Below, piece by piece: positions 1 through 64,000 of a DNA stretch of 64,000 nt. Made by a program: the position numbers and the translations under genes. Below the pieces are notes generated by a model. That model saw only the letters and a program-made list of their open reading frames with translations. It made no database searches and was not told the DNA's origin. The first letter of the stretch is position 1. Every line of letters starts with the position of its first letter. Source of the stretch: Fabrea salina (lineage: Eukaryota > Ciliophora > Heterotrichea > Heterotrichida > Fabreidae); NCBI GenBank assembly GCA_022984795.1, contig JALIHJ010000060.1:62001-126000 (forward strand). Direction: 5' to 3'.

Positions 1-295
1 TAAGTTCCCATTCATTGCCTTCTACGAAGTCGTACTTAACTGTAAGGGAGTCTGTTTCTAGCATTTGAGCTGACTCTATTTGTCCTGAAATGTTAAGGTA
101 GAAGTAAGAGTCATCGGGCAGGAGTAATTGGGGTGTGGGAGGTCTTTTGTGGATTTCAAAGAGTTCCTGACCAGGAGCTTCTGACTGAAGTACAGAGTCT
201 TCTTCACCTGGCTGTTGGTATATGTTTGGGGATCCGTACACGTAGTCTTCTTTCTGTGGCAAGAACCGGTTAGGTCTTTCAGGGTCGTTTTCCAT
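1..295 (-). CDS. B9D1: B9 domain protein B9D1 (ciliary transition zone), 5' part only
   Basis: The reverse frame opens at ATG 295-293 and runs off the left edge, giving about 98 residues. After a 60-residue Pro/Gln-rich leader it reads FYLNISGQIESAQ, then VKYDFVEGNEWEL. This matches the start of the B9 domain of B9D1 (in animals, VNGQVESAQ followed by KYCFVYGQDW). B9D1 belongs to the MKS/B9 complex of the ciliary transition zone, together with B9D2 and MKS1. The rest of the B9 domain lies outside the window. The 51 nt between this ATG and the stop of the next gene are AT-rich. The B9 family call is firm; choosing B9D1 over B9D2 rests on the GQIESAQ signature. Confidence 0.85.
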   Translation of the reverse strand, partial: MENDPERPNRFLPQKEDYVYGSPNIYQQPGEEDSVLQSEAPGQELFEIHKRPPTPQLLLPDDSYFYLNISGQIESAQMLETDSLTVKYDFVEGNEWEL

Positions 296-346
296 TATAT
301 AGCGCCAATTTTTAGTAGTTACTTTCAAAGATTACAGTACTTACAA

Positions 347-1264
347 TTAAGGTTTGCGTGGGGAAACTTCGATCTTGAAGCTGCCCTGCAAAGCGTTGTT
401 GGCAACTTTTGTCATGTCCTTCAACACTTCAGAAGATAAATCTTCAAAAGGCTCTTCGAAATGGGGTCCGTACACAGTTCTATACAGGTCTTTGATGGGC
501 TCAGAAGTGAGTTTGGGTTTAGCTTTGCCTTTGAAGTAAGTAAGCACTTCTAAGTAGTGCTGGACAGCTAGTCTCAGAGCGTAATTGGGACGAATGGATT
601 TTGTAGGAAGGGGGAGTCCCGTTACAGGGGAGGTGTTTTTAGTTCTGAACCAGTTAGTAATGGCATTCCTTTCATAGGTATGGCCATCTGTAGTGAATAC
701 TGGGTCATGCATGAGTTCTTTAGAAATAGGACATACTAAGTAACTAGGTGGAGACTCAACTCCTATAAGCTCTTCTAAGTGTTTAGTGTCTTTGGGATTG
801 TTAGGGTTCAGTGTAGTAAAGATCCTTGTAGCAGGTCCAACAGGGACTCCCATAGTTTTGATGTCTTCTTTAGACAGAGTTCTAAGGTCTTCCAGAGTGC
901 ACTTGTTCGAAGTGAAGTTACTGTGGTAGTCTAGAAGTCCTAGGTTTTCTAAAAAGCTTTTTAAAGGGTCCTTTTTGTTGTCTTTCAAAAGTTGATTGAG
1001 TGTTTCAAGGGTAGTTTGTTCGGCAGAGTCAACTAAGGCTTCTAGGGCGATTCTTGCAGCGTTGAGTGTAGCTTCTTCTTCAGTTCTTCCGAACCCAGCA
1101 CAGATCTTTTTCTCACTTAGAAGAACATCAGTTTCGTAGCAGCGGTAAGCTTTTTCAACTTTATTCAAATTGATGTTAGAATCAGCGTAGTAAGCGCACA
1201 GAGCTTGCTCTAGCTCTTTGGCGTCTTTTTGGTAAAGCAACTGCTTAATGCTCAGCACCGACAT
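347..1264 (-). CDS. SAM and U-box domain protein, probable E3 ubiquitin ligase
   Basis: 305 aa, ATG at 1264, stop TAA. Residues about 20-75 resemble the C-terminal part of a double-stranded-RNA-binding fold (GFGRTEEEATLNAARIALEAL). Residues about 100-150 form a SAM domain (FLENLGLLDYHSNF, then LSKEDIKTMGV). A U-box follows at about 175-245: CPISKELMHDPV, then DGHTYERNAITNWF, then SPVTG, with the usual order of hydrophobic and Pro residues. U-box proteins bind E2 enzymes and transfer ubiquitin without zinc. A SAM plus U-box combination is seen in protists, but the substrate cannot be told. It lies 22 nt downstream of the next minus-strand gene. Confidence 0.85.
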   Translation of the reverse strand: MSVLSIKQLLYQKDAKELEQALCAYYADSNINLNKVEKAYRCYETDVLLSEKKICAGFGRTEEEATLNAARIALEALVDSAEQTTLETLNQLLKDNKKDPLKSFLENLGLLDYHSNFTSNKCTLEDLRTLSKEDIKTMGVPVGPATRIFTTLNPNNPKDTKHLEELIGVESPPSYLVCPISKELMHDPVFTTDGHTYERNAITNWFRTKNTSPVTGLPLPTKSIRPNYALRLAVQHYLEVLTYFKGKAKPKLTSEPIKDLYRTVYGPHFEEPFEDLSSEVLKDMTKVANNALQGSFKIEVSPRKP

Positions 1265-1286
1265 TTAAATATGATATTTAACGGTC

Positions 1287-1805
1287 TTAGAAAGTAATAC
1301 ATTTACCCTTTTTCTTACCATAACGGAGCTTTTCACTAAGCGCTAGTTTAAAAGCTGCGTCAAAAACTTGTTTAGAGGAGCATTTAGGCAAAAAGGCTTC
1401 GTAGCCTAATTCTGAACACAGGGACCATGCTTGGGTGTGGAGCACTTGGGAGTCTTCTAGTTCAACTAAAAGCACCGGAGTGTTGGGTGCGTTGCTTTTG
1501 AGTTCTCTGTGCCACTTGTTAGTCACTGAACTAAAAGAACGCTGACAGCTAAAACAAACTAGAATCACGTCTACTTCTGGGAAAAACTTTTCTCTGAAAA
1601 CTTGGTGTTTTTGCGTTCCAGAAGTGTCAACTATTTTAATTGCGATGTTGTGTGAGTAGACTGTGATGTTTGCAGTGTACTCTTCTAGGACTGTAGGAGT
1701 GTAGCTGTCTGAGTGAACTCCGTAGAGATACTCCTGGACTGCTTTGCTTTTGCCAATGTTTTGGTCGCCTACAAGGATCACACTGGCCTCTGCTTGGGCT
1801 TCCAT
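1287..1805 (-). CDS. Divergent Ras/Rho-type small GTPase with CAAX-like tail
   Basis: 172 aa. The P-loop GDQNIGKS near residue 13 fits GxxxxGK(S/T). Switch I carries an SYTPTV-like stretch. The G3 motif is DTSGT rather than DTAGQ, so the catalytic Gln is not in place. The NKxD base-specificity motif is not recognisable (VELED stands there), while SSK can serve as G5. The C terminus is polybasic (KKKGK) and ends CITF, a CAAX-like prenylation box, so membrane attachment is likely. Nucleotide binding or hydrolysis may be altered. Its ATG lies only 8 nt from the ATG of the divergent RCC1 gene. RCC1-type proteins can be GTPase exchange factors, but no functional link is shown. Confidence 0.8.
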   Translation of the reverse strand: MEAQAEASVILVGDQNIGKSKAVQEYLYGVHSDSYTPTVLEEYTANITVYSHNIAIKIVDTSGTQKHQVFREKFFPEVDVILVCFSCQRSFSSVTNKWHRELKSNAPNTPVLLVELEDSQVLHTQAWSLCSELGYEAFLPKCSSKQVFDAAFKLALSEKLRYGKKKGKCITF

Positions 1806-1813
1806 AATAAAAG
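1806..1813. promoter_or_regulatory. 8-nt divergent spacer (bidirectional start region)
   Basis: The 8 nt AATAAAAG are all that separates the ATG of the small GTPase (minus) from the ATG of the RCC1 gene (plus). Any core promoter must overlap the two coding regions. The next in-frame ATG of the RCC1 gene would remove its first blade. Confidence 0.6.
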
Positions 1814-3010
1814 ATGCTGAATAAACTAGTTAGGTCATTATCTACATACAAAGGACAGCTGTACACCTGGGGGTCCAATAAAGTGAGCTTAGGCTACAAA
1901 GTTTCCTCTACTTCTGTGTCTATTAGCCGCCCACGAGAATTAAGTGCCTTTGGACCAGGTACTGTGAAGAGCATAAGCATGGGCAACAACCACACTGCAG
2001 TAGTTGACCAGGAAGGCCACGTTTACACTTTTGGCAGAGGTGACTACGGCATGCTTGGCCACGACTCTGAACAAAAGGTTCTGCAGCCCAGAATGATTGA
2101 AAACCTTGCTAAGATTGACATGAAGATGACAGAAGTAGCAACAGGCGAGTTCCACACAGTGCTGTTAAGTGAAGAAGGCGACGTCTGGACTATGGGGTAC
2201 GGAGGAGAGCTCACAGGAGGACTTTGGAGGCAAATGTTTTCTCAAGGAGGAGGAGGCTTAGGCCACGGGGACAAAGAAAACAAGTTTGTGCCCACTCCTA
2301 TTGAGCGCCTTAAAGAGCACGACGACATAGTTAAGATCACAGCAGGGGCTTACCACTCAATGGCTTTAGGAGGCACAGGGCGGGTTTACGTGTGGGGCAA
2401 AGGAGAGTACGGGACTTTGGGCACAGGCAAGAACGTTAACTACTTGTCACCAGTGCCGAATCCCTTTTTCGACGACATTTTGGAAAACGACAGTTTGAAA
2501 CCAGTAGACATGAAGTCATGCAACTACTACTCAAGTATAGTTTTGGAGGACGGAAGAACATTTGGCTGGGGACGCAACGATGACGGACAACTAGGAATAG
2601 GTACTAGTGTAGGAGTAGATATGTACGAAAGCGAAAAGTGGCCTATACAAGCTGGGGCAGATCTAGAAACTTCAAAAGTCAAACAAATCGAAACGGGTGA
2701 AAACATCTGTATTTACTTGACAGAAGACAACGAAGTCTACATAGCAGGACTTAAGTTGTGGTGGCACCCCAAAAAGCTAAACAAGCCAGAACAAGGAGAA
2801 GTGACCAGTGTGTTCGCAGGGTCTAGGTTTGCAGGGTACGTTATTGACCAAAAAGACGTTTACTTCATAGGAAGTATGTTTTCTGGAAAGGATGTGGAAG
2901 AGATCGTCGACTTAAGGATTTGGAAGGTGAAGCCAGAAGTCTTTGGAGACAAAAAGGTAGAAAAAATTGGAGGCTCTTACAAGAATAATTACTGCTTCTT
3001 AATAGACTAA
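1814..3010 (+). CDS. RCC1-like beta-propeller protein
   Basis: 398 aa with about seven RCC1 repeats. Recognisable blades are GQLYTWGSN, GHVYTFGRGDYGMLGHD, GDVWTMGYGG with an insertion before GGGLGHGD, GRVYVWGKGEYGTLGTG, GRTFGWGRNDDGQLGIG, and weaker EVYIAGL and DVYFIGS repeats. It is a single-domain seven-bladed propeller without other modules. RCC1 proteins act as exchange factors for Ran or as scaffolds. Conservation is too general to call it Ran-GEF. The start at 1814 is needed to keep blade 1. The tubulin acetyltransferase ATG follows the stop by 12 nt on the same strand. Confidence 0.85.
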   Translation: MLNKLVRSLSTYKGQLYTWGSNKVSLGYKVSSTSVSISRPRELSAFGPGTVKSISMGNNHTAVVDQEGHVYTFGRGDYGMLGHDSEQKVLQPRMIENLAKIDMKMTEVATGEFHTVLLSEEGDVWTMGYGGELTGGLWRQMFSQGGGGLGHGDKENKFVPTPIERLKEHDDIVKITAGAYHSMALGGTGRVYVWGKGEYGTLGTGKNVNYLSPVPNPFFDDILENDSLKPVDMKSCNYYSSIVLEDGRTFGWGRNDDGQLGIGTSVGVDMYESEKWPIQAGADLETSKVKQIETGENICIYLTEDNEVYIAGLKLWWHPKKLNKPEQGEVTSVFAGSRFAGYVIDQKDVYFIGSMFSGKDVEEIVDLRIWKVKPEVFGDKKVEKIGGSYKNNYCFLID

Positions 3011-3022
3011 GATAATTTGAAA

Positions 3023-3778
3023 ATGGAATTTCCATTTGATGTTCGTAGAATACTGCGACCAGACTCGAGCGGCATTTCAGTGGTGTTTTCTAGAGAAGCA
3101 AGGGCCCCCTCGCGAGAACTAAGTATGATAATAGACAACATGGGGTCAGCCAGTGCCAGAGCTCAGAGACTCGGAAGCATCATCACGACTTCAGTTAGGT
3201 TTTTCAGTTTGAGCGACAACAAACTTTACTTCAAAGTTCAAGACAACAAAGTCTTGGGTTTCTTGAAAACAGGCACCAAAAACTTGTTTTATACAGACGA
3301 GCACGGCAGGATGAAAGAAATCACGCCTTTGTGCTTGCTGGACTTTTACGTCCATGAAGCTGTCCAAAGATCGGGGTTCGGCAAAGAACTCTATGAAGCT
3401 ATGCTTGCTTACGAAAGAACCTCGCCCAACAAAATAGCTATTGACAGGCCCTCTCCTAAACTGATTAGCTTTATGCGCAAGCACTACAACCTAAGTAGTT
3501 ACATTCCTCAAAACAACAACTATGTGATATATAGAGAGTACTTCGCGGTATGGAATATTTAGTAGCCACATTACGTAACTCCACAAGTGACCTATAAACC
3601 AGAAACTCAAAACCCAGAAACTTACAACCCAGAAACTTACAAACCAGAACCCATTAGAGAAGAGTCTGCTCAGCCAAGACCTAATAACTACCGGCCTTCT
3701 CCTCCCTGGGCAACAACTACTTACAACTATAAAACTACTTCTTCTGACTACGGGTCTTATTTGCAAAGAGGTTACTAA
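3023..3778 (+). CDS. ATAT1: Alpha-tubulin N-acetyltransferase (ATAT1/MEC-17 family)
   Basis: GNAT-fold enzyme that acetylates Lys40 of alpha-tubulin in the microtubule lumen, as in cilia. It begins MEFPFDV at ATG 3023. Family signatures are LDFYVHEAVQRSGFGKELY (acetyl-CoA loop), KIAIDRPSPKLISFMRKHYNL and a conserved end ...VIYREYFA. At 3548 the frame meets GTATGGAATATTTAG followed by TAG. The reading frame after the double TAG (3566-3778) stays in phase and looks coding: a Pro/Tyr-rich tail with PETYN/PETYK repeats. Its TAA interlocks with the stop of the convergent neighbour. I propose join(3023..3547,3566..3778), 245 aa, with an 18-nt intron. The alternative is a 180-aa protein ending VWNI at 3562. 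The enzyme call is firm; the tail is moderately supported. Confidence 0.85.
3548..3565 (+). other. Candidate atypical 18-nt intron in ATAT gene
   Basis: GTATGGAATATTTAGTAG. The first 15 nt match the local intron pattern (GTA start, A at position 10, AG at 14-15), but removing 15 nt leaves an immediate TAG. Removing 18 nt keeps phase and joins the enzyme domain to a coding-like tail. GTAT instead of GTAA and a length of 18 make it unusual here. Confidence 0.45.
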
Positions 3779-5025
3779 TTAAACCTTTGGCCTACTTTGG
3801 TAGCTACTGGCTTGTCGTACTTTTGGCGGTTAACATCTTCTTTCCACTCAAGTAAGTTTTTGGGCTTCGTAGAAAGGTTTAACTGGTAGGTGTTGGCTTC
3901 TTGAGAAGTAAGGACATTGTGCCTGTAGTCGCCAATACTGAGGACGCTTCTTTTAGGCTGTTCTTTGTCAAACAAAAAACTTCTTTTTTGGTCCTGTCTT
4001 AAAGTAGAGTAGCCTTGTTTAGTAGTAAATCCGTCTTCCTGGGGTTTTTCTGGGTTAGTTTGCATCCAAGCAGGGGCAAGGTCTGAAACGTTTCTTAGGT
4101 TATTCCCTTTTTTAGACTTGTCGAAAGGTCCATACCTGCCTAGTCTTTTTTGGCGGTTTCTAGAACGAGGACTTACAGTGATCCAGCCTGAAATGCGGCT
4201 GAGCAAAGTAATCGTGCCGTCATAACCTGGGGCTTTAGTTACATCGCTGTCTTTGACTAGACTAGTTTTCCTAACGTTGAACCATTCAGGGCCATCTGAA
4301 GAGGTATTTTGGGGGTCAGCTGTATCAGGTTTGTCGTAAGTGGTTTTTCGAGGGTTGAAGAGTTGACTTTGCTTCACTAGTGGAGTGTTTCTGGTTTTGA
4401 ACCAGTCAGGACTTTCTGGAGAAGCGTCGTGGCAGTCAAGAAACGGTTCATGTTTAGGAATAGAACCTAGACGCGGCAAGTTCTTAGATTCTTCTTGGAC
4501 TGAATCTCTGACCTTAAACCAGTCAGGTGCTTGTTTAGAAACGTTATGGACTTCGACGTAAGGCTTTTTGTGGATGCTTTGAACTCTTCTTTTTTGCAGA
4601 AAGGCTTCAGCAGTTTGCACTGGGTTTGCTTGCTTGTCTTGAAGAGGCTCGTTGGAGTCGATGCTCCTCCTGAGATAAGTGCCTTCTGAGGCTTGTCTGA
4701 GTAAGGGTTACTGAGCAACTTGTTTGGAGCGAGCTATTTTAGTAGTGCTGAGGGAGTTGATTGAGTTCAAGTAGTGCTGGTCCAAGACTGTGGACCTGTT
4801 GACGTACATGCCTGGTTTGTAGCCCGAAGTCCTTATAAAAGGCGCTGAAGGCTTAACGTTTACTTCGGATTCTGGGTGGGGGTTCCTTTCCATGATAGTA
4901 GCTGCGTTTCCTGGTTCAGCTATGTGGGTTTTGAACCTAGTAGGTTGGTGTTTGCTTACCTCTCCTGAAACAAAACTAGATAAAGTAGGTCCGTCCCTAA
5001 GACGGTGGGGAAGGTGTTGAGTCAT
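3775..5025 (-). CDS. Unknown protein with repeated PDWFxxR motifs
   Basis: Exons complement(join(3775..4696,4712..5025)), 411 aa, stop TAG. The 15-nt intron contains an in-frame TAA and splices QVAQ to QASEGTYL, so both parts form one protein. The protein is basic, polar and low in hydrophobics, with no membrane segment. A short motif recurs: APDWFKVRDS, SPDWFKTRNT, GPEWFNVRKT and a weaker APAWMQTN, spaced about 40-80 residues apart. Each is followed by a Lys/Ser-rich linker. Such short periodic motifs in a disordered protein suggest a repetitive binding partner, for instance a microtubule or axonemal lattice, but I do not recognise the family. Its stop interlocks with that of the ATAT gene. 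Confidence 0.75.
4697..4711 (-). other. 15-nt intron (PDWF-repeat gene)
   Basis: Minus-strand sequence GTAACCCTTACTCAG, with A at position 10. It carries an in-frame TAA if retained. Removal restores one continuous frame (phase 2). Confidence 0.92.
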
Positions 5026-5141
5026 TTTTGTTTAGATTATATAAGCCTTCACGGGTAATTAGTTTCTAGAAGCTAAGTATTTATGACTAATTTGTGTGAC
5101 TCTAAGCTGAAAATAGACAACGTTGATTATACAACTTAAAG
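5026..5141. promoter_or_regulatory. 116-nt divergent intergenic region
   Basis: AT-rich spacer between the ATGs of the PDWF-repeat gene (minus) and the TMEM131-like gene (plus). It holds a TATATAAG-like stretch near 5035-5044. It is the second-longest spacer between divergent starts in the window. No open frame of note is seen. Confidence 0.45.
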
Positions 5142-8100
5142 ATGATGGCTTTAGTATTGGTGTTTACTCTGGTATCGGGACAGATGTTCGAGATATCCGG
5201 AGTCAAAGAAAAACGAGGCAAAGAACATGCCAAATCTGCAATAGCCGGACTAGTAAGTGCTGAGGATAAGGTTGGGTCTTCCAATATCCTTTCAATGACT
5301 CCTTCGCAAATGGACTTTGGACCTGTGGCACTTTACACACTCAAAAAAACCAGTGTAGTAGTTAAGAACTCAGCCGAACACCCTGTGGACCTTTTAGGAG
5401 CTGACTCAGAAGACGCCCAATTCAAAGTCCTCAACTTCCAAAACAAGTCTCTTCTTCCAGGAACCCAAACAATCTTGCAAGTCTTGTTTGTACCCGAAAA
5501 ACTAGGAACTCAATCTACTTACTTGATCCTCAAAACAGATTATGGGGACCTCTTCTATAAGGCTGCAGGAACTGGCACAAAGAACCCTTACGAGGTACAA
5601 CCTATAGAGGTAGAAAGTGTTCTGGGGTCCCAAGAGCCCTCACAGCTGGAGCTCCACAACCCCTTTGATACTGAGATCCAAGTAGACCAGGTTTTTAGTT
5701 CTGACCCAAGTGTGTTCATTGAAATGACTCACGTAGTTGAGGAAACTGCTTGGAAAATTCTTCCCCAAGAAACCAAAAGTATTGTGAACGTCAACTTTAG
5801 GTACGATAAGGAAGGAACTTATTACTCCAAACTCCACGTTAAGTTATCCGGCAACCATCTAATCATACCTATCAAAGTGACACTTCTGAGACCTGGACTC
5901 CAACTGACCCCTGATTTTGTTTACTTTGGAATACTTTCGCAGCCCAACTTGCCTTACAAGGTACCTCTTTACGCCCGAAACACTGGGAAAGACCCTATCA
6001 AGATAAAAAACATAGTGCTTCCTAAGTCACTGGACTACCTTGAAATATACTCTAACACTAGTGTGGTGGTTCCTTCTGCGCAGCAAACCCAAATAGGTTC
6101 ACTAGTTTTTTACCCTATAGAAGAAGGCGACTTCCAAGGAACTTTGAAAGTACAGACTAACGACACCGACATCAACTTAGAGTACCGAGCTGTGGTTTAC
6201 TTTGACTTGATTGAGTACAACCACAACGACACCGTGTTCAAGTGCGGAGTTAACCAAGAAAAAGAAGTCAACATTATCAACAGGTTCAGCAGCGACATTT
6301 GGCTTGAAAGTTCAGAATCAGATGACGAGGGCATAGCTGTGGACTCCTTTCCCACCTGGATGAAGCCTGGCGAAAAAGTCCCTATAAAGCTCAAAGTGTT
6401 GACTTGGAAGAAAGGAGTGTCTCACGTTAAGCTGTTCACAAGTTTAGGTCCCTTGCCTTTAAAGATTTCTGTTGAGGACACAAGTTTCAGTATACTCAAA
6501 GTAGAGGAAGACTCAGAGACTTTTTCAAAAACCCTTGACTTTGGTCCTTTGGAGCTTCGGAAAACAAGGACTCAGAAGTTTGCTATTCTGAATCGAGGGA
6601 ACTCTCCTTTGGTTTTGAAGTCAGTTAACTTCCCACATAACACTTACGCTCATTTTCACTCTGTGAAAGCAAAGTCCCCAAGAACTCCTCTCTTAGAGAT
6701 CCAGCCTAACGAAAAAACCTACTTCGACATTTCTGTAATCCCTACAGAAGCATCTAGGTCACTCAATTTGAAAATAAACTTTGCAGACGAAGTTTACAAT
6801 ATCCCTATTACTTACGAAGTAGTTAAAGGGAGTGTGTTTGCTTACTCTGTAGAGTTTCCCAGAGCTTTTTCAGGCGTCACTCACGAAAAGCCCCTGGTGA
6901 TCTTTAACAACTACACAAGTGACTTAAACATCCAAAAAGTCACTACTGACCATAACTACATGACTGTGGAGCTGTACCATCAAATCATTCCTAAAGGCAA
7001 AAAAGTAGTTGCAGGGACTGTGAAGGTTCACGTTAACTTGCACAACATTCCTGAGTACCACCAAGACTTTTCCAAAGGACTCAGTTACGGTGAAATCCGC
7101 ATGTGGAACGAGAAAAAACGCGAGTGGAGTGAAGGCGAGTTAGGAGGAACAGTCAGGATATTCACTGACATTTCTGGGGAAATCGATGTAGGGGTCAAGG
7201 TCCACCTAAAAAAACCCTTACTTAGTTTATCCAAACTCAATTGGGGCAACCCAGAAACCAACTCTAAAGTAGAACGAACTGTCAAGATCGAAAACCCCAC
7301 TGAGCACCCTTTGCAAGTTCAGTTGTTCTTAGACGTTTCAAACCAAATAGAAACCCTTAAAAAAGAATGTGCTTACGGAACGAACTACCTAGACCACGAG
7401 GAGTTCGAAAACATGAGTCCAGGGAAAGAACGCCAATGCGGAGTTTTTTCTCAGGAAGAAATCAAAGGAATCATCAGCAAGCGCCCTCTACCGCATATTC
7501 CGATTCCACTGCACAAAGCTTCTGTGCTTGAAAAACTCAAGAACTCTTGGAACTTCCAAACAAAGAACTTCTTTATGAAGCCCAAAACTTTAGGTCCTGA
7601 GTGTGGGTGCAACGAAGACATAGCTTTTTACCTGAACAAAAACGAGTTTGTGATTCCTGGAATGTCTTCAGGAGAAGTAGGGCCTATTTACTTTCTGCCT
7701 ACTCAACAAACTTTTTACAACGCAACTTTGGTTCTGAGGAACAACCTTACTTACATAGAAACTATTCCTTTAAAGGTTCAAGCTTATTCGCCTAAGCTGT
7801 CTTTTGTTAGGCTTAAGTCTTATACTTCTAAGGGCTCTAGTTTACAACTCAAAGAAACCAGTTCGAAAAGGGAGATTTCCCAACTAAGCATTAAGATTTC
7901 CTTAGACGAGTTGCACAGATCTATCCATCAAATAATGTACTCAAACCCACACCCAGTTATCATTAGAGGTTTCGAAATAGAAAATCAAGGAGTTACTCCT
8001 GTCAGCATAAAAAGCTTCTTGCTCAACGGGTTTGCTTGTAACTACGCAGGAGTCTCTATTCCAGATTGCACAACTCCTATTTCAGTTAGCCCAGGCAAAA

Positions 8101-8825
8101 CCCAAGAAATACTTGTTTACTACTACCCTAACTTCGTAACGACTATGGAGCAGCTGGACTTGTGGATAGTTACTGAACACAACATCTTCAGTATGCCCTT
8201 AGAAGTTAGAATGCCTAAAGAAGTTTCTTCTTACTCAGGCATCAGTGCAAACATCTTAGGTATGAGCAAAACCGCCAAGTCTTCAGTTTGTTCTATTGCA
8301 ATAGTTATCTTTTTGTATATGATATTTTCTGTTTACAAGCACTCCAAAGTCAAAAGGATCCTAGTTACATCCATTACTTTGCTCAACCATCCTTTCAAGG
8401 TTAGGAAACGCAGTGCTTACAGCCCACCCATCATTCAAGCCAAAAAGCCAGTTAGTGTAGTAAAGCCTCCTCAGCCCTCTCCCCCGCCACCTGCTCCTGA
8501 GCCCGAACTCCCAGTTCCCGAAACTTCCAAACCTAAAAAGATCCGAGTCAAAAAAACCATGGACAACACCCTTATCCAAAAAGTAGACCAGCTAGCACAT
8601 TCCAAAGTTCCTAAGGTTCCAGAGGCTAGTTCCCACGTGATAGCAACCAACAAACTTTTACTTCAGAAAAAGAAAAAGACCCTTAAAACTGAGGAACCCA
8701 CTGCTAACACTCAAGAAAGCTACGTGACTAGCGAAGACGAACAAGACTTTCTGCTAGACGACTACAAGCAAAAAAACGAACTCTTTTCAAGGTGGAGTTT
8801 TGGACACTACGAGTCTATAGACTAA
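5142..8825 (+). CDS. TMEM131-like single-pass membrane protein
   Basis: 1227 aa, starting at the first of two tandem ATGs (5142). Residues 1-14 (MMALVLVFTLVSGQ) look like a signal peptide. Repeated Ig-like/ASH (PapD-like) beta modules follow, starting with a block of the type MDFGPVALYTLKK...VKNSAEHPVDL, then VPEKLGTQSTYLILKT. The module FKCGVNQEKEVNIINRFSSDIWL is also typical of the TMEM131 family. A single transmembrane helix lies at about 1050-1067 (AIVIFLYMIFSVY). The 160-residue tail is Lys- and Pro-rich, with a PPPPAPEPELP stretch. In animals TMEM131 sits in the ER/Golgi and helps secretory cargo such as procollagen. The ciliate cargo is unknown. Its TAA is separated by one base from the stop of the opposite gene. 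Confidence 0.8.
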   Translation: MMALVLVFTLVSGQMFEISGVKEKRGKEHAKSAIAGLVSAEDKVGSSNILSMTPSQMDFGPVALYTLKKTSVVVKNSAEHPVDLLGADSEDAQFKVLNFQNKSLLPGTQTILQVLFVPEKLGTQSTYLILKTDYGDLFYKAAGTGTKNPYEVQPIEVESVLGSQEPSQLELHNPFDTEIQVDQVFSSDPSVFIEMTHVVEETAWKILPQETKSIVNVNFRYDKEGTYYSKLHVKLSGNHLIIPIKVTLLRPGLQLTPDFVYFGILSQPNLPYKVPLYARNTGKDPIKIKNIVLPKSLDYLEIYSNTSVVVPSAQQTQIGSLVFYPIEEGDFQGTLKVQTNDTDINLEYRAVVYFDLIEYNHNDTVFKCGVNQEKEVNIINRFSSDIWLESSESDDEGIAVDSFPTWMKPGEKVPIKLKVLTWKKGVSHVKLFTSLGPLPLKISVEDTSFSILKVEEDSETFSKTLDFGPLELRKTRTQKFAILNRGNSPLVLKSVNFPHNTYAHFHSVKAKSPRTPLLEIQPNEKTYFDISVIPTEASRSLNLKINFADEVYNIPITYEVVKGSVFAYSVEFPRAFSGVTHEKPLVIFNNYTSDLNIQKVTTDHNYMTVELYHQIIPKGKKVVAGTVKVHVNLHNIPEYHQDFSKGLSYGEIRMWNEKKREWSEGELGGTVRIFTDISGEIDVGVKVHLKKPLLSLSKLNWGNPETNSKVERTVKIENPTEHPLQVQLFLDVSNQIETLKKECAYGTNYLDHEEFENMSPGKERQCGVFSQEEIKGIISKRPLPHIPIPLHKASVLEKLKNSWNFQTKNFFMKPKTLGPECGCNEDIAFYLNKNEFVIPGMSSGEVGPIYFLPTQQTFYNATLVLRNNLTYIETIPLKVQAYSPKLSFVRLKSYTSKGSSLQLKETSSKREISQLSIKISLDELHRSIHQIMYSNPHPVIIRGFEIENQGVTPVSIKSFLLNGFACNYAGVSIPDCTTPISVSPGKTQEILVYYYPNFVTTMEQLDLWIVTEHNIFSMPLEVRMPKEVSSYSGISANILGMSKTAKSSVCSIAIVIFLYMIFSVYKHSKVKRILVTSITLLNHPFKVRKRSAYSPPIIQAKKPVSVVKPPQPSPPPPAPEPELPVPETSKPKKIRVKKTMDNTLIQKVDQLAHSKVPKVPEASSHVIATNKLLLQKKKKTLKTEEPTANTQESYVTSEDEQDFLLDDYKQKNELFSRWSFGHYESID

Positions 8826-8826
8826 G

Positions 8827-11800
8827 TTAACTCTTAGTTACACTCAAAAAGTAGGAGTTGTGTACTCTGTTTATACACTTAACTTCTACTTGCTTGTTCA
8901 GTTCGTAGTTGAAAAAGGGGAACTTTGACTCCAGAAGTTCTTTAGTTTTGTCACTCACGTTGATTTTCCCAGGCTCGCCTCCACTTTCCATTTTGTTGGC
9001 AATTAACACGTCAGGTCCGTAGATGTCATATCTCACAATGTGAGTTCCAATTATTCCGGCTATTACTTTCCCTGTGTGGAGTCCTATTCGCATGTTAAGT
9101 TCGCTTCCGCATTCTTCGTTTACCTTTTGTATGATTTCAAGCATTCTTTGAGCCATTTTCACCATGTTGAAGCACTCCAAAGCTTCGTCTCGGTGCTGAC
9201 TTTCTACATAACTCATAACTACATAGCAGTCTCCAATAGTATGCACTTTGTAAACGTTTAAGTCCACACAAGACTTGTCAAACTCCCTGAACATATGAGA
9301 AAGCATCTCGACGACTTCTTTAGGGGACTTATCAGAACTCCAAGCAGTGAAGCCGACTATGTCAGCGTAAAGCAAAGTTACGTTTTTGAGTTTGTCAGTG
9401 ATGGCTTTTTCCTGCTTCATGTTTTCTAGAGCTCTTGGAGGTACCATTTGCTTAAGCAATTCATTAGTCTTTTGGATTTCTTTTTGGGCCATGTCTGCTA
9501 AGTTGAAGTAGATCCTCAGTCTCCTTTCACGCGAGTACACTGCGCAGATGTTGATTACACAGAACCCCACTACAAACAAAGAATTCGCTAAGTGCAAGTC
9601 AAAGTCGGAGTTGAAGAAAGTCAGCACCACCCAGGGCACAAATATCAAAAGCGCAGTCCAAGAAATGTGGGCCACTGACAAACCTGTAGTGTGGGCCAAA
9701 GTCAGTATGATATACATCACTTCTAAAGCCACCAAGTCGTTTTCTCGGTCTTCTTCAATTATTATGTACATAAGTGACACTACCAACATCAAAACCACTA
9801 CCAGAATCATAAGTGCAGCGTATAGTCTAAACTTAGAAGCTCTTTTCTGAATGAAAGCCAAAACCCCAATGAAACCCAGCACGATTCCTCTAAGTATAAC
9901 CACTTCTAAACTGTTTTCAGTGAGCACTAACTTAAGCAAGCTAATTAGAAACAGGACTCCATAAGCCACTGCTGCTATAATGAGTCCAATAAACATCATA
10001 GAGTGGTTTTTTTCTATCTTCTGAATGCGGAACTGTTTTTGTTTAGGAGTTTCTGTGCAGTTACAGTTGAGGATTTTGGCTTGTGGAAGTGTTTCTGTGT
10101 TTCTTCTTTTTTTGAAAATGTCACGTGTTTGTCTGATTTCAAGTTGTTCAAGCATAACGCTGTTTCTAGGCCTGGAAGGCGACTTTTCTCCTATTCTGGA
10201 ACTTTGAAAGAACGATGTGTCAAGTTTTAGGGTTTCAATTTCGTTGTAAGAAGACTCTGAAACTAAGTAGGTAGTAAGTGTGCCTTTACCTTTAGCTTCC
10301 ACGGTTTTTTGAGTGAATTCTAGTCCTTGAGTGTCTCCGATTAGTTGGTAAGTGGATTCTGAGATTTGGATGGTGTTGCATTTTTGGATAGTAGAGCACA
10401 TCCTTGAAGCCGTGTTAACAGTGTCTCCCACTAAAGAAAACTGGGGCTTGTGGTAGCCCACTACTCCTGCTGTAACTGGTCCACTGTTAATTCCTATTTT
10501 GACTTTTAGGTCTTTTCCGTTTTTAAGTTTGAAACTAGATATGGCGTTGATCATAGCCATTCCTAGTTCCACAGCACGTCTTGAGTGGCTTACTAGTTTA
10601 AGGTGGTCTTCAATCTCAGCTTCTGAGTCTTTGAGTCCAGCACAAGCCATGTAAGTCTTGCCTACTGTTTCGATCTTAGTTAGTCCGATTACTTCGCAGA
10701 GCTGGTCGAACTTTTGGAACAAGCTATCTAGAAAACAAGTTAGTTCTAAAGGAGTGTACTCTGCACAAATAGCGTCAAAGTCACAGATGTCGCAGAACAA
10801 AACAGTCACTACTCCTTGGTCTTCAGCAATGTAGCGCTTTCCGTCCTTAACTCTTTTTTTGACAAAAGAAGGCAGCAAGAAACTAAGTATCCCCTGGGCT
10901 TTTTGGATTTCGCTTTCTTTGATTTTGGCAAGTTTGTGTTCTTCTCTGCGTGAGTACTCCAGAGCGTAGCCTACTACTGTTGAAGTTGCTGATATTGCCA
11001 TGCCTATCACTGAGTAACTAAGCAGCATAAACACCAACTCAGCACCTTCGTATTGGCTATTTTCCAGAAAGAAAAAGACTTGGCACCAAGTAAGCAAAAT
11101 ACTTAAAACGTTAAGTCCTAGTATTTTGAGGAAGTCCACTCCAAACAGAATGTTGGTGATTGCTGGCACACACGCTGCTGCAAGTGTACCTACTCTTCCA
11201 AAAGCTATTTCCACTCCGAACTTAACCAACAGCGAAACTCCTATAATAGCTAAAGTGTACTTCACGTAGTGGTGTTTAAAGTGCTCTAAAAAGCTTAAAA
11301 ACAACACTACTGAAAAAGCTATGCACATAAGCACCCTCATTAAAGAGTAAGTCAAAGAAGCGTCAAACAAAACACTTTCCAGCATAGTCCACAAAACCAA
11401 AAGCACCCACAAAACTCCAATGATTATCCTGAAAAGGGTAATATGTTCCTCTATGTAAGTAGAGCGGTACTCCTTTTCTATATAAGGCGAAGTGAAGTGC
11501 AAAGAGTACTTTTGAATGCTAAAACCTTGCTTTTCCGAGTTAACATTCCAAGAGTTACTTTCTTTGTAACAACTAAATATGTTACTGCTGTACTGGTTCA
11601 GTCTTGAAAAGTTGCTGGTTTCTGATGAAACTTTGGAAACTGGCTTGAAAATAGTTGAATAAACTTTAAAAGAATAACTCAGCACAAAGCACAAGAAAGG
11701 AGACACAAGTGTTACAAGTACCACTTTAAGTGAACCGCCCATGTCCCTTCCTATTCCTAGTAAGTGGTCCGAAGTAAACACAAAGTAGTTCAGCAAAACT

Positions 11801-14800
11801 ATAGCTAGAACTAAAAACCCAACTGACAACACCTGACTTAGTAAATCTAAAACAGTGTAGCAGTGAGTTTCTAAAAATATTTCACCTAGTACAGTTAAAA
11901 CTACTGCTGAGTACAAGCTAGCACCAAACAACTCTAAGTTCTCTGTAAAACCTGACTCATTCAAACTGCTGCTGAAGCACATGTAAACAAACCCAAACAC
12001 CACCAACGAGTGTAGTATAGCCTTAGCTGTAAACTTCAAAAGTTTACTAGAGTTAAACAACTCCCCCTTTATTCCTTGAGTGTAACAGCCAAGTTGCTTC
12101 AAAAGTTTTAACTCTGGAAAGTCTTGGTCAAACACACCCAACACCAAAACAGGCAAACTTGTAAAAAACAAGTTGTAACTCATCAAAAAGGTAGGAGAAA
12201 ATATGTTGGTTCCAGAGTAGTCGCTGAAAAAACAGAACAAAAACATAAGGAAGATCAGGGCAAAGTTCTTGTAAAAAAACAACAAAACCACTCCAGAGAT
12301 CCTGGAGTAGTTCCAATGTCCGTGAACAAGCAACATTTCTTTAAGCTGGCAAAAGTGCGAAATGGCAAGCTCACTGTAATTAGCAGCTTGACTGTCTTCT
12401 TTGGATTGGAGGCCTACTCCGATGTCCGCTTCTTGTATCATAGCTATGTCGCTGTTTCCATCACCTATAGCAAGAGTCACAGGTTTGAACTTTAAGTTTT
12501 CTTTTAAAAGCTTAACTACTTTTGCTTTGTCTTTCGGAAGCAGTCCGTAGCAACAAACTGACTTAGCTGCAAACATCAAAACAGCCAGTAACTTCCTAGT
12601 GTAGTGAGACTCCAAAGAAACCTGCAAACTTTTTCTGTCTAGCATAAGTGAGTAGTTTACGTTGGACTCAAAAAAGGGTTTTTGGAGTGAGTGGGATGCT
12701 TGGTTTTCTAGTTTGGTTATTTTTTGGAAGATAGGGTGGATTGACAGTACGTTTTCGGTTTGACTTCTGATGTTTGAAAAAGAATCTGACAGTTCTGGAC
12801 TGACGGGGTCCTCAGAAGCTTTTTTGGAAACCATCCTTGAAAAGGCAACGTTTTGTTCGCCATGGATATAGACTTCTATAGCTTTTTGGAGGGTTTTTGA
12901 GCATTCATATTCAGACTCTATGTTTTTAAGGTTCACTAAGGCAGTTTCTTGTTTGAGAACTCTAGCTTTCAAAGCAGTTGCAAATGTTGAAGTCTCAGTG
13001 TCGCCACTTAGCATCCAAATCTTGATTCCTGAGTTTTGGAGTGATTGTATGGTGTTTTGGGTTTCTGGAAGAACTAAGTCTTCAATGCCAACGACTCCTA
13101 GTAAGTTTAGGTCTTTTTCGTACTCTGCAAAAACCATTTCTATCCTTCCTTCTATGTTCACTGGAAAGTTTCTGGCATTTTGGATCTTTTGCAAGAAGTC
13201 TTCTCGTTCTTTTTCAGTGAGCATTTTGTACCCCAGAACTATCGTGCGGAGTTCTTCTAAGTGGCTTACTTGGGACTCTAGTTTAGAGTGCTTTGAAGAG
13301 TCTATTAGAGGAAGCATTGAGTCTAGGGCTCCTTTGACGTAAAGTAGAGTTTCTGAGCCTTTTCTAACTAGCACTCTGGACTTCCTGATTTCAGGTTTAA
13401 AGTCTTTGTGGGCTAGAATTGAGTACTCTTCTTCAGTGTTTAAAACACAAGAAGTTTTAGTCCTGCTGCATAAGTTAACTCCTAAGTCCCCTGCAGCTTC
13501 TACTAAAGCAGTTTCGTCTGCAGAAATTCCTAGGTACTTTAGTTTCCCGCTTTCTTGTGGGTAAACTGAATTGCACAAAGCCATGCACTTTACGAAGTGG
13601 TGCAGTTTGGAGTCCTGGGAACTCTCTTGAAAATCCTTTTTAAGGCTTTCGAAGCCAAAAGGTGATTTGGGCTTGGTGGATAAGGTAGGGTCAGAATTTT
13701 GGGGCTTTTCGAACAAAGAGTCGAGTTGGGGTTCTGAGGTTTCTTCTCTAAGGTACTTTTTAGACCCTACAAAGCAAGTTCTGACTACAAGTTCGTTTTC
13801 AGTGATGGTTCCAGTTTTGTCACAGAGCACATACTCCACTTGACCCATGTCTTCATTGATGTCGCTAGTTTTGTACTCCACTTTTAAGTGTTTTTGGATG
13901 AAAAGGATCTGGAGCACCTTAGAAAGGTCCATTATCACGAAGAGTGAAATAGGAATTACGTTGTTGTAGAGCAGTGTAAACACTATCAAACTCTGCACCC
14001 AGTGCAGGCTTTCAGAGTGCTTAGTTTGGGATAAAGAGTAGTAAGCTATACACGAAAATACCACCAAACCAAGCAAAACCAGCAGAATTAACAACACCCA
14101 CTTGTTAACTGTTTTTTCGATTCTGCTTGTTTTTTTGGGCGCTTTTAAGGTGTTCAGCTGAGTTTTGGTTTCAGAGCCTGTATAAACAGCTAAGCCCAAA
14201 GCCCAAGGGGTCCCTTGCAGAGTGCTGCCTCTGTAAAAAGAGTTCTGGACTCCTGCTTGGACTGCTTTAGGGTGCCACTTAAAACTCACCTTCACGTTGA
14301 AGCTTGAAAAGTCAGGGTTAGGAGTTTCAGCTTTTACTAGAGCTTCTAGTTTCTTGAGAAACATTTCAGTGGCTTCTTGCACTTGACTCTGAGTGTACTC
14401 AAGCGGAGTCCTTAACTTAAGGTCGCGTTCACCCATTATTCCAGAATTATCCACATAAGACTCTTCATTGGGTCCTGCAAGAAAAAGCATATCACAAGGA
14501 ACAAACTGTGACCTAGAAACAACTACAAGGTCCCCTACCTGAATGTTCCTGCACTCCACAGTTTCAAACTCGGTTCCGTTCCACCTTGAGTACTTTTGGG
14601 CATTGACAGCAGAGTCTTTTTTGCGCCGATAGTAGTCGTCATAAGCGTCTTTGAAGAAAGTAAACAAAACCAGAATAGAAAGCGGCAAAGCAGTAGTCCA
14701 GGAGTCAGTAGGGTTGAACTGGAATGGCATAAGCTGGAATACCGAAACGACCAAAAACCAAATGTTTGCTGAGCGTTGGAACTGCTCAAAAAGGTTTTTA

Positions 14801-14922
14801 GGAACGAAAGTAAGGTAAGAGTAGCGGGCCGAAGAAACAGAGTTGTCTCTGTAGATCAGCGAAGAAGAGGGTTCTTTTCCGTTTAAGTTGATCACTCTCC
14901 AGTTTTCTTCAGTGCTGGACAT
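8827..14922 (-). CDS. P4-ATPase/guanylyl cyclase fusion protein
   Basis: 2031 aa from ATG 14922; an upstream GTG-initiated extension would overlap the divergent gene. The N-terminal half is a P4-type (flippase-like) ATPase. It has a start like FVPKNLFEQFQRSANIWF, the phosphorylation motif DKTGT near residue 367 and GDGNSD near 822. The usual DGET of the actuator domain reads MGER here. Further membrane segments lead to two class III cyclase domains (about 1365-1550 and 1845-2010). The first has NTASRM but GK where the second metal Asp should be. The second has both metal Asps (ADIVGF, IGDCY) but ANKME instead of NxxSR. This inverted complementary pair is the layout known from Paramecium, Tetrahymena and Plasmodium guanylyl cyclases, so cGMP synthesis at a membrane is likely. 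Confidence 0.93.
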   Translation of the reverse strand: MSSTEENWRVINLNGKEPSSSLIYRDNSVSSARYSYLTFVPKNLFEQFQRSANIWFLVVSVFQLMPFQFNPTDSWTTALPLSILVLFTFFKDAYDDYYRRKKDSAVNAQKYSRWNGTEFETVECRNIQVGDLVVVSRSQFVPCDMLFLAGPNEESYVDNSGIMGERDLKLRTPLEYTQSQVQEATEMFLKKLEALVKAETPNPDFSSFNVKVSFKWHPKAVQAGVQNSFYRGSTLQGTPWALGLAVYTGSETKTQLNTLKAPKKTSRIEKTVNKWVLLILLVLLGLVVFSCIAYYSLSQTKHSESLHWVQSLIVFTLLYNNVIPISLFVIMDLSKVLQILFIQKHLKVEYKTSDINEDMGQVEYVLCDKTGTITENELVVRTCFVGSKKYLREETSEPQLDSLFEKPQNSDPTLSTKPKSPFGFESLKKDFQESSQDSKLHHFVKCMALCNSVYPQESGKLKYLGISADETALVEAAGDLGVNLCSRTKTSCVLNTEEEYSILAHKDFKPEIRKSRVLVRKGSETLLYVKGALDSMLPLIDSSKHSKLESQVSHLEELRTIVLGYKMLTEKEREDFLQKIQNARNFPVNIEGRIEMVFAEYEKDLNLLGVVGIEDLVLPETQNTIQSLQNSGIKIWMLSGDTETSTFATALKARVLKQETALVNLKNIESEYECSKTLQKAIEVYIHGEQNVAFSRMVSKKASEDPVSPELSDSFSNIRSQTENVLSIHPIFQKITKLENQASHSLQKPFFESNVNYSLMLDRKSLQVSLESHYTRKLLAVLMFAAKSVCCYGLLPKDKAKVVKLLKENLKFKPVTLAIGDGNSDIAMIQEADIGVGLQSKEDSQAANYSELAISHFCQLKEMLLVHGHWNYSRISGVVLLFFYKNFALIFLMFLFCFFSDYSGTNIFSPTFLMSYNLFFTSLPVLVLGVFDQDFPELKLLKQLGCYTQGIKGELFNSSKLLKFTAKAILHSLVVFGFVYMCFSSSLNESGFTENLELFGASLYSAVVLTVLGEIFLETHCYTVLDLLSQVLSVGFLVLAIVLLNYFVFTSDHLLGIGRDMGGSLKVVLVTLVSPFLCFVLSYSFKVYSTIFKPVSKVSSETSNFSRLNQYSSNIFSCYKESNSWNVNSEKQGFSIQKYSLHFTSPYIEKEYRSTYIEEHITLFRIIIGVLWVLLVLWTMLESVLFDASLTYSLMRVLMCIAFSVVLFLSFLEHFKHHYVKYTLAIIGVSLLVKFGVEIAFGRVGTLAAACVPAITNILFGVDFLKILGLNVLSILLTWCQVFFFLENSQYEGAELVFMLLSYSVIGMAISATSTVVGYALEYSRREEHKLAKIKESEIQKAQGILSFLLPSFVKKRVKDGKRYIAEDQGVVTVLFCDICDFDAICAEYTPLELTCFLDSLFQKFDQLCEVIGLTKIETVGKTYMACAGLKDSEAEIEDHLKLVSHSRRAVELGMAMINAISSFKLKNGKDLKVKIGINSGPVTAGVVGYHKPQFSLVGDTVNTASRMCSTIQKCNTIQISESTYQLIGDTQGLEFTQKTVEAKGKGTLTTYLVSESSYNEIETLKLDTSFFQSSRIGEKSPSRPRNSVMLEQLEIRQTRDIFKKRRNTETLPQAKILNCNCTETPKQKQFRIQKIEKNHSMMFIGLIIAAVAYGVLFLISLLKLVLTENSLEVVILRGIVLGFIGVLAFIQKRASKFRLYAALMILVVVLMLVVSLMYIIIEEDRENDLVALEVMYIILTLAHTTGLSVAHISWTALLIFVPWVVLTFFNSDFDLHLANSLFVVGFCVINICAVYSRERRLRIYFNLADMAQKEIQKTNELLKQMVPPRALENMKQEKAITDKLKNVTLLYADIVGFTAWSSDKSPKEVVEMLSHMFREFDKSCVDLNVYKVHTIGDCYVVMSYVESQHRDEALECFNMVKMAQRMLEIIQKVNEECGSELNMRIGLHTGKVIAGIIGTHIVRYDIYGPDVLIANKMESGGEPGKINVSDKTKELLESKFPFFNYELNKQVEVKCINRVHNSYFLSVTKS

Positions 14923-14943
14923 TTTTATGACTAAGTAATAATC
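14923..14943. promoter_or_regulatory. 21-nt divergent spacer
   Basis: Separates ATG 14922 (P4-ATPase/cyclase, minus) from ATG 14944 (KH protein, plus). It is AT-rich with TAATAAT just upstream of the plus-strand start. Confidence 0.5.
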
Positions 14944-16212
14944 ATGGCAAATCACCTTAGAAGTCGCTCTAGGTCCCCACACACAACTTGCCCACTCAAA
15001 GTGTGTATTCCTTCTTCTTTAGTTACTCACTTTTCAGAACCCCACATAAACTCAAACATTAGCTCTGATTCACGCATTTCACGTATAAAGTTTTACCAGC
15101 CTTACGAGTCTGGAGACGGTATTATGGAAGTTCACTCACAAGAAACGTCTGCCATGGTAACTGCACTCAACACTATTTTGACCGAGTTCATAACTCAAGA
15201 GAACATAGACTTGTCACGAGAAGGCATCAAAATAATAATTCCTTCGTCAAGTGTGTCTTTGGTCATAGGAAGAGCAGGCAAGCAAATAAAGAAGTTCCAA
15301 GAAGACACCAACACCACTATTTCAATACTTGACGACAAAAAAAGCTCAAGCGGCAAAAAAGAAGTACTCATCAAAGGCGCTGGCAGAGACATAGAGCACG
15401 CTGTGGAAAAGATCTTAGAACTCATTTCAGACAACAAGGAACGCAAGCAACCCACAGGAAAGTGCTCCGTTAGGTTCCTAGTTAACAAAGAAAAAGCCGA
15501 GTTAGGCAGAAATGAACAACTGGTTAAAAGGATGCACCGCATTTACAGCGTCAACTTGAAAACCGAAAGAATAGACAGAGTAGCCCAAGGAGAAGGTTCC
15601 CAAGTACTGGTAAAGCATACTTAGACTATTTCTGGAAGCTTTGAAGACTGCTACGAGGCCATTCCCAAACTCGTTGAAAAGACAAATGAAATCCACAAAG
15701 ACTCCGACTTGCAAATGCTAATTCCTTCTCAGGAAGTCAACCGACTCATAGGCACACAGGGCACCTTCGTGAAGGAACTCTCTCAAAGGTCAAACACTAA
15801 AATAAGAGTCCTCAGTGATAAGCACTCCGAAAGAATCTACCCTGAAACAGTAGTTGCAGTGTCAGGCAAGTCTTCTTCGCAAGAAGACGCAGCCCAGCTG
15901 ATATTTGAACACTTAGAAAAACTCAAAGAGACTTCCAAAAGACGCTCAGTAAGTCCAAAGCGCAATAAAATCCAAGTGAACATAACAGTGCCAGACAGAC
16001 TAGTAGCTCAGCTCATAGGAAGAGAGGGTCAGAGCGTAAGGAATCTAAGAGATATGAGTGGCTGTGGAATAAACTTCCACAAAAACTACGAAGGACTTAA
16101 GACTCCTGAAGGGGATGATGCTAGACTTTGCACTCTTTGGGGAAGCTCAAATGCTATTTCTAGCGCAGTCCGCATTATACTGGAGCTGATCCAAAAACTT
16201 GAAAGAGACTAA
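14944..16212 (+). CDS. Multi-KH-domain RNA-binding protein
   Basis: Exons join(14944..15609,15625..16212), 417 aa. A 15-nt intron holding an in-frame TAG is removed to give QVL|TISGSFEDCYEAI, a normal KH strand. At least three KH domains keep the GxxG loop: VIGRAGKQIKKFQ (about residue 105), LIGTQGTFVKEL (about 265) and LIGREGQSVRNL (about 355). Two further units are degenerate: residues about 25-80, and about 170-245, where the loop reads LGRNEQLVK. The N terminus is SR-rich. The arrangement resembles vigilin/PCBP-type single-stranded RNA binders acting in mRNA control, but no orthologue can be assigned. The TAA is followed by 44 AT-rich bases before the phosphatase. Confidence 0.88.
15610..15624 (+). 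other. 15-nt intron (KH gene)
   Basis: GTAAAGCATACTTAG, A at position 10, phase 0. Retention would stop translation at TAG in the middle of a KH domain. Confidence 0.93.
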
Positions 16213-16256
16213 GGACTTATAAACTTTTTACGATTGAGAAATGACCTGTAATAAAT

Positions 16257-16760
16257 ATGAGGCTGGATTGTGATTATTCGTTTTTTTATAGTAAAATGTC
16301 TAAGATAACCCCACATGTGTTTATCTCGAACGCAGAACAAGCTGTAGACTCACAGTTTATCAGAAAAAACAGAATTGAGTACGTTCTTTGCTGTGCACTT
16401 GAGTTAGACCACAGTTTTCCGAAAGACATTATATTTAAGAAGTTTCCGATCAGAGATTCAAAGCGCTTCAACATTTTGAATTACTTAGAAGAAGGAGTTG
16501 ATTTTATTACAGAAGCAGTAAGTTGTTCTAGAAACATACTTGTATACTGCAATATGGGCGTTTCTAGGAGCCCGACAATAGTTATTGCTTATTTAGTTAG
16601 GGAATTGCAAATTCCTACCGACGAAGCTGAATCGCTGGTACTTAAATCAAGGCCTGAAATCTTTCCTAATTCTGGCTTTTATAGCCAACTTAAAATTTAC
16701 GAATCCAAAAACCTGAAACCCAAGAAAGCCAAGGACCAGTGTAACTGTAAGTTGTTTTAG
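16257..16760 (+). CDS. Dual-specificity protein phosphatase, prenylation-type tail
   Basis: 167 aa from ATG 16257. An alternative start at ATG 16296 (MSKITPHVFISN) fits the family start better and lacks the odd leader. The fold runs from HVFISN through the general-acid loop region (FPIRDSKRFNILNYL) to the signature VYCNMGVSRSPTIVIAYL. Cys-x5-Arg is intact, but the His usually preceding the catalytic Cys is Tyr. The C terminus KDQCNCKLF ends in a CAAX-like box, so the enzyme may be membrane-bound like PRL phosphatases. It is visibly more AT-rich than its neighbours. Substrate unknown. Stop TAG. Confidence 0.85.
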   Translation: MRLDCDYSFFYSKMSKITPHVFISNAEQAVDSQFIRKNRIEYVLCCALELDHSFPKDIIFKKFPIRDSKRFNILNYLEEGVDFITEAVSCSRNILVYCNMGVSRSPTIVIAYLVRELQIPTDEAESLVLKSRPEIFPNSGFYSQLKIYESKNLKPKKAKDQCNCKLF

Positions 16761-16799
16761 TTACTAATTAAAGCTATTTATCAAACAAAATTAATTTAA

Positions 16800-17536
16800 A
16801 TGAAAACCGAAGTTCCCTATAAAGTCTTAGCAAAACCTACCTGAAACTTTTAAACTCAATAGTCCTAAAAAGCCTTTTGAAAAGCTTCACGTACTGGGAA
16901 ATCTACTCTAAAAACCAAAAACCAAGCAATTTAAGTATAATTGCTACTCCAAGAGCCCGTTCGCAGTCCAAAATCCCAGTTCCCAAGTCAGCAAGGAAGA
17001 GCTCTGAAGAAAAACCTAGAAGACAGTCACCCAGCCGCTCAACCACAAACACTCCTTACAAAAGACTCACCAGTGCTCCTCCCACAAGCTCACAAAGAAA
17101 CTCACCCAAGAACCTCTTCAGCAAACTCAAAACTGAACTCAAAGAAAAAGCCCAAGGCAAAAAAACCACCGACCCAGGCACGCGCCTCTATAACCAAGCC
17201 AAAACTCTTCAAGAAAAACGACAAAAGATGAAAATGCTTTACGAAAAGCACTACCCTTTCAGTCCAAGGATCCAAAACAACACTAACAAGTGGCTCAACC
17301 AAAGGTACCAGAGAAAAGCTTTTTCGGCCTACGACCAAGTAGCAGTGGTTTCTTCGTCTGCCGCTGTTTGTTCTTCAGCCACTGTTTTCAACTTCACCAA
17401 ACACACAGGGTCCAACATCAAAGATATGTTGTCTCCTAAACCCTTTGCAGACTTAAACTCAAAGCCAAGCAAGCCTAAACCTTTTATCCCACTGCTGCCC
17501 ACTGAGTGCTTTACAAAAGAAAACGGTGTAAATTAG
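16800..17536 (+). CDS. Basic protein of unknown function, 5' end broken by frame changes
   Basis: The main open frame (from 16823, without ATG until about 17228) gives a basic, Ser/Pro/Lys-rich protein. It has SRS/RS stretches, a helical segment (LYNQAKTLQEKRQKMKML) and the short motif YEKHYPFSPRI. The only good start is ATG 16800 in typical AT-rich context, reading MKTEVPYKVLAKPT and then TGA. A second frame, PETFKLNSPKKPFEKLHVLGNLL, then ends in TAA before the main frame takes over. No GTA-AG intron of 15 or 16 nt fits. Two single-base frame changes are needed, by programmed +1 frameshifts, sequence errors in A-runs, or real damage. The end is firm: TAG at 17534-17536 interlocks with the DnaJ stop. 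Confidence 0.55.
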
Positions 17537-18537
17537 TTAGGTAACAACTTTTTAACAATCTCTTGTTGCTCTTCAGTGAGCTTGTTAGGGAACTCCACAA
17601 CAAACCTCACAAACAGGTCTCCTTTGTTAGAAGGCACGTCGTGGTGCGGCATTCCTTCTTCTTTGACTCTTCTGACTGACTCAGGCTGAGTTACTCCTTC
17701 GTACTCAATTTGCACAGTGTGGCCGTCCATGTGAGTTATTTTCTTCTGGTAACCTAAAAGGGCTTCTTTGAGGGTGAGCTTAACAGTAGTGTGTAAGTCG
17801 TGGCCGGACCTTTTGAACCTGGAGTGCTCTCTGACCTTAAGTACAAATATAATGTCTCCAGGGAACCAGTCGGGGTTCTGCTCACTTTGTCCTCCAAACA
17901 CAATCTCGGAACCGTTGTCCATTCCTTGTTCAATTTGCACGTTTAGAGTTTTCAAAGCACTTACTACTTTGTGGCCTCCACAGTTAGGACACCTTTCAGC
18001 AGCAAGGAAGCCTTTACCTCCACACCTGTCGCACTGAACTTGCATCTGCATGTTGAACCCAAAACCTCCTAAGTTCTGAAGGCGTGCACCTTTGCCCCCA
18101 CAAGCTCTGCAAGGAGTGGTCTTTTTGTCCTTAGCTCCGGTTCCTTTGCACTTGGTGCAGATCTCGTTTCTGCGAATAGTGGTTTCTTTAGCAAGTCCGT
18201 TGTAAACATCTTCTAGATCCACTTCAAGTTCAAAGCGGTAGTTAGGACCTCGGCGTCTGTTGAAAAGTCTTGGATCGTTGAGGCCCTCCTCGCCGTACAT
18301 GTCGTAAATCTGCCTTTTAGCAGAGTCAGCCAAGACTTCGTGAGCGTTAACTACTTCTAAGTATTTTTGATGAGCTTCTTCGTTGCCAGGGTTTTTGTCA
18401 GGGTGGTACTGTCTGGAGAGTTTTCTGAAGGCTTTTTTGATTTCGGAGTCGTCAGCGTCTTCAGAGACCCCTAAGATCTTGTAGTAATCCGCTGCAAAAG
18501 CAAACACTGCAAAAAAAAGCACACAGAACTTGTTCAT
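17533..18537 (-). CDS. ER-type DnaJ/Hsp40 co-chaperone (DNAJB11-like)
   Basis: 334 aa. A signal peptide (MNKFCVLFFAVFAFA) is followed at once by a J domain (YYKILGVSEDADDSEIK, with the HPDKNPGNEEAH loop). There is almost no Gly/Phe linker. Four Cys motifs follow: CTKCKGTG, CRACGGKG, CDRCGGKG and CPNCGG. Then comes the substrate-binding C-terminal domain (DLHTTVKLTLKEALLGY). No KDEL-like end is seen (it ends KKLLPN). Secreted type I-like J proteins such as ERdj3/DNAJB11 stimulate BiP in the ER lumen. The ATG is 13 nt from the divergent CSN7 start. Confidence 0.9.
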   Translation of the reverse strand: MNKFCVLFFAVFAFAADYYKILGVSEDADDSEIKKAFRKLSRQYHPDKNPGNEEAHQKYLEVVNAHEVLADSAKRQIYDMYGEEGLNDPRLFNRRRGPNYRFELEVDLEDVYNGLAKETTIRRNEICTKCKGTGAKDKKTTPCRACGGKGARLQNLGGFGFNMQMQVQCDRCGGKGFLAAERCPNCGGHKVVSALKTLNVQIEQGMDNGSEIVFGGQSEQNPDWFPGDIIFVLKVREHSRFKRSGHDLHTTVKLTLKEALLGYQKKITHMDGHTVQIEYEGVTQPESVRRVKEEGMPHHDVPSNKGDLFVRFVVEFPNKLTEEQQEIVKKLLPN

Positions 18538-18550
18538 TACGTGTTAATAA
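18538..18550. promoter_or_regulatory. 13-nt divergent spacer
   Basis: TACGTGTTAATAA lies between the ATGs of the ER DnaJ gene (minus) and the CSN7 gene (plus). The TTAATAA directly before the plus-strand ATG resembles the pre-ATG context of other genes here. Confidence 0.5.
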
Positions 18551-19255
18551 ATGGAAGAAGCTTTGGAGCAGTACTTAGTTTTAGCACGCAGTGCCAAAGG
18601 AAAGGCTTGTGAAAGCTTGATTCTGCAAGCTACAGCCCACCCGCGTACTTTTGTGTTTGGAGAGCTTTTAGAACTAGTTAGGGACAAAGGAGTTGAGGGT
18701 TCTTATATTAGGCTTTTAGAGGTTTTTGCTTACGGGACTTATTCAGACTACACTAACGAGCGCAGCACCCTTCCTGATATAACTCCTAATCACCTTAAAA
18801 AGCTCAAGATGCTGACTTTAGCTACCTTGGCAGCTGAAAGCACCTTGCTTGAGTACGGAAGTTTGATGGAGAGTTTAGAAATGAGCAGTGTGAGGGAACT
18901 CGAAGACTTAATAATAGAGTCTATTTACGAAGGACTCGTAGAAGGCAAAATAGACCATAAACATAACGCCTTGATGGTGATGTCTAGCTTTGGAAGAGAC
19001 GTCAAACAAGAAAAGGTCCCTGAACTCATTGGCAAACTCAAAAACTACCTCAGTCACATAGAGTCTGTTGAGACTTTTATTTCAGAAGAAATTAAGTCTT
19101 CCAAGGACTCAATGGAAACTAAGAACCAAAAAAAAGAACGCTTTGAAGGAGCAAAGGAAGAAACCTCTAAGAAACTCAAAGCCATGCTTGAAGACAAAAC
19201 TGACTCTGGACTTTTAAGAGCTCTGAAGCCTGGGTTTCTAAGACCTAAACAGTAG
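18551..19255 (+). CDS. COPS7: COP9 signalosome subunit 7 (PCI domain)
   Basis: 234 aa. Sequence features of CSN7 occur in order: TFVFGELLEL, LLEVFAYGTYSDY, LKKLKMLTLATLAAES, SSVRELEDLIIESIYEGLVEGKID (the winged-helix part of the PCI domain) and SSFGRDVKQEKVPELIGKL, then a charged coiled-coil tail. CSN7 is a structural subunit of the COP9 signalosome, which removes NEDD8 from cullin-RING ligases. Length is slightly below animal CSN7 (about 265-275). Stop TAG abuts the TAA of the ferredoxin gene on the other strand with no base between. Confidence 0.88.
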   Translation: MEEALEQYLVLARSAKGKACESLILQATAHPRTFVFGELLELVRDKGVEGSYIRLLEVFAYGTYSDYTNERSTLPDITPNHLKKLKMLTLATLAAESTLLEYGSLMESLEMSSVRELEDLIIESIYEGLVEGKIDHKHNALMVMSSFGRDVKQEKVPELIGKLKNYLSHIESVETFISEEIKSSKDSMETKNQKKERFEGAKEETSKKLKAMLEDKTDSGLLRALKPGFLRPKQ

Positions 19256-19564
19256 TTAAAAGAACTTGATAAGTTTATCTTGGTAGTCAAAAGTCAGTCT
19301 TAGCTGGCAAGAACACCTGAACTGGGGGTCTGTGTATCCAAGGTTGGCAAGTAGGTCTTCTTCTTCTTTTGAAATCTGAGGAAGTGTAATTCTTTCGTCA
19401 ATGCGCACTGCACAAGAAGCGCAAGTTAGTTTGTAGTTGCACTCAGCGAAGTCAGGAGTAACTACTTCCGACCTTTTGAGTACAGTGGCGAGTCGGGAGT
19501 TAAGTCGTCCTGATACTTCAGTGAGTGTTGAGCCCATTTGTACAAAAAACTTTACTCTTGACAT
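19256..19564 (-). CDS. Adrenodoxin-type [2Fe-2S] ferredoxin
   Basis: 102 aa. The cluster ligands follow the pattern C-x5-C-x2-C (CNYKLTCASC), with a fourth Cys in RCSCQL. Between them lies the adrenodoxin-like helix (EEEDLLANLGYTDPQFR). This family carries electrons in mitochondria for Fe-S cluster or heme biosynthesis. The N terminus is short (about 30 residues before the core) and basic, so a mitochondrial presequence is weak at best. The start ATG lies 7 nt after the stop of the histidine kinase gene on the same strand. Confidence 0.87.
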   Translation of the reverse strand: MSRVKFFVQMGSTLTEVSGRLNSRLATVLKRSEVVTPDFAECNYKLTCASCAVRIDERITLPQISKEEEDLLANLGYTDPQFRCSCQLRLTFDYQDKLIKFF

Positions 19565-19571
19565 TACTGAC

Positions 19572-21695
19572 TTAAATGGTTAAGAAGTAATCTAGGGTGT
19601 GCAGAAGCACCTCGTTCTTGATTGGCTTGACTAGGTGGATGTGCATTCCGCTGTCGTAGGACTTTTTGATTTCTGCTTCGTCTGAAAAAGCACTGCAGCC
19701 TATTATATTGGGCATCAGGTTAAGTTGCCCTTCTGAGTATAGTTTATGGATTTCTAAAGTGGCTTCCCAGCCGTTCATCACAGGCATCTCACAGTCCATT
19801 AGAATCACTTTAAAGTCTTCTCCTTTTTCACTCTGTTTTTTAACTAGTTCTACAGCTTCTTGGCCATTTGATGCCTCTAAGAAGCTTTTTTGGTTTGCTT
19901 TTAAAACAGCACCGATGATTAACCGGTTGAATTCGTTGTCGTCTACAAGCAGAATTCTAGAGTCTTTTTTTTCTTTACAGATCACTAAATTTCTAACTTC
20001 TATTTCAGTTTCGGTTTCTTCAGGGACTGGGTCGAGTTCTTCCGTAAGTTCTACTTCTGGAGTAGCCTCTAAACAAGGAACTTCAAATGAAAACACAGAC
20101 CCCTGGCCTACTGAAGACTTCACCTCGATACCTGAGCCTCCCAGCAGTTCTACCAGTAAGTTTGAAATGTGGAGACCCAGACCACAGCCTTGTGAGTTGA
20201 ACCTTCCGTTATTGCTAGTTTCAAACAGCTGGAAGAGCCTTGAAAGCTTTTCAGGGGGAATTCCTACTCCAGTGTCTTTTACAGTCACTTTTAGTTTGTA
20301 AAAGTACGAAAAAGTAACACAAACTTCTATATAGCCTTTTGAAGTGAACTTGAGTGCGTTACTCATAAGGTTTATGATGATCTGTTCTAGTCTAGTAGGG
20401 TCGCAGAAGCACATTTCTGGCAGTAAAGAGTCAACTCTAAGTAAGAGTCTGATTTGTTTAGTTCTAGCTTGGATTTCTATGAGCTTCATTGAGTCTTGAA
20501 GTAGTTGTCTTATGTTAAAATACTCAGAGTTTACTCCAAATGCTTGGTTCAGTATTCTAGAGTAGTCAAGTAAGTCGTTTACTAAGCACATAAGTAGTCT
20601 ACTTGAAGTCCTCAGGATCTCTAAGTTATTTCGAGTTCCTTCTGAAGAGTCTTCAAAGAGTTGGTCAGCTATATTAGTTATCGCGTAGAGAGGAGTCCTC
20701 ATCTCATGAGAAACACTTCTAAGCAGGGTGTTTTTGCAGCTGTTTTGTGCATCAGCTTTTTCAAGGGCTATAAGCTTCTCAGCGTTGTTTATGCTGATCA
20801 AAAGGGCTTTTCTGTCTCCCCAGTTGATCTTTTTAACGCTGAACTGCAGGTTGAAGTCGTTTATGTGGATAAGTCCTAAGTCGAGTTCTTGGTTGTGCTC
20901 TAAGGAGGCTGACCTTTCAATGTCCCGAAAGACTCCTTCGTCTTCTAAGTCCGAAAAGCTAAACCTTCTGTCAGGTGCGTACTCAAGGTTCCTTAGCACC
21001 CTAACTAGCTCTTCTTGAGAGCAGTTTAAGTAAGTCAGTATTTTCTGGTTAGCTATTTTGACTCTCCAGTCAAGACTGACCACAGCCAGTCCTGTAGGGA
21101 AGTTTTGGACCAACACGCTCAACTTGACTTGCATTTTCTGTGACTTTTCAAGGTACAGTTGAGTCCTTTCGTCTGATCTTTTCAAAAGTTCGTTGTTGAC
21201 TATTATGCAAGTCACACAGATGATTACTAAAATACTTGTAGCAAAGCTTTCTCGTGAGTTTACTGAGTCAAGAAACAACTCCCAGTTGAGCTCAACCATA
21301 AACTTAAAAGCGAAGACTACACATACATACAAACTAGGCATAAACATAGCTTGGAAATTAAAGACAGTAATGGCTGCAACTAACCCCACTGTGGTTTTTT
21401 GGGCTGGTAAGATGTAAGAACCCAAGTAAATGCAATGCAGGTAGAGGAACTCAAGCAAGCAATGTATCATAAAAGCCCGCTTAAGTTTGCTCTGCTCTGG
21501 AATGCTGTAGAGGAACCCTAAGTAAAACACTCTGATAACCGGACTTGAATCTGCTGCTAAGTCTTCTAAGTTCCCGTAGATGTAAAGCTCACAACTCTTC
21601 AGAACTATATCAAACACAAAGAGAGTGCCTAAAATTCTTCTGAAAAGCCTAAACCGATTTGTTACACAGTTCCAGGTGTACTCACCTTTTTCCAT
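19572..21695 (-). CDS. Membrane-bound hybrid histidine kinase with receiver domain
   Basis: 707 aa. Several hydrophobic segments in the first 170 residues form a membrane sensor region. A PAS-like linker (about 195-310) is followed by a HisKA domain with the phospho-accepting His in SVSHEMRTPLYAI (about 335). The HATPase has N (INLMSNALKF), DTGVGIPPEKL and GCGLGLHIS boxes. A C-terminal receiver has ILLVDDNEFNR, the phospho-accepting Asp in LMDCEMPVMNGWEAT, and the conserved Lys in LVKPI. It would autophosphorylate and pass phosphate to its own receiver, then to an HPt protein. Such kinases are known in ciliates. The signal sensed is unknown. It lies 40 nt downstream of the RNF213-like gene. 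Confidence 0.93.
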   Translation of the reverse strand: MEKGEYTWNCVTNRFRLFRRILGTLFVFDIVLKSCELYIYGNLEDLAADSSPVIRVFYLGFLYSIPEQSKLKRAFMIHCLLEFLYLHCIYLGSYILPAQKTTVGLVAAITVFNFQAMFMPSLYVCVVFAFKFMVELNWELFLDSVNSRESFATSILVIICVTCIIVNNELLKRSDERTQLYLEKSQKMQVKLSVLVQNFPTGLAVVSLDWRVKIANQKILTYLNCSQEELVRVLRNLEYAPDRRFSFSDLEDEGVFRDIERSASLEHNQELDLGLIHINDFNLQFSVKKINWGDRKALLISINNAEKLIALEKADAQNSCKNTLLRSVSHEMRTPLYAITNIADQLFEDSSEGTRNNLEILRTSSRLLMCLVNDLLDYSRILNQAFGVNSEYFNIRQLLQDSMKLIEIQARTKQIRLLLRVDSLLPEMCFCDPTRLEQIIINLMSNALKFTSKGYIEVCVTFSYFYKLKVTVKDTGVGIPPEKLSRLFQLFETSNNGRFNSQGCGLGLHISNLLVELLGGSGIEVKSSVGQGSVFSFEVPCLEATPEVELTEELDPVPEETETEIEVRNLVICKEKKDSRILLVDDNEFNRLIIGAVLKANQKSFLEASNGQEAVELVKKQSEKGEDFKVILMDCEMPVMNGWEATLEIHKLYSEGQLNLMPNIIGCSAFSDEAEIKKSYDSGMHIHLVKPIKNEVLLHTLDYFLTI

Positions 21696-21735
21696 TTATT
21701 ACTGGAATTAGCGGAAACTTGTATAATTCTTTTAA

Positions 21736-24700
21736 TTACCTTCTAGCTTTTTCTTTCATGCCGCCTTTGGGTTTAGTTTTCTTCTTAGGCTTGGCTGGTC
21801 CTTTTGGTGCCACTGGGGGTGCTTTTTCTTCTTCTGGAGGTCTGTAGTAGTTTTCTAGCACTGTGTGAACTATGTAGGTGTTGCTTAGAGGAATCTCCAC
21901 TGGGAAGTTTTCTTCAAGGGTTTCTCTTTTAGACTCAGACACACTCCAAAGGTCATACCTTCCTATGTAGCACTGCAGTGGGTGATCGGAGTTGAGGTCT
22001 GCAGTGAGGCATCTACAAATAAACCTCATAACAGCTTCTTTGAGTTCGTTAACAGTGGGGAAGTGCTGTTGGTTTGACTCGCACATTCTAGCTAAGTTCC
22101 TGATTCTTATTTCAACGTCTTCTTTGTTTTCTTCACTTTTAAAGTCTGTTTTGATGCCTGCTAGGATGTAGGGGAAGTACCTAGTTTCTATTTCTTCAAA
22201 CAAGTGAATGATGCTACGTAACTTCACATTGCACAAAGGGTCTTTGTTTTTGAAGTGCTCTGAAATAGACTCACCTCTTAAGTTGTTGCAGAAACTAGAG
22301 ATAGTGGAGTCTGGGGATTCTTTAGAGTTTTTGAGGTAGCAAAGAATGTAACTCAGAGAAGAATGCAGTTCTCTCAAAAGGTTCCTGAAGTTCTGCGTTT
22401 TGCTTTCTTGTTCAAAGAACCGAGTTATTTCTTTTTCTGTGAGTCCTTCTAATCTGGTCTGGGGGATCCTTTCTCTAATAGCTTGTATAAGTCCTGACTC
22501 ACTTCCTTCACTGTTGTTGAGGAGTTCAAAGTGGAAGTGGATGAAAGTAAGCTTTTCTTCGTTAAGTAGCTTTTTGTGGGGAATTTCTCCAATGATTTTG
22601 TACTCCATTCTCTCGAGTTCGTAAACCAGTTCTTTTCCCAGTCCGTAGTCTGGGTTGTTGATGCTGAATGCAAACAAGTCACTTTCATCAAACATTTCTT
22701 CGAGTATAAAGTTTCCAGATATGGTTTGGATGGGGTACCTGTTTTTGTCAGCAGTTGTTTGGGACCTGCGCATCTCTGAAAGGGCTTCTTGGAACTGCAG
22801 AAGTAAGTTGTTTTGGATTTGAGCTAGCTGTGAAAGTGCAGCTGCCATGTACATACCTCCTCCTTGTTCTTTGTTGTCTATCAAAAAGTAAAGCAATTCT
22901 GAGTCTCTAGAAAAACTAGTTGGGGGCAGTTGTTTGCATTCGTATTGCAAAAAGGAGAACTCAGCTTTGTCCCAGGCTTCTAAAAACTCTTCGAAGGAAT
23001 TAGTCAGTCTTGGGTGATCTCTGAGCACGTCTTCTATTGTGGTGTTTCTTGCTTCTTCTCTTGAGATTTTGTGGTTGTAGATTTCTAAGAGTTCGTTTGT
23101 GAGTTCTATAATAGGTGTTAGACAAGCTAGTTTTTTAATCCCTTCTTCGTTGTTGAAGTAAATTTCCAGCAGTTTGGACCTTCTTGATACTTGGAGTTGG
23201 TTTGAAAGCATTTCAAAGTCTGGTTGAGAAATGACTCTGAATAGTCTCATTAAAGGGTATTCAGGCAGTTTTAGTTCTTGGATGTAAGTTGAGATGCTAT
23301 CTTCTTCCTGAGTAAAGTTTGCTTGGATAGACTTTTTGTAGTTGAGTATAGCTTTCTCAACACTTTCTAGGGTGGGTTTAACTACTCTTTCTTGAACGTC
23401 AAGTTCAAACTGGTCTCTAGATTGTCGAGTGAAGGGTGTGTCTGCGTAGTTAGCCATCACAGTGGGCAAACTGGTGGCTACTCTATACAGCCATACGTGA
23501 ATTTCTTCAGTTCCTGTTAGAGTCTGTAGTCTTTCGAACTGGTACTCGAACCTGGAATCGAAGAAGTTGTTTGGAGGCTCAAAAAAGCCATCCATTGACT
23601 CAACTAAGTTTAATTCTAGTAAGGCTTCCATTGAGCAGTTCAGCACCATGTTCATGAACATATAAGGAACTAGTTCCAGTTTTCGAGGAGGCACATCGCA
23701 TCCTTCTTCAAGGCTACGTCCTGTTGAGTTTTCAGTTGCGTACTTTTCTATTCTTTGGCTGAGTAGTTGCTTTGCTCTCTCATCTGAAATGTTTTCGTGG
23801 CCAGGCCTGGCATGTGGAGTATGGTTGAGTCCTCCTATGATTCTTCGACAGTAAGGACAGGGCATTTCTACTACACAGCCTCCACAGTTTTGGACTACAT
23901 AAATGTAGTCACAGTCATCTGCGCACTTGTAAGTCCCAGTACCTCCGTTCCTCCAGTTGGCACCTGCGTTTCTCATAGAGTCATAGTTGTCGAGTAAGCC
24001 TTTGAAGTAAACGTACCTAGAACTAGGTTCAGACCCAAACACAAATCCTTGGTTGAACTTTTGAGGAAGGTCTTCATGGATCTTGCCTTCTCCGTCAAAG
24101 AACAAACTAGTCAGAGGACACTCAATTCTGCTGTAAGACACAAAAATAGCTGCTATAAGAACCTTTAGCAAGACTTTGTGCAGGTCTTCTAGAGGCATTC
24201 CTTCTTCTAGCTTGAAACTGCTGTTTTGAGTAAAGTTGAAAGTAAAGCACCTTAGCAAAGAGTAGTATTCATAACCTAGTTTTTCTTTGATGAAGTCAGC
24301 TTTTGTGTCTACCCAGACCCTGAAGTTTTCATTGAAGCCCCCAATAGCATGCTTCACAAACACTTCGTTCATAAAGCAAACTCCCAACACAGCTTTCTCC
24401 AAACAGAACTCTGCTTCGGTCTTAGAAGACATGGTTTCTATTGCTTGATCTAGAAAGTCAAAGTTAGTTCTGAACTCATTGAGTTTGAGACAAGTCTCTG
24501 AATAAAAAGACCCTTCAAAGTAAGGAAAGACTTCTAAGTTGATCGTAGGTTTAATGGGCAAGAATTCTCCAAGCCAACCCTTTTCTTGCAAGTATTCGTT
24601 TAGTTCCAAGTAGTCTTTTGAGGGAAGCTGCTTAAGAGCATAAAGTTGCAGTGTAGAGCCTAAGTCAGAGTTGTGTAAGAATTCTTCTATACCTTCCTCA

Positions 24701-27700
24701 TTCGTTTCTTCGTCTAAGTAGGTTCTAATAAACTCCCTTAGGAAAGTAATCCTCACCAACTGCTTGATGTTGGGGAACTTTTCAAAGTTATACTCTTGTT
24801 TTAAGATCTCAAAGTGAGCATAGCTATCATCGAAGTCTACTTCATAGTACTTGGACATAAAGTCACTCAACAAAACAGCAAAGTTACTTTCGAGCCCTAG
24901 TTTTTCTAAGCAAATCTCAATTTGTGTGTTGTATTCAGTTTCTTCTAACTCGAGTCTTCCAGTTTGCAGTTGCTCAGGTAAGTTTTTGGGTCTTAAGCTT
25001 GAACAAACAACTAGGGTGTTAATGATCTTGGATGAATACCTCCAAATGCCAGGATTCTCTAGGTAATCGGCAATCTCCTGGATGCATTCAGGCACGTTTT
25101 CAAGCAGAATTTTGTAGTAAGCAAACATGAACCCGTCGACTTTTTCGGGGTCCCTTACTTCACTTAGAGCTTTATTGACTGCTTGTCTGAACTCTTCTTG
25201 GTAAATAAAGTCTTCTCCCACTTGTTCAGCTGCTTCTGCAAGGTCAAACACCAGCTGGCCGCTAGAGTGGGAGTCAAGCACGAGTTTCATGAAGGAAACC
25301 CAAAAGTCCAGTAGATCAAGATTCTCAAATTCAAAGTCTAAGTTTGCAAGTTCTACTAGAATGTTTACTAGGTTCTCACATTGCTCGAAATATGAGTCTA
25401 TTCCGCCTGCACTCCGGACTCTGTCTCTTTGGGGCAACAGTTGAGAAATAGTTGGGTCCAAGATGTCGGATATTTTTTGCTTAACTTTTTGCAGTTCATC
25501 AGAGTCTTCTTCGAACTCATCAGAAATCTCACTAGAGTCTTCTGATTCTCCAAGGGTTTCTTTGACTTGGTTTATACTCTCAATGAAGTCTTCGATGCTC
25601 AAGTTCCCAGTTAGCTTAAGCATTGATTCTATGAACTTAAGTAACAACATCATAGTGCCTTGGTTTTCAAAAACTGAGATCAGTTGGTCTGTAAACTCAG
25701 TGCCATTCAGAAATACTTCAAACAAACCACAAAGAACAGGTACTAGCTCCACTGACATCAAGTTGTCTACAAGGATCAGTTTGGAGAAGTCCTTCAAGTA
25801 CAGTTTCTGCATATCTGTAGTCAAGTTTTCAAAGTGCTCCTTCAGAACAGACTTCTCCATGAACTTTTCCTTGAAGTCTTCAACATCTTTTTCAACACTG
25901 TAAACTGCAAAAAGGTTTTTAAGAGTCTGGTAGTCAGTTTTGGAAAAAGGAAACTCTAGTTCGTACTTAAGAGATATCTCTGTAGCTTGGACTTGGTTTT
26001 GGATTCTGATTCTGTTTAAGTTCAGTGCTTCGAAGTTGCTGAGCCAAATCTCTTTGAGAACCCTCCAGTCAGGGTGTTGGTCACATGAGAAGTAACTAAG
26101 GGTGGTTGAGTTGTCTTCAAGCAAAAACAGAATCTTGTTAAGTACCTGGACGTACTCTATCATGATTGACTCACAAATAGCAGACCTCAAAGAAGCTGAG
26201 TTCAGAACTACTTGTTGATTGCAAAAGATAGGCTCAAGCCAGTCTTTGGGTCTTTGAATCAGTTCAAGGACTTTTGACCACATGCTTTCAGTTAAGTATT
26301 CGTCACTGCTTATTTTCTCTATCACACTGAATATGTGTTCTTTGACAACTTCTCCTTCTGAGTTTTCTGATTCATAAGAAAAGTTCAGTAGGCACCTTTC
26401 TGCAAGGTTACTTAGTTGCTCTTCGAACCTCGTCAATTCATTTTCTCTGATTAAGTCAAGAGTAGTTTTTGAAAGGAATTCTTCTTCCAAAACAGAGCTT
26501 TCTTGGAACATAACTACTTCCCAGTCGTGGAACAGATTCAGGTGGTCTCCGTACCGGATGTTTCTGAACATGTGTACTCTGATGCATATACTTTTGTTTG
26601 GTCTTAGTTCAGCATTCAGTTTCTCAAAGGTGTTTTTGACTAGGGGAATGTGGAATCCTTCTGAGTCCAAGTCAATTTCTAGTAAGTACAGTCTTTGTTC
26701 GGAGTTAGTCATAAAAGACACCAAGTCTTTTCTTAGGTCATTTTCTGACTGGAAGTCACTGATGTCCCTTTGAAGGACCTCTGAATTGTTCAAGTAGCGT
26801 TCAGCGTCATAAGTAAAGGCCAGGAGTTTAAAGTTGGTTTCCATAACTGTTTCGAGTTTTTCTTCAAAGCTTTCTCTGTGAAGGTCCTTCCAGTAGTGTT
26901 TGATGTCTTCGACTTCGTAATGACTAAATTTGCTAAGTTTAGCCAAAAGAACCAAGTCTACGGATGCTGACTTGACTAGGAACTCTTTGCAGAGTCTGGT
27001 GATTTCTTCCCTGTCTTCTTCTTGGTTTCTCAGAACTAGCAAAGAAATCACGTGCTTGTTGTAGATAGGAAACACGTTGTTCTTACTAATGCAGATGTTT
27101 TCTGCCCTGAAGAAGGAATTCACCCAGTCCTCCACGTCCTCCACTATACTTTCTTGTTCTTCGTCTAAAATGTCTTCAAGGTCTAAGTGGTGTTTTTCAA
27201 AGCGGTTCAGAAAAGGAGGGTCTTTAGTAAGCACTGAGTGCTCGTTGCTGTCCACAAAAACTATCACACGGAAGTTAGGGTTCACGAAGCACCTAGGGTT
27301 GAAGTGGGCTCCTAGTGCTATTCTGCAGTACTTCCTGTGGCCTTGGTTGGCAAAGTTCTGGTTGAACAAGTCGTACAAAGAACTGTAGATTTGGTCCATG
27401 TTCTCCAAAACTATGGAGTACCCTTTTTCCATGTAGAGTATGATGTCACTCAAGCACCTGAACCCATAGCTTTCTTCGTCTAAGTCCTTTCGAAAAGTAC
27501 TGCCTACTAGGCTGATGCGTTCTTCTTGTTTGATTTTGCTTTCTAAGACAAAAGACAACACGTCGCTTCTTCCAATGAGCATCAAGTACCTAGGATTGTC
27601 ATCTATAAGGTTCTCGTTCACCGAGTCCAGAATGCTTGTACTCGGCAGCGATTGGAAGATGTCTCCAACTACATACTCGTCTGCAAAGTACTCCTGCATT

Positions 27701-30700
27701 TCGTCAACTGCGTTGAATATGTACCCAAAGTTCCCTCCAAAGTTCCTTTCAATGCCTTTCTTGACTAACCTGCAGAGTTCTTCTCGGTCTGAAACTTGGC
27801 TTTTAGCTAGGGTGTTAGAGACCTGTTTGATCAGATGGTAGAAGTCCCTTAGCCCATACACGTCAGCATAGTCAGTCTTTTTGTACTTGTGCTTCATCTT
27901 AGAGTAAGCTTTGGCTAGGGCTTCAATAAGTGGCTTGTTTTCTTGACTGCCAATGATTTCCATAGCAGTGAAAACTAGGTCTTCTTCACTAGGGTCAGGC
28001 CTTGCTAAGTAAAGAGCTCTGTTCATCTTGGAAGCGTCTAACTTCCAGTTAGATATTCCTACAAACCCTACTTCTCTGTTTTCTAGTTCAAGCAAACTGT
28101 GGAGCACCTTCAAAGGGTTGTGCTTGGAAATCTCAGCAAGTCCAATCTCGTCAAAAATCACTACAGGAAGGATCTCTTTGCCTTGTTGTTTCTGGTCTTC
28201 TGTGTTAGTGGTAAGGTACTTTCTGGCTCTTTGGAAGACCTTCAGAATGCCTTCAGAAGTGCAGGAGTCCGACCCTTGGAAAGACACATTTATGAGTTCT
28301 GGAAGTGTCCTAAAGAATGCGTCAGGGGACTTCTGCCCTCTTAAGTTGGCAAAGATCAGTTGAATAGCAAGTGACTTACTGCAGCCTGGTTTACCACAGA
28401 TGAAAATAGGAATCTTGTTGACGATGCAAGGAATAGTAGCAAAGATGTTTTCTCTAAGAGCTTTGTTGAGTGCAGTTCCTTCAGGAATTTCCATCCTTGC
28501 TAAGTAGTCATTTTCCTCAGCAGTTACTGCAGCTAGTATTTTTTCTATGGACAGCATTCCTCTTGAAAGTGCTGAAGTTCTTTGCAGTAGTTCTATTCTC
28601 TTCTCTTCACTGGGCATTCTTAAGTAGTAGCAGTGACAGAACGCAAGCACTCCTGCTTCTATTTCAGGTGGAAAAGCTCTGTCTACTGTTAGTTGGTGCT
28701 TCTCCAAGTTCTCGTAGTATGAACGTTCGTTTTCAATCTCAGCTTTAGTTTCAAGTGCTTTTTTGAACCACTCGTAAAGGATTTTGAACCTGGCTACGTC
28801 TCTCAAGCTTACACTGCTGGTTTCTTCTTGCTCTTGGAAGTACTTGTGTGCACTGCAAATTAAGTTCTTGAATAACTCTGGCTCAGAAACTTGTGCGTTA
28901 GTAAGCATTGAGCTCACGTAACTACTTAGGTCTGATTTAGTTAGCTTGCCAAAATCCCAAATGTACTGAATCACTGTTTCAGGAAGAGGCTTTACGTGGT
29001 GCACAAGTTTCATGTTGGAGTTACGGGCCTTTTTGATGCCTACGCTGTCTTCAAAAGCTGGAGCCTCTTTTTTGACTCTGTAAGGATTGCAAGCTCCTAG
29101 AAAAGCCATGTTCTCAGGCAACTCTTCTCCTTCAAAACTTCGGTTGCACATGATTTCACAGATGTTGCCTACACTCTCGGTTGTATTGAACTCATCAAAA
29201 AACACCCAGAGCTTTTTGCCTCTTTCTAAGCTTTCTGCCCTGTGCCTGAGTTCTTGCATCTTGTCTCTGAGGGCTTGGTTGTTGAATCCAGCATGCACTG
29301 AAACTATGTCTAACTCATCTTCCAAAACATTCAGAGCAAAGAACCTGATCAAAGAAGTTTTTCCGCACCCAGTCTCACCCATAATGATCACAGGTACTTG
29401 TGCTTCAACTCTTAAGTGTATCAGACACATCTTCAAAAAGTTGTCTGGAGTCATGACGTACTCTGACCAAGCGTACAGAATGTCCAGTTGTCCTGACTTG
29501 CTGAAAGTGTTTAGTTTCGCAAGAAGTTGAATGTGACTTAGTTGAGAGTATTCAGTTATTTGGTAGTTCCCATTTTGAATATTCTGGGCTATTGTAGGAC
29601 CCTCGATTCTCTGTGCGTTTTCCTGCACATAAATCATTTTCTTTACGTTGTTAGGCACCTGGTCTTGGAAGCGGTAAATAGAAATGATGCTTCCGTCATT
29701 CAGAACTATCAAGTTGAAGTGGTTGGAGGATTCCCAACTAAGAGTGTTAGTAAAGTCCTCAGCATCTTCAGAAGGGTCTTCGGACAAAGAAATTTGCTGA
29801 GCTCTTCCGACACTTATAACTGACCTAGTAGTGAACTCTTTAGTTGTCATCAGAAAGGCATGCATAGCTGTAGACCTGATGTTTCTGTACTCGTTTTCTA
29901 GAATACTCAAACCGTTGGCCCTTGCGTCAGCTGTCATGAACTGGATGATGTCAGGCGAAAGGAAACTGCACCTGTTGAAGTTGCTGAGTAACTTGTAGAG
30001 AATCTTCACAAAAATGTCTAGTTGGATGAAGTTAGCTTGTTGAAATTGTCCTTCAATGAAGTACCTGTCCAGGTAGGATCTGACATGCCTGGCTTCGTGA
30101 ACTTCCATGTTTTCTCCTGTGGTTTCGTTGATGTCAGTTTCATTAATTCGGTTGTCTTCAAACAGCTTCAAGTAGGAAACTACGTACTGAAGCTTGTCGT
30201 AAATGTCCTTCTTCACTATAATAGAGTTAGGGTCAAAACCCGTTATATGGTCGTTTTCTAGGTACTTGAAGTAGTTTACTGAAGTGAAGATTTCGTTCCT
30301 ACTGGTGTTTGCTATCTCAATTGACAGAGTGAAGTTCCTGGGAGGCACAAAAATACTTTTGGAGTAGTCAAGCACTTTCAAGAGAGTGACGGATACTAAA
30401 ATCTCTTCTAAAAGAGAAAAGTTGTCTACAGATGCCAACTCCATAATCAAGTGAACATTTCCAGTAGTCACTAGTCCTGACAGTCGATTGCCTATGTCAT
30501 ATAAGTCAACTTCTCCTGAGACTGGGAATCTAATAGGAGTACACCTGTCTCTTCTAGCTTCTCTGAGTAACTTAGTAGTTTTTCCCAGACCAGCACTTTC
30601 AGAGGTCACAGTTTTGGCATTCACTCTTAACTCCTTGACTGAGTGTTTAGTTTCTTGGTCGTTAAGCAGTTGGGATTGTCTTAATTCAGTAGTTTTGATT

Positions 30701-33700
30701 TGGGAGTTCTGTTTAAAGTACTTAACTATCAAGGAGTTTATGTTTGAAACTACCAAACCCAGTCTAAAGTCTGAGTTTTCAAGGTAGAGTTTGTCGAACA
30801 AGGTTCTGAACTTGGTTTGGTTTTCAGTAGTCAGTTCTTCGGAGTACATGAGCAGGTACAGGTTTCCAGAGTCGTTAAAACACCTGTGCACAAAAGCTTT
30901 GAGTTGTCTCCAGAGAGTTTGCTTTTTGCAGAAAAGCACTTGGTGTGCCTTTGGAAAGTCTCTTCCTGAGTTTTGGTAGATAGAAACTATAGACTTGACT
31001 TTTTTGGAGTTCTCAAGTATAAGGACTTCCCCGGGTTCCTGCTTTATCTTGTCTCCGGGGGCCAAAGATACTTCTCTAGAAGTGTTTTGGGGGAGTTCTT
31101 GTAGGTAGTTTCCTAGTGTTTCGAGTCTTTCGTAAATACTAAGTCCTCGAGTGTCAGGATATGTATTAAGGTAACCAGGTTCTTTTCCCATGTAGTTGAG
31201 TAAGTTAATTGCATCTGAGTCTAAGTTTTCCCCAGCAAGACTGCTTTCCAGAACCCAGAACTGCCTCCCTGAGAGAAAACTTAAGTAGTAGTTTCTGTAG
31301 GCAATTTCAAGGCCCCTTTTCCATACGTCTAGTTGGTTTTCTTTTTCTAGAGTGAATTCTGTAAGTCCGGAGTAGTTTCCTTCTTTACAAGTAAAGGTAT
31401 CTGGAGACACATCCACATCAGGATAGCCTTCTTCGTAGAGTTCGTTCAAAACTTTAAGTAAGTGGTCAAGTGTTTCAACTAAGGACACAAATCCACTGAT
31501 ACCCTCTTCTTGGCTTTGCTGTTCAGAAGTGTGAAGGATCAGAGAAGCCCTTTCTTTGAGTTCTAGCAAGTACTCAAGGTCATACTTGGTTTCTTTGGTG
31601 CTTTTGATGTACTTGGCTTCAAGCTTGAAACTGATTTCGTTTAGGACCCTGAATTCAGAGTCTCTGAAGAACTCTTGGATCTGTATTTTCTTAGCTTCTT
31701 CCATGCAGTTGAGCTCTCTGTGCAGTTCCATGATGCCAGATATTTGGGACATACAGCTCCTCATTTGGCCAATGATTCCTTTGTTTCTAGGGTTGTTCTG
31801 TTTTTCTAGGAGTCTTTGGCAGAGTTCTTCGTAGGAAGGCAGATCGTAGAGGTCTTTGACGAAGTAGTAAACGTTTTCTAGGTCAAACACTACTTGAGTT
31901 GTGATGTAGGAGTCTTCTTCAAAGTCATTCACACCTTCTTTCATGTGCTCGATTTCGTCTTCTTTGATGGTTTGTAGTGACTTAATCAACTCTTTGTTAT
32001 CCGACAGTACTTTCAGTCTTGAGTTAACTATTTCTTGGCTTTTTTCTTCTAGTAAGTTCGTGTGCTGGTTTAGAGTTCGCAGAGTCATTAAGAAGTCGGC
32101 AATGCTCATACTGCGTACATTATTTGCGCACATTCTGAAGTTTTCGCAGATTCCAAGCACAGTGTGGTCTTGGAGTCCGAAGAGTTCCTGCATTGAAATG
32201 ATAGCTACTGAGTGGTCTTTCAAAGCCTTGAGTTCTTTTTTAGAGGAGTAAGTCAGGCACTCTCCTAAGTCAGCTAGAGCTTCCATGCTTGGGTTGAGCA
32301 TCTTCTTAATGACCTCGAGTTCTTTTTCGATGCTGACTGCTCCATCGTATATGTCTAGCAGTTGGGAGAGCTGAGTGTTTTCGAGGTTGGTGATTATGCC
32401 AGTTAGTTCTTGTTGCATGTTGTAATAGGCATTATTGCACAAGTTGATCACTTGTTGGCAGGTGTATTGAGCTGGTTTGAGGCGAGCTAAGTAATAGTTC
32501 TTGAAGGCATAGGAGTGAGCGAACCTAGAATACTGGTTTGAAGGTTGAACGAAGCACTGCAGATTCTGGTTAAAAGTGTGCTGGGATACTTGGTTGTTGT
32601 GGTAGTTTCTGCTGAACTGATTAAAAGCATCCATAGTAGCTTGGTAGTCTTGGGCTCCTTGGCACAGGAATTCCAAAAAGGTTCTTACCCTCTCTACTTG
32701 GTTTCTGATGTCTTCTACTTGCTTGAAGGCTTGGTTTAGGGTGTTTCTGACTAAGTCTTCTTGGAACTGCCCTTGCACTATCAGAGCAAGTTCAAAGTAA
32801 GCAACTAGGTTTTGTTTCTGGGCTTGACTTTGATTTTTGAAGTGCAGAACCTCATCTATAGCTAGTGCTCCAGTTTGGATGTAGTTGAACAGTTGGCAGA
32901 TTCCGTGTACTAAGTCCCTGATGAAGGTATTTCCATGCAGTCGTTCGTGAAGTCTGAGGAGTGAAAACCAGTAGTGTCCCTTAGAAGGATTTGTTAGAAG
33001 CTCTTGTTTTATTTCTTCAAAAGCTACTTTTCCTCCGTTTTGCCTGGCTAAGTAGTAGCCAATAGCGTTACTGATCAAAGTGTTTCCTGGATGTTTTTCT
33101 TGAAGTTCTAAAAGATCCTCAAATTCTCTCTGAGTTAAAGTGGTTCTCATCAATTCTTGCAAGAAGAGGTCTTGGAATGCTTGGGGGGCATGGTTGCCTA
33201 TGACTTCGCAGAGAGAACCCTTAGTGAAGTATCCCGTTATTGAGTAGTAGAGCAGTCTTTCAATTGCTTTGTTTAAGAAGCATCTTTTATAGTCATCGTC
33301 TCTAAGTAAGTTCATCTCTTCGACCAGCAACTCTATGAGTCTTTGTTTGTCTCTGGAATCCCTCACCTTTCCAGAAATCCAGTCTTCTATGATCTTTTCG
33401 TATGAGCGAGGCTTTAGTTCCAGCACTCCTGAGAGTCTAGATCGGCCTTTACTTAAAAACTCACGAGAAATAGACTCCTTGTTGACACCTTCTAGAAGTT
33501 GTTGATCGTAGTACTCGTTGAAGACTTTCTTGAGAAGTTCTAGGTTCTCTGGAGTGTATTCACCTGGTTTTATGCGAGAGTTCAAGTATCCCCTAAACTT
33601 AGTAGAGAGGCGGGCTCTAGCAAACACTCTGACTCCTTGGTTTTCATGCAGAACTCTGACCATGTTAGCTATCTCGGTGATTGAGAGACTCATACACTCG

Positions 33701-35022
33701 GCGTAGGTCTTGAAGGTCTCTTCCAGATCCTTGTCTTCGAGTCTGCTAGCTTCATCTTCATTTTGGTAGAATTCGTTAGCCAGCCCAACAATCATTTCAA
33801 AGTCCTTCAGTTTAGGAATGAGTCCTTTGATGAACTTTCTGGACTCTGATGTTAGCTTTAGTATGCTTATTAAAAGCATAGCTTCTTCTTTTTGGATCTG
33901 GTTTGCCAGTCTAGCCAACTTCTTAGCAATCTCAACTTTAGCTGCTTGGTTTTTTACTTGAACAAGGATATCTCTCCAGGAGTTACCCCTTTCTTTAAGT
34001 AGCAAGGAGGAAATGCCTCTCATTAAGATTCTTGAGTAGATAGTTTCTTCTCCAAGTAATCTCAGTAAGCCTTTTGGATCCGGTCGCAGCTGAGCAGTCA
34101 GTGGTCTAGCTTCTATCAGGTGATGCTGCTTAATAGGAACTAGTCCTAATAATGCAATCACGCTGTCATAGACATTTGGTAAGCCTAGTTTATTTGAAGC
34201 TAATTCCAAGCATCGAACGAATCTTTGTGGTATTGAATTTTGCAGCTGTTTTTGCTTGTCAAATGAGAGCCAGAACTGTTCTACCAACAAAGGAATAGCT
34301 TCAGTCATTCCATTTTCCAGCAAAAATAACGAGTAGAAGCATAGTTGCTCATATGGTGTTAGCACGCATTCATAAACATTCTCCTTCAATCTGACATTGA
34401 ACTCAAACTGAAACTTCTGTCGCTGAATTGGTCTGAAAGTTCCGTATTCTTCGTAGCATTTTAAGTCCCAAATATATTTTCTATGCTTCTCCATATAGAT
34501 CTGGAATTTATCAACATCAAATCGAGTATGGTAACTCCAAACTCTTATATCCCTATCAATGGAATACCCACTAGAAGGCCTCCATTTATCGAGCTCAAAA
34601 GGTAAGTATTTAACATTCGGATGATACTTCATTATTTCAACCTTTCTATCTTTAAGATCCCATTCCTTGACCTTGAACAGCACAAAGATAAATCCTTCTG
34701 AAACTTCACGTTTCACTTCTTCTCGCTTTTGATTTCCATCATCTCTTTCTTTTCCCAGAACTTCGTATTCTTCTTCCAGCTTTACTTCAGGTTGCTTTTG
34801 GTCTGCTTTAAGCTTCTTTTGAGGACTAGGCTCGTCTTGGGAGGGTTCCTGCTTTGCTTCAGAAGATGAGTACTTCGTGCTACGTTCGTCTTGGGAGGAT
34901 CCCCATTTTGCTTCTTCTGGTTGGTTTTGATTCTTGGATGATTGATCCTTTGGACTAGGCTCTGGTTGAGAATATTTCTTCCCTTTGTTCTTTTTGCTTT
35001 TGTTTCCTTTATTTTGGCCCAT
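21736..35022 (-). CDS. RNF213: Giant RNF213/mysterin-like AAA+ E3 ligase
   Basis: 4428 aa in a single uninterrupted frame of 13.3 kb. The first about 110 residues are Lys/Gln/Ser-rich and disordered. Two AAA+ modules sit near the middle. The first has Walker A GETGCGKTS (about 1890) and Walker B LWVFFDEFN. The second has GKPGCSKSLA (about 2210) and VVIFDEIGLAE. The CSKS variant is a hallmark of RNF213. Near residue 3715 a Cys/His module reads GTYKCADDCDYIYVVQNCGG, then CPYCRRIIGGLNH. This matches the RZ finger that gives RNF213 its ubiquitin ligase activity. I see no classical RING. In animals RNF213 acts on lipid droplets and ubiquitylates bacterial LPS. The ciliate role is unknown. Confidence 0.9.
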   Translation of the reverse strand: MGQNKGNKSKKNKGKKYSQPEPSPKDQSSKNQNQPEEAKWGSSQDERSTKYSSSEAKQEPSQDEPSPQKKLKADQKQPEVKLEEEYEVLGKERDDGNQKREEVKREVSEGFIFVLFKVKEWDLKDRKVEIMKYHPNVKYLPFELDKWRPSSGYSIDRDIRVWSYHTRFDVDKFQIYMEKHRKYIWDLKCYEEYGTFRPIQRQKFQFEFNVRLKENVYECVLTPYEQLCFYSLFLLENGMTEAIPLLVEQFWLSFDKQKQLQNSIPQRFVRCLELASNKLGLPNVYDSVIALLGLVPIKQHHLIEARPLTAQLRPDPKGLLRLLGEETIYSRILMRGISSLLLKERGNSWRDILVQVKNQAAKVEIAKKLARLANQIQKEEAMLLISILKLTSESRKFIKGLIPKLKDFEMIVGLANEFYQNEDEASRLEDKDLEETFKTYAECMSLSITEIANMVRVLHENQGVRVFARARLSTKFRGYLNSRIKPGEYTPENLELLKKVFNEYYDQQLLEGVNKESISREFLSKGRSRLSGVLELKPRSYEKIIEDWISGKVRDSRDKQRLIELLVEEMNLLRDDDYKRCFLNKAIERLLYYSITGYFTKGSLCEVIGNHAPQAFQDLFLQELMRTTLTQREFEDLLELQEKHPGNTLISNAIGYYLARQNGGKVAFEEIKQELLTNPSKGHYWFSLLRLHERLHGNTFIRDLVHGICQLFNYIQTGALAIDEVLHFKNQSQAQKQNLVAYFELALIVQGQFQEDLVRNTLNQAFKQVEDIRNQVERVRTFLEFLCQGAQDYQATMDAFNQFSRNYHNNQVSQHTFNQNLQCFVQPSNQYSRFAHSYAFKNYYLARLKPAQYTCQQVINLCNNAYYNMQQELTGIITNLENTQLSQLLDIYDGAVSIEKELEVIKKMLNPSMEALADLGECLTYSSKKELKALKDHSVAIISMQELFGLQDHTVLGICENFRMCANNVRSMSIADFLMTLRTLNQHTNLLEEKSQEIVNSRLKVLSDNKELIKSLQTIKEDEIEHMKEGVNDFEEDSYITTQVVFDLENVYYFVKDLYDLPSYEELCQRLLEKQNNPRNKGIIGQMRSCMSQISGIMELHRELNCMEEAKKIQIQEFFRDSEFRVLNEISFKLEAKYIKSTKETKYDLEYLLELKERASLILHTSEQQSQEEGISGFVSLVETLDHLLKVLNELYEEGYPDVDVSPDTFTCKEGNYSGLTEFTLEKENQLDVWKRGLEIAYRNYYLSFLSGRQFWVLESSLAGENLDSDAINLLNYMGKEPGYLNTYPDTRGLSIYERLETLGNYLQELPQNTSREVSLAPGDKIKQEPGEVLILENSKKVKSIVSIYQNSGRDFPKAHQVLFCKKQTLWRQLKAFVHRCFNDSGNLYLLMYSEELTTENQTKFRTLFDKLYLENSDFRLGLVVSNINSLIVKYFKQNSQIKTTELRQSQLLNDQETKHSVKELRVNAKTVTSESAGLGKTTKLLREARRDRCTPIRFPVSGEVDLYDIGNRLSGLVTTGNVHLIMELASVDNFSLLEEILVSVTLLKVLDYSKSIFVPPRNFTLSIEIANTSRNEIFTSVNYFKYLENDHITGFDPNSIIVKKDIYDKLQYVVSYLKLFEDNRINETDINETTGENMEVHEARHVRSYLDRYFIEGQFQQANFIQLDIFVKILYKLLSNFNRCSFLSPDIIQFMTADARANGLSILENEYRNIRSTAMHAFLMTTKEFTTRSVISVGRAQQISLSEDPSEDAEDFTNTLSWESSNHFNLIVLNDGSIISIYRFQDQVPNNVKKMIYVQENAQRIEGPTIAQNIQNGNYQITEYSQLSHIQLLAKLNTFSKSGQLDILYAWSEYVMTPDNFLKMCLIHLRVEAQVPVIIMGETGCGKTSLIRFFALNVLEDELDIVSVHAGFNNQALRDKMQELRHRAESLERGKKLWVFFDEFNTTESVGNICEIMCNRSFEGEELPENMAFLGACNPYRVKKEAPAFEDSVGIKKARNSNMKLVHHVKPLPETVIQYIWDFGKLTKSDLSSYVSSMLTNAQVSEPELFKNLICSAHKYFQEQEETSSVSLRDVARFKILYEWFKKALETKAEIENERSYYENLEKHQLTVDRAFPPEIEAGVLAFCHCYYLRMPSEEKRIELLQRTSALSRGMLSIEKILAAVTAEENDYLARMEIPEGTALNKALRENIFATIPCIVNKIPIFICGKPGCSKSLAIQLIFANLRGQKSPDAFFRTLPELINVSFQGSDSCTSEGILKVFQRARKYLTTNTEDQKQQGKEILPVVIFDEIGLAEISKHNPLKVLHSLLELENREVGFVGISNWKLDASKMNRALYLARPDPSEEDLVFTAMEIIGSQENKPLIEALAKAYSKMKHKYKKTDYADVYGLRDFYHLIKQVSNTLAKSQVSDREELCRLVKKGIERNFGGNFGYIFNAVDEMQEYFADEYVVGDIFQSLPSTSILDSVNENLIDDNPRYLMLIGRSDVLSFVLESKIKQEERISLVGSTFRKDLDEESYGFRCLSDIILYMEKGYSIVLENMDQIYSSLYDLFNQNFANQGHRKYCRIALGAHFNPRCFVNPNFRVIVFVDSNEHSVLTKDPPFLNRFEKHHLDLEDILDEEQESIVEDVEDWVNSFFRAENICISKNNVFPIYNKHVISLLVLRNQEEDREEITRLCKEFLVKSASVDLVLLAKLSKFSHYEVEDIKHYWKDLHRESFEEKLETVMETNFKLLAFTYDAERYLNNSEVLQRDISDFQSENDLRKDLVSFMTNSEQRLYLLEIDLDSEGFHIPLVKNTFEKLNAELRPNKSICIRVHMFRNIRYGDHLNLFHDWEVVMFQESSVLEEEFLSKTTLDLIRENELTRFEEQLSNLAERCLLNFSYESENSEGEVVKEHIFSVIEKISSDEYLTESMWSKVLELIQRPKDWLEPIFCNQQVVLNSASLRSAICESIMIEYVQVLNKILFLLEDNSTTLSYFSCDQHPDWRVLKEIWLSNFEALNLNRIRIQNQVQATEISLKYELEFPFSKTDYQTLKNLFAVYSVEKDVEDFKEKFMEKSVLKEHFENLTTDMQKLYLKDFSKLILVDNLMSVELVPVLCGLFEVFLNGTEFTDQLISVFENQGTMMLLLKFIESMLKLTGNLSIEDFIESINQVKETLGESEDSSEISDEFEEDSDELQKVKQKISDILDPTISQLLPQRDRVRSAGGIDSYFEQCENLVNILVELANLDFEFENLDLLDFWVSFMKLVLDSHSSGQLVFDLAEAAEQVGEDFIYQEEFRQAVNKALSEVRDPEKVDGFMFAYYKILLENVPECIQEIADYLENPGIWRYSSKIINTLVVCSSLRPKNLPEQLQTGRLELEETEYNTQIEICLEKLGLESNFAVLLSDFMSKYYEVDFDDSYAHFEILKQEYNFEKFPNIKQLVRITFLREFIRTYLDEETNEEGIEEFLHNSDLGSTLQLYALKQLPSKDYLELNEYLQEKGWLGEFLPIKPTINLEVFPYFEGSFYSETCLKLNEFRTNFDFLDQAIETMSSKTEAEFCLEKAVLGVCFMNEVFVKHAIGGFNENFRVWVDTKADFIKEKLGYEYYSLLRCFTFNFTQNSSFKLEEGMPLEDLHKVLLKVLIAAIFVSYSRIECPLTSLFFDGEGKIHEDLPQKFNQGFVFGSEPSSRYVYFKGLLDNYDSMRNAGANWRNGGTGTYKCADDCDYIYVVQNCGGCVVEMPCPYCRRIIGGLNHTPHARPGHENISDERAKQLLSQRIEKYATENSTGRSLEEGCDVPPRKLELVPYMFMNMVLNCSMEALLELNLVESMDGFFEPPNNFFDSRFEYQFERLQTLTGTEEIHVWLYRVATSLPTVMANYADTPFTRQSRDQFELDVQERVVKPTLESVEKAILNYKKSIQANFTQEEDSISTYIQELKLPEYPLMRLFRVISQPDFEMLSNQLQVSRRSKLLEIYFNNEEGIKKLACLTPIIELTNELLEIYNHKISREEARNTTIEDVLRDHPRLTNSFEEFLEAWDKAEFSFLQYECKQLPPTSFSRDSELLYFLIDNKEQGGGMYMAAALSQLAQIQNNLLLQFQEALSEMRRSQTTADKNRYPIQTISGNFILEEMFDESDLFAFSINNPDYGLGKELVYELERMEYKIIGEIPHKKLLNEEKLTFIHFHFELLNNSEGSESGLIQAIRERIPQTRLEGLTEKEITRFFEQESKTQNFRNLLRELHSSLSYILCYLKNSKESPDSTISSFCNNLRGESISEHFKNKDPLCNVKLRSIIHLFEEIETRYFPYILAGIKTDFKSEENKEDVEIRIRNLARMCESNQQHFPTVNELKEAVMRFICRCLTADLNSDHPLQCYIGRYDLWSVSESKRETLEENFPVEIPLSNTYIVHTVLENYYRPPEEEKAPPVAPKGPAKPKKKTKPKGGMKEKARR

Positions 35023-35416
35023 ATTATTATAAGCTTTATAGATTAATCTAAAAATTAATTCGAAAATATGTCACAAGTTGAAATAAATCTATATACCTTC
35101 TCTCGTTTAATCTAAAATTCATGTTAATACTTCAATAGCTCTTGAGCCTTTACCCCATGATCCCTACTACTGGGAAAACGAATATAAGGATTCGGGGCTG
35201 ATCTACTCTTGACTTTAAGTAAAGTTATTCTCAGCATTCGTGTTGTCTCAAGAATCAGGACTTCTGGGCAGAAGTTAGCCAAGCCAAACCAAGCAACATA
35301 AACACCAAGTTATTGAGAACACCTTCAAAGAAGTGGACTTTAACCCTGACCTAGTCTCGGAGCTTGGAAAAGAAAGTCAAAAGTTCTGAAGCTCTTGACA
35401 TAGCATCCGCTTAAAT
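35023..35416. other. Largest intergenic gap, possibly with remnants of a small gene
   Basis: 394 nt between the divergent RNF213-like and KTI12 starts; no complete gene is seen. The first about 100 nt are very AT-rich and promoter-like. ATG 35068 opens only 15 codons. Further along the plus strand are coding-looking stretches in different frames, such as ALEPLPHDPYYWENEYKD near 35138-35191 and ENTFKEVDFNPDLVSELGKE near 35318-35377. Stops separate them, and no set of 15-nt introns joins them. A decayed small gene or an unusual RNA leader would both fit. An antisense frame (30 codons near 35265-35360) is equally long, so coding status is open. Confidence 0.4.
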
Positions 35417-36217
35417 ATGCCTTTAATCGTAATTTGTGGAATTCCTCAGTCAGGCAAAACAAGGTTTGCAACACAACTAAAAGAGTTCCTGGAGACTCTG
35501 CCTAACTACAGAACCATCCTAGTAAACGAAGAAAGCTTAGGAGTTTCTAAGTCTGAAGCTTACGCATCCTCTTTCTCTGAAAAGAACCTCAGAGCACTAC
35601 TCAAGTCCACAGTTGAAAGAGAGCTTTCACGAGACACAATAGTGATACTGGACTCCATGAACTACATAAAAGGCTACAGGTACGAACTTTTTTGTCTCGT
35701 AAGAACAGTCCAGACTTCCCACTGCGTAGTTTACCTAGACACTCCTGTGCAAAAAGCTTCAGAACTCAACCAAGAGTACTCCCAAGAACTCTTCCAAGAC
35801 CTGTGCAACAGAATGGAAGTGCCTGAAGTCAAGCACAGGTGGGACAAACCCCTTGTCAAAGTAAGAGAAGATGAGGCTCCTTTTGAGGAAATCAAAGACA
35901 AACTCTTCGGAGGCAACAAACTCAGAGACCCCGTTTCAACTAAAGCTGCTCCTAAGCTGGAGTCAGACTACCTTTACCAAACTGACCAAGCTACACAACA
36001 AGCCATTGACTCAATTCTAGAAGTCCAAAACAACTACCCTGAAGGAAGCCAAGTTCCTCTAGAAAGCTTAAAGGTGACTTACAACTACGTAAGGGAACTG
36101 TCTTCACTGGAGCTCAAAAAAGCAAGACAGCAATTCTTAAAGATGAACAAAATCAACCCTTGCCCCTCTGCTTCCGTTCCAGAAGCTTTTATTGAATATG
36201 TTCACTCGCTAGTGTAA
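35417..36217 (+). CDS. KTI12: KTI12-like ATPase (Elongator-associated, tRNA modification)
   Basis: 266 aa. P-loop GIPQSGKT at residues 7-14, then ILDSMNYIKGYRYELFCLVR, the characteristic Walker B/lid stretch of the KTI12/PSTK family, and VVYLDTP. The C-terminal tRNA-binding domain includes PCPSASVPEAFIEYVH. KTI12 couples ATP hydrolysis to tRNA binding and supports Elongator in wobble-uridine modification. PSTK (selenocysteine kinase) is the main alternative, but the order of motifs fits KTI12 better. Only 6 nt separate its TAA from the ATG of the ABC transporter. Confidence 0.87.
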   Translation: MPLIVICGIPQSGKTRFATQLKEFLETLPNYRTILVNEESLGVSKSEAYASSFSEKNLRALLKSTVERELSRDTIVILDSMNYIKGYRYELFCLVRTVQTSHCVVYLDTPVQKASELNQEYSQELFQDLCNRMEVPEVKHRWDKPLVKVREDEAPFEEIKDKLFGGNKLRDPVSTKAAPKLESDYLYQTDQATQQAIDSILEVQNNYPEGSQVPLESLKVTYNYVRELSSLELKKARQQFLKMNKINPCPSASVPEAFIEYVHSLV

Positions 36218-36223
36218 TAATTA

Positions 36224-39200
36224 ATGTCTGCTTTAGATAAAGCTAATTGGGTTTCGCAGTCACTCATGTGGTGGGCTTTTCCGTTCATAAAGCACAACTA
36301 CTACAACAAACCTGACCAAAACACCCTCACTGACCTACCTCAAATAGTAGAAATCAACCCTGTTCTAGAAAGGTTACGAGAAACTTGGAAGCAAGAACTA
36401 AAAAAGTCCAAACCAAGTTTCTTCAAAGCAATACTTAAAGCGAACTTAAGAGACATGGTTGTTATGGGACTTCCTATGTGTCTTTCGTTTTTGGGGTTCT
36501 TGTTGCAAGCAGTCTTGATAGGCTGGATTCTAGAATACTTGTCCTCAGATAACATTCCGCTTTGGGAAGGACTGGTGTATGCTTTGAGTTTTAGTTTACT
36601 GAGTTTTGTGATTTCGACTCAGTTTAGCAGGACTGGGTACATGTTTGGGCTTATAGCAGGAAGGGCACGTGCAGCAGGGCAGTTGCTTTTGTATGAGCAT
36701 GGACTTAAGATTACCCAAGCTGCAAAAGCAACTGGGAACTCAGCCAGTAGGTTAGTAAACAACGTTTCTTCAGACTTTGCCTTGTTTGAAGGAATTATAA
36801 TCACGGTGATATTTCCTGCAGTTCCAGTGTTTGTGGCGGGTTCTATGATACTTATATACTTTTACTTAGGAGTTTCAGGAGTTATTGGGATTTTAGTGAG
36901 CATTCTTTACTTGCCACTCACCATTTTAATAGGGTCTTACTTGAAGAAGCAAAGACTATCCATTGGCAGGTGCACAGACTCCAGAATTAAGTTGATCACT
37001 AACTTGATAGAAGGCATGCGGATAGTTAAACTCTACGGCTGGGAAGAGCCTTTTTTTGAGCTAGCCAAAACCCACAGAGCCAACGAAATCAAAGAGTACA
37101 GAAAAAAAGTACTGCTTCAAGGAATATCTAAAAGTGCTTTTTTATGCGGACAAGGTTTAGTTTTGCTAGTGACGTTTGGAGTTTACGTTGCACTTGGAAA
37201 TGAACTGGAACTTAACGGTGCTTTTGCAGCTACAGCTATTTTGTTATTGGCACACCAGTTCATAACTAAGAACTTTTCGCTAGCAATCTCCTTGATCTTT
37301 ACACTTCAAGCAGCTTGTGCACGCATTGCCCAAACATTAACTCTGGATACTATTAAAGAAGATTCTTGGAAGCACTCTAAAAAGCACTCAGTGGTTCTGA
37401 AACAAGCTAACTTTTCTTGGACAGAAAACAAAACTCCTCAAGTCACTGAACAAACACTTACTAAAGAACTTCAAGAAACCAACCTAGTTCTGAGTGAAGT
37501 TAACCTTAAAGTTCCTAAACAAGAACTAGTAGTTGTAGTGGGTCCAGTGGGTTCAGGCAAAACTTCTTTACTCTTAGGAATTATGAGGGAACTTAACTTG
37601 GTTTCAGGCACACTCAAACTAGGAGGAACTATTGCTTACTGCGAACAAGACCCGTGGATTAACTCTTTAAGCATCAAAGACAACATAATTATGGGCAAGC
37701 CTTTTGAACCTGAACTCTTCCAAAGAGTCATTGAAGCCTGTGCCCTTGAAACAGACATTCAGAACTTAAAGTTCAAAGAAGAAACTATGGTTGGCGAAAG
37801 AGGAGTAACTCTAAGTGGAGGACAAAAAGCACGCATATCTTTGGCTCGGGCAGTTTACTCCCAAAGAGACATTTTCCTGCTTGACGATCCATTAAGTGCT
37901 GTTGACGCTGAAGTGTCTCAGGTGTTGTTTCAAAACTGCATCAGAACTTTTTTAAGCGAAAAAACTGTGATTTTAGTAACTCACCAAAGTTATGTGATGC
38001 CTTATGCTGACAGAGTTGTAGTAGTTGACTCGGGCAGAGTGCTTTTCAACGGAACTTACAGTGAACTAAGGGAACGGGAAGACATACACGAACTAATTGG
38101 CCAAGTAAAAGACCAAGAAGAACCCCAAGAAAACCAAGTTAAAAACACTAACCCCAAAAACACGCCTAAAGACAACCTAACTATTAAAAACGAAGAAAAA
38201 GCTGAAGGCAGTGTACCTTGGAGCATTTACGGAAACTACTTTTTGTTAGGCTTCAAAAGCAAGTTAGTGTTTGTGCTGTTTATGTTGTTTTTCGGAGTGT
38301 CACAAGTAGTTTACCTAGCAATTACTTATTGGCTGTCTTACTGGTCAGAACAAAGCCAAAGCGAACAAGAAAATTCCTACTACTTAGAAGTGCTAGTTTT
38401 ACTAGTTGTTTCTTTTTACTTGTTTGGACTCAGTAGAATGCTTATACTCTACCAGTGTTTTATTACCTCTAACAAGCAACTCCACAACCTTTCTTTGAAA
38501 AGTGTAGTGAACACCAGCATTAAGTTTTTTGACAAGAACCCTACAGGAAGGATCCTCAATAGGTTTTCAGGGGACGTCATTAAGATGGACGAACCCTTAA
38601 TGTTTTTCCTTCCAGACGCTTTCCAGTTAACTTTTTTGTTGTTTGCAAACTTTGTGGTTATCTTTGTAGTGAACCCTGTTTGTATAGTGTTTGCTGTGCT
38701 GATGGCTTTGTTGACTGTTTTTTTGGTCAAAAGAATAGTGCCTATGGCTAGGGAGTTCCGAAGAATTGAGTTAGTTTCAAGGAGTCCGATAGTGTCTTAC
38801 TTCTCCAACTTAGTTTCCGGTCTTACAAGTATCAGGGCTTTTGGGCTTCAAAGCCACTTTGCCAAGCAAGTGTTTGAGTCTGTTGAAAAGAACTTAAAGG
38901 CTTTTTACTCTTTCCAAATCCAAGTTAGGTTCTTCCAACTCTACATGGAAATAATGACTGTGTGTCTTATTTCTGCGAATGCTGTTGTTTTGATATTTCT
39001 GAAAGACTGGATCAGCAGTGAAGCTGCAGCTGTTAGTTTAGTTCTAAACAACAACGCTTTTACACTGATTTCTTTTTACGCAAGAGTGGTTGTGGACATT
39101 GATACATTTATGACAAGTGTGCAACGTATAGAGGAGTACAAAAACCTTAAACCTGAACCCCAACCTGAGACTAAGGAGTTCTCAGTTACCAAAGGCCGTG

Positions 39201-39952
39201 TTGAGTTCAGAGAAGTTTACATGAAGTACAGGAGTTTTTTGGAGCCTGCTCTTAAAGGCTTGAGCTTCACAATACAAGAGGGCTCCAAAGTAGGCATAGT
39301 TGGAAGAACTGGGGCTGGAAAAAGCTCAATCATGCAAGCTTTGTTCAGAATGACTAAACTACAGTCAGGCAGCATTCTTGTAGACAACCAAGATATTTGG
39401 ACAGCCCCAGTTAACAGCATCCGCCAACAAATGTCAGTTATACCGCAAACAGCCTTTTTGTTTGCAGCAACTTTAAGAGAGAACTTGGACCCTTTAAACG
39501 TTCACTCAGACCAAGAAATCCTGCAAGCAGTTGAAGAAGTCAACCTTAAACAAGTAGTTGACAAAATAGGACTTACTACCCAGATAAGGTCTGAAAGTTT
39601 AGGTTTGTCTGCAGGAGAAAAACAACTAGTGTGCTTGGCAAGGGCTATCCTTAGAAAAAACAAAGTTATTATGATGGATGAAGCCACTGCCAACGTTGAC
39701 TCTAAAACTGACAAGTTCATTCAACAGAAAATCAAGGAAAAGTTTTCTGAGTGCACTGTAATAACTGTTGCTCACCGACTGAGAACTATTGTTAAGAGTG
39801 ATTTAATCATTGTGATGGATGACGGAAAAGTTGCTGAAGCAGGAAGCCCCTCTGAGTTAGTTAAGTACAACTCAGCCTTTTATGAGTTAATAAAGTGCAC
39901 AGGGCCTTCGGAAGCCAAGCACTTACTTGATAAGATTAATAAGAATTCTTAG
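36224..39952 (+). CDS. ABCC/MRP-type ABC transporter
   Basis: 1242 aa, full transporter (TMD-NBD-TMD-NBD) without the extra TMD0. It starts with an ABCC-like leader (SLMWWAFPFIKHNYY). NBD1 has Walker A GPVGSGKTS (about 440), signature LSGGQKARISLARAVY and Walker B IFLLDDPLSAVDA. NBD2 has GRTGAGKSS (about 1030), LSAGEKQLVCLARAIL and VIMMDEATANVD. The linker between the halves is Lys/Asn-rich. In NBD2 the signature is LSAGE instead of LSGGQ; in NBD1 the catalytic position after Walker B is Asp, as is typical for ABCC. Likely an exporter of organic anions or conjugates. Stop TAG interlocks with the kinase gene. Confidence 0.92.
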   Translation: MSALDKANWVSQSLMWWAFPFIKHNYYNKPDQNTLTDLPQIVEINPVLERLRETWKQELKKSKPSFFKAILKANLRDMVVMGLPMCLSFLGFLLQAVLIGWILEYLSSDNIPLWEGLVYALSFSLLSFVISTQFSRTGYMFGLIAGRARAAGQLLLYEHGLKITQAAKATGNSASRLVNNVSSDFALFEGIIITVIFPAVPVFVAGSMILIYFYLGVSGVIGILVSILYLPLTILIGSYLKKQRLSIGRCTDSRIKLITNLIEGMRIVKLYGWEEPFFELAKTHRANEIKEYRKKVLLQGISKSAFLCGQGLVLLVTFGVYVALGNELELNGAFAATAILLLAHQFITKNFSLAISLIFTLQAACARIAQTLTLDTIKEDSWKHSKKHSVVLKQANFSWTENKTPQVTEQTLTKELQETNLVLSEVNLKVPKQELVVVVGPVGSGKTSLLLGIMRELNLVSGTLKLGGTIAYCEQDPWINSLSIKDNIIMGKPFEPELFQRVIEACALETDIQNLKFKEETMVGERGVTLSGGQKARISLARAVYSQRDIFLLDDPLSAVDAEVSQVLFQNCIRTFLSEKTVILVTHQSYVMPYADRVVVVDSGRVLFNGTYSELREREDIHELIGQVKDQEEPQENQVKNTNPKNTPKDNLTIKNEEKAEGSVPWSIYGNYFLLGFKSKLVFVLFMLFFGVSQVVYLAITYWLSYWSEQSQSEQENSYYLEVLVLLVVSFYLFGLSRMLILYQCFITSNKQLHNLSLKSVVNTSIKFFDKNPTGRILNRFSGDVIKMDEPLMFFLPDAFQLTFLLFANFVVIFVVNPVCIVFAVLMALLTVFLVKRIVPMAREFRRIELVSRSPIVSYFSNLVSGLTSIRAFGLQSHFAKQVFESVEKNLKAFYSFQIQVRFFQLYMEIMTVCLISANAVVLIFLKDWISSEAAAVSLVLNNNAFTLISFYARVVVDIDTFMTSVQRIEEYKNLKPEPQPETKEFSVTKGRVEFREVYMKYRSFLEPALKGLSFTIQEGSKVGIVGRTGAGKSSIMQALFRMTKLQSGSILVDNQDIWTAPVNSIRQQMSVIPQTAFLFAATLRENLDPLNVHSDQEILQAVEEVNLKQVVDKIGLTTQIRSESLGLSAGEKQLVCLARAILRKNKVIMMDEATANVDSKTDKFIQQKIKEKFSECTVITVAHRLRTIVKSDLIIVMDDGKVAEAGSPSELVKYNSAFYELIKCTGPSEAKHLLDKINKNS

Positions 39953-41655
39953 TAATTAGCATGAGTAACACCTGTAGTGTTTTTGAGGTTTAGGTATGTC
40001 ATGAGTTCCTTCATCTTGGGTCTATTTTTATATTCAAACTGAAGTGCTCTACTCAGGAATTGTTTTAGCCAAGGATAAGGGATAGAGTTGATTATTTGGG
40101 TAAGTTCACCTTGTCGGGATTCAGTGTTGTATCCCTTTACGTTTTCCAAAGTGTATGCTTGCAAAATAGTTAGTCCTAAAGAGTACACATCTGCTTTTAA
40201 AGGCTTGTACCTCACACTAGTCTTTTCATTAGCTACTTTTTGACCGAGGTAAGCATCTTGGAGTTCAGGTGCCATGTATCCATCAGTTCCTTGGATTTTG
40301 TAAATTCCAGTTGCGTTTATTTGGGTAGTGGAAGCTCCATGCTCAGCTATATTGAAGTCAGCTATTTTGATGTAGCCTTCTTTGCTGATAAAAATGTTGT
40401 GGGGTTTGATGTCTTTGTGGGCTAGTTTCTGTTCATGCAGTAGAGAGAACCCTTCTGTGAGTTGTTGCGCTATAACGTAGATTTCTTGTTCAGTATAGTA
40501 TCTCCCCTCTCGACCTCTAGTGCTGATGTCGTCAATCAACTGGAAAGGACAGAACTCCATAACGATTCCTAGTACTTCTTTGTCTTCTTCTTGAGTTAAG
40601 TAGTCCCCGTAGTACTTTAAAAAGCATTCCTTCATTCCTGAAAACTTCTTCATAATATCTATTTCTGTTTTGAACTTGTTGACGTACCCCTGAGTACTTG
40701 AAAGGTATTCTTTTACAGCAACTTGAAGTTCTCCGTCAGGTGTAGCAACTTTACCTCTGACAACGTTCACAGTGTGATTTGGGAAGTTTTGGGCATAAAT
40801 AACATTTCTGGAGTAGATTTGGCTCCTTTCATTAACTATCACTGGCTGCACTGGTTGTTGGTGTTGTGCATTTTGGGAATGCATAGACTGAGCTGCTTCA
40901 GGTGCTTTGGGCTCAATAGGAGGGAAATCAGTAATGATTTGTTCTAGTCTTGTTTTTTGGAGGTCACTCAGTTCGTCTCTCATAGCATTTAGGTAGCCCA
41001 CAAAGGTTCTAACCTGGTTGTAGTCTTTATCTTGAGCGTCTCTGATCCAGTCCATACAGAAGTCGGCTACAAACTGCTTGATCAACCCAATGTCAACGTC
41101 GTTAGTGAAGCACTCCCAGGCTTTTTGAACAGTGTCTTGGAAGTCTTTATTTTCTATTGAGTTCTTTAAAAGAGTCATCATTCTAGCCTTAGAAACTATC
41201 CCAATGTACTTCTTAGTAGCTTCGTAGTTGGTTCCTTCGTACTCGTTGAGTTTCTGAGCTAAAACTGAGTACTTTATTAAGGTTTCTACGTCTTCTACCT
41301 TCGACAAGTACTTTATCATGCTGGACAGAAGTTCTTTGGAAGCATCTTTGAGGATGTTTTGCAGGTTGTAGTGATTTAGTACTTGGAAGCAAAATTCGGC
41401 CCAAGCAATGAAATCTTTAGGTTCGTTGTCTTTTTTTTCTAGGGTTACTAGCAGGTGAATCAGCACAAACTTGTAAAGGTCCTCGTCAAATTGAAATTCA
41501 TTGCCTATTTTGCTTACAAGAGCTCCGAGGTCTTCCAGATTGTACGGCTCGGTTGCTTGGTACAGGCTTTGGAACTCCTGTGGGAAGCCTGTAACCTTGT
41601 TTTGGATGCTGTTTTTGAACTCGTTCAAGTGAGTGTTATAGTTCCAACTTAACAT
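39949..41655 (-). CDS. Protein kinase with DFN motif and helical N-terminal half
   Basis: 568 aa. The first about 260 residues are helical and of unknown type, ending in a Gln/Pro-rich linker. The kinase domain (about 285-550) has AVKEY (VAIK Lys), HKDIKPHNIF (HRD-like with catalytic Asp), IADFNIAE in place of DFG, MAPEL and the DVYSLGLTIL helix. There is no clear Gly-rich loop (VVRGKVATPDG). DFN keeps the metal-binding Asp, so activity is possible, but the missing Gly loop leaves this open. Family within the kinome not recognised. Its ATG is 48 nt from the upstream minus-strand stop. Confidence 0.83.
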   Translation of the reverse strand: MLSWNYNTHLNEFKNSIQNKVTGFPQEFQSLYQATEPYNLEDLGALVSKIGNEFQFDEDLYKFVLIHLLVTLEKKDNEPKDFIAWAEFCFQVLNHYNLQNILKDASKELLSSMIKYLSKVEDVETLIKYSVLAQKLNEYEGTNYEATKKYIGIVSKARMMTLLKNSIENKDFQDTVQKAWECFTNDVDIGLIKQFVADFCMDWIRDAQDKDYNQVRTFVGYLNAMRDELSDLQKTRLEQIITDFPPIEPKAPEAAQSMHSQNAQHQQPVQPVIVNERSQIYSRNVIYAQNFPNHTVNVVRGKVATPDGELQVAVKEYLSSTQGYVNKFKTEIDIMKKFSGMKECFLKYYGDYLTQEEDKEVLGIVMEFCPFQLIDDISTRGREGRYYTEQEIYVIAQQLTEGFSLLHEQKLAHKDIKPHNIFISKEGYIKIADFNIAEHGASTTQINATGIYKIQGTDGYMAPELQDAYLGQKVANEKTSVRYKPLKADVYSLGLTILQAYTLENVKGYNTESRQGELTQIINSIPYPWLKQFLSRALQFEYKNRPKMKELMTYLNLKNTTGVTHANY

Positions 41656-41702
41656 TATATATGGCTGAAGTTTGCCAAAGAAATTTTAATCTATATAAGC
41701 AG

Positions 41703-42830
41703 TTAATATTTATTGAATAGCTGGCTTCTGGACTTGTTTGCAGCTTTGCTTAGGTTTAAGGCCAGCAAAGAGCTTTTGGTGTCTGACGACTGCTGAAGAA
41801 GGTTGGAAGAATAAGCTCTGACTCGCACTGAGTAGCGGTTCAAAGCCGAATTGATTTGGACTCTTTCGGCAATAGCCATGAGTGCACTTTTAGAACAACT
41901 AGAACAAGGCAGTTTAGGTCGGCACATCGGACACTGGGGATTTTTAGTGTGCTCTAAAGGAGAATTCCTCAGAAACTTTTCAACCACAGGACTGTATCTG
42001 TGGGACTTAGGAGGTGTTTTATAGGGGTCGTTCTGTATAAGGACTGCAGGCTTTATGCTTTGGTAGGCATAGTTACCCCTTGTGACCTCCGGTACCACTA
42101 CTATACATTTATGGCCTTTTTTGGGGAACCCGTCAATACAGTAAAAGTCTTCAGGGCTGTTGAGCACCCTACGTTCAATGCTTTCTTTGAAGTTCACAAC
42201 GAGTTTGGGTTCGTTTAAGTTAATATGCAATGAAAGCTTGTGCATAAGTTCAGTGAAGTTCTGGAACTCCTTAGACTTGGTTAGTGACTCAAACTGGCGA
42301 CTGGAAACTAAGTCACAAACTCTGTTCCAGTACTTAGCTCTTACCTTTTCTATCTTAGGACTTTCAAAGGCACTTGAGCAATGCTCCTGGAAGAAGTACT
42401 GCATGTACTTTTTAAGACTAGACTCTTCGCAGCCGCCCAAAATTCCTGAAATCACTGAAACCTTTTTGTTTATTTGTTGTTCTGCGTACTCAATGATTAG
42501 TTTCATCAAACTTTGCGCCAATTTGGCAAAGGTTTCTTGGGACTCTAAAAACTCTGAAAACAGGTCCATTAAGTAGTCGTGAGTAAGTGCTTCCCACTGC
42601 TTTTTGAATTCACTTGGAAGCATGAATTCGGAAGTAGTGTTGTTCTGGGCCTTGGGGTAGTTTTGCAGTTTTTTGATGAGTTGATCTTTGGCTATGTTGT
42701 CGGTTCTGAGTTTTTGAACTTCTTTTTCAAGCGACTGGATAACTTCTTTTGCATGCAAAAGCTTATCACTGGAGTTACTTCCTAGTAACCTTTGTGAGTC
42801 TTACAGTTCTTCAATGTTTAGTTCCTCCAT
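41703..42830 (-). CDS. Unknown protein with coiled coil and C-terminal Cys motif
   Basis: Exons complement(join(41703..42789,42805..42830)), 370 aa. The first exon encodes only MEELNIEEL; a 15-nt intron then restores the frame into LLGSNSSDKLLHAKEVIQSL. Without the intron the only start is a non-ATG codon. Residues about 20-60 form a coiled coil, followed by a helical region. Near residue 290 lies CPMCRPKLPCSSCSKS, a possible zinc knuckle of the C-x2-C...C-x2-C type. The tail is Ser/Lys/Asn-rich. No family recognised. Confidence 0.75.
42790..42804 (-). other. 15-nt intron (coiled-coil/Cys-motif gene)
   Basis: Minus-strand GTAAGACTCACAAAG with A at position 10. It contains an in-frame TAA; splicing supplies the only ATG start of the gene. 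Confidence 0.9.
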
Positions 42831-42874
42831 AGATTACGGTTATTATCTAAGACTTAAGTTTACTAAGTCTAATG

Positions 42875-43090
42875 TTAGATTACTAGATCTGGGCTACTTG
42901 AACTTTCTAGGTCTGAACTTGAGCATGAAAGTATACTGGATTCATCATCCGAGGAGTCAGCAGTTGAACTGCCTCTACCAAATTCTTCTTCGCTTGAATC
43001 CGAAGAATCGCCTCCAACCACGTTTAATGAACTCTGGCGATTTCCTTGGAACATACCGGGTCTATACTTTACTCTGACAAAGCCGTCCAT
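42875..43090 (-). CDS. Small acidic Ser-rich protein of unknown function
   Basis: 71 aa, ATG 43090, TAA. It begins MDGFVRVKYRPGMFQGNRQS and continues into a Ser/Asp/Glu-rich region (DSSDSSEEEFGRGSS) full of CK2-type sites. Position, AT-rich flanks and typical start context favour a real gene. It sits between two minus-strand genes with 44 and 65 nt spacers. The antisense plus-strand frame lacks such features. No family recognised. Confidence 0.6.
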   Translation of the reverse strand: MDGFVRVKYRPGMFQGNRQSSLNVVGGDSSDSSEEEFGRGSSTADSSDDESSILSCSSSDLESSSSPDLVI

Positions 43091-43155
43091 CTTAATGTGT
43101 TTACTGTATTATGGCTATTAAGAAACGAAAAGAAATTTGGAATTCATAATGTTTA

Positions 43156-44391
43156 TTAAAAAATCTGGAACTCGTCTTGGTCTGTTTTAGGAGTAAGCAC
43201 GTCGTCAGGCGTAAGGTAGCTTTCGTTCTGGCAGTACCTGAGTTCGCCTTTGCTTAAGTTAAACAAGTTCTCTTCTCTCTGGTGAGGAGTGTGGTTCCTA
43301 GTGGTAAAGTTAGAACAATCATAGTAAGACTTCTCGCGTATCTCCAAAGCCTTTTCATACTTTTCCAAAACTCTAGTTTTTTCAGCAAAAGACTTTTCTT
43401 TGCACTGGAGTTTGTACTGTTTCATGTGAACTTTTTCAGCAGCTTGTTGTACTTTTTTTTCTCTGTAACTGAGAGCTTTGCTTTGTTTGTTGATTTCTTT
43501 CCACTCATGTTCTATTTTCTTTTTTTCTTCTTCGATTAAAAGGCTTTTCTGGTGTAACTCAGAGTTAACTTTTTCAAACATGCTTGAAGTTTTGGCTATG
43601 TCTTCTTCTCGGTATTTTAACTCAGACTCTTTCTTAAAGAGTTCTTTTTCTTTGAGGTAAATAGAAGCTTCACGTAGTGTAAGTTTTTTTTCTAAGCCTA
43701 GCAAGTCTTCACTTTTCATGTTAAGGTTTTCTTGGAAGCTTTTAAGGTTTTTTTCTTGCTGGGAAGCTTTTTTAAGTAGTTGTTTTTCCTTGATGTTGAG
43801 GTTATTTCTTTTTTGGTGGAAAGTTTCTTCTTTGCTTTTGAGTTGGTTTTCTCTGATCTTTAACTTAGAAGACTTTTCAATTAAGTTGTTTTCAATCTTG
43901 GTTTTGTATTCTTCGAAGTTGTCAATTTTCTGCTTTAACAGTTTTTCGGTAGAAACTAAGTTGTACTTCTGAACAGTTAAGTCTTCAGTTCTTTTTTGGT
44001 GCATTTGGTCGAGTTTTTCTTTTAAGTTGTGAGTTTCGGTTAATTTTCTTTCTACTACTTCAAGTTGTTTTTTTAGTGCTTCTTCGTCTTGGGGTTTCTT
44101 TTCTGTTTTGAATTTATTCAAAAGTTTTTTGGGGTCTAGTTTGGAGTGCTGGATGCTAGCATAGCTTTGAATGTCTCCACAACTTGAAGTCCTTTCTTTC
44201 TTGAAGTTTTTCATCATGCTCAAATTGCTTACAACTAGCTTTGAGTTGGCTTCGTCTCCAATTAAAACAGAGTTGTTTCCTCTGGTTTTTCTTTCAGTTA
44301 AAAAACTACTCATCTTCCTTAAACTGCTGTTTCTAGTCAGTCTTTGCTCTGTAAGGTTGATTTCGAACTTTTTGGAGCGGGATTTTTGCAT
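43156..44391 (-). CDS. Long coiled-coil protein
   Basis: 411 aa. A basic, Ser/Thr/Arg-rich head (about 1-100) contains short motifs such as RNSSLRKMSSF. It is followed by about 230 residues of near-continuous coiled coil, rich in Lys, Glu, Gln and Leu, with repeated units like SKEETFHQKRNNLNIKEKQL. The tail (about 350-411) is less helical. Likely structural, for instance in basal bodies, cortex or cytoskeleton, but no orthologue is recognisable by eye. Six nt separate its ATG from the stop of the AHA1-domain gene. Confidence 0.8.
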   Translation of the reverse strand: MQKSRSKKFEINLTEQRLTRNSSLRKMSSFLTERKTRGNNSVLIGDEANSKLVVSNLSMMKNFKKERTSSCGDIQSYASIQHSKLDPKKLLNKFKTEKKPQDEEALKKQLEVVERKLTETHNLKEKLDQMHQKRTEDLTVQKYNLVSTEKLLKQKIDNFEEYKTKIENNLIEKSSKLKIRENQLKSKEETFHQKRNNLNIKEKQLLKKASQQEKNLKSFQENLNMKSEDLLGLEKKLTLREASIYLKEKELFKKESELKYREEDIAKTSSMFEKVNSELHQKSLLIEEEKKKIEHEWKEINKQSKALSYREKKVQQAAEKVHMKQYKLQCKEKSFAEKTRVLEKYEKALEIREKSYYDCSNFTTRNHTPHQREENLFNLSKGELRYCQNESYLTPDDVLTPKTDQDEFQIF

Positions 44392-44397
44392 TAGTTA

Positions 44398-44799
44398 TTA
44401 CCTAACTATGGCATAGCCAAGTATGTTGTTGATGTTTTCAAAAATCAAGTTGTGCCAGCCGCTTTGGACTTCTTCAGGGTCAATAGTTCTTCCTGCAGCA
44501 TCTCTTTCTGGAAAGTTCGACTGTTCCACAGTAACTTCGCTTTCGTCGTCGCCTAAGTCTTTGATGCTGATGGATACGTCGGAGTAACTAGGCCAGTCAC
44601 TCATCTTCCACTTCATTCTGATCAGAGAAGGTTCTTTGAGTTCCAGTACTTCTCCTTGGATTCTTCCTTCGAATAGCAGTAATTCTCCGGACTCTTGGAA
44701 CTTCGCAGGAGTCCTTGTAAACATCGTTAGTTCTCTTTCGTCTGTAAGCGCTTTGTAAATCACCTGGGCAGGCACGCGGAAGCTCACAGTGAACTTCAT
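44398..44799 (-). CDS. AHSA1-domain protein (Hsp90 co-chaperone-like)
   Basis: 133 aa, a single START-like AHA1 C-terminal domain. It begins KFTVSFRVPAQVIYKALTDE, then FEGRIQGEVLELKEPSLIRMKWKMSDWP, a typical Trp-containing strand, and ends SGWHNLIFENINNILGY. It lacks the N-terminal Aha1 domain that activates the Hsp90 ATPase, so it is a stand-alone SRPBCC/AHSA1 protein. Its ATG faces that of the histidine phosphatase across 6 nt. Confidence 0.85.
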   Translation of the reverse strand: MKFTVSFRVPAQVIYKALTDERELTMFTRTPAKFQESGELLLFEGRIQGEVLELKEPSLIRMKWKMSDWPSYSDVSISIKDLGDDESEVTVEQSNFPERDAAGRTIDPEEVQSGWHNLIFENINNILGYAIVR

Positions 44800-44805
44800 T
44801 TATAA
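44800..44805. promoter_or_regulatory. 6-nt divergent spacer TTATAA
   Basis: A perfect palindrome TTATAA lies directly between CAT (minus start) and ATG (plus start). This is the whole intergenic region of the AHA1-domain and histidine phosphatase genes. Confidence 0.6.
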
Positions 44806-45507
44806 ATGGGGAGAATTTGGCTAGTCCGTCACGCTCAAACTCATTACAACAAAGCTCAGTACGAGTGGGAAAAAACCGGAATGTCTATGCACAACGCTCC
44901 TTTTAGGTGGGATGAGTCACTTTGTGACTCCCCACTAACAGAAGAAGGCATCCAGCAATGTACAGAAGCTTCCCAAGTAGCTCATACTTTAGATGTGCAG
45001 AAAGTGTTTGTTTCGCCTTTGAGAAGGGCTTTGCAGACCTGCGACACCCTTTTTAAGAACCACCCTAATTCGCCCGAAATAATAGTTCACCCAGTTTTAT
45101 CAGAATGCCTCCATAATGGCCACGACGTCTCAGTGTACGAAGGAGAACCCTTTCCTGAGTACTCCCACTTTAACTGGTCACTTGTGCCCAATACTCACCA
45201 CGTAGCTTTGGAAGTTTGCAAGAACCAGCACACACTTCCTTTGCAGAGCTGCAGTTTTGCAGAGGCCAGACAAAATATTTTGCAAACTATGAAAGAACTC
45301 AACCCTGAATACATTGAAAGCATTCACGAACTCTACGAAAGGGCCCAACACAGCAAACTTACATGGAAAAAAGAACTAGAACACTGTAGTATCGCCCTTG
45401 TAACTCACTCAAGTTTCATAAAGTACTTTACAGCTAAGCACCAAGCTCACGGTTACTCAGACTACTGGTGGCTCGAAAACTGCGAAATAAGGGAATACCA
45501 CTTTTAA
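44806..45507 (+). CDS. Histidine phosphatase superfamily (phosphoglycerate mutase-like)
   Basis: 233 aa. The catalytic motif LVRHAQTHYN is at residues 5-14. Further signatures are SPLTEEGIQQC, VFVSPLRRALQT and the second His in ALVTHSSFIKYF. The insert after the first motif (WEKTGMSMHNAPFRWDE) and the short length argue against canonical glycolytic dPGM. A plant/protist-type phosphatase on small substrates is more likely. Its TAA interlocks with the TAF8 stop (TTAA). Confidence 0.85.
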   Translation: MGRIWLVRHAQTHYNKAQYEWEKTGMSMHNAPFRWDESLCDSPLTEEGIQQCTEASQVAHTLDVQKVFVSPLRRALQTCDTLFKNHPNSPEIIVHPVLSECLHNGHDVSVYEGEPFPEYSHFNWSLVPNTHHVALEVCKNQHTLPLQSCSFAEARQNILQTMKELNPEYIESIHELYERAQHSKLTWKKELEHCSIALVTHSSFIKYFTAKHQAHGYSDYWWLENCEIREYHF

Positions 45508-46106
45508 TCTACATCTTCAATTAAATGGTTGATTGCGTCGCTGGTCTTCAAGAAAGGACTTGGTTCTTTAGTTTCTTCTTGGGAGGTTTCTTCCCTGCTG
45601 AGGAGCTGAGCTAGTCTTTGTTCAATAAGTTTTTTCTCCTTAGCTCTGACAGCCCTTACAGTAGAAGGGTCAGTGTCCCGAGTAACTGGGACTTTTGTAA
45701 ACAAGTAAGTGTGCTCAGGTGGAAATTCAGGCAGAAAAGCAGGTACGTTGTCTGCAGTGTAAGTGAGCTCCTTAGGTTCTTGGGGAACTAAGTGAGGTGT
45801 GTAGGGGAACTGTATGTTTTCTCTGCAGAAAGGCAAGTCTGTCGAAGGGGACTGCATGTACTGTTTTATGGACTCTGGAGTCAACTGCAGCAGAGAAAGT
45901 GCTTGGAGGGTGTCTACTATGTTGCACTCTGTGCGTCCACTGTGCTCAGCTATCAGCTTAGCGCGGTAAGCAAGTTTCTTAGTAAGCAGAACTGAGACTT
46001 CTTGGAGGGTGTCTAGTGCCTGAGAAGTTATTGAGGAGAACCCTAGTTCTTGGGCTAGCTGGGCAATTGCTATGGCGTTTAGCTTCTTTCCATATTCTTC
46101 GCACAT
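45504..46106 (-). CDS. TAF8: TFIID subunit TAF8
   Basis: 200 aa. An N-terminal histone fold of the bromodomain-associated type (about 5-85: IAIAQLAQELGFSSITSQAL) ends in DTLQALSLL. A Pro-rich segment (VPAFLPEFPPEHTYLFTKVP) matches the TAF8 signature before the charged tail. TAF8 pairs with TAF10 in TFIID. It is shorter than metazoan TAF8 (about 310) because the C-terminal tail is reduced. TAF3 is the nearest alternative, but the LP-x-FP-x-HTY block points to TAF8. Confidence 0.85.
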   Translation of the reverse strand: MCEEYGKKLNAIAIAQLAQELGFSSITSQALDTLQEVSVLLTKKLAYRAKLIAEHSGRTECNIVDTLQALSLLQLTPESIKQYMQSPSTDLPFCRENIQFPYTPHLVPQEPKELTYTADNVPAFLPEFPPEHTYLFTKVPVTRDTDPSTVRAVRAKEKKLIEQRLAQLLSREETSQEETKEPSPFLKTSDAINHLIEDVD

Positions 46107-46187
46107 TCTTTATTAATGCTTAGTAAACACGAGCACTAAGACTAGGCAAATCAATTTAATGGCAGTAAATTCGTTCCTTAACAAAAA
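46107..46187. promoter_or_regulatory. 81-nt divergent intergenic region
   Basis: AT-rich spacer between TAF8 (minus) and acyl-CoA oxidase (plus). It contains short out-of-frame ATGs (for instance near 46159), but no open frame of note. Confidence 0.4.
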
Positions 46188-48263
46188 ATGCACCAGAGTC
46201 GCTTAAACACTATTAAAACTCACCTTTCAGCGATGCCTAAAGCCCAAAAAGAAAACTCACTCGAAGAGTACAGAAACAGAGGCTCCAAAATCGACAAAGA
46301 GCTTTTAAGGTCCAAGTACTACGCTTTGGGCTTTGAGTACTACCAGCATTTCTTCGAAAAGTTTGCGAATGCTCCCAGTTTCGAGCACTTTTCAACTGTA
46401 GACGCAACAACTGACCAAAAGCGCGAACACTACGTGAAGAACCTTACTCATTTACTGGACTTTTTTGACTTTGACAGGCATTCTCACGAAACAAATCCTC
46501 TTCAAGGGTTTGTGTTTGGAAGGGTTTACATGAACTACGACTTAGGAAGCTGTGTGAAACTAGGAGTGAACGGAAGTCTTTACCTGGACTCTTTGCTAGC
46601 TTTAGGCACAGAAAAACACAAAGAACTAGTTGAAAAGGCCTACAACTTAGTGGACATTGGGTGCTTTGCTTTGACAGAACTAGGCCACGGCTCAAATGCC
46701 GCCAAGATTGAAACCAGAGCAGACTACGACAAAGAAACACAAGAGTTCGTCATAAACACCCCAAACGACTTAGCTACTAAGTGGTGGATAGGAGGTGCAG
46801 CCAAAACTTCAAACAAGTGCGTTGTTTTGGCTCAACTTTACATTGACAACGAAAGCAAAGGGGTGCATGTGTTTGTAGTTGACTTAAGAGACTTTGAAAC
46901 TCATAAAGTTAAAGAAGGAGTGGTTATTGGGGACTGCGGGCCCAAAGCAGAACTTGACGGAGTAGACAACGGGTTTATCATTTTTAGGAACTACAGAGTT
47001 CCATACGATGCTTTGCTGGACAGATATGCACAGATCACCTCTGAAGGCTACCAGTCCATCATTGAGAAGAAAGAAAAAAGGTTCGGAGCTATGCTTGCTG
47101 GACTCATAAGGGGCAGAACAGGAGTCCTAAGCAGTTCCGAAGGCAACCTTAAAAACGGACTTACTATTGCTATAAGGTTCGCAGCTGCACGCAGACAGTT
47201 TGGAAACCCCAACTCTCCTGAAAAGCCTATACTAGACTACTCCTTAACAAGGGTGAGACTGATGCCTTGGCTTGCAAACGTGATAGCAACAGGGCTTTGC
47301 TGCGACACTATATTTAGTTTGTACCCCCAAGTGAAGGACAAGATAAGGGCTAACCCTGAGTGCCATGAAGCCTTAGAGCTGCATGCAATACTTTCAGTAC
47401 TCAAGTGCTTAGCTACAGACTGGGCAAGGGACGGACTGACAGAGTGCAGACAAGTTTGTGGAGGCCTGGGGTACTCAGGGTACTCTAGACTAGGCCAACT
47501 TCTAATGGGGCATCACGTTAACTTGACTTGGGAAGGAGACAACCACGTACTTGTACAGCAAACTGCTGCTTTTATCATGAAGAACATGCGCAGTTTAATT
47601 GAAGGCAAGTCTATACAAGCAGAGAGTTTAAAGTTCATAGACGCAAACTCCGACAACCTGAACTACAAGTCCAAACTAAACCAAGAACTGGAACCCGAAG
47701 ACCTACTTGAAGCCCTTAAGTTCAGAACAAACTACTTGATGCACAAATCTTTTCTGAGACTGCAAGAAAACGCTGGGAATTCCGAAAGTATGTTTGAAGC
47801 CTGGAACAAGTCCCAGCCTTTATTTTTGCAAGAACTAGCCAAGTCTTTTGGAGTGTACTTACTCGCCCAAAAGTACCTAGAGTGGGTAGGATCTTTCAAA
47901 GAACACATTGAAACAACAAACATTGCAATGGCTCTTTTCAAACTGTTTGTTTTGGACAAGGTTAACTCTGACTCAGGTATTTTCCTTGAAAGTGGGTTTT
48001 TGTCTGTTGACCAAGTGCAGCTAGTCAGAAACAAGTTTTTAGAACACTGCGAAGTAATAGGCGAAAACAGCTTGAATATCATTGACTCTATTGCAAACCC
48101 AGACAACTTTTTAGGGTCAGTTTTAGGTCACTCTGACGGAAACATTTATGGAAGAATGATAGACGCTGTGGAAAGCAACCCTAATTGTTACGGACCGCCG
48201 CCTTTTATTAAGTCTTTGAGGGAGTTAAGACGGAAAGCTGAGTCTCGGCTAAACTTTAAGTAA
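46188..48263 (+). CDS. ACOX: Peroxisomal acyl-CoA oxidase
   Basis: 691 aa, the family length. It carries the FAD-dependent oxidase core: DIGCFALTELGHGSN, then WWIGGAAKTSNKCVVLAQL, RQFGNP, and ECRQVCGGLGYSGYSRLGQL with the following NLTWEGDN. This enzyme does the first oxidation step of peroxisomal beta-oxidation and yields H2O2. The N terminus contains RLNTIKTHL (residues 5-13), an exact match to the PTS2 pattern R-L-x5-H-L. The C terminus (RLNFK) is not a PTS1. Import by PEX7 is thus the likely route. The stop abuts the stop of the convergent 4-TM gene. Confidence 0.92.
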   Translation: MHQSRLNTIKTHLSAMPKAQKENSLEEYRNRGSKIDKELLRSKYYALGFEYYQHFFEKFANAPSFEHFSTVDATTDQKREHYVKNLTHLLDFFDFDRHSHETNPLQGFVFGRVYMNYDLGSCVKLGVNGSLYLDSLLALGTEKHKELVEKAYNLVDIGCFALTELGHGSNAAKIETRADYDKETQEFVINTPNDLATKWWIGGAAKTSNKCVVLAQLYIDNESKGVHVFVVDLRDFETHKVKEGVVIGDCGPKAELDGVDNGFIIFRNYRVPYDALLDRYAQITSEGYQSIIEKKEKRFGAMLAGLIRGRTGVLSSSEGNLKNGLTIAIRFAAARRQFGNPNSPEKPILDYSLTRVRLMPWLANVIATGLCCDTIFSLYPQVKDKIRANPECHEALELHAILSVLKCLATDWARDGLTECRQVCGGLGYSGYSRLGQLLMGHHVNLTWEGDNHVLVQQTAAFIMKNMRSLIEGKSIQAESLKFIDANSDNLNYKSKLNQELEPEDLLEALKFRTNYLMHKSFLRLQENAGNSESMFEAWNKSQPLFLQELAKSFGVYLLAQKYLEWVGSFKEHIETTNIAMALFKLFVLDKVNSDSGIFLESGFLSVDQVQLVRNKFLEHCEVIGENSLNIIDSIANPDNFLGSVLGHSDGNIYGRMIDAVESNPNCYGPPPFIKSLRELRRKAESRLNFK

Positions 48264-48884
48264 TTAAACTGGCTGACCCACAGGAGCGTTGTAAATAGGC
48301 TGGCCTGGCATTGCAATTATTCCTGAGCGGGGAGCTAAGGTGTTGGCTTGTTGGTTCATGAGCTTGACTACTTCTTCTCCATGGAGGACTAAAATAGTTT
48401 CATTGTATTTGAGTCTTATGTCGGCACTCCAAACGATCTTGGCAAGATAAAAGTTGATCAGAAACAAAATAAATAAGACAATGAAAAGTCCGATCACTCC
48501 ATCAGTTCCCTCTAAAAACACCTCGAAAATGAAGTTCCAAGCAACATTAAACACTAACTCGAACTTTTTGATTTTGGCGTAAATTGAAAGTGGTAGGTAG
48601 GAGTTTTTAAGGATTCCGTTAACAGCAGGAATAGCCATTACTGCTACTGTTATTGAAACAATGTCTAGTAGCAATGCAAGAGCTGCCCAGGCGTCGAATT
48701 CTGCATGAAAGATTTCACTCAGAATGATGAAGAACTCAAAGAACCTAAGAACTCCTACTATAATGTCCAAAACACCTACTACAATCACCCCGTTCTTAAG
48801 AGTCATGCACCTTAAAAAGGACTTGTAAGGCCCCCCTAAGTACTTCATAAAACTTTCTTCTTCAGCTGGGCTCTGGACTTCCAT
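48264..48884 (-). CDS. Four-transmembrane protein of unknown function
   Basis: 206 aa. Hydrophobic helices lie near residues 30-57, 65-90, 105-125 and 130-152 (for instance GVIGLFIVLFILFLINFYL). A short cytosolic N terminus (MEVQSPAEEESF) precedes them. The hydrophilic tail ends in a Pro/Gly-rich stretch (IIAMPGQPIYNAPVGQPV). Similar small 4-TM proteins are abundant in ciliates. I do not recognise a named family. Confidence 0.78.
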   Translation of the reverse strand: MEVQSPAEEESFMKYLGGPYKSFLRCMTLKNGVIVVGVLDIIVGVLRFFEFFIILSEIFHAEFDAWAALALLLDIVSITVAVMAIPAVNGILKNSYLPLSIYAKIKKFELVFNVAWNFIFEVFLEGTDGVIGLFIVLFILFLINFYLAKIVWSADIRLKYNETILVLHGEEVVKLMNQQANTLAPRSGIIAMPGQPIYNAPVGQPV

Positions 48885-48889
48885 TTATA
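48885..48889. promoter_or_regulatory. 5-nt divergent spacer TTATA
   Basis: Five bases, TTATA, separate the ATG of the 4-TM gene from the ATG of the pseudokinase/LRR gene. It is the shortest divergent spacer in the window. Confidence 0.6.
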
Positions 48890-51610
48890 ATGGGACAGAA
48901 CTTGAAAAGCATGCACTCTTCTCACCTCAGCATTGAAAAGGTAACTTCTACTTAGCAACTCAACTCAATAACCCTGAACCAAGCTAAGAAGCTCTGTGGA
49001 CGGTGGAAAAGTTTAGGGATTCCTTTTTTCATGGGAGTTACTGAGTTCCACAAAAACGTAGTGCAAGAAGAACTTAACATGAACTACGATAAGTACTTGT
49101 CAAACGGAATAGAAATAGAAGTAATAGAGTTCTTAACTGGGCTAATTCTGATGAGTGTAGGGCCTTTAGAAAGCAAAATAGAAGGTAAGGTTTACTTAGC
49201 TCTTTTTGAGTTTTATAAGTTCGAAGAAGAAGAAGTCATGACTCCTGACGAGTTTTACATATGCATTGACAAGTCACTCAGAGCAATCTGCCACGAAGGC
49301 CAAATCCAAATACCTTACGTTGAAAAAGAGTCACTAGAAGACTTCCGCGATGAAGTTACTCAGGACGAATGCATAACTTATGAAACTTTCAGAAGCATAA
49401 TCATGCAGGAATGCGAGAAGTTCGCTAACGTTTTCCAGGAGTCCTACAACTTTCTGCGGATGTTCAGCACTCACGTAGTAGAAAACCCTTTTCCAGTAAT
49501 CAGCTTTTTGCAGCCAGGAAACTTGTTTTTAGGCAAGTACGAAATAACAAACCCCCCCAAACTGATAGAAGAGATTTCCTCTAACTACAAAAGGAAGTAC
49601 AAGCACTCGTTGCTCCAAGTTAAGCCTATGTTGGGCGAAGAAGGCAAACTTACGTTTGAACTTATTTACCTTTCAGGAATCAACGGAGACAAAAGCTTCA
49701 GACAAAACTACTTCAGAGAAATCGTTCTTAAAAACAAACTGACTAAAGAAGAAATGAACGAGTTCGGCGAGTTGCCTGGAGGCATTCTTTATAAAAGCAT
49801 ATCAGAACTTGAAGCCACCCAAATGACTCTTGGCGAGTACTTTGAAGAGAAGTCTCAAGAAATGGAAACTAAAAACTCAGACGAACCCAGAAGGAAAATA
49901 GTTTGCATGAACGAAATAGAAACTATATCGCTTGGACTCAAACTTTTAGACGAACTAGAAGTTCTGCACTCTATAAACGTTTTGCACTCCAACATCAACC
50001 CTAGTTCAGTGTACCTCATTGAACAAGACATCAACCGTCTGAGGTTTTTAGACCTAGAACTTGCCATTTGGGACCCTATAGAGATACTGGGTTCTGAAAG
50101 TGCTTACTTCCAGCAACTAGTAGGAGACAAGTACGACACCACCTTCAGAGACATTAACTACTTGTCCCCAGAACACGAAGAACTTGCCAAGAAGTACCAA
50201 AAAGCAAAAAAGGTGCCACAAGAAGGAGTGGGCAAGCAATGCGACATATACAGCATAGGAGCCATTCTGTTTAGGGCCCTTACAGGAAAAGCTCCTGTGA
50301 GTTTTAGCGAAGACACCAAAGACCACCCTTCTTTACATGAAGAAGAAAGAGACTGGCTTGAAGAATTCAAGTGTCCTGAAGAACTAGACCCAATAGTGAT
50401 GTCTAACGGAATGACCCAGTTTCTACTGAAAATATTGGCTAAGGACACCCAAGTTAGACACAAAGACATCATGGAAGCAAAAAGAGAACTGAGTCAACTT
50501 GTAGGACTGATTGAAAGGATTCCAAAATTACTTATGAAAGGACTAGAGCACATTCCTCACAACAACCACGAGATGTTTGAAGACGACTACGTTTTGGACT
50601 TGCACGAAGAAGGAATAGACGACTTTTGTCTAGAGTACCTGTACAAGTTTATTACGGAAAGCAGAATTCCTAATATTCGGATGTTTGGAAACATAGGTTT
50701 ACCCATTCGGGCTCTTGCTTCCAACAGCATTGACAAACTTGAACTTTCAAGCCAAAACATATACGCTGAAGAACTAAAATTGCTTTCGTTTTTCATCAAA
50801 ATAAACACTAGTTTACTAGAAGTAGACCTTTCAAAGAATCCTTTGTTACAAAGACACTCTTTTGACAAGCAAGAAAACGAAGAAGACGCTAGTTCAGAGA
50901 GCAAAACTACTATGGGGTTCAGTTGGCTCTTGGAAGCTCTGGAGTCGCATAGTGAACTTAAAAGACTAGAACTAGCACAAGTAGAACTCGGTGAAGAACT
51001 TGCAAACCAACTCTGCGTCCCCATTGCTAAAAACTTGAACTTAGAAAAGATTAACTTGGCTAACTGCGAACTAGGTGTAGAAGGCACTATGTATATCTGC
51101 AACACTGTCCAAAGCATGAAGAACCTCAGGTACATAAACCTTAGCAGCAACGACATTGGGGATCAAGGCGCTAAGCACGTAGCTAAGTTGCTAGAAACAA
51201 ACCACCACATACTTGAAATAGACTTGTTCAGAAACAACATTGCAAAAGAAGGAGGAGAGGCCATTGGAGCAGCACTTACGAACAACTTCATTATTCAGAA
51301 ACTAAGCATTGGAGACAACGAAATTGAACAGGACGAAAAAGACTTAATTCTGCAAAGTGTTATGTTTAACACTCAGTACAAAAAACTCAAAGCTACTAAC
51401 GAAAGGTTTGGGGAGTTCGGGTACAACCTGATGGCTGAAAGCATTAAACGCTGGACTGAAAAGTCCAAGTTTGTTTTGGAAAAACTCAGAGCAAGGCTTC
51501 ACCAGTGCGAGGACGAAATCGACCAAAAACTAGCAGAACTCCTACTGGACTCAGAAGGCAACTTAGAAATGCCTGAGTTTTCTAGTCAGTTAAGCCAAGA
51601 GTATAGTTAA
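48890..51610 (+). CDS. Myristoylated EF-hand-like/pseudokinase/LRR protein, copy 1
   Basis: Exons join(48890..48940,48956..51610), 901 aa. The 17-residue first exon (MGQNLKSMHSSHLSIEK) is shown by the 15-nt intron and by alignment with the next gene. Gly2 with Ser7 suggests N-myristoylation. Residues about 40-170 contain helix-loop-helix units like degenerate EF-hands (LALFEFYKFEEEEVMTPDEF). A kinase-like domain (about 190-510) has LHSNINPSSVYL where HRD should be, so Asn replaces the catalytic Asp. It has FLDLELAIW for DFG, and keeps CDIYSIGAILFRALTG. RI-type leucine-rich repeats follow (about 560-810, INLSSNDIGDQGAKHVAKLL). Catalysis is unlikely; a scaffold role is an inference. Confidence 0.82.
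48941..48955 (+). other. 15-nt intron (pseudokinase/LRR copy 1)
   Basis: GTAACTTCTACTTAG, A at position 10, phase 0, with TAG as its last codon if retained. Copy 2 downstream has no intron here. Confidence 0.92.
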
Positions 51611-51613
51611 TAA

Positions 51614-54328
51614 ATGGGAAACTCTTTGAGTCTTTTATACGAAACTCACAAAGAAGACAAACTCAAAAAGCACGTTATTCCAGTTGAGGAAGTAAGTACT
51701 CTCTGCATGCGCTGGAGGAAACTCAGGTCCCCCGAAACGATGACTCCAAATGAGTTCCAAAAAGCAATTGTGCAGAACAAAAAAGTAAAACTTAACTACA
51801 AGAAGTTTTACGACAGTGGCTCAGAAATACAAGTAATAGAGTTTTTGACAGGTTTGATTATACTGAGTTCAGGAAGTTTAGAAGATAGGCTTAAGTGCCT
51901 TTTCAAACTGTACTGTGTAGAAGACCAGTCTTGCATGATGTTTGAAGAACTCATTGAGTGCTTGGAAAATTCACTTATGGCTCTGTGCAACCTTGGGGAA
52001 GTCCAAACCTATGAAATAGACCAACCTGCGCTTGACGAGTTTTGTATGGAAATTTCTGGAGGCGAAGCTATAGACTTTACCACCTTTAAAGACTCCATTC
52101 GGGCAGAATGTTACAAGTTTGCAGAGATTCTTCAGCAGTCTTACACCTACATTCGGAGCGTTTCAACTATTTTGATAGAAAATCCTTTCCAGGTGATTCC
52201 TTACCTTCAAAAGGGGTCTTTGTTTTTAGGCAAGTACGAAATAATAGAAACTCCCCAAATGAAGAAGTACGTTTCTTCAACTTACAAGCAAAAGTACAAG
52301 CACGCTAACCTGAACGTAAAGCCTATGCTGGGCAACGAAGGCAGTTTGAGCTTTGAGTTGATCTACTTAGTAGGAGTTCAAGCTGATAAAAACTTCCGAC
52401 AAAACTACTTCAGAGAAATAGTTCTGAAAAACAAACTCAGTGACAATCGAATCAATGAGTTCGGGGAACTCCCTGGAGGCCTTCTTTATAAAAGAGTGTT
52501 TCAGTTTGAAACTTCCCAAATGACTCTTGAAGACTACTTCCGAAACAAAGCTCCTAACACAAAAGCTAGGTTTGAAAACTCCAGCAAAAAGTTCAAACTT
52601 AAGTGTTTAACTGAAGAAGAAGCCATTGAAATATGCCTGCAGCTTTTAGAACAACTAGAAACTCTGCACAACATCCAAGTAATACACTCAAACGTGGAAC
52701 CCGACTCAGTTTATCTTTTGGGAGACGACATTAACAAGTTGGCTTTTCTAGACCTAGAACTCGCTATCTGGGACCCTTTAGAAATACTAGGAATTGAAAG
52801 CAGGTACTTCAAACAACTTCCTGAAGACAAATACGACACTTCTTTTAGAGACAGGAATTACTTGGCCCCTGAGCACAAAGAACTAGCTGAGGAGTATAGA
52901 CGCACTTCTAGAATTCCTAAGCAAAACATCACCTACCAGTGCGACTTGTACGGAATAGGAGCCATCATCTACAGAGGACTTACTGGAACAACTGTAGGAA
53001 GGTTCAGCGAAAACACCTCTGAGCACAGTGACTTGGGCTCTAAACGAGAGTACTTAACTGACTGGGAGTGTCCTCATCAGCTGAAAGAACTAAGAGTTTC
53101 TAACAGCCTCTGCAGCTTTTTGATAAAAATCCTGGCTAAGGACCCAAATTTTAGGTACAAAAACATACAAGAAGTGAGAAGTGACATTCTGAAACTCCAA
53201 GACGAACTGAAATCCATTCCCGAAGAGCTGCTTGAAGGACTTGAGCACAAAACTCCTAAAGACGAGTTAATGTTTAGTGACGACTGCGTGGTTGACTTGA
53301 GAAAACATAACATCAACGACTTTACTTTAGAGTACCTGTTGAAGTTCATAATGGATTCTAGAATCACCAACATCAGGGTCTTTGGAGGAATACTGCCTCT
53401 GTACGCCCTTAGAGAAAACAAAACTAGCATTTTGGACTTGTCAGGGCAAAAGTTGCACTGCGAAGAACTAAGGTTGCTTTCCCAGTTTATTGCAATCAAT
53501 CAGTCCTTAAGAATACTGAACCTGTCCAACAATCCTTTGATGGAAAGGCATGAGTCCCAACACACTCCACAAAACACCAAAGTTACTATTGCTGAAATGT
53601 CGTTTAGGGAGTTTGTAAACTCGCTCAAAAACCATACTAACTTAGTGGAGTTTCGGTTATCTAACGTTTGCATGGGGAACTACTTATTGAGTGAGCTAGT
53701 TGAGCCTTTGAAGCAAAACCATTTGACAATCCTAGACTTAAGTTACTGCAACTTAGGGCCTACAGGAATTGAAGAGGTTTCTCAACTCTGTGCTAACTGC
53801 TCACATCTTAATTACTTGAACTTAAGCGGAAACTCAATAAGTGACGAGGGGTCAAAGCATTTAGCCAGCATAATACAGAAAAACCACAATATAGCAGAAC
53901 TAGAAATAGCCAACAACCAAATAGGCAACCAAGGAGCAAAAACTATAGCAAGAGCCATTACAGACAACTTCGCTATAGAAAACATCAACATCAAGGACAA
54001 CACCATGGACACCAACGAGTCAGAGTTAATATCCCAAAGCGTTGCTTTCAACACTCAGTACGCTAAGTTCAAAAGTACCAATAAAAAGTACGGCGAGTAT
54101 GCTTACAACTTAATTGCTGAAAGCATTAAAAAGTGGGTGGAGTCCCACAAGTTTGTAGTGGACAAGCTGAATGCCCGACTAAACAACTGCGAAGACGAAA
54201 TAGACAGAAAACTCAGAGAAATCCTTTTAGACTCGAAAGGGAACTTGAACCTGAAGCCTGTTCCTCTGAAGTACTCTTACAACCCAGGAGAGGGAACAGT
54301 GCACTTCGAATACAATAAAAAAAAGTAA
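51614..54328 (+). CDS. Myristoylated EF-hand-like/pseudokinase/LRR protein, copy 2
   Basis: 904 aa, tandem paralogue beginning 3 nt after the stop of copy 1. MGNSLSLLYE again offers Gly2 for myristoylation. Both copies share GSEIQVIEFLTG-like, FRQNYFREIVLKNKL and FGELPGG blocks. The same pseudokinase losses occur (LHSNVEPDSVYLL, FLDLELAIWDP), with the CDLYGIGAIIYRGLTG helix kept. The LRR part (SHLNYLNLSGNSISDEGSKH) and the end NNCEDEIDRKLREILLDS are also shared. The copies differ clearly throughout, so the duplication is old. Both likely share one ancestral function. Confidence 0.82.
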   Translation: MGNSLSLLYETHKEDKLKKHVIPVEEVSTLCMRWRKLRSPETMTPNEFQKAIVQNKKVKLNYKKFYDSGSEIQVIEFLTGLIILSSGSLEDRLKCLFKLYCVEDQSCMMFEELIECLENSLMALCNLGEVQTYEIDQPALDEFCMEISGGEAIDFTTFKDSIRAECYKFAEILQQSYTYIRSVSTILIENPFQVIPYLQKGSLFLGKYEIIETPQMKKYVSSTYKQKYKHANLNVKPMLGNEGSLSFELIYLVGVQADKNFRQNYFREIVLKNKLSDNRINEFGELPGGLLYKRVFQFETSQMTLEDYFRNKAPNTKARFENSSKKFKLKCLTEEEAIEICLQLLEQLETLHNIQVIHSNVEPDSVYLLGDDINKLAFLDLELAIWDPLEILGIESRYFKQLPEDKYDTSFRDRNYLAPEHKELAEEYRRTSRIPKQNITYQCDLYGIGAIIYRGLTGTTVGRFSENTSEHSDLGSKREYLTDWECPHQLKELRVSNSLCSFLIKILAKDPNFRYKNIQEVRSDILKLQDELKSIPEELLEGLEHKTPKDELMFSDDCVVDLRKHNINDFTLEYLLKFIMDSRITNIRVFGGILPLYALRENKTSILDLSGQKLHCEELRLLSQFIAINQSLRILNLSNNPLMERHESQHTPQNTKVTIAEMSFREFVNSLKNHTNLVEFRLSNVCMGNYLLSELVEPLKQNHLTILDLSYCNLGPTGIEEVSQLCANCSHLNYLNLSGNSISDEGSKHLASIIQKNHNIAELEIANNQIGNQGAKTIARAITDNFAIENINIKDNTMDTNESELISQSVAFNTQYAKFKSTNKKYGEYAYNLIAESIKKWVESHKFVVDKLNARLNNCEDEIDRKLREILLDSKGNLNLKPVPLKYSYNPGEGTVHFEYNKKK

Positions 54329-54333
54329 TAACT

Positions 54334-55797
54334 ATGGAGATATGTAGTATAGTTTTTTCTGAGCGTGAAAAGCAAAGCTACTCGGCGGAGTTCAGTAAAC
54401 TCACTTCTGACCAGCAGAAACCTCTTTCTGAAAGAGAACTTATAGGACAAGTGGCTTTGTGCTTCTTCAAAAGCCTTAAGTTAACCGATGAGGACTTCAG
54501 CAATGTTTGGAATCTAGTTTCTGAAAGAAGGAGCTACTTAAAGCTTCAAAACTTTATGTGTGCCATGCGACTTTGCAGTGCAAAGCGCCAAGGTAAAGAA
54601 ATCTCGCTTGAAAGCCTTAAAACAGAACAAAAAGTAATTGCTAAAAGGAAGAAAACAACTAGTGCAGAACCTAGTTTTCCTAAGAACTCAGTTACCTTAG
54701 TGTCTAAACAAACACTTAAAAGGATAACAGAAGAAGTTATTCAAGAAGAACCCTTAGTGTGTGTGCTAGAACCTACTTATGTAAGCTCAATGTGGAAAGG
54801 GTACTACTTGTATAGAATCCAAACAAAAGTTAACAGGAAAATATTTGCAGTGCAGAGAAGGTTCAGTGACCTAGACTGGTTCCACTCCCAACTTTCAAGA
54901 ATATTTAAAGGCCGCCCAATACCTCCACTTCCGCCTAAGAAAGTAACTGGTACAAGCAATTACGAGTTTTTAGAAAAAAGAAGACTTGAGATCGAGAACT
55001 ACTTGAACTTCCTTACCAAAGATACCGAAGTTCTAAACTCCACTGCTTTTAAAGTGTTTACTGAAACTCCTTTAGAAAAATTCAGTTCTGAAAAAAAGAA
55101 GGTTGAGCAAATCAACTACCAAGAAGAGCACAAAACTCTAAGGGACTCCTGCGAAGAACTACTTGCCACTGCCAAAAACAAAGCTGACTTGTTTCTATAC
55201 AAAAAGATTTACCCTTTTAGCAGTGAAATTAAGAACATAGAAACTTTTCTTAGCTACATTAAACAACCAACACTTAGCCTAACTAACTCACTTTATGAAC
55301 AAATTAGATGCGAGTTCGAAACTAACTCAGTGTTTTTGAACCTTAAAACGGAGTATGAAAGTTACTTCATCAACTACAGAGAAGCAATTGAAAACGCACA
55401 CTTAGAACAAACTAAAGCTATGCAAGAACTTAAACAGTACTACCTGAGAATAGCTAGCATTTGTAAGACCATAGCAACTTACAAAGCCTGTATGAGTGAA
55501 AGTTCCCGTCTAGAGTACCTTTTGTTCCTCAAAAACCAAAGAAAAAGCACCTTTGAAGACCAAGAGTCACTTGCTCAGTTAGACTTGCAAGTAAATGACT
55601 GCATCTCTAAAATTGACAAACTAAAAACGGACACTAAAGCCGCACAAAGCACCATACAAAAAGAACACACTGAACTAGAAGCTTACAGAAAAAGCAACTT
55701 GGTTCTAAACTTAAACTCAATAGTTCAAAGTCGTTTAAAGTCAAATGAAGCAGAGTGTCTTTATTGGAAAGAAGCTTTGCGGAATCTTAAGTTTTAA
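54334..55797 (+). CDS. PX-domain sorting nexin, SNX8/Mvp1-like
   Basis: 487 aa. An EH-like helical N-terminal region (about 20-95: LTDEDFSNVWNLVSERRSYL) precedes the PX domain (about 140-250). The PX domain has RRFSDLDWFHSQL, PPLPPKK and EFLEKRRLEIENYLNFL, the PtdIns3P-binding layout. The remaining about 230 residues are helical and can form a BAR-like dimer. EH-like plus PX plus BAR is the order seen in SNX8/Mvp1, which form tubules at endosomes. It starts 5 nt after copy 2 of the pseudokinase pair and ends one base from the LRR gene stop. Confidence 0.82.
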   Translation: MEICSIVFSEREKQSYSAEFSKLTSDQQKPLSERELIGQVALCFFKSLKLTDEDFSNVWNLVSERRSYLKLQNFMCAMRLCSAKRQGKEISLESLKTEQKVIAKRKKTTSAEPSFPKNSVTLVSKQTLKRITEEVIQEEPLVCVLEPTYVSSMWKGYYLYRIQTKVNRKIFAVQRRFSDLDWFHSQLSRIFKGRPIPPLPPKKVTGTSNYEFLEKRRLEIENYLNFLTKDTEVLNSTAFKVFTETPLEKFSSEKKKVEQINYQEEHKTLRDSCEELLATAKNKADLFLYKKIYPFSSEIKNIETFLSYIKQPTLSLTNSLYEQIRCEFETNSVFLNLKTEYESYFINYREAIENAHLEQTKAMQELKQYYLRIASICKTIATYKACMSESSRLEYLLFLKNQRKSTFEDQESLAQLDLQVNDCISKIDKLKTDTKAAQSTIQKEHTELEAYRKSNLVLNLNSIVQSRLKSNEAECLYWKEALRNLKF

Positions 55798-55798
55798 G

Positions 55799-57379
55799 TT
55801 AAACAGTTTGGATGCGGTTAAAGGGTTCCTCAAGAGACTCAGAGGCTCTTTGAAGTTCTTGTTTGAGTTTTTGGACTGGAAGTTTTTCCTTAGAAGCTTT
55901 GGAGTAGTACTTAGGGTTGACTTGGGAGCTGTACTTAGAACGCGAGGCAGTGAACTTAGTGTACCTGGGTCCTTCTTTTTTTTCTTGGAAAACCATTGGG
56001 TACTGGATGGCATGCTTGAGTTGTCTGTAGGCTTGCTGCAGCTCCAAAGCCGAGTCGTAGTCTTTGTTGTTTCCCAAAAACTGTCTGCAGAGTTCTCTGA
56101 ACTTATCCAGTTTAGAAGAAAACTGCTTGTTAGGGTTCTTTTTGCTTTCAGCTTCTGTAATGAAGAAGAGTTGGTTTTGTCCACTGCCTCTGGTTTGGAT
56201 GGCACTTTCCCTGTCGTTGCTAGGAGTGTAGATGTCTTTGTAGTCTCTGTTTTCTATTGCAGGAGGAAAGACTTCTTCGTCCATTTCAGAGTTAGAGTTC
56301 ATTTCGGATATAGGAATTGTTCCCATGTTCTTAGACAACTCCACTCCAAAGAGTTGGTTCTTAAGAGCAGCGTTGTAGTCTTGGGTCACGTAGGCAATAG
56401 GTCTTGCGTAAGGAGGTCTTTTGGCTTTGCGCATAGGGAACTCGTTGATAACTGTAGCTGATAAGTTAGTTAACAGTAGGTTTTCAAGTTCTTCGGTTTC
56501 TTGCTTTTTAGCAAAGGGGTTCCCAGTGATTGTTAGAACTTGCAGAGTTTGGAAGTCAGCAGCTGGGTAAAGGTTTTCTTCTGAATCAACCCAGTTGTAC
56601 GAGAAGTCAAGTTCTTTCAAGTGAATAAAAGAGTCGGCATTCAGTGCTTCTGAGTGAATTCCTCTGAGTTTGTTGCGAGCCAAGTCGAGTTTTTGCAAAC
56701 TAGGAATACTTGCTAGGGCTCTGAACAACAATGAAGCTGAAAACAAAACACTGTCACTGGAGAACCCGTTTGACCCCAGCTTAAGTTCTTGCAAAGCTTT
56801 GAAGTAACTTAGGTCTTCAGGAAGAGTGCAAAGGTCGTTGTTGGAAAGATCTAAAATACTGAGTCTAGGCAAAGAACCTAAGTTAAGGATAGTTTGTGCT
56901 GAGACGCAGTTAAAACTAAGGTTAAGGGTTTCGAGGCACCTGAAGCTAGGAAAAGACAGTTCAGGGATTTGGGTTATTTTATTGCACATAAGCGTTAGGT
57001 CAGTTAAGCTTTCTAAGTTTCTAATAAGTCCTAAGTCAATACAGTTATCTGACAAGTCGAGTTTGGAAAGTGAAGTGAAGTACTTAAGATCTTCTTCAAC
57101 TACATCAGAAATCCCTGCTCCACGCAGTTGAACTGTCACTACTTCGTTAGGCATCTCAAGTTTACTTGCTTCTAAAAGTAGAAAGCCGTCAAGTATTTTG
57201 TTGTAGATAGTGGGCTTGAAAGACTTAGGAGTTTCTTTGTAAAAAGCGTTGAAGGGGTCTTTCCTTAAGTGGCGGGGTTTTTTAGGTTTTCTTTGCTTGA
57301 TTTCAGTGTCGATGTTTTGGACTTTGATAGGAAAGGCTTGTCTTTCTTGGTTTTTGCGGAAACTGGCTCTAAAGGACAT
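55799..57379 (-). CDS. Leucine-rich repeat protein, possibly XRRA1-like
   Basis: 526 aa. LRRs of the type LSKLDLSDNCIDL and LSILDLSNNDLCTLPEDL span about 80-260. A spacer then leads to a long hydrophilic tail with Ser/Lys/Gln-rich segments. The basic head (about 1-45) reads RKNQERQAFPIKVQNIDTE. LRR order and the tail resemble XRRA1/LRRC-type proteins of flagellated eukaryotes, but that is only a loose similarity. LRRs give protein binding; nothing else is clear. Its ATG is 12 nt from the divergent lipin ATG. Confidence 0.75.
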   Translation of the reverse strand: MSFRASFRKNQERQAFPIKVQNIDTEIKQRKPKKPRHLRKDPFNAFYKETPKSFKPTIYNKILDGFLLLEASKLEMPNEVVTVQLRGAGISDVVEEDLKYFTSLSKLDLSDNCIDLGLIRNLESLTDLTLMCNKITQIPELSFPSFRCLETLNLSFNCVSAQTILNLGSLPRLSILDLSNNDLCTLPEDLSYFKALQELKLGSNGFSSDSVLFSASLLFRALASIPSLQKLDLARNKLRGIHSEALNADSFIHLKELDFSYNWVDSEENLYPAADFQTLQVLTITGNPFAKKQETEELENLLLTNLSATVINEFPMRKAKRPPYARPIAYVTQDYNAALKNQLFGVELSKNMGTIPISEMNSNSEMDEEVFPPAIENRDYKDIYTPSNDRESAIQTRGSGQNQLFFITEAESKKNPNKQFSSKLDKFRELCRQFLGNNKDYDSALELQQAYRQLKHAIQYPMVFQEKKEGPRYTKFTASRSKYSSQVNPKYYSKASKEKLPVQKLKQELQRASESLEEPFNRIQTV

Positions 57380-57391
57380 TGTTATTTAAAG
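57380..57391. promoter_or_regulatory. 12-nt divergent spacer
   Basis: TGTTATTTAAAG between the LRR-protein and lipin ATGs. The TTATTTAA core again resembles the AT-rich start context used across this window. Confidence 0.5.
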
Positions 57392-59101
57392 ATGAATACA
57401 TTAGGAAGACTAGTATCAGGAATTACAAATGCTTTTGACTTTAACTCAGCTACTCTTTCAGGGGCTTTGGACGTGATAGTAATCAAGCACCCTGACGGTT
57501 CTTTGCACTGTACTCCTTTTCACGTGAGGTTTGGGAAGCTTAAGCTTTTGCGCAGTCGCGAAAAAACAATCCGTCTCTTAGTTAACGGAGAGTCCACAGA
57601 AATCAGAATGAAACTTGGAAACGCAGGGGAAGCCTTTTTTGTAGAGGAAACTGAACAGAAAGTAGAGACTGAACTAAGCACTTCCCCAATTCTTTCTCCT
57701 GACAGCAGTTCTCCCCCAATAGCTCCTATTAGCATAGGAGAAGAAGAAGAGAAACAAGTAGAAATGCTGCTTCCTCAGAGTCCTAACTCTGTTATGAAGG
57801 AACTCGACTTGCCTAAGCAAAGTGCTTGGCAGTGGCTTTGGGGCAAACCTCCTCAAAAGAAGGAAACCACTAAACCTCCTGAAAAACCTAAGTCCTTGTT
57901 TGGGTCTATCTTTGGAATGTTTGGCTCCAAACAAGAAGACAGTGAACTCGAAATGAGTTTGTGTGGAGGCCTTATTGCAGGCTGTGAAGACTTAGAAACT
58001 TTGTTTGCTGAAAACAAAGTGAGCTTTGAAGTCTTTTCTGAAGACCCTTGGAAAATCATAGGCAATCCTAACTTGATGTTTAAAATTGAAGGGAAGTTGT
58101 ACAACGTTGAGTCAGGAATTCCGCTTATTTTGTCAATTTTAGCTTTCAACCAAGAAGTAGGCACTGAAAACAAAGAACCTAAGGAAGAAGATAAGATGGA
58201 GCAACTAGAGTTGCCTCCTCTAGAACAAAGCTCTGAAACCATAGTTACTGAAGAAAGTGTAGACGAGTTCCCTGAAGTGCATCCTTCTGAGGACACTAAG
58301 TCTTCTGACTCAGAAAAAAGAACTAAATACTTCAAAAAAACACTTAGACTTAACTCAGAGGAACTAGTTAAACTCAAATTAAAACCAGGAGTGAACAGTG
58401 TAGTTTACACAGTAAACAGCAGTTTCCAAGGACAACAGTCCATTGAAGGCAAGATTTATCTGTGGGATTCAGACAGCAAAATAGTGATTTCTGACATAGA
58501 CGGAACCATTACTAAGTCAGACATTTTAGGACACATCCTACCAATGGTAGGCAAGGACTGGAGTCACCCTGGAGTAGTTAACCTCTACAACAGCATTATA
58601 CGCAACGGGTACAAAATCATATACCTGTCCTCACGAGCTATAGGACAAGTCCGCACCACAAAAGAGTACTTAGGTTCTGTGTCCCAAAACAACAAAGGAC
58701 TACCTGACGGCCCTGTTTTAATGTCTCCAGACAGGCTCATTGAGTCCTTCGTGAGAGAAGTAATTAAAAGGGTCCCCCAAAAGTTCAAAGCCGGGGTTTT
58801 GAGAGACGTTGCAGGACTCTTTCCCAACGAACGAAACCCTTTTTACGCAGGCTTTGGCAACAGAGACAGTGACGCCATTGCTTATCGGGCTGCTGGTGTG
58901 CCTCTGCACAAAATCTTTATTATTAACCCTAGTGGTGCAGTTTTTGTGTTTAACAATACTTTTTGCAAAACATACACTGAGATCAACACTCTTGTTTCGG
59001 AGATCTTTCCAAACATAATTGGTTTAATTTCAGACGAGGAATACAGCAACATAAACTTCTGGAGAGTGCCTTTTCCACAGATACTAGAAGAACTTGACTA
59101 A
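57392..59101 (+). CDS. LPIN: Lipin, Mg-dependent phosphatidate phosphatase
   Basis: 569 aa from ATG 57392; an in-frame upstream stretch lacks ATG and overlaps the LRR gene. The N-LIP domain is MNTLGRLVSGITNAFDFNSA, then LSGALDVIVIKHPDG. The C-LIP HAD domain has the catalytic DIDGTITKSD near residue 370 and the later GFGNRDSDAIAYRAAGVP loop. Both catalytic Asps of DxDxT are present. Lipin converts phosphatidate to diacylglycerol for glycerolipid synthesis and controls ER/nuclear membrane growth. The linker is acidic and Pro-rich, shorter than in animals. The TAA is one base from the next convergent stop. Confidence 0.93.
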   Translation: MNTLGRLVSGITNAFDFNSATLSGALDVIVIKHPDGSLHCTPFHVRFGKLKLLRSREKTIRLLVNGESTEIRMKLGNAGEAFFVEETEQKVETELSTSPILSPDSSSPPIAPISIGEEEEKQVEMLLPQSPNSVMKELDLPKQSAWQWLWGKPPQKKETTKPPEKPKSLFGSIFGMFGSKQEDSELEMSLCGGLIAGCEDLETLFAENKVSFEVFSEDPWKIIGNPNLMFKIEGKLYNVESGIPLILSILAFNQEVGTENKEPKEEDKMEQLELPPLEQSSETIVTEESVDEFPEVHPSEDTKSSDSEKRTKYFKKTLRLNSEELVKLKLKPGVNSVVYTVNSSFQGQQSIEGKIYLWDSDSKIVISDIDGTITKSDILGHILPMVGKDWSHPGVVNLYNSIIRNGYKIIYLSSRAIGQVRTTKEYLGSVSQNNKGLPDGPVLMSPDRLIESFVREVIKRVPQKFKAGVLRDVAGLFPNERNPFYAGFGNRDSDAIAYRAAGVPLHKIFIINPSGAVFVFNNTFCKTYTEINTLVSEIFPNIIGLISDEEYSNINFWRVPFPQILEELD

Positions 59102-59102
59102 G

Positions 59103-59633
59103 TTAAGAATTAACAGGCCTTGCATTTTTAGTAGTGCTCATATCTCTCATGCTTTCTGAGTGGTATTTGAACATCCAGTTTCCTTCAGTTCCTAGTGCTT
59201 TTTCGATTTGTTTGAATATTGCAAAGTTGTGCTGTGACACCCACACTTGCAAAAGGACTTCTTTGGACTTGGCAGACACCATTACTCCTTGCACGTCTTC
59301 TCCCAGACCCCCCCTTGCACACTCAACTAACAAGTCTTCCCAAACTTGGTTGGTTTCAGAGCAGCGTTTGAGTCTTTGCAAAAAGCAACCCCCATCTGGA
59401 AAATACTCCCACATAGGTTTGATTTGGTCCTTGAAAAAGGCAAGGTTCCAGTTAGGCTTCATTTCAGTAGGCTTCCTCAGATAAGAGTAAGCGCTTGCGA
59501 ATTCTTGAATTGTAGTTACAGTAGCTAGGGGAACTAGTTCTAGTTGGTACTTTCGAGTGACTTCTTGTTTAGAGGTGTTTTTGGGAAGACAAGAGTACCA
59601 AAACACCCAAGGAAAAAATAGCTCGTTCTCCAT
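59103..59633 (-). CDS. eIF4E-family cap-binding protein (4EHP-like)
   Basis: 176 aa from ATG 59633; the frame extends upstream only from non-ATG codons. The motifs WVFWYSCLP, MKPNWNLAFFKDQIKPMWEY and NQVWEDLLVE are the eIF4E fold, with the cap-stacking Trp in PMWEY. At the other stacking position the sequence reads KYQLELVPL, so Tyr or a neighbour replaces Trp56, as in class II eIF4E/4EHP. The GG-x-W motif before the second strand is GGCFL. It may bind cap weakly and repress rather than activate translation; that is an inference. It lies 7 nt downstream of citrate synthase. Confidence 0.82.
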   Translation of the reverse strand: MENELFFPWVFWYSCLPKNTSKQEVTRKYQLELVPLATVTTIQEFASAYSYLRKPTEMKPNWNLAFFKDQIKPMWEYFPDGGCFLQRLKRCSETNQVWEDLLVECARGGLGEDVQGVMVSAKSKEVLLQVWVSQHNFAIFKQIEKALGTEGNWMFKYHSESMRDMSTTKNARPVNS

Positions 59634-59640
59634 TTTGAAT

Positions 59641-60960
59641 TTAATTAGCAATATGTTCTAGTTCTGTTAAACTCAAACTTAAAGGCCTTTCAATAGGCAT
59701 CATCAGCCCCCTAGCCCAGACTGAACTTGCCGATACGCCAATTGCTCTTGACACTCCAAATAACACTGTAAAGAACTCGTGCTCTTTGAGTCCGTAATGG
59801 TAAAGCAAAGCTCCACTGTGCGCGTCTACGTTTGGATAGGGGCTTTTGGCTTTTCCTTGTTCTTGCAGCACCTTTGGAATGACTTCGTAGCACTGAGCAA
59901 CAATATTGCAAAGGGGGTCGTCTTTAATCATATCTTGGGCAAACTCCATCTGTATGAGAAACCGGGGGTCAGTTACACGCAGTACTGCGTGTCCGTATCC
60001 GGGAACCAGTTTCCCACTAGCTAAGGTTTTCTTAACGTAAGACTCAATTTCTGAGTTAGAAGGCGAACTTCCTACTGAGTCCCAGAGTTCAAGCAGCCAT
60101 ACCAGTACTTCTTGGTTGGCTAGTCCGTGCAGTGGGCCTGCAAGTCCGTTGAGTCCTGAAGCATAAGCTTGGAAGATGTCTGTTAGTGCTGAGTTAATCA
60201 TTGAAGTAGTGTGTGTACTTACGTTGCCTCCTTCATGGTCGCAGTGAATAGTTAAGTAAAGCCTCAGCATCTCAAAAAAGTTACCTTCGCTCCAACCAAG
60301 CATCCTTCCAAAGTTCTCAGACAAGTCACAGTCCAAAGTAGGAGGTATAGTTCGCATGTCTTTGTAGCAGTTCCTGTAAATAATTGCTGCAATTCTGGGT
60401 ATTTTAGCAACTAGGTTGAGTCCGTCTTCTAAAGTAGGTTTCCAGTAGTCTTGTTTTTTAAGGCCTTTCAAGTAGCTTTTGTGGAAGTGATTTTCCACAG
60501 ACAAAGAAGCTACTCCCATTGAAAGCTGAGTCATAGGGTGCAGGTCCCTAGGCAAACTATTGAGCATACTAAGAGTGTAACTAGGAATATGCGCACGAGC
60601 AGCAAGTTCTCCAGAAAGCTCTTCAAGCTGGAGGAAAGTAGGAATTTCCCCTGTAAGGAGGAGCCAAAAGATTGCTTCTGGAGGGGGTTCTTTGTGCTTT
60701 TTAGGAAGGCTTTCTTTGACTTCAGGGATAGATAACCCCCTGAACTTAACCCCAGCGTAGGGATCTAACTTAGAAGTTTGGTAAAAGAGTCCTTTCATGC
60801 CTCGCATTCCCTTTACAAGCTGGTCACTGTATATTTGGTCTACTTCTTTATTGGTGTCTGAAGCTTTGACCCTACTTAGTGTTTCCCTGCCTAGTTCTAT
60901 TTTTTCCTCTAAAGTTCTTTTGAGTGAAGAAACCCTTCGGGCGAGTGTTTTGCCAAGCAT
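59641..60960 (-). CDS. CS: Citrate synthase, mitochondrial type
   Basis: 439 aa, length and sequence of eukaryotic type I citrate synthase. The three catalytic positions are seen: His in LAGPLHGLANQEV, His in GYGHAVLRVTDPR, and Asp in NVDAHSGALLYHYG. The N terminus (MLGKTLARRVSSLKRTL) is basic and amphipathic, as expected for a mitochondrial presequence. No PTS1 or PTS2 is evident, so this is the TCA-cycle enzyme rather than the glyoxylate one. Its ATG is 20 nt from the divergent RING gene ATG. Confidence 0.95.
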   Translation of the reverse strand: MLGKTLARRVSSLKRTLEEKIELGRETLSRVKASDTNKEVDQIYSDQLVKGMRGMKGLFYQTSKLDPYAGVKFRGLSIPEVKESLPKKHKEPPPEAIFWLLLTGEIPTFLQLEELSGELAARAHIPSYTLSMLNSLPRDLHPMTQLSMGVASLSVENHFHKSYLKGLKKQDYWKPTLEDGLNLVAKIPRIAAIIYRNCYKDMRTIPPTLDCDLSENFGRMLGWSEGNFFEMLRLYLTIHCDHEGGNVSTHTTSMINSALTDIFQAYASGLNGLAGPLHGLANQEVLVWLLELWDSVGSSPSNSEIESYVKKTLASGKLVPGYGHAVLRVTDPRFLIQMEFAQDMIKDDPLCNIVAQCYEVIPKVLQEQGKAKSPYPNVDAHSGALLYHYGLKEHEFFTVLFGVSRAIGVSASSVWARGLMMPIERPLSLSLTELEHIAN

Positions 60961-60980
60961 ATTTAATAATTCCTATAGAT
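60961..60980. promoter_or_regulatory. 20-nt divergent spacer
   Basis: ATTTAATAATTCCTATAGAT between citrate synthase and the first RING gene; AT-rich. Confidence 0.45.
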
Positions 60981-61808
60981 ATGGAAACAGCTAACAGAAA
61001 TATGGAGCTTAATGAACATGGCAGTGAAGAGGCGGCTTTGTTAGGAAATGACTCTTCTAGAAGAGTCAGGGGCAGTGTGGAGGAAGCTATGCTTAGAAGT
61101 ATGGAATCTTCAAACTATTTAGTAATTCTTTTTGGCTTAGTTTCAGTCGCAAAAGTAAGCTCTAGGTAGATCACTACAAGTATTGTGATTCTAAGCACAG
61201 CTGAGACAGACACTTCTGAGCCTATCGACTTGTTTGTGTGGGGTTGTGTAATCATAGATTTTGCGTTTATGGTGCTCCTCATAGCGAAGTTTTTTGCGTC
61301 TATTTACGAAGTTAGCTACACAGTCAAGCAATCCATAAGGTTAGCAGAGGGTTCAGTCTCCTTGGTATACATAGGCTGGCAAGTAACAGGGAATGTATGG
61401 TTCTACTCCTGCGGAGACTGCTTTTCAGAAGCCCCTGAGCTTTCAGGACTTGCACTAGGACTTATAATTTTGGGCTACATATACTTGTGCACGCCTTTGT
61501 TTTTTTTCTGTTGTTTGTGCACTTGTTTGCCTGTGCTGCTTGTAGTGCTTTTTTTCTTAAACAGAGGCACGAGGAACCCAGCTTCAGAAACTCTGTTGAG
61601 GTCGCTTAAAACTGAGAACTTCGACTCTTCAGTGCACACTAGAGAAAGAAGCTGCCCTATTTGTTCAGAAGACTTCTCGAACGGAGACTCCATAGTTGTT
61701 TTGCCCTGCCAAGCAGGACATTATTTCCACGAGACTTGCGGTAAAAGGTGGCTGCAAGTAAACGCTACCTGTCCACTTTGCAGAGAAGACCTTATGTCGG
61801 AAAACTAA
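60981..61808 (+). CDS. Membrane RING-finger protein, copy 1
   Basis: Exons join(60981..61154,61170..61808), 270 aa. The spliced frame reads LVSVAK|ITTSIVILSTAETD. Four hydrophobic segments (about 50-75, 80-105, 150-175 and 165-185) surround a short loop with the motif GNVWFYSCGDCF. The RING (CPICSEDFSNGDS, then CQAGHYFHETCGKRW, then CPLC) has eight ligands, with C-x3-H-x2-H-x2-C instead of the usual C-x-H spacing. It is likely a membrane E3 ubiquitin ligase. A tandem paralogue follows 33 nt downstream. Confidence 0.85.
61155..61169 (+). other. 15-nt intron (RING copy 1)
   Basis: GTAAGCTCTAGGTAG, A at position 10, phase 0, ending in TAG. It sits at the same place as the first intron of RING copy 2. 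Confidence 0.93.
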
Positions 61809-61841
61809 GTTTAAATCTTATATTACCGTTTTTCCTCGTAA

Positions 61842-62705
61842 ATGTCTGAAGCACAAAGCGGAGAACTAATGGGGGAACCCTATTCTATGCTAGAAGAAGA
61901 AGAGTTCAAAGAAACTGAAGCCTTGCTTCCTAGGATAGCCCAAAACATGGAAGGTTCAGAGGTGATGTCCAACATCACTAGTTTGTATGCCAACTCTATT
62001 TACATTTTGGTTCCAGCAGTAATCTTGAGCTCTGCTAAGGTAAACACCAAGTAGATCATTGCTTCCTCTATTGTACTTGGAATTTCTTCAGGGGACACTG
62101 AAGAACCCATTGAAACCTTTGTAATTGGAATGCTGGTGATAGACAGTGTATTTCTATTCATCTGCATTTTTAGGTGTGTAGGAAGATCTTACCAGAGTTC
62201 AAAAATGTTTTCAGTTGCCAATTACTTAGACTCTGTTTTGATACTGTAAGTGCTAAGCAGGGCTTACATTACCTTCCAAGTTTTAGGCAATGTATGGTAC
62301 TACAAATGCGATAACTGTTTAGACAACGCTCCTGAACTCAGCATCTTAACCTTGATTTACATAATACTGGGGTACTTGTTTTTGAGTTTGCCGTGTTGCT
62401 TGTTTACCATGATATGCTTGTGCCTTCCGTTCTTGATCACTGTGTTTTTGTGGATAGTAAGAGGAGCTAACAAAGAAGGCCAAATAAGAACACTGCCTCC
62501 TGAAGTCTACAGTTCTGCACAACATACACAGTCCAGAAACTGCACTATTTGCCACGTGCCTTTTGTAGACGGAGTAAGGATAATACCTTTCCCTTGCAAC
62601 TCAAGACACGTTTTCCACGAAGAGTGTGCTAAAAGCTGGATTAACTGCGGGTACGAGTTCTGTCCTACTTGCAAGCAAAACTTAACTCAAAGTGATACAG
62701 AATAA
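61842..62705 (+). CDS. Membrane RING-finger protein, copy 2
   Basis: Exons join(61842..62039,62055..62245,62261..62705), 277 aa. Splices give SSAK|IIASSIVLG and DSVLIL|LAYITFQVLGNVWYYKCDN. It has the same plan as copy 1: acidic head, four membrane segments, GNVWYYKCDNC loop, and RING with CTICHVPFVDG, CNSRHVFHEECAKSW and CPTC. The unusual C-x3-H spacing is shared. The first intron is at the homologous site in both copies; the second is absent from copy 1. Likely an E3 ligase; substrate unknown. Confidence 0.85.
62040..62054 (+). other. 15-nt intron 1 (RING copy 2)
   Basis: GTAAACACCAAGTAG, A at position 10, phase 0, homologous to the intron of copy 1. Confidence 0.93.
62246..62260 (+). other. 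15-nt intron 2 (RING copy 2)
   Basis: GTAAGTGCTAAGCAG, A at position 10, phase 2. Reading through it meets an in-frame stop, and removal joins LIL to AYITF through a split Leu codon. Confidence 0.92.
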
Positions 62706-62709
62706 TGGA

Positions 62710-63282
62710 TTAATTACGCTTAACTTTTTTAGTAGCAGTTTGGGGCTCAGAAGCTTTTCTTTTGATAGCTTTGCTTCTAGTTACTACTCCTTCAGACTTA
62801 TTTTCAAGTTCTTTCCTCATCCTAGTGTACCACTCAGGCACAGGACGTTTTTTCCAAGTAGCAAACCTGTGCTTGGCCCCCACGTAGTAATTCCTGTAAC
62901 TCAACACAGGGTCTTCGCACTTGTACTCTTCAGGCATGGCTAAGGCAAACTTGGTTAAGCCTAGGTCAGGAATGTTGGGTTCTTGCAAACTTGCAACAAC
63001 GTCCCAGCTTTTGTGGTTTTCATCTCTGTTGTACCTGTACTTGAACTCTTCGTTAAGTGCTTCTGTAAGGTCCCGCAGCCACCTCCAGTTAGAAAGTGAC
63101 TCTTTGGCCCACAGTGTACAGGGGTGTTTTTTGTGCGCAGGTTTGTAAGGTGCTTCAACTCCTGTAAGCCATAGCACAGTGCAGAGCATCTGAGCTGACT
63201 CCAGAATCATTTTGACTATATGCTTGTCGCAGTGGTAAAGTGCACACTTTTTAACCTTTAAACTTAAAGCGAAAATGTTCAT
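62710..63282 (-). CDS. Protein of a phage/large-DNA-virus family, with nuclear tail
   Basis: 190 aa. The start MNIFALSLKVKKCALYHCDKH and VKMILESAQMLCT resemble a family common in phages and large DNA viruses, some of which carry a pyrimidine-dimer glycosylase label; I cannot confirm that activity. Other conserved blocks are HPCTLWAKESLSNWRWLRDL and PVLSYRNYYVGAKHRFATWKKR. The C terminus (KAIKRKASEPQTATKKVKR) looks like a bipartite nuclear import signal, absent from viral versions as far as I know. Codon use looks like its neighbours. The frame is intact, so it appears domesticated. A nuclear DNA-related role is an inference. Confidence 0.65.
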   Translation of the reverse strand: MNIFALSLKVKKCALYHCDKHIVKMILESAQMLCTVLWLTGVEAPYKPAHKKHPCTLWAKESLSNWRWLRDLTEALNEEFKYRYNRDENHKSWDVVASLQEPNIPDLGLTKFALAMPEEYKCEDPVLSYRNYYVGAKHRFATWKKRPVPEWYTRMRKELENKSEGVVTRSKAIKRKASEPQTATKKVKRN

Positions 63283-63298
63283 TACTGAAACTGCTGAG

Positions 63299-63985
63299 TT
63301 AAAATGGAATTTTAATATTCTTTAACGAGTGCCTTTTTTTAATCTGTTTTCTGGTTTTTAACTGTGGAAGCGAAGCAGACAGTTCGTCGAAGAAAAGTAT
63401 CACTTGTTGTTCTTTAAACTGAAGTGAGTTTTGTAACACATTGACTTCATGCTGGAGTTGTTTGACTTCGTAATTCTCGGGATACTTTCTTTCAGAAGTA
63501 ACAGTTTGAAGTTGGGACTTGTACTGGTTCTTTTTTATTCTGAGGTTGGAAGCTTGGGTTTGCACTTGTTCCTGTTTCTTAGAAAGCAGTTTTATTTCCT
63601 TTGAAGTTTGAGTCAGTTCTGACTTGTAGTGCTTTTCAAGGATTTTAGCCCTGTTTTGCATGTAGTCTAATATTTTAGCTTTCAAAGTGTTTTGGCTCCA
63701 AAGAACTAAGAACTTAGTTTTCTGTTTGTTTTGGAATCTTTTAACTAAACTAACCAAGCTAAGCAGGGTTCTTTTGATGTAGTATAAAGTTTGAATATTG
63801 GATTGAGTAACTGTGCGCCACTTTAAGAAGTAATTGAGCTGGTGGACTTTGAATTTCCGACGTGCAAGGGAGCAAAGAGTCTCAAGTATAGTTTGCATAA
63901 GCACAATAGAAAAGTTGTTTTTTTCTTGATCGTAGTCAACCTCAGAGTTGCTTCCGGACTCATCTGGCGTAGAGGGTTCAGAGGG
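63299..63985 (-). CDS. Coiled-coil protein with Sfi1-like motifs, 5' part outside window
   Basis: The frame is open back to 63985, where a 15-nt intron begins. It gives 228 residues of a longer protein without a native ATG start in view. The exon starts PSEPSTPDESGSNSEVDYD (acidic). Repeated short basic/aromatic motifs follow (LNYFLKWRTVTQ, KFLVLWSQNT), like the L...F-x2-W units of Sfi1/centrin-binding proteins. The remainder is coiled coil and basic. A basal-body role is plausible but not shown. Confidence 0.7.
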   Translation of the reverse strand, partial: PSEPSTPDESGSNSEVDYDQEKNNFSIVLMQTILETLCSLARRKFKVHQLNYFLKWRTVTQSNIQTLYYIKRTLLSLVSLVKRFQNKQKTKFLVLWSQNTLKAKILDYMQNRAKILEKHYKSELTQTSKEIKLLSKKQEQVQTQASNLRIKKNQYKSQLQTVTSERKYPENYEVKQLQHEVNVLQNSLQFKEQQVILFFDELSASLPQLKTRKQIKKRHSLKNIKIPF

Positions 63986-64000
63986 CTGAGTTTAGATTAC
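63986..64000 (-). other. 15-nt intron at right edge of window
   Basis: The last 15 bases, read on the minus strand, are GTAATCTAAACTCAG, with A at position 10 and an in-frame TAA. The upstream exon of the coiled-coil gene lies beyond the window. Confidence 0.85.

What the first reader, a model, noticed from the sequence alone, without database searches (positions are those of the whole stretch)
3775..62710. All ten convergent gene pairs end within -4 to +4 nt, many with interlocked stop codons
Pairs (plus end/minus end): 3778/3775, 17536/17533, 39952/39949 and 45507/45504 overlap by 4 nt (CTAA, TTAG, TTAG, TTAA each hold a stop on both strands). 19255/19256 and 48263/48264 abut. 8825/8827, 55797/55799 and 59101/59103 share TAAGTTA with a 1-nt spacer. 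62705/62710 has 4 nt. There is no room for 3' UTRs outside the opposite coding region. So polyadenylation or termination must lie inside the neighbour's 3' end, or transcripts are trimmed at the stop.
Basis: seen in the sequence. Interest (0 to 1): 0.78.

Follow-up and report, generated by a model that had tools for sequence, protein, structure and literature searches.

The report
Ciliate genes with interlocked stop codons
In this very compact ciliate chromosome, genes that face each other tail to tail usually end within a few bases of each other, often sharing the letters of their stop signals, so each gene's end signal probably lies at or inside the last few codons of its neighbour.

Summary
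All ten junctions carry the stated stops at the stated coordinates, and a codon-bias gene finder, at its 15-bit cut-off, returns the same ten convergent pairs. Nine need no extra assumption; 3778/3775 depends on an unproven 18-nt intron. The window lies in a 158-kb, telomere-capped contig of an 18.3-Mb heterotrich ciliate genome, very probably Fabrea salina.

The distribution is tight (median +1 nt, quartiles -4 and +19; 12 of 55 at -4). But ten of ten within +/-4 is a lucky stretch: outside the window it is 14 of 45.

Offsets -1, -2, -3 and -5 are impossible, and 55 of 90 tandem gene ends already carry an antisense stop at -4, so interlocking needs no special machinery.

Best mechanism: an AU/UAA-rich 3'-end signal on both sides of the stop, visible as a synonymous codon shift in the last codons, with published heterotrich 3' UTRs of about 22 nt. 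Two such signals can be superimposed. No transcript ends were available.

The parts
3775..3778 (.). Convergent junction 1, CTAA, overlap 4 nt (plus stop TAA, minus stop TAG)
   Evidence: plus side conditional on an 18-nt intron; a possible 16-nt intron near the minus end
8823..8829 (.). Junction 2, TAAGTTA, 1-nt spacer
   Evidence: minus partner domain runs to residue 2046 of 2051
17533..17536 (.). Junction 3, TTAG, overlap 4 nt
   Evidence: minus partner DnaJ_C to residue 317 of 334
19253..19258 (.). Junction 4, TAGTTA, abutting
   Evidence: plus partner CSN7/PCI match
39949..39952 (.). Junction 5, TTAG, overlap 4 nt
   Evidence: ABC transporter and kinase matches
45504..45507 (.). Junction 6, TTAA, overlap 4 nt
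   Evidence: both C-termini supported by relatives
48261..48266 (.). Junction 7, TAATTA, abutting
   Evidence: ACOX C-terminus supported by orthologues
55795..55801 (.). Junction 8, TAAGTTA, 1-nt spacer
59099..59105 (.). Junction 9, TAAGTTA, 1-nt spacer
   Evidence: LNS2 to residue 581 of 610
62703..62712 (.). Junction 10, TAATGGATTA, 4-nt spacer
3023..3778 (+). Alpha-tubulin acetyltransferase (Mec-17) gene, first ATG 3023; ends at 3778 only if 3548-3565 is an intron, otherwise at 3562
3775..5025 (-). Unknown protein, two exons joined by a 15-nt intron at 4697-4711
5142..8825 (+). TMEM131-like protein, 1227 aa
8827..14922 (-). P4-type ATPase fused to two guanylate cyclase domains; ORF from GTG 14982, first ATG 14922
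16877..17536 (+). Unknown basic protein, ORF from TTG; true start not settled
17533..18537 (-). DnaJ chaperone
18551..19255 (+). COP9 signalosome subunit 7-like (CSN7/PCI)
19256..19564 (-). 102-aa protein, no Pfam match
36224..39952 (+). ABC transporter, 1242 aa
39949..41655 (-). Protein kinase, 568 aa
44806..45507 (+). Histidine phosphatase family protein
45504..46106 (-). TAF8-like TFIID subunit; near-identical MMETSP transcript ORF
46188..48263 (+). Acyl-CoA oxidase
48264..48884 (-). 206-aa protein, no Pfam match (membrane-like by eye)
54334..55797 (+). EH/PX domain protein
55799..57379 (-). Leucine-rich repeat protein
57392..59101 (+). Lipin phosphatase; ORF from GTG 57269, likely ATG start 57392
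59103..59633 (-). Unknown protein; ORF from TTG 59651, likely ATG start 59633
62250..62705 (+). Last called segment of a gene whose upstream segments (61842-62249) are joined by probable 15-nt introns; RING-like by eye, not scanned
62710..63282 (-). Protein with a pyrimidine-dimer DNA glycosylase (Pyr_excise) match

Best explanation
These are ordinary nuclear genes of a heterotrich ciliate whose macronuclear chromosomes have lost almost all spacer DNA. Each mRNA probably ends about 0-25 nt after its stop, directed by a degenerate AU/UAA-rich signal that straddles the stop codon: about 15-21 nt inside the coding end and about 18-24 nt after it. Because that signal lies on both sides of the stop, two convergent genes can lay their signals on top of each other and shrink to the smallest arrangement the genetic code allows (stops touching, or interlocked by 4 nt) without changing either protein. 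Tandem and divergent neighbours shrink less because a start-side signal must also fit. Each convergent mRNA then ends inside, or right at, the last codons of its neighbour. Shown here: the spacing distribution, the code limits, the AU/UAA-rich island and the synonymous codon shift. Inferred: that the island is the 3'-end signal, why the other spacers are longer, and the actual mRNA ends.
For: Spacing: 55 pairs, median +1, quartiles -4/+19, mode -4 (12 of 55), against medians +26 tandem and +35 divergent. Code limits: -1, -2, -3, -5 impossible; -4 possible as TTAA, CTAA, TTAG, CTAG. T or C before the stop gives 55 of 90 tandem ends an antisense stop at -4. Island: GC 0.33 in the last 5 codons against 0.42 just upstream, 0.27-0.28 in the first 18 nt after the stop, then 0.37-0.41 by +25..+60, in tandem and convergent ends alike. 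It acts at nucleotide level: the T share in two-fold pyrimidine codons is 0.25 in gene interiors but 52 of 102 (tandem) and 66 of 110 (convergent) in the last five codons; against codons -12 to -19 of the same genes, p = 6e-4 and 1e-8. Off-frame TAA in the last 22 nt: 77 against 20.8 expected (tandem), 84 against 18.9 (convergent); TTA rises less (34 against 17.4, 32 against 15.8; asymmetry p = 0.002 and 8e-5). Precedent: heterotrich 3' UTR median 21-23 nt, some absent, weakly U-flanked stops (PMC4967479). Lineage: 15-nt introns, CCCTAACA-type telomeres, Stentor and Blepharisma the organism names shown among listed relatives.
Against: No transcript 3' ends were available, so the signal role is inferred. 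Start-side codons also show some T relaxation (0.35-0.41), so part of the codon shift may be a general gene-end effect. The last seven codons of convergent genes are no more AT-rich than those of tandem genes (p = 0.77), so no separate imprint of the neighbour's signal was detected. At +4..+20, TAA exceeds TTA in tandem ends (105 against 64) but not in convergent ends (69 against 92): there the neighbour's own strand dominates, as superposition predicts but also as plain neighbour coding would. In tandem ends the downstream AT-richness is mixed with the next gene's start signals. The island is not fully symmetrical: the downstream side is more AT-rich. Nine of 55 pairs are 92 nt or more apart; two of them look like gene-calling misses, the rest are unresolved.
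Confidence: 0.72

Rival explanations
1. Trimming at the stop: the 3' end is made at, or within a few nt of, the UAA itself (UTR-less mRNAs), so convergent mRNAs do not overlap, or hardly.
For: Some Condylostoma mRNAs, especially with UAA stops, have poly(A) directly after the stop (PMC4967479). 16 of the 20 window stops are TAA.
Against: The same paper gives a median of 21-23 nt for heterotrichs. The AU-rich zone continues about 18-24 nt past the stop here, and 4 of 20 window stops are TAG.
Confidence: 0.2
2. Pure run-in: a gene that loses its stop is extended into its neighbour until the first antisense stop, which happens to sit at -4; spacing is a by-product with no pressure on 3' ends.
For: A simulated antisense frame entering 90 tandem gene ends meets its first stop at -4 in 12-17% of cases when it enters from +5 to +16 (8% from +30).
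Against: The same simulation puts 39-51% of stops deeper than -12 (30% from +30), whereas 2 of 41 observed pairs with spacing up to +16 lie there, and 12 of 41 lie at -4. Deep coding overlap is avoided, which a pure run-in does not explain.
Confidence: 0.05
3. Excision scars: spacer DNA is present in the germline and removed during macronuclear development at TA/TAA/TTA-type boundaries, which leaves stop-like TTAA or TAATTA at the join.
For: About three quarters of Blepharisma germline segments are bounded by TA-containing repeats, and one size class by TAA/TTA (PMC9942856, passages). TTAATTAA occurs near 7 of 82 convergent against 1 of 90 tandem ends, and TAAGTTA near 12 of 82 against 3 of 90.
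Against: TA-containing joins are forced by stop codons anyway, and two convergent stops predict the palindromes. Most Blepharisma segments are intragenic. No germline sequence was available.
Confidence: 0.04

Closest known systems
Heterotrich ciliate 3' ends (Condylostoma magnum and others; Swart et al. 2016, PMC4967479)
   Same: Same lineage; [quoted passage not shown]
   Different: That work is about transcripts and context-dependent stops. The passages I saw give no convergent stop-to-stop distances; this genome appears to use standard stops.
Fabrea salina macronuclear genome (Zhang et al. 2022, MBE msac062)
   Same: Very probably the same organism: title 'extremely streamlined' seen in reference lists; size about 18.35 Mb is recalled. 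Standard code reported in PMC10553269 (passage).
   Different: The paper itself is not held; whether it reports convergent distances is unknown to me.
Giardia muris compact genome (PMC7641422)
   Different: Parasite of another supergroup; a -4 mode for convergent stops was not in the passages I saw. The Giardia signal motif was not tested here.
Overlapping transcription in microsporidia (Williams 2005, cited in PMC3629993)
   Same: Transcripts that start or end inside neighbouring genes in compacted eukaryotic genomes (passages).
   Different: Obligate intracellular parasites; this organism is free-living if it is Fabrea.

Membership tests
Heterotrich macronuclear genome | 15-16-nt introns | tested here: met
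   15 nt is the commonest length (9 of 19 candidates of 14-21 nt, some overlapping), GTA...TAG/CAG; further 15-nt cases read
Heterotrich macronuclear genome | Closest named relatives are heterotrichs | tested here: met
Heterotrich macronuclear genome | CCCTAACA-type telomeres on macronuclear chromosomes | tested here: met
   Both ends of the 157,913-base contig; that this repeat is typical of heterotrichs is recalled
Heterotrich macronuclear genome | 3' UTR median 21-23 nt | not testable with these tools
   No transcript ends available
Fabrea salina | Genome size and sequence identity to the published assembly | tested here: inconclusive
   18,328,466 bases in 103 contigs; published size only recalled; an MMETSP transcript ORF is listed as 100% identical to the TAF8-like protein, with one difference seen by eye. 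The output does not name the MMETSP library
Giardia-like stop-overlapping polyadenylation signal | A signal that includes or overlaps the stop codon | tested here: inconclusive
   UAA/AU-rich island and synonymous shift around stops, but no mapped 3' ends
Canonical AAUAAA-directed polyadenylation | AATAAA near the gene end | tested here: not met
   Within 25 nt of 3 of 82 convergent ends; 19 of 90 tandem ends, where the next gene's start signals confound

The most novel reading that the evidence does not exclude
The U-flanked UAA stop is a two-strand device: UUAA/UAAUUA is at once the stop codon and the core of the 3'-end signal for both convergent genes. Codon choice in the last five to seven codons is set by RNA 3'-end formation rather than by the protein, and at the tightest junctions some 40-48 nt of the two mRNAs are mutually antisense (assuming 22-nt UTRs; 46 of 55 pairs are closer than two such UTRs).
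Probability: 0.3. Interest if true: 0.62.

Novelty: new member of a known kind. Interest (0 to 1): 0.42.

Why it matters
It shows how far a eukaryotic gene can be packed when its 3'-end signal is short and lies on both sides of the stop. The minimum spacing is then set by the genetic code itself, and the spacer left depends on which signals must coexist (tail-tail about 1, tail-head about 26, head-head about 35 nt). This gives a simple, quantitative test for 3'-end signals hidden in coding sequence, and raises the question of how such cells tolerate sense-antisense mRNA ends.

Tried and rejected
Rejected: bacterial or viral origin (eukaryotic domains, heterotrich relatives, telomeres, 15-nt introns). 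Rejected: hidden last exons making false stops at the window junctions; a scan for 15-16-nt introns starting in the 90 nt up to each of the 20 stops found one candidate, on the minus side of 3775. Rejected: backup stop codons as the cause; in-frame second stops directly after the stop are enriched in tandem (20 of 96) but not in convergent ends (8 of 88). Rejected: AAUAAA. Led nowhere: Rfam on the window (0 matches), tRNA scan (0), papers on convergent stop spacing in ciliates (nothing on it in the listings). The Fabrea and Stentor genome papers are not held. Rows dropped before counts: exons scoring under 15 bits; pairs with a gene running off a fetched stretch, or with no ATG for tandem and divergent spacers; 23 of 229 gene ends directly followed by an in-frame segment; for and the tail part of 74, ends scoring under 20 bits and convergent ends with spacing outside -12..+45; for the start part, starts scoring under 20 bits or with an ATG far from the coding core.
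Full report
What the sequence is. The window is bases 62001-126000 of a 157,913-base contig in an assembly of 18,328,466 bases and 103 contigs. That contig begins and ends in CCCTAACA-type telomere repeats, so it looks like a complete macronuclear chromosome. Proteins are eukaryotic (TFIID TAF8, lipin, alpha-tubulin acetyltransferase, a P4-ATPase fused to guanylate cyclase domains). The commonest introns are 15 nt. The organism is therefore a heterotrich ciliate. Fabrea salina is very likely: an MMETSP transcript ORF is near-identical to the TAF8-like protein, and I recall a published size near 18.35 Mb, but that paper is not held, so the name is an inference.

Checking the observation. I trained a codon-bias model on 90 long ORFs and called coding segments on both strands. 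With a 15-bit cut-off it found ten convergent pairs in the window, the same ten. With 12 bits two further weak pairs appeared (36217/36202 and 61169/61115); the first lies over the start of a long ABC transporter ORF and the second in a stretch where the finder missed a RING-finger ORF (61185-61808), so I discount both. Domain ends and orthologue lengths support several stops; the others rest on open frame and coding bias. The weakest is 3778: the acetyltransferase ORF stops at 3562 (followed by another TAG), and only removal of an 18-nt intron at 3548-3565 carries it to 3778; removal of 15 nt leaves an immediate stop.

Is it more than chance? I used the rest of that contig except 500 bases, 100 kb of contig 1 and 10 kb from each of four other contigs, about 297 kb in all including the window, or 1.6% of the genome. 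In 55 convergent pairs the distance has quartiles -4, +1 and +19. Exactly -4 occurs 12 times, 0 five times, +1 four times. Within -4..+4 lie 10 of 10 window pairs and 14 of 45 others (7 of 19 on the same contig, 5 of 20 on contig 1, 2 of 6 elsewhere; Fisher p = 7e-5). Of nine pairs with spacing at or above 90 or below -12 in the first two contigs, two look like missed small genes or exons; the other seven are unresolved. Tandem spacers (stop to first ATG) have median 26 (n = 92) and divergent ones (ATG to ATG) 35 (n = 54).

Why -4. Enumerating stop codons on both strands shows that overlaps of 1, 2, 3 and 5 nt are impossible, while 4 nt is possible as TTAA, CTAA, TTAG or CTAG. The base before the stop is T in 40 of 90 tandem ends, against 24% T at third codon positions (p = 2e-5), and T or C in 58 of 90. 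As a result 55 of 90 tandem ends, which have no convergent partner, already carry an antisense stop at -4. Interlocking is therefore nearly free. If a neighbour simply ran in until its first stop, 39-51% of stops would fall deeper than -12 when it enters from +5 to +16 (30% from +30); only 2 of 41 close pairs do. So spacers have been squeezed out while deep coding overlap is avoided.

Mechanism. Around stops there is an AT-rich island. GC is 0.33 in the last five codons against 0.42 in codons -19 to -6 (p = 2e-6 tandem, 7e-9 convergent), and 0.27-0.28 in the first 18 nt after the stop. It is partly synonymous: among two-fold pyrimidine-ending codons, the T share is 0.25 in gene interiors, but 52 of 102 (tandem) and 66 of 110 (convergent) in the last five codons, against 44 of 150 and 36 of 149 at codons -12 to -19 of the same genes; the rise remains without the very last codon (p = 0.005 and 9e-6). 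Start-side codons show a weaker rise (0.35-0.41) and almost no GC drop (0.41 against 0.42). Off-frame TAA is about fourfold enriched in the last 22 nt of coding sequence, TTA about twofold, so the signal has a strand. After the stop, TAA exceeds TTA in tandem ends (105 against 64) but not in convergent ends (69 against 92), where the neighbour's own strand dominates. AATAAA is rare at convergent ends (3 of 82). I read this as a degenerate UAA-rich 3'-end signal straddling the stop.

Published data fit: heterotrich 3' UTRs have a median of 21-23 nt, and some Condylostoma mRNAs, especially with UAA stops, have none (PMC4967479, section 11). Because the island lies on both sides of the stop, two can be superimposed, which would explain why convergent pairs shrink furthest. 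Tandem and convergent tails are equally AT-rich (p = 0.77): each gene's own signal suffices and no extra imprint of the neighbour is visible. That is consistent with superposition but also means the neighbour's use of the region is not shown.

Consequences. If both UTRs are about 22 nt, 46 of 55 pairs (10 of 10 in the window) would have overlapping mRNA ends (assumption stated). If ends are made at the UAA, there is almost no overlap. Sequence alone cannot decide.

Known or new. Compaction of this kind is known from heterotrichs, Giardia muris (polyadenylation signal overlapping the stop, median spacer 37 bp; PMC7641422, passages) and microsporidia (PMC3629993, passages). My searches of the held library showed no account of convergent stop spacing in ciliates (listings only), but the key genome paper could not be read. 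I therefore call it a new member of a known kind, with a quantitative description and a testable 3'-end hypothesis.

Noticed in passing
44799-44806, 18537-18551, 1805-1814: Divergent genes with 6, 13 and 8 nt between their ATG codons; the first spacer is the palindrome TTATAA. Five of 54 divergent pairs have exactly 6 nt, so start-side signals must also lie at or inside coding sequence.
   Followed up: partly
window and fetched loci, upstream of called starts: The 10 nt before ATG are A/T-rich, with A at -1 and at -2 in about two thirds of 167 called starts; TAATAA is the commonest hexamer in the 30 nt upstream.
   Followed up: partly
8827-14982 (-): A fusion of a phospholipid-transporting ATPase with two guanylate cyclase domains; such fusions are recalled from other alveolates.
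   Followed up: no
21736-35022 (-): A 4428-aa uninterrupted ORF with an AAA domain and an RZ-type zinc finger; RNF213-like by recall.
   Followed up: no
62710-63282 (-): Match to pyrimidine dimer DNA glycosylase (Pyr_excise, E 1e-5), a family recalled mainly from phages and bacteria; possible transfer.
   Followed up: no
19572-21695 (-): Hybrid histidine kinase with response-regulator domain.
   Followed up: no
49031-51610 and 51614-54328 (+): Adjacent similar kinase-leucine-rich-repeat genes separated by 3 nt, probably a tandem duplication.
   Followed up: no
L015, about 8110-8254 (contig 1, 38110-38254); also L014 near 251 (contig 1, 20251): A motif close to TAACTAAACTTAGCATTAATTA appears twice in one long convergent spacer, and part of it at another convergent junction.
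   Followed up: no
the two larger contig samples: Strong preference for C over T in two-fold codons (AAC, GAC, TAC, CAC) despite about 42% GC, with CpG at 0.44 of expectation on the window's contig.
   Followed up: partly
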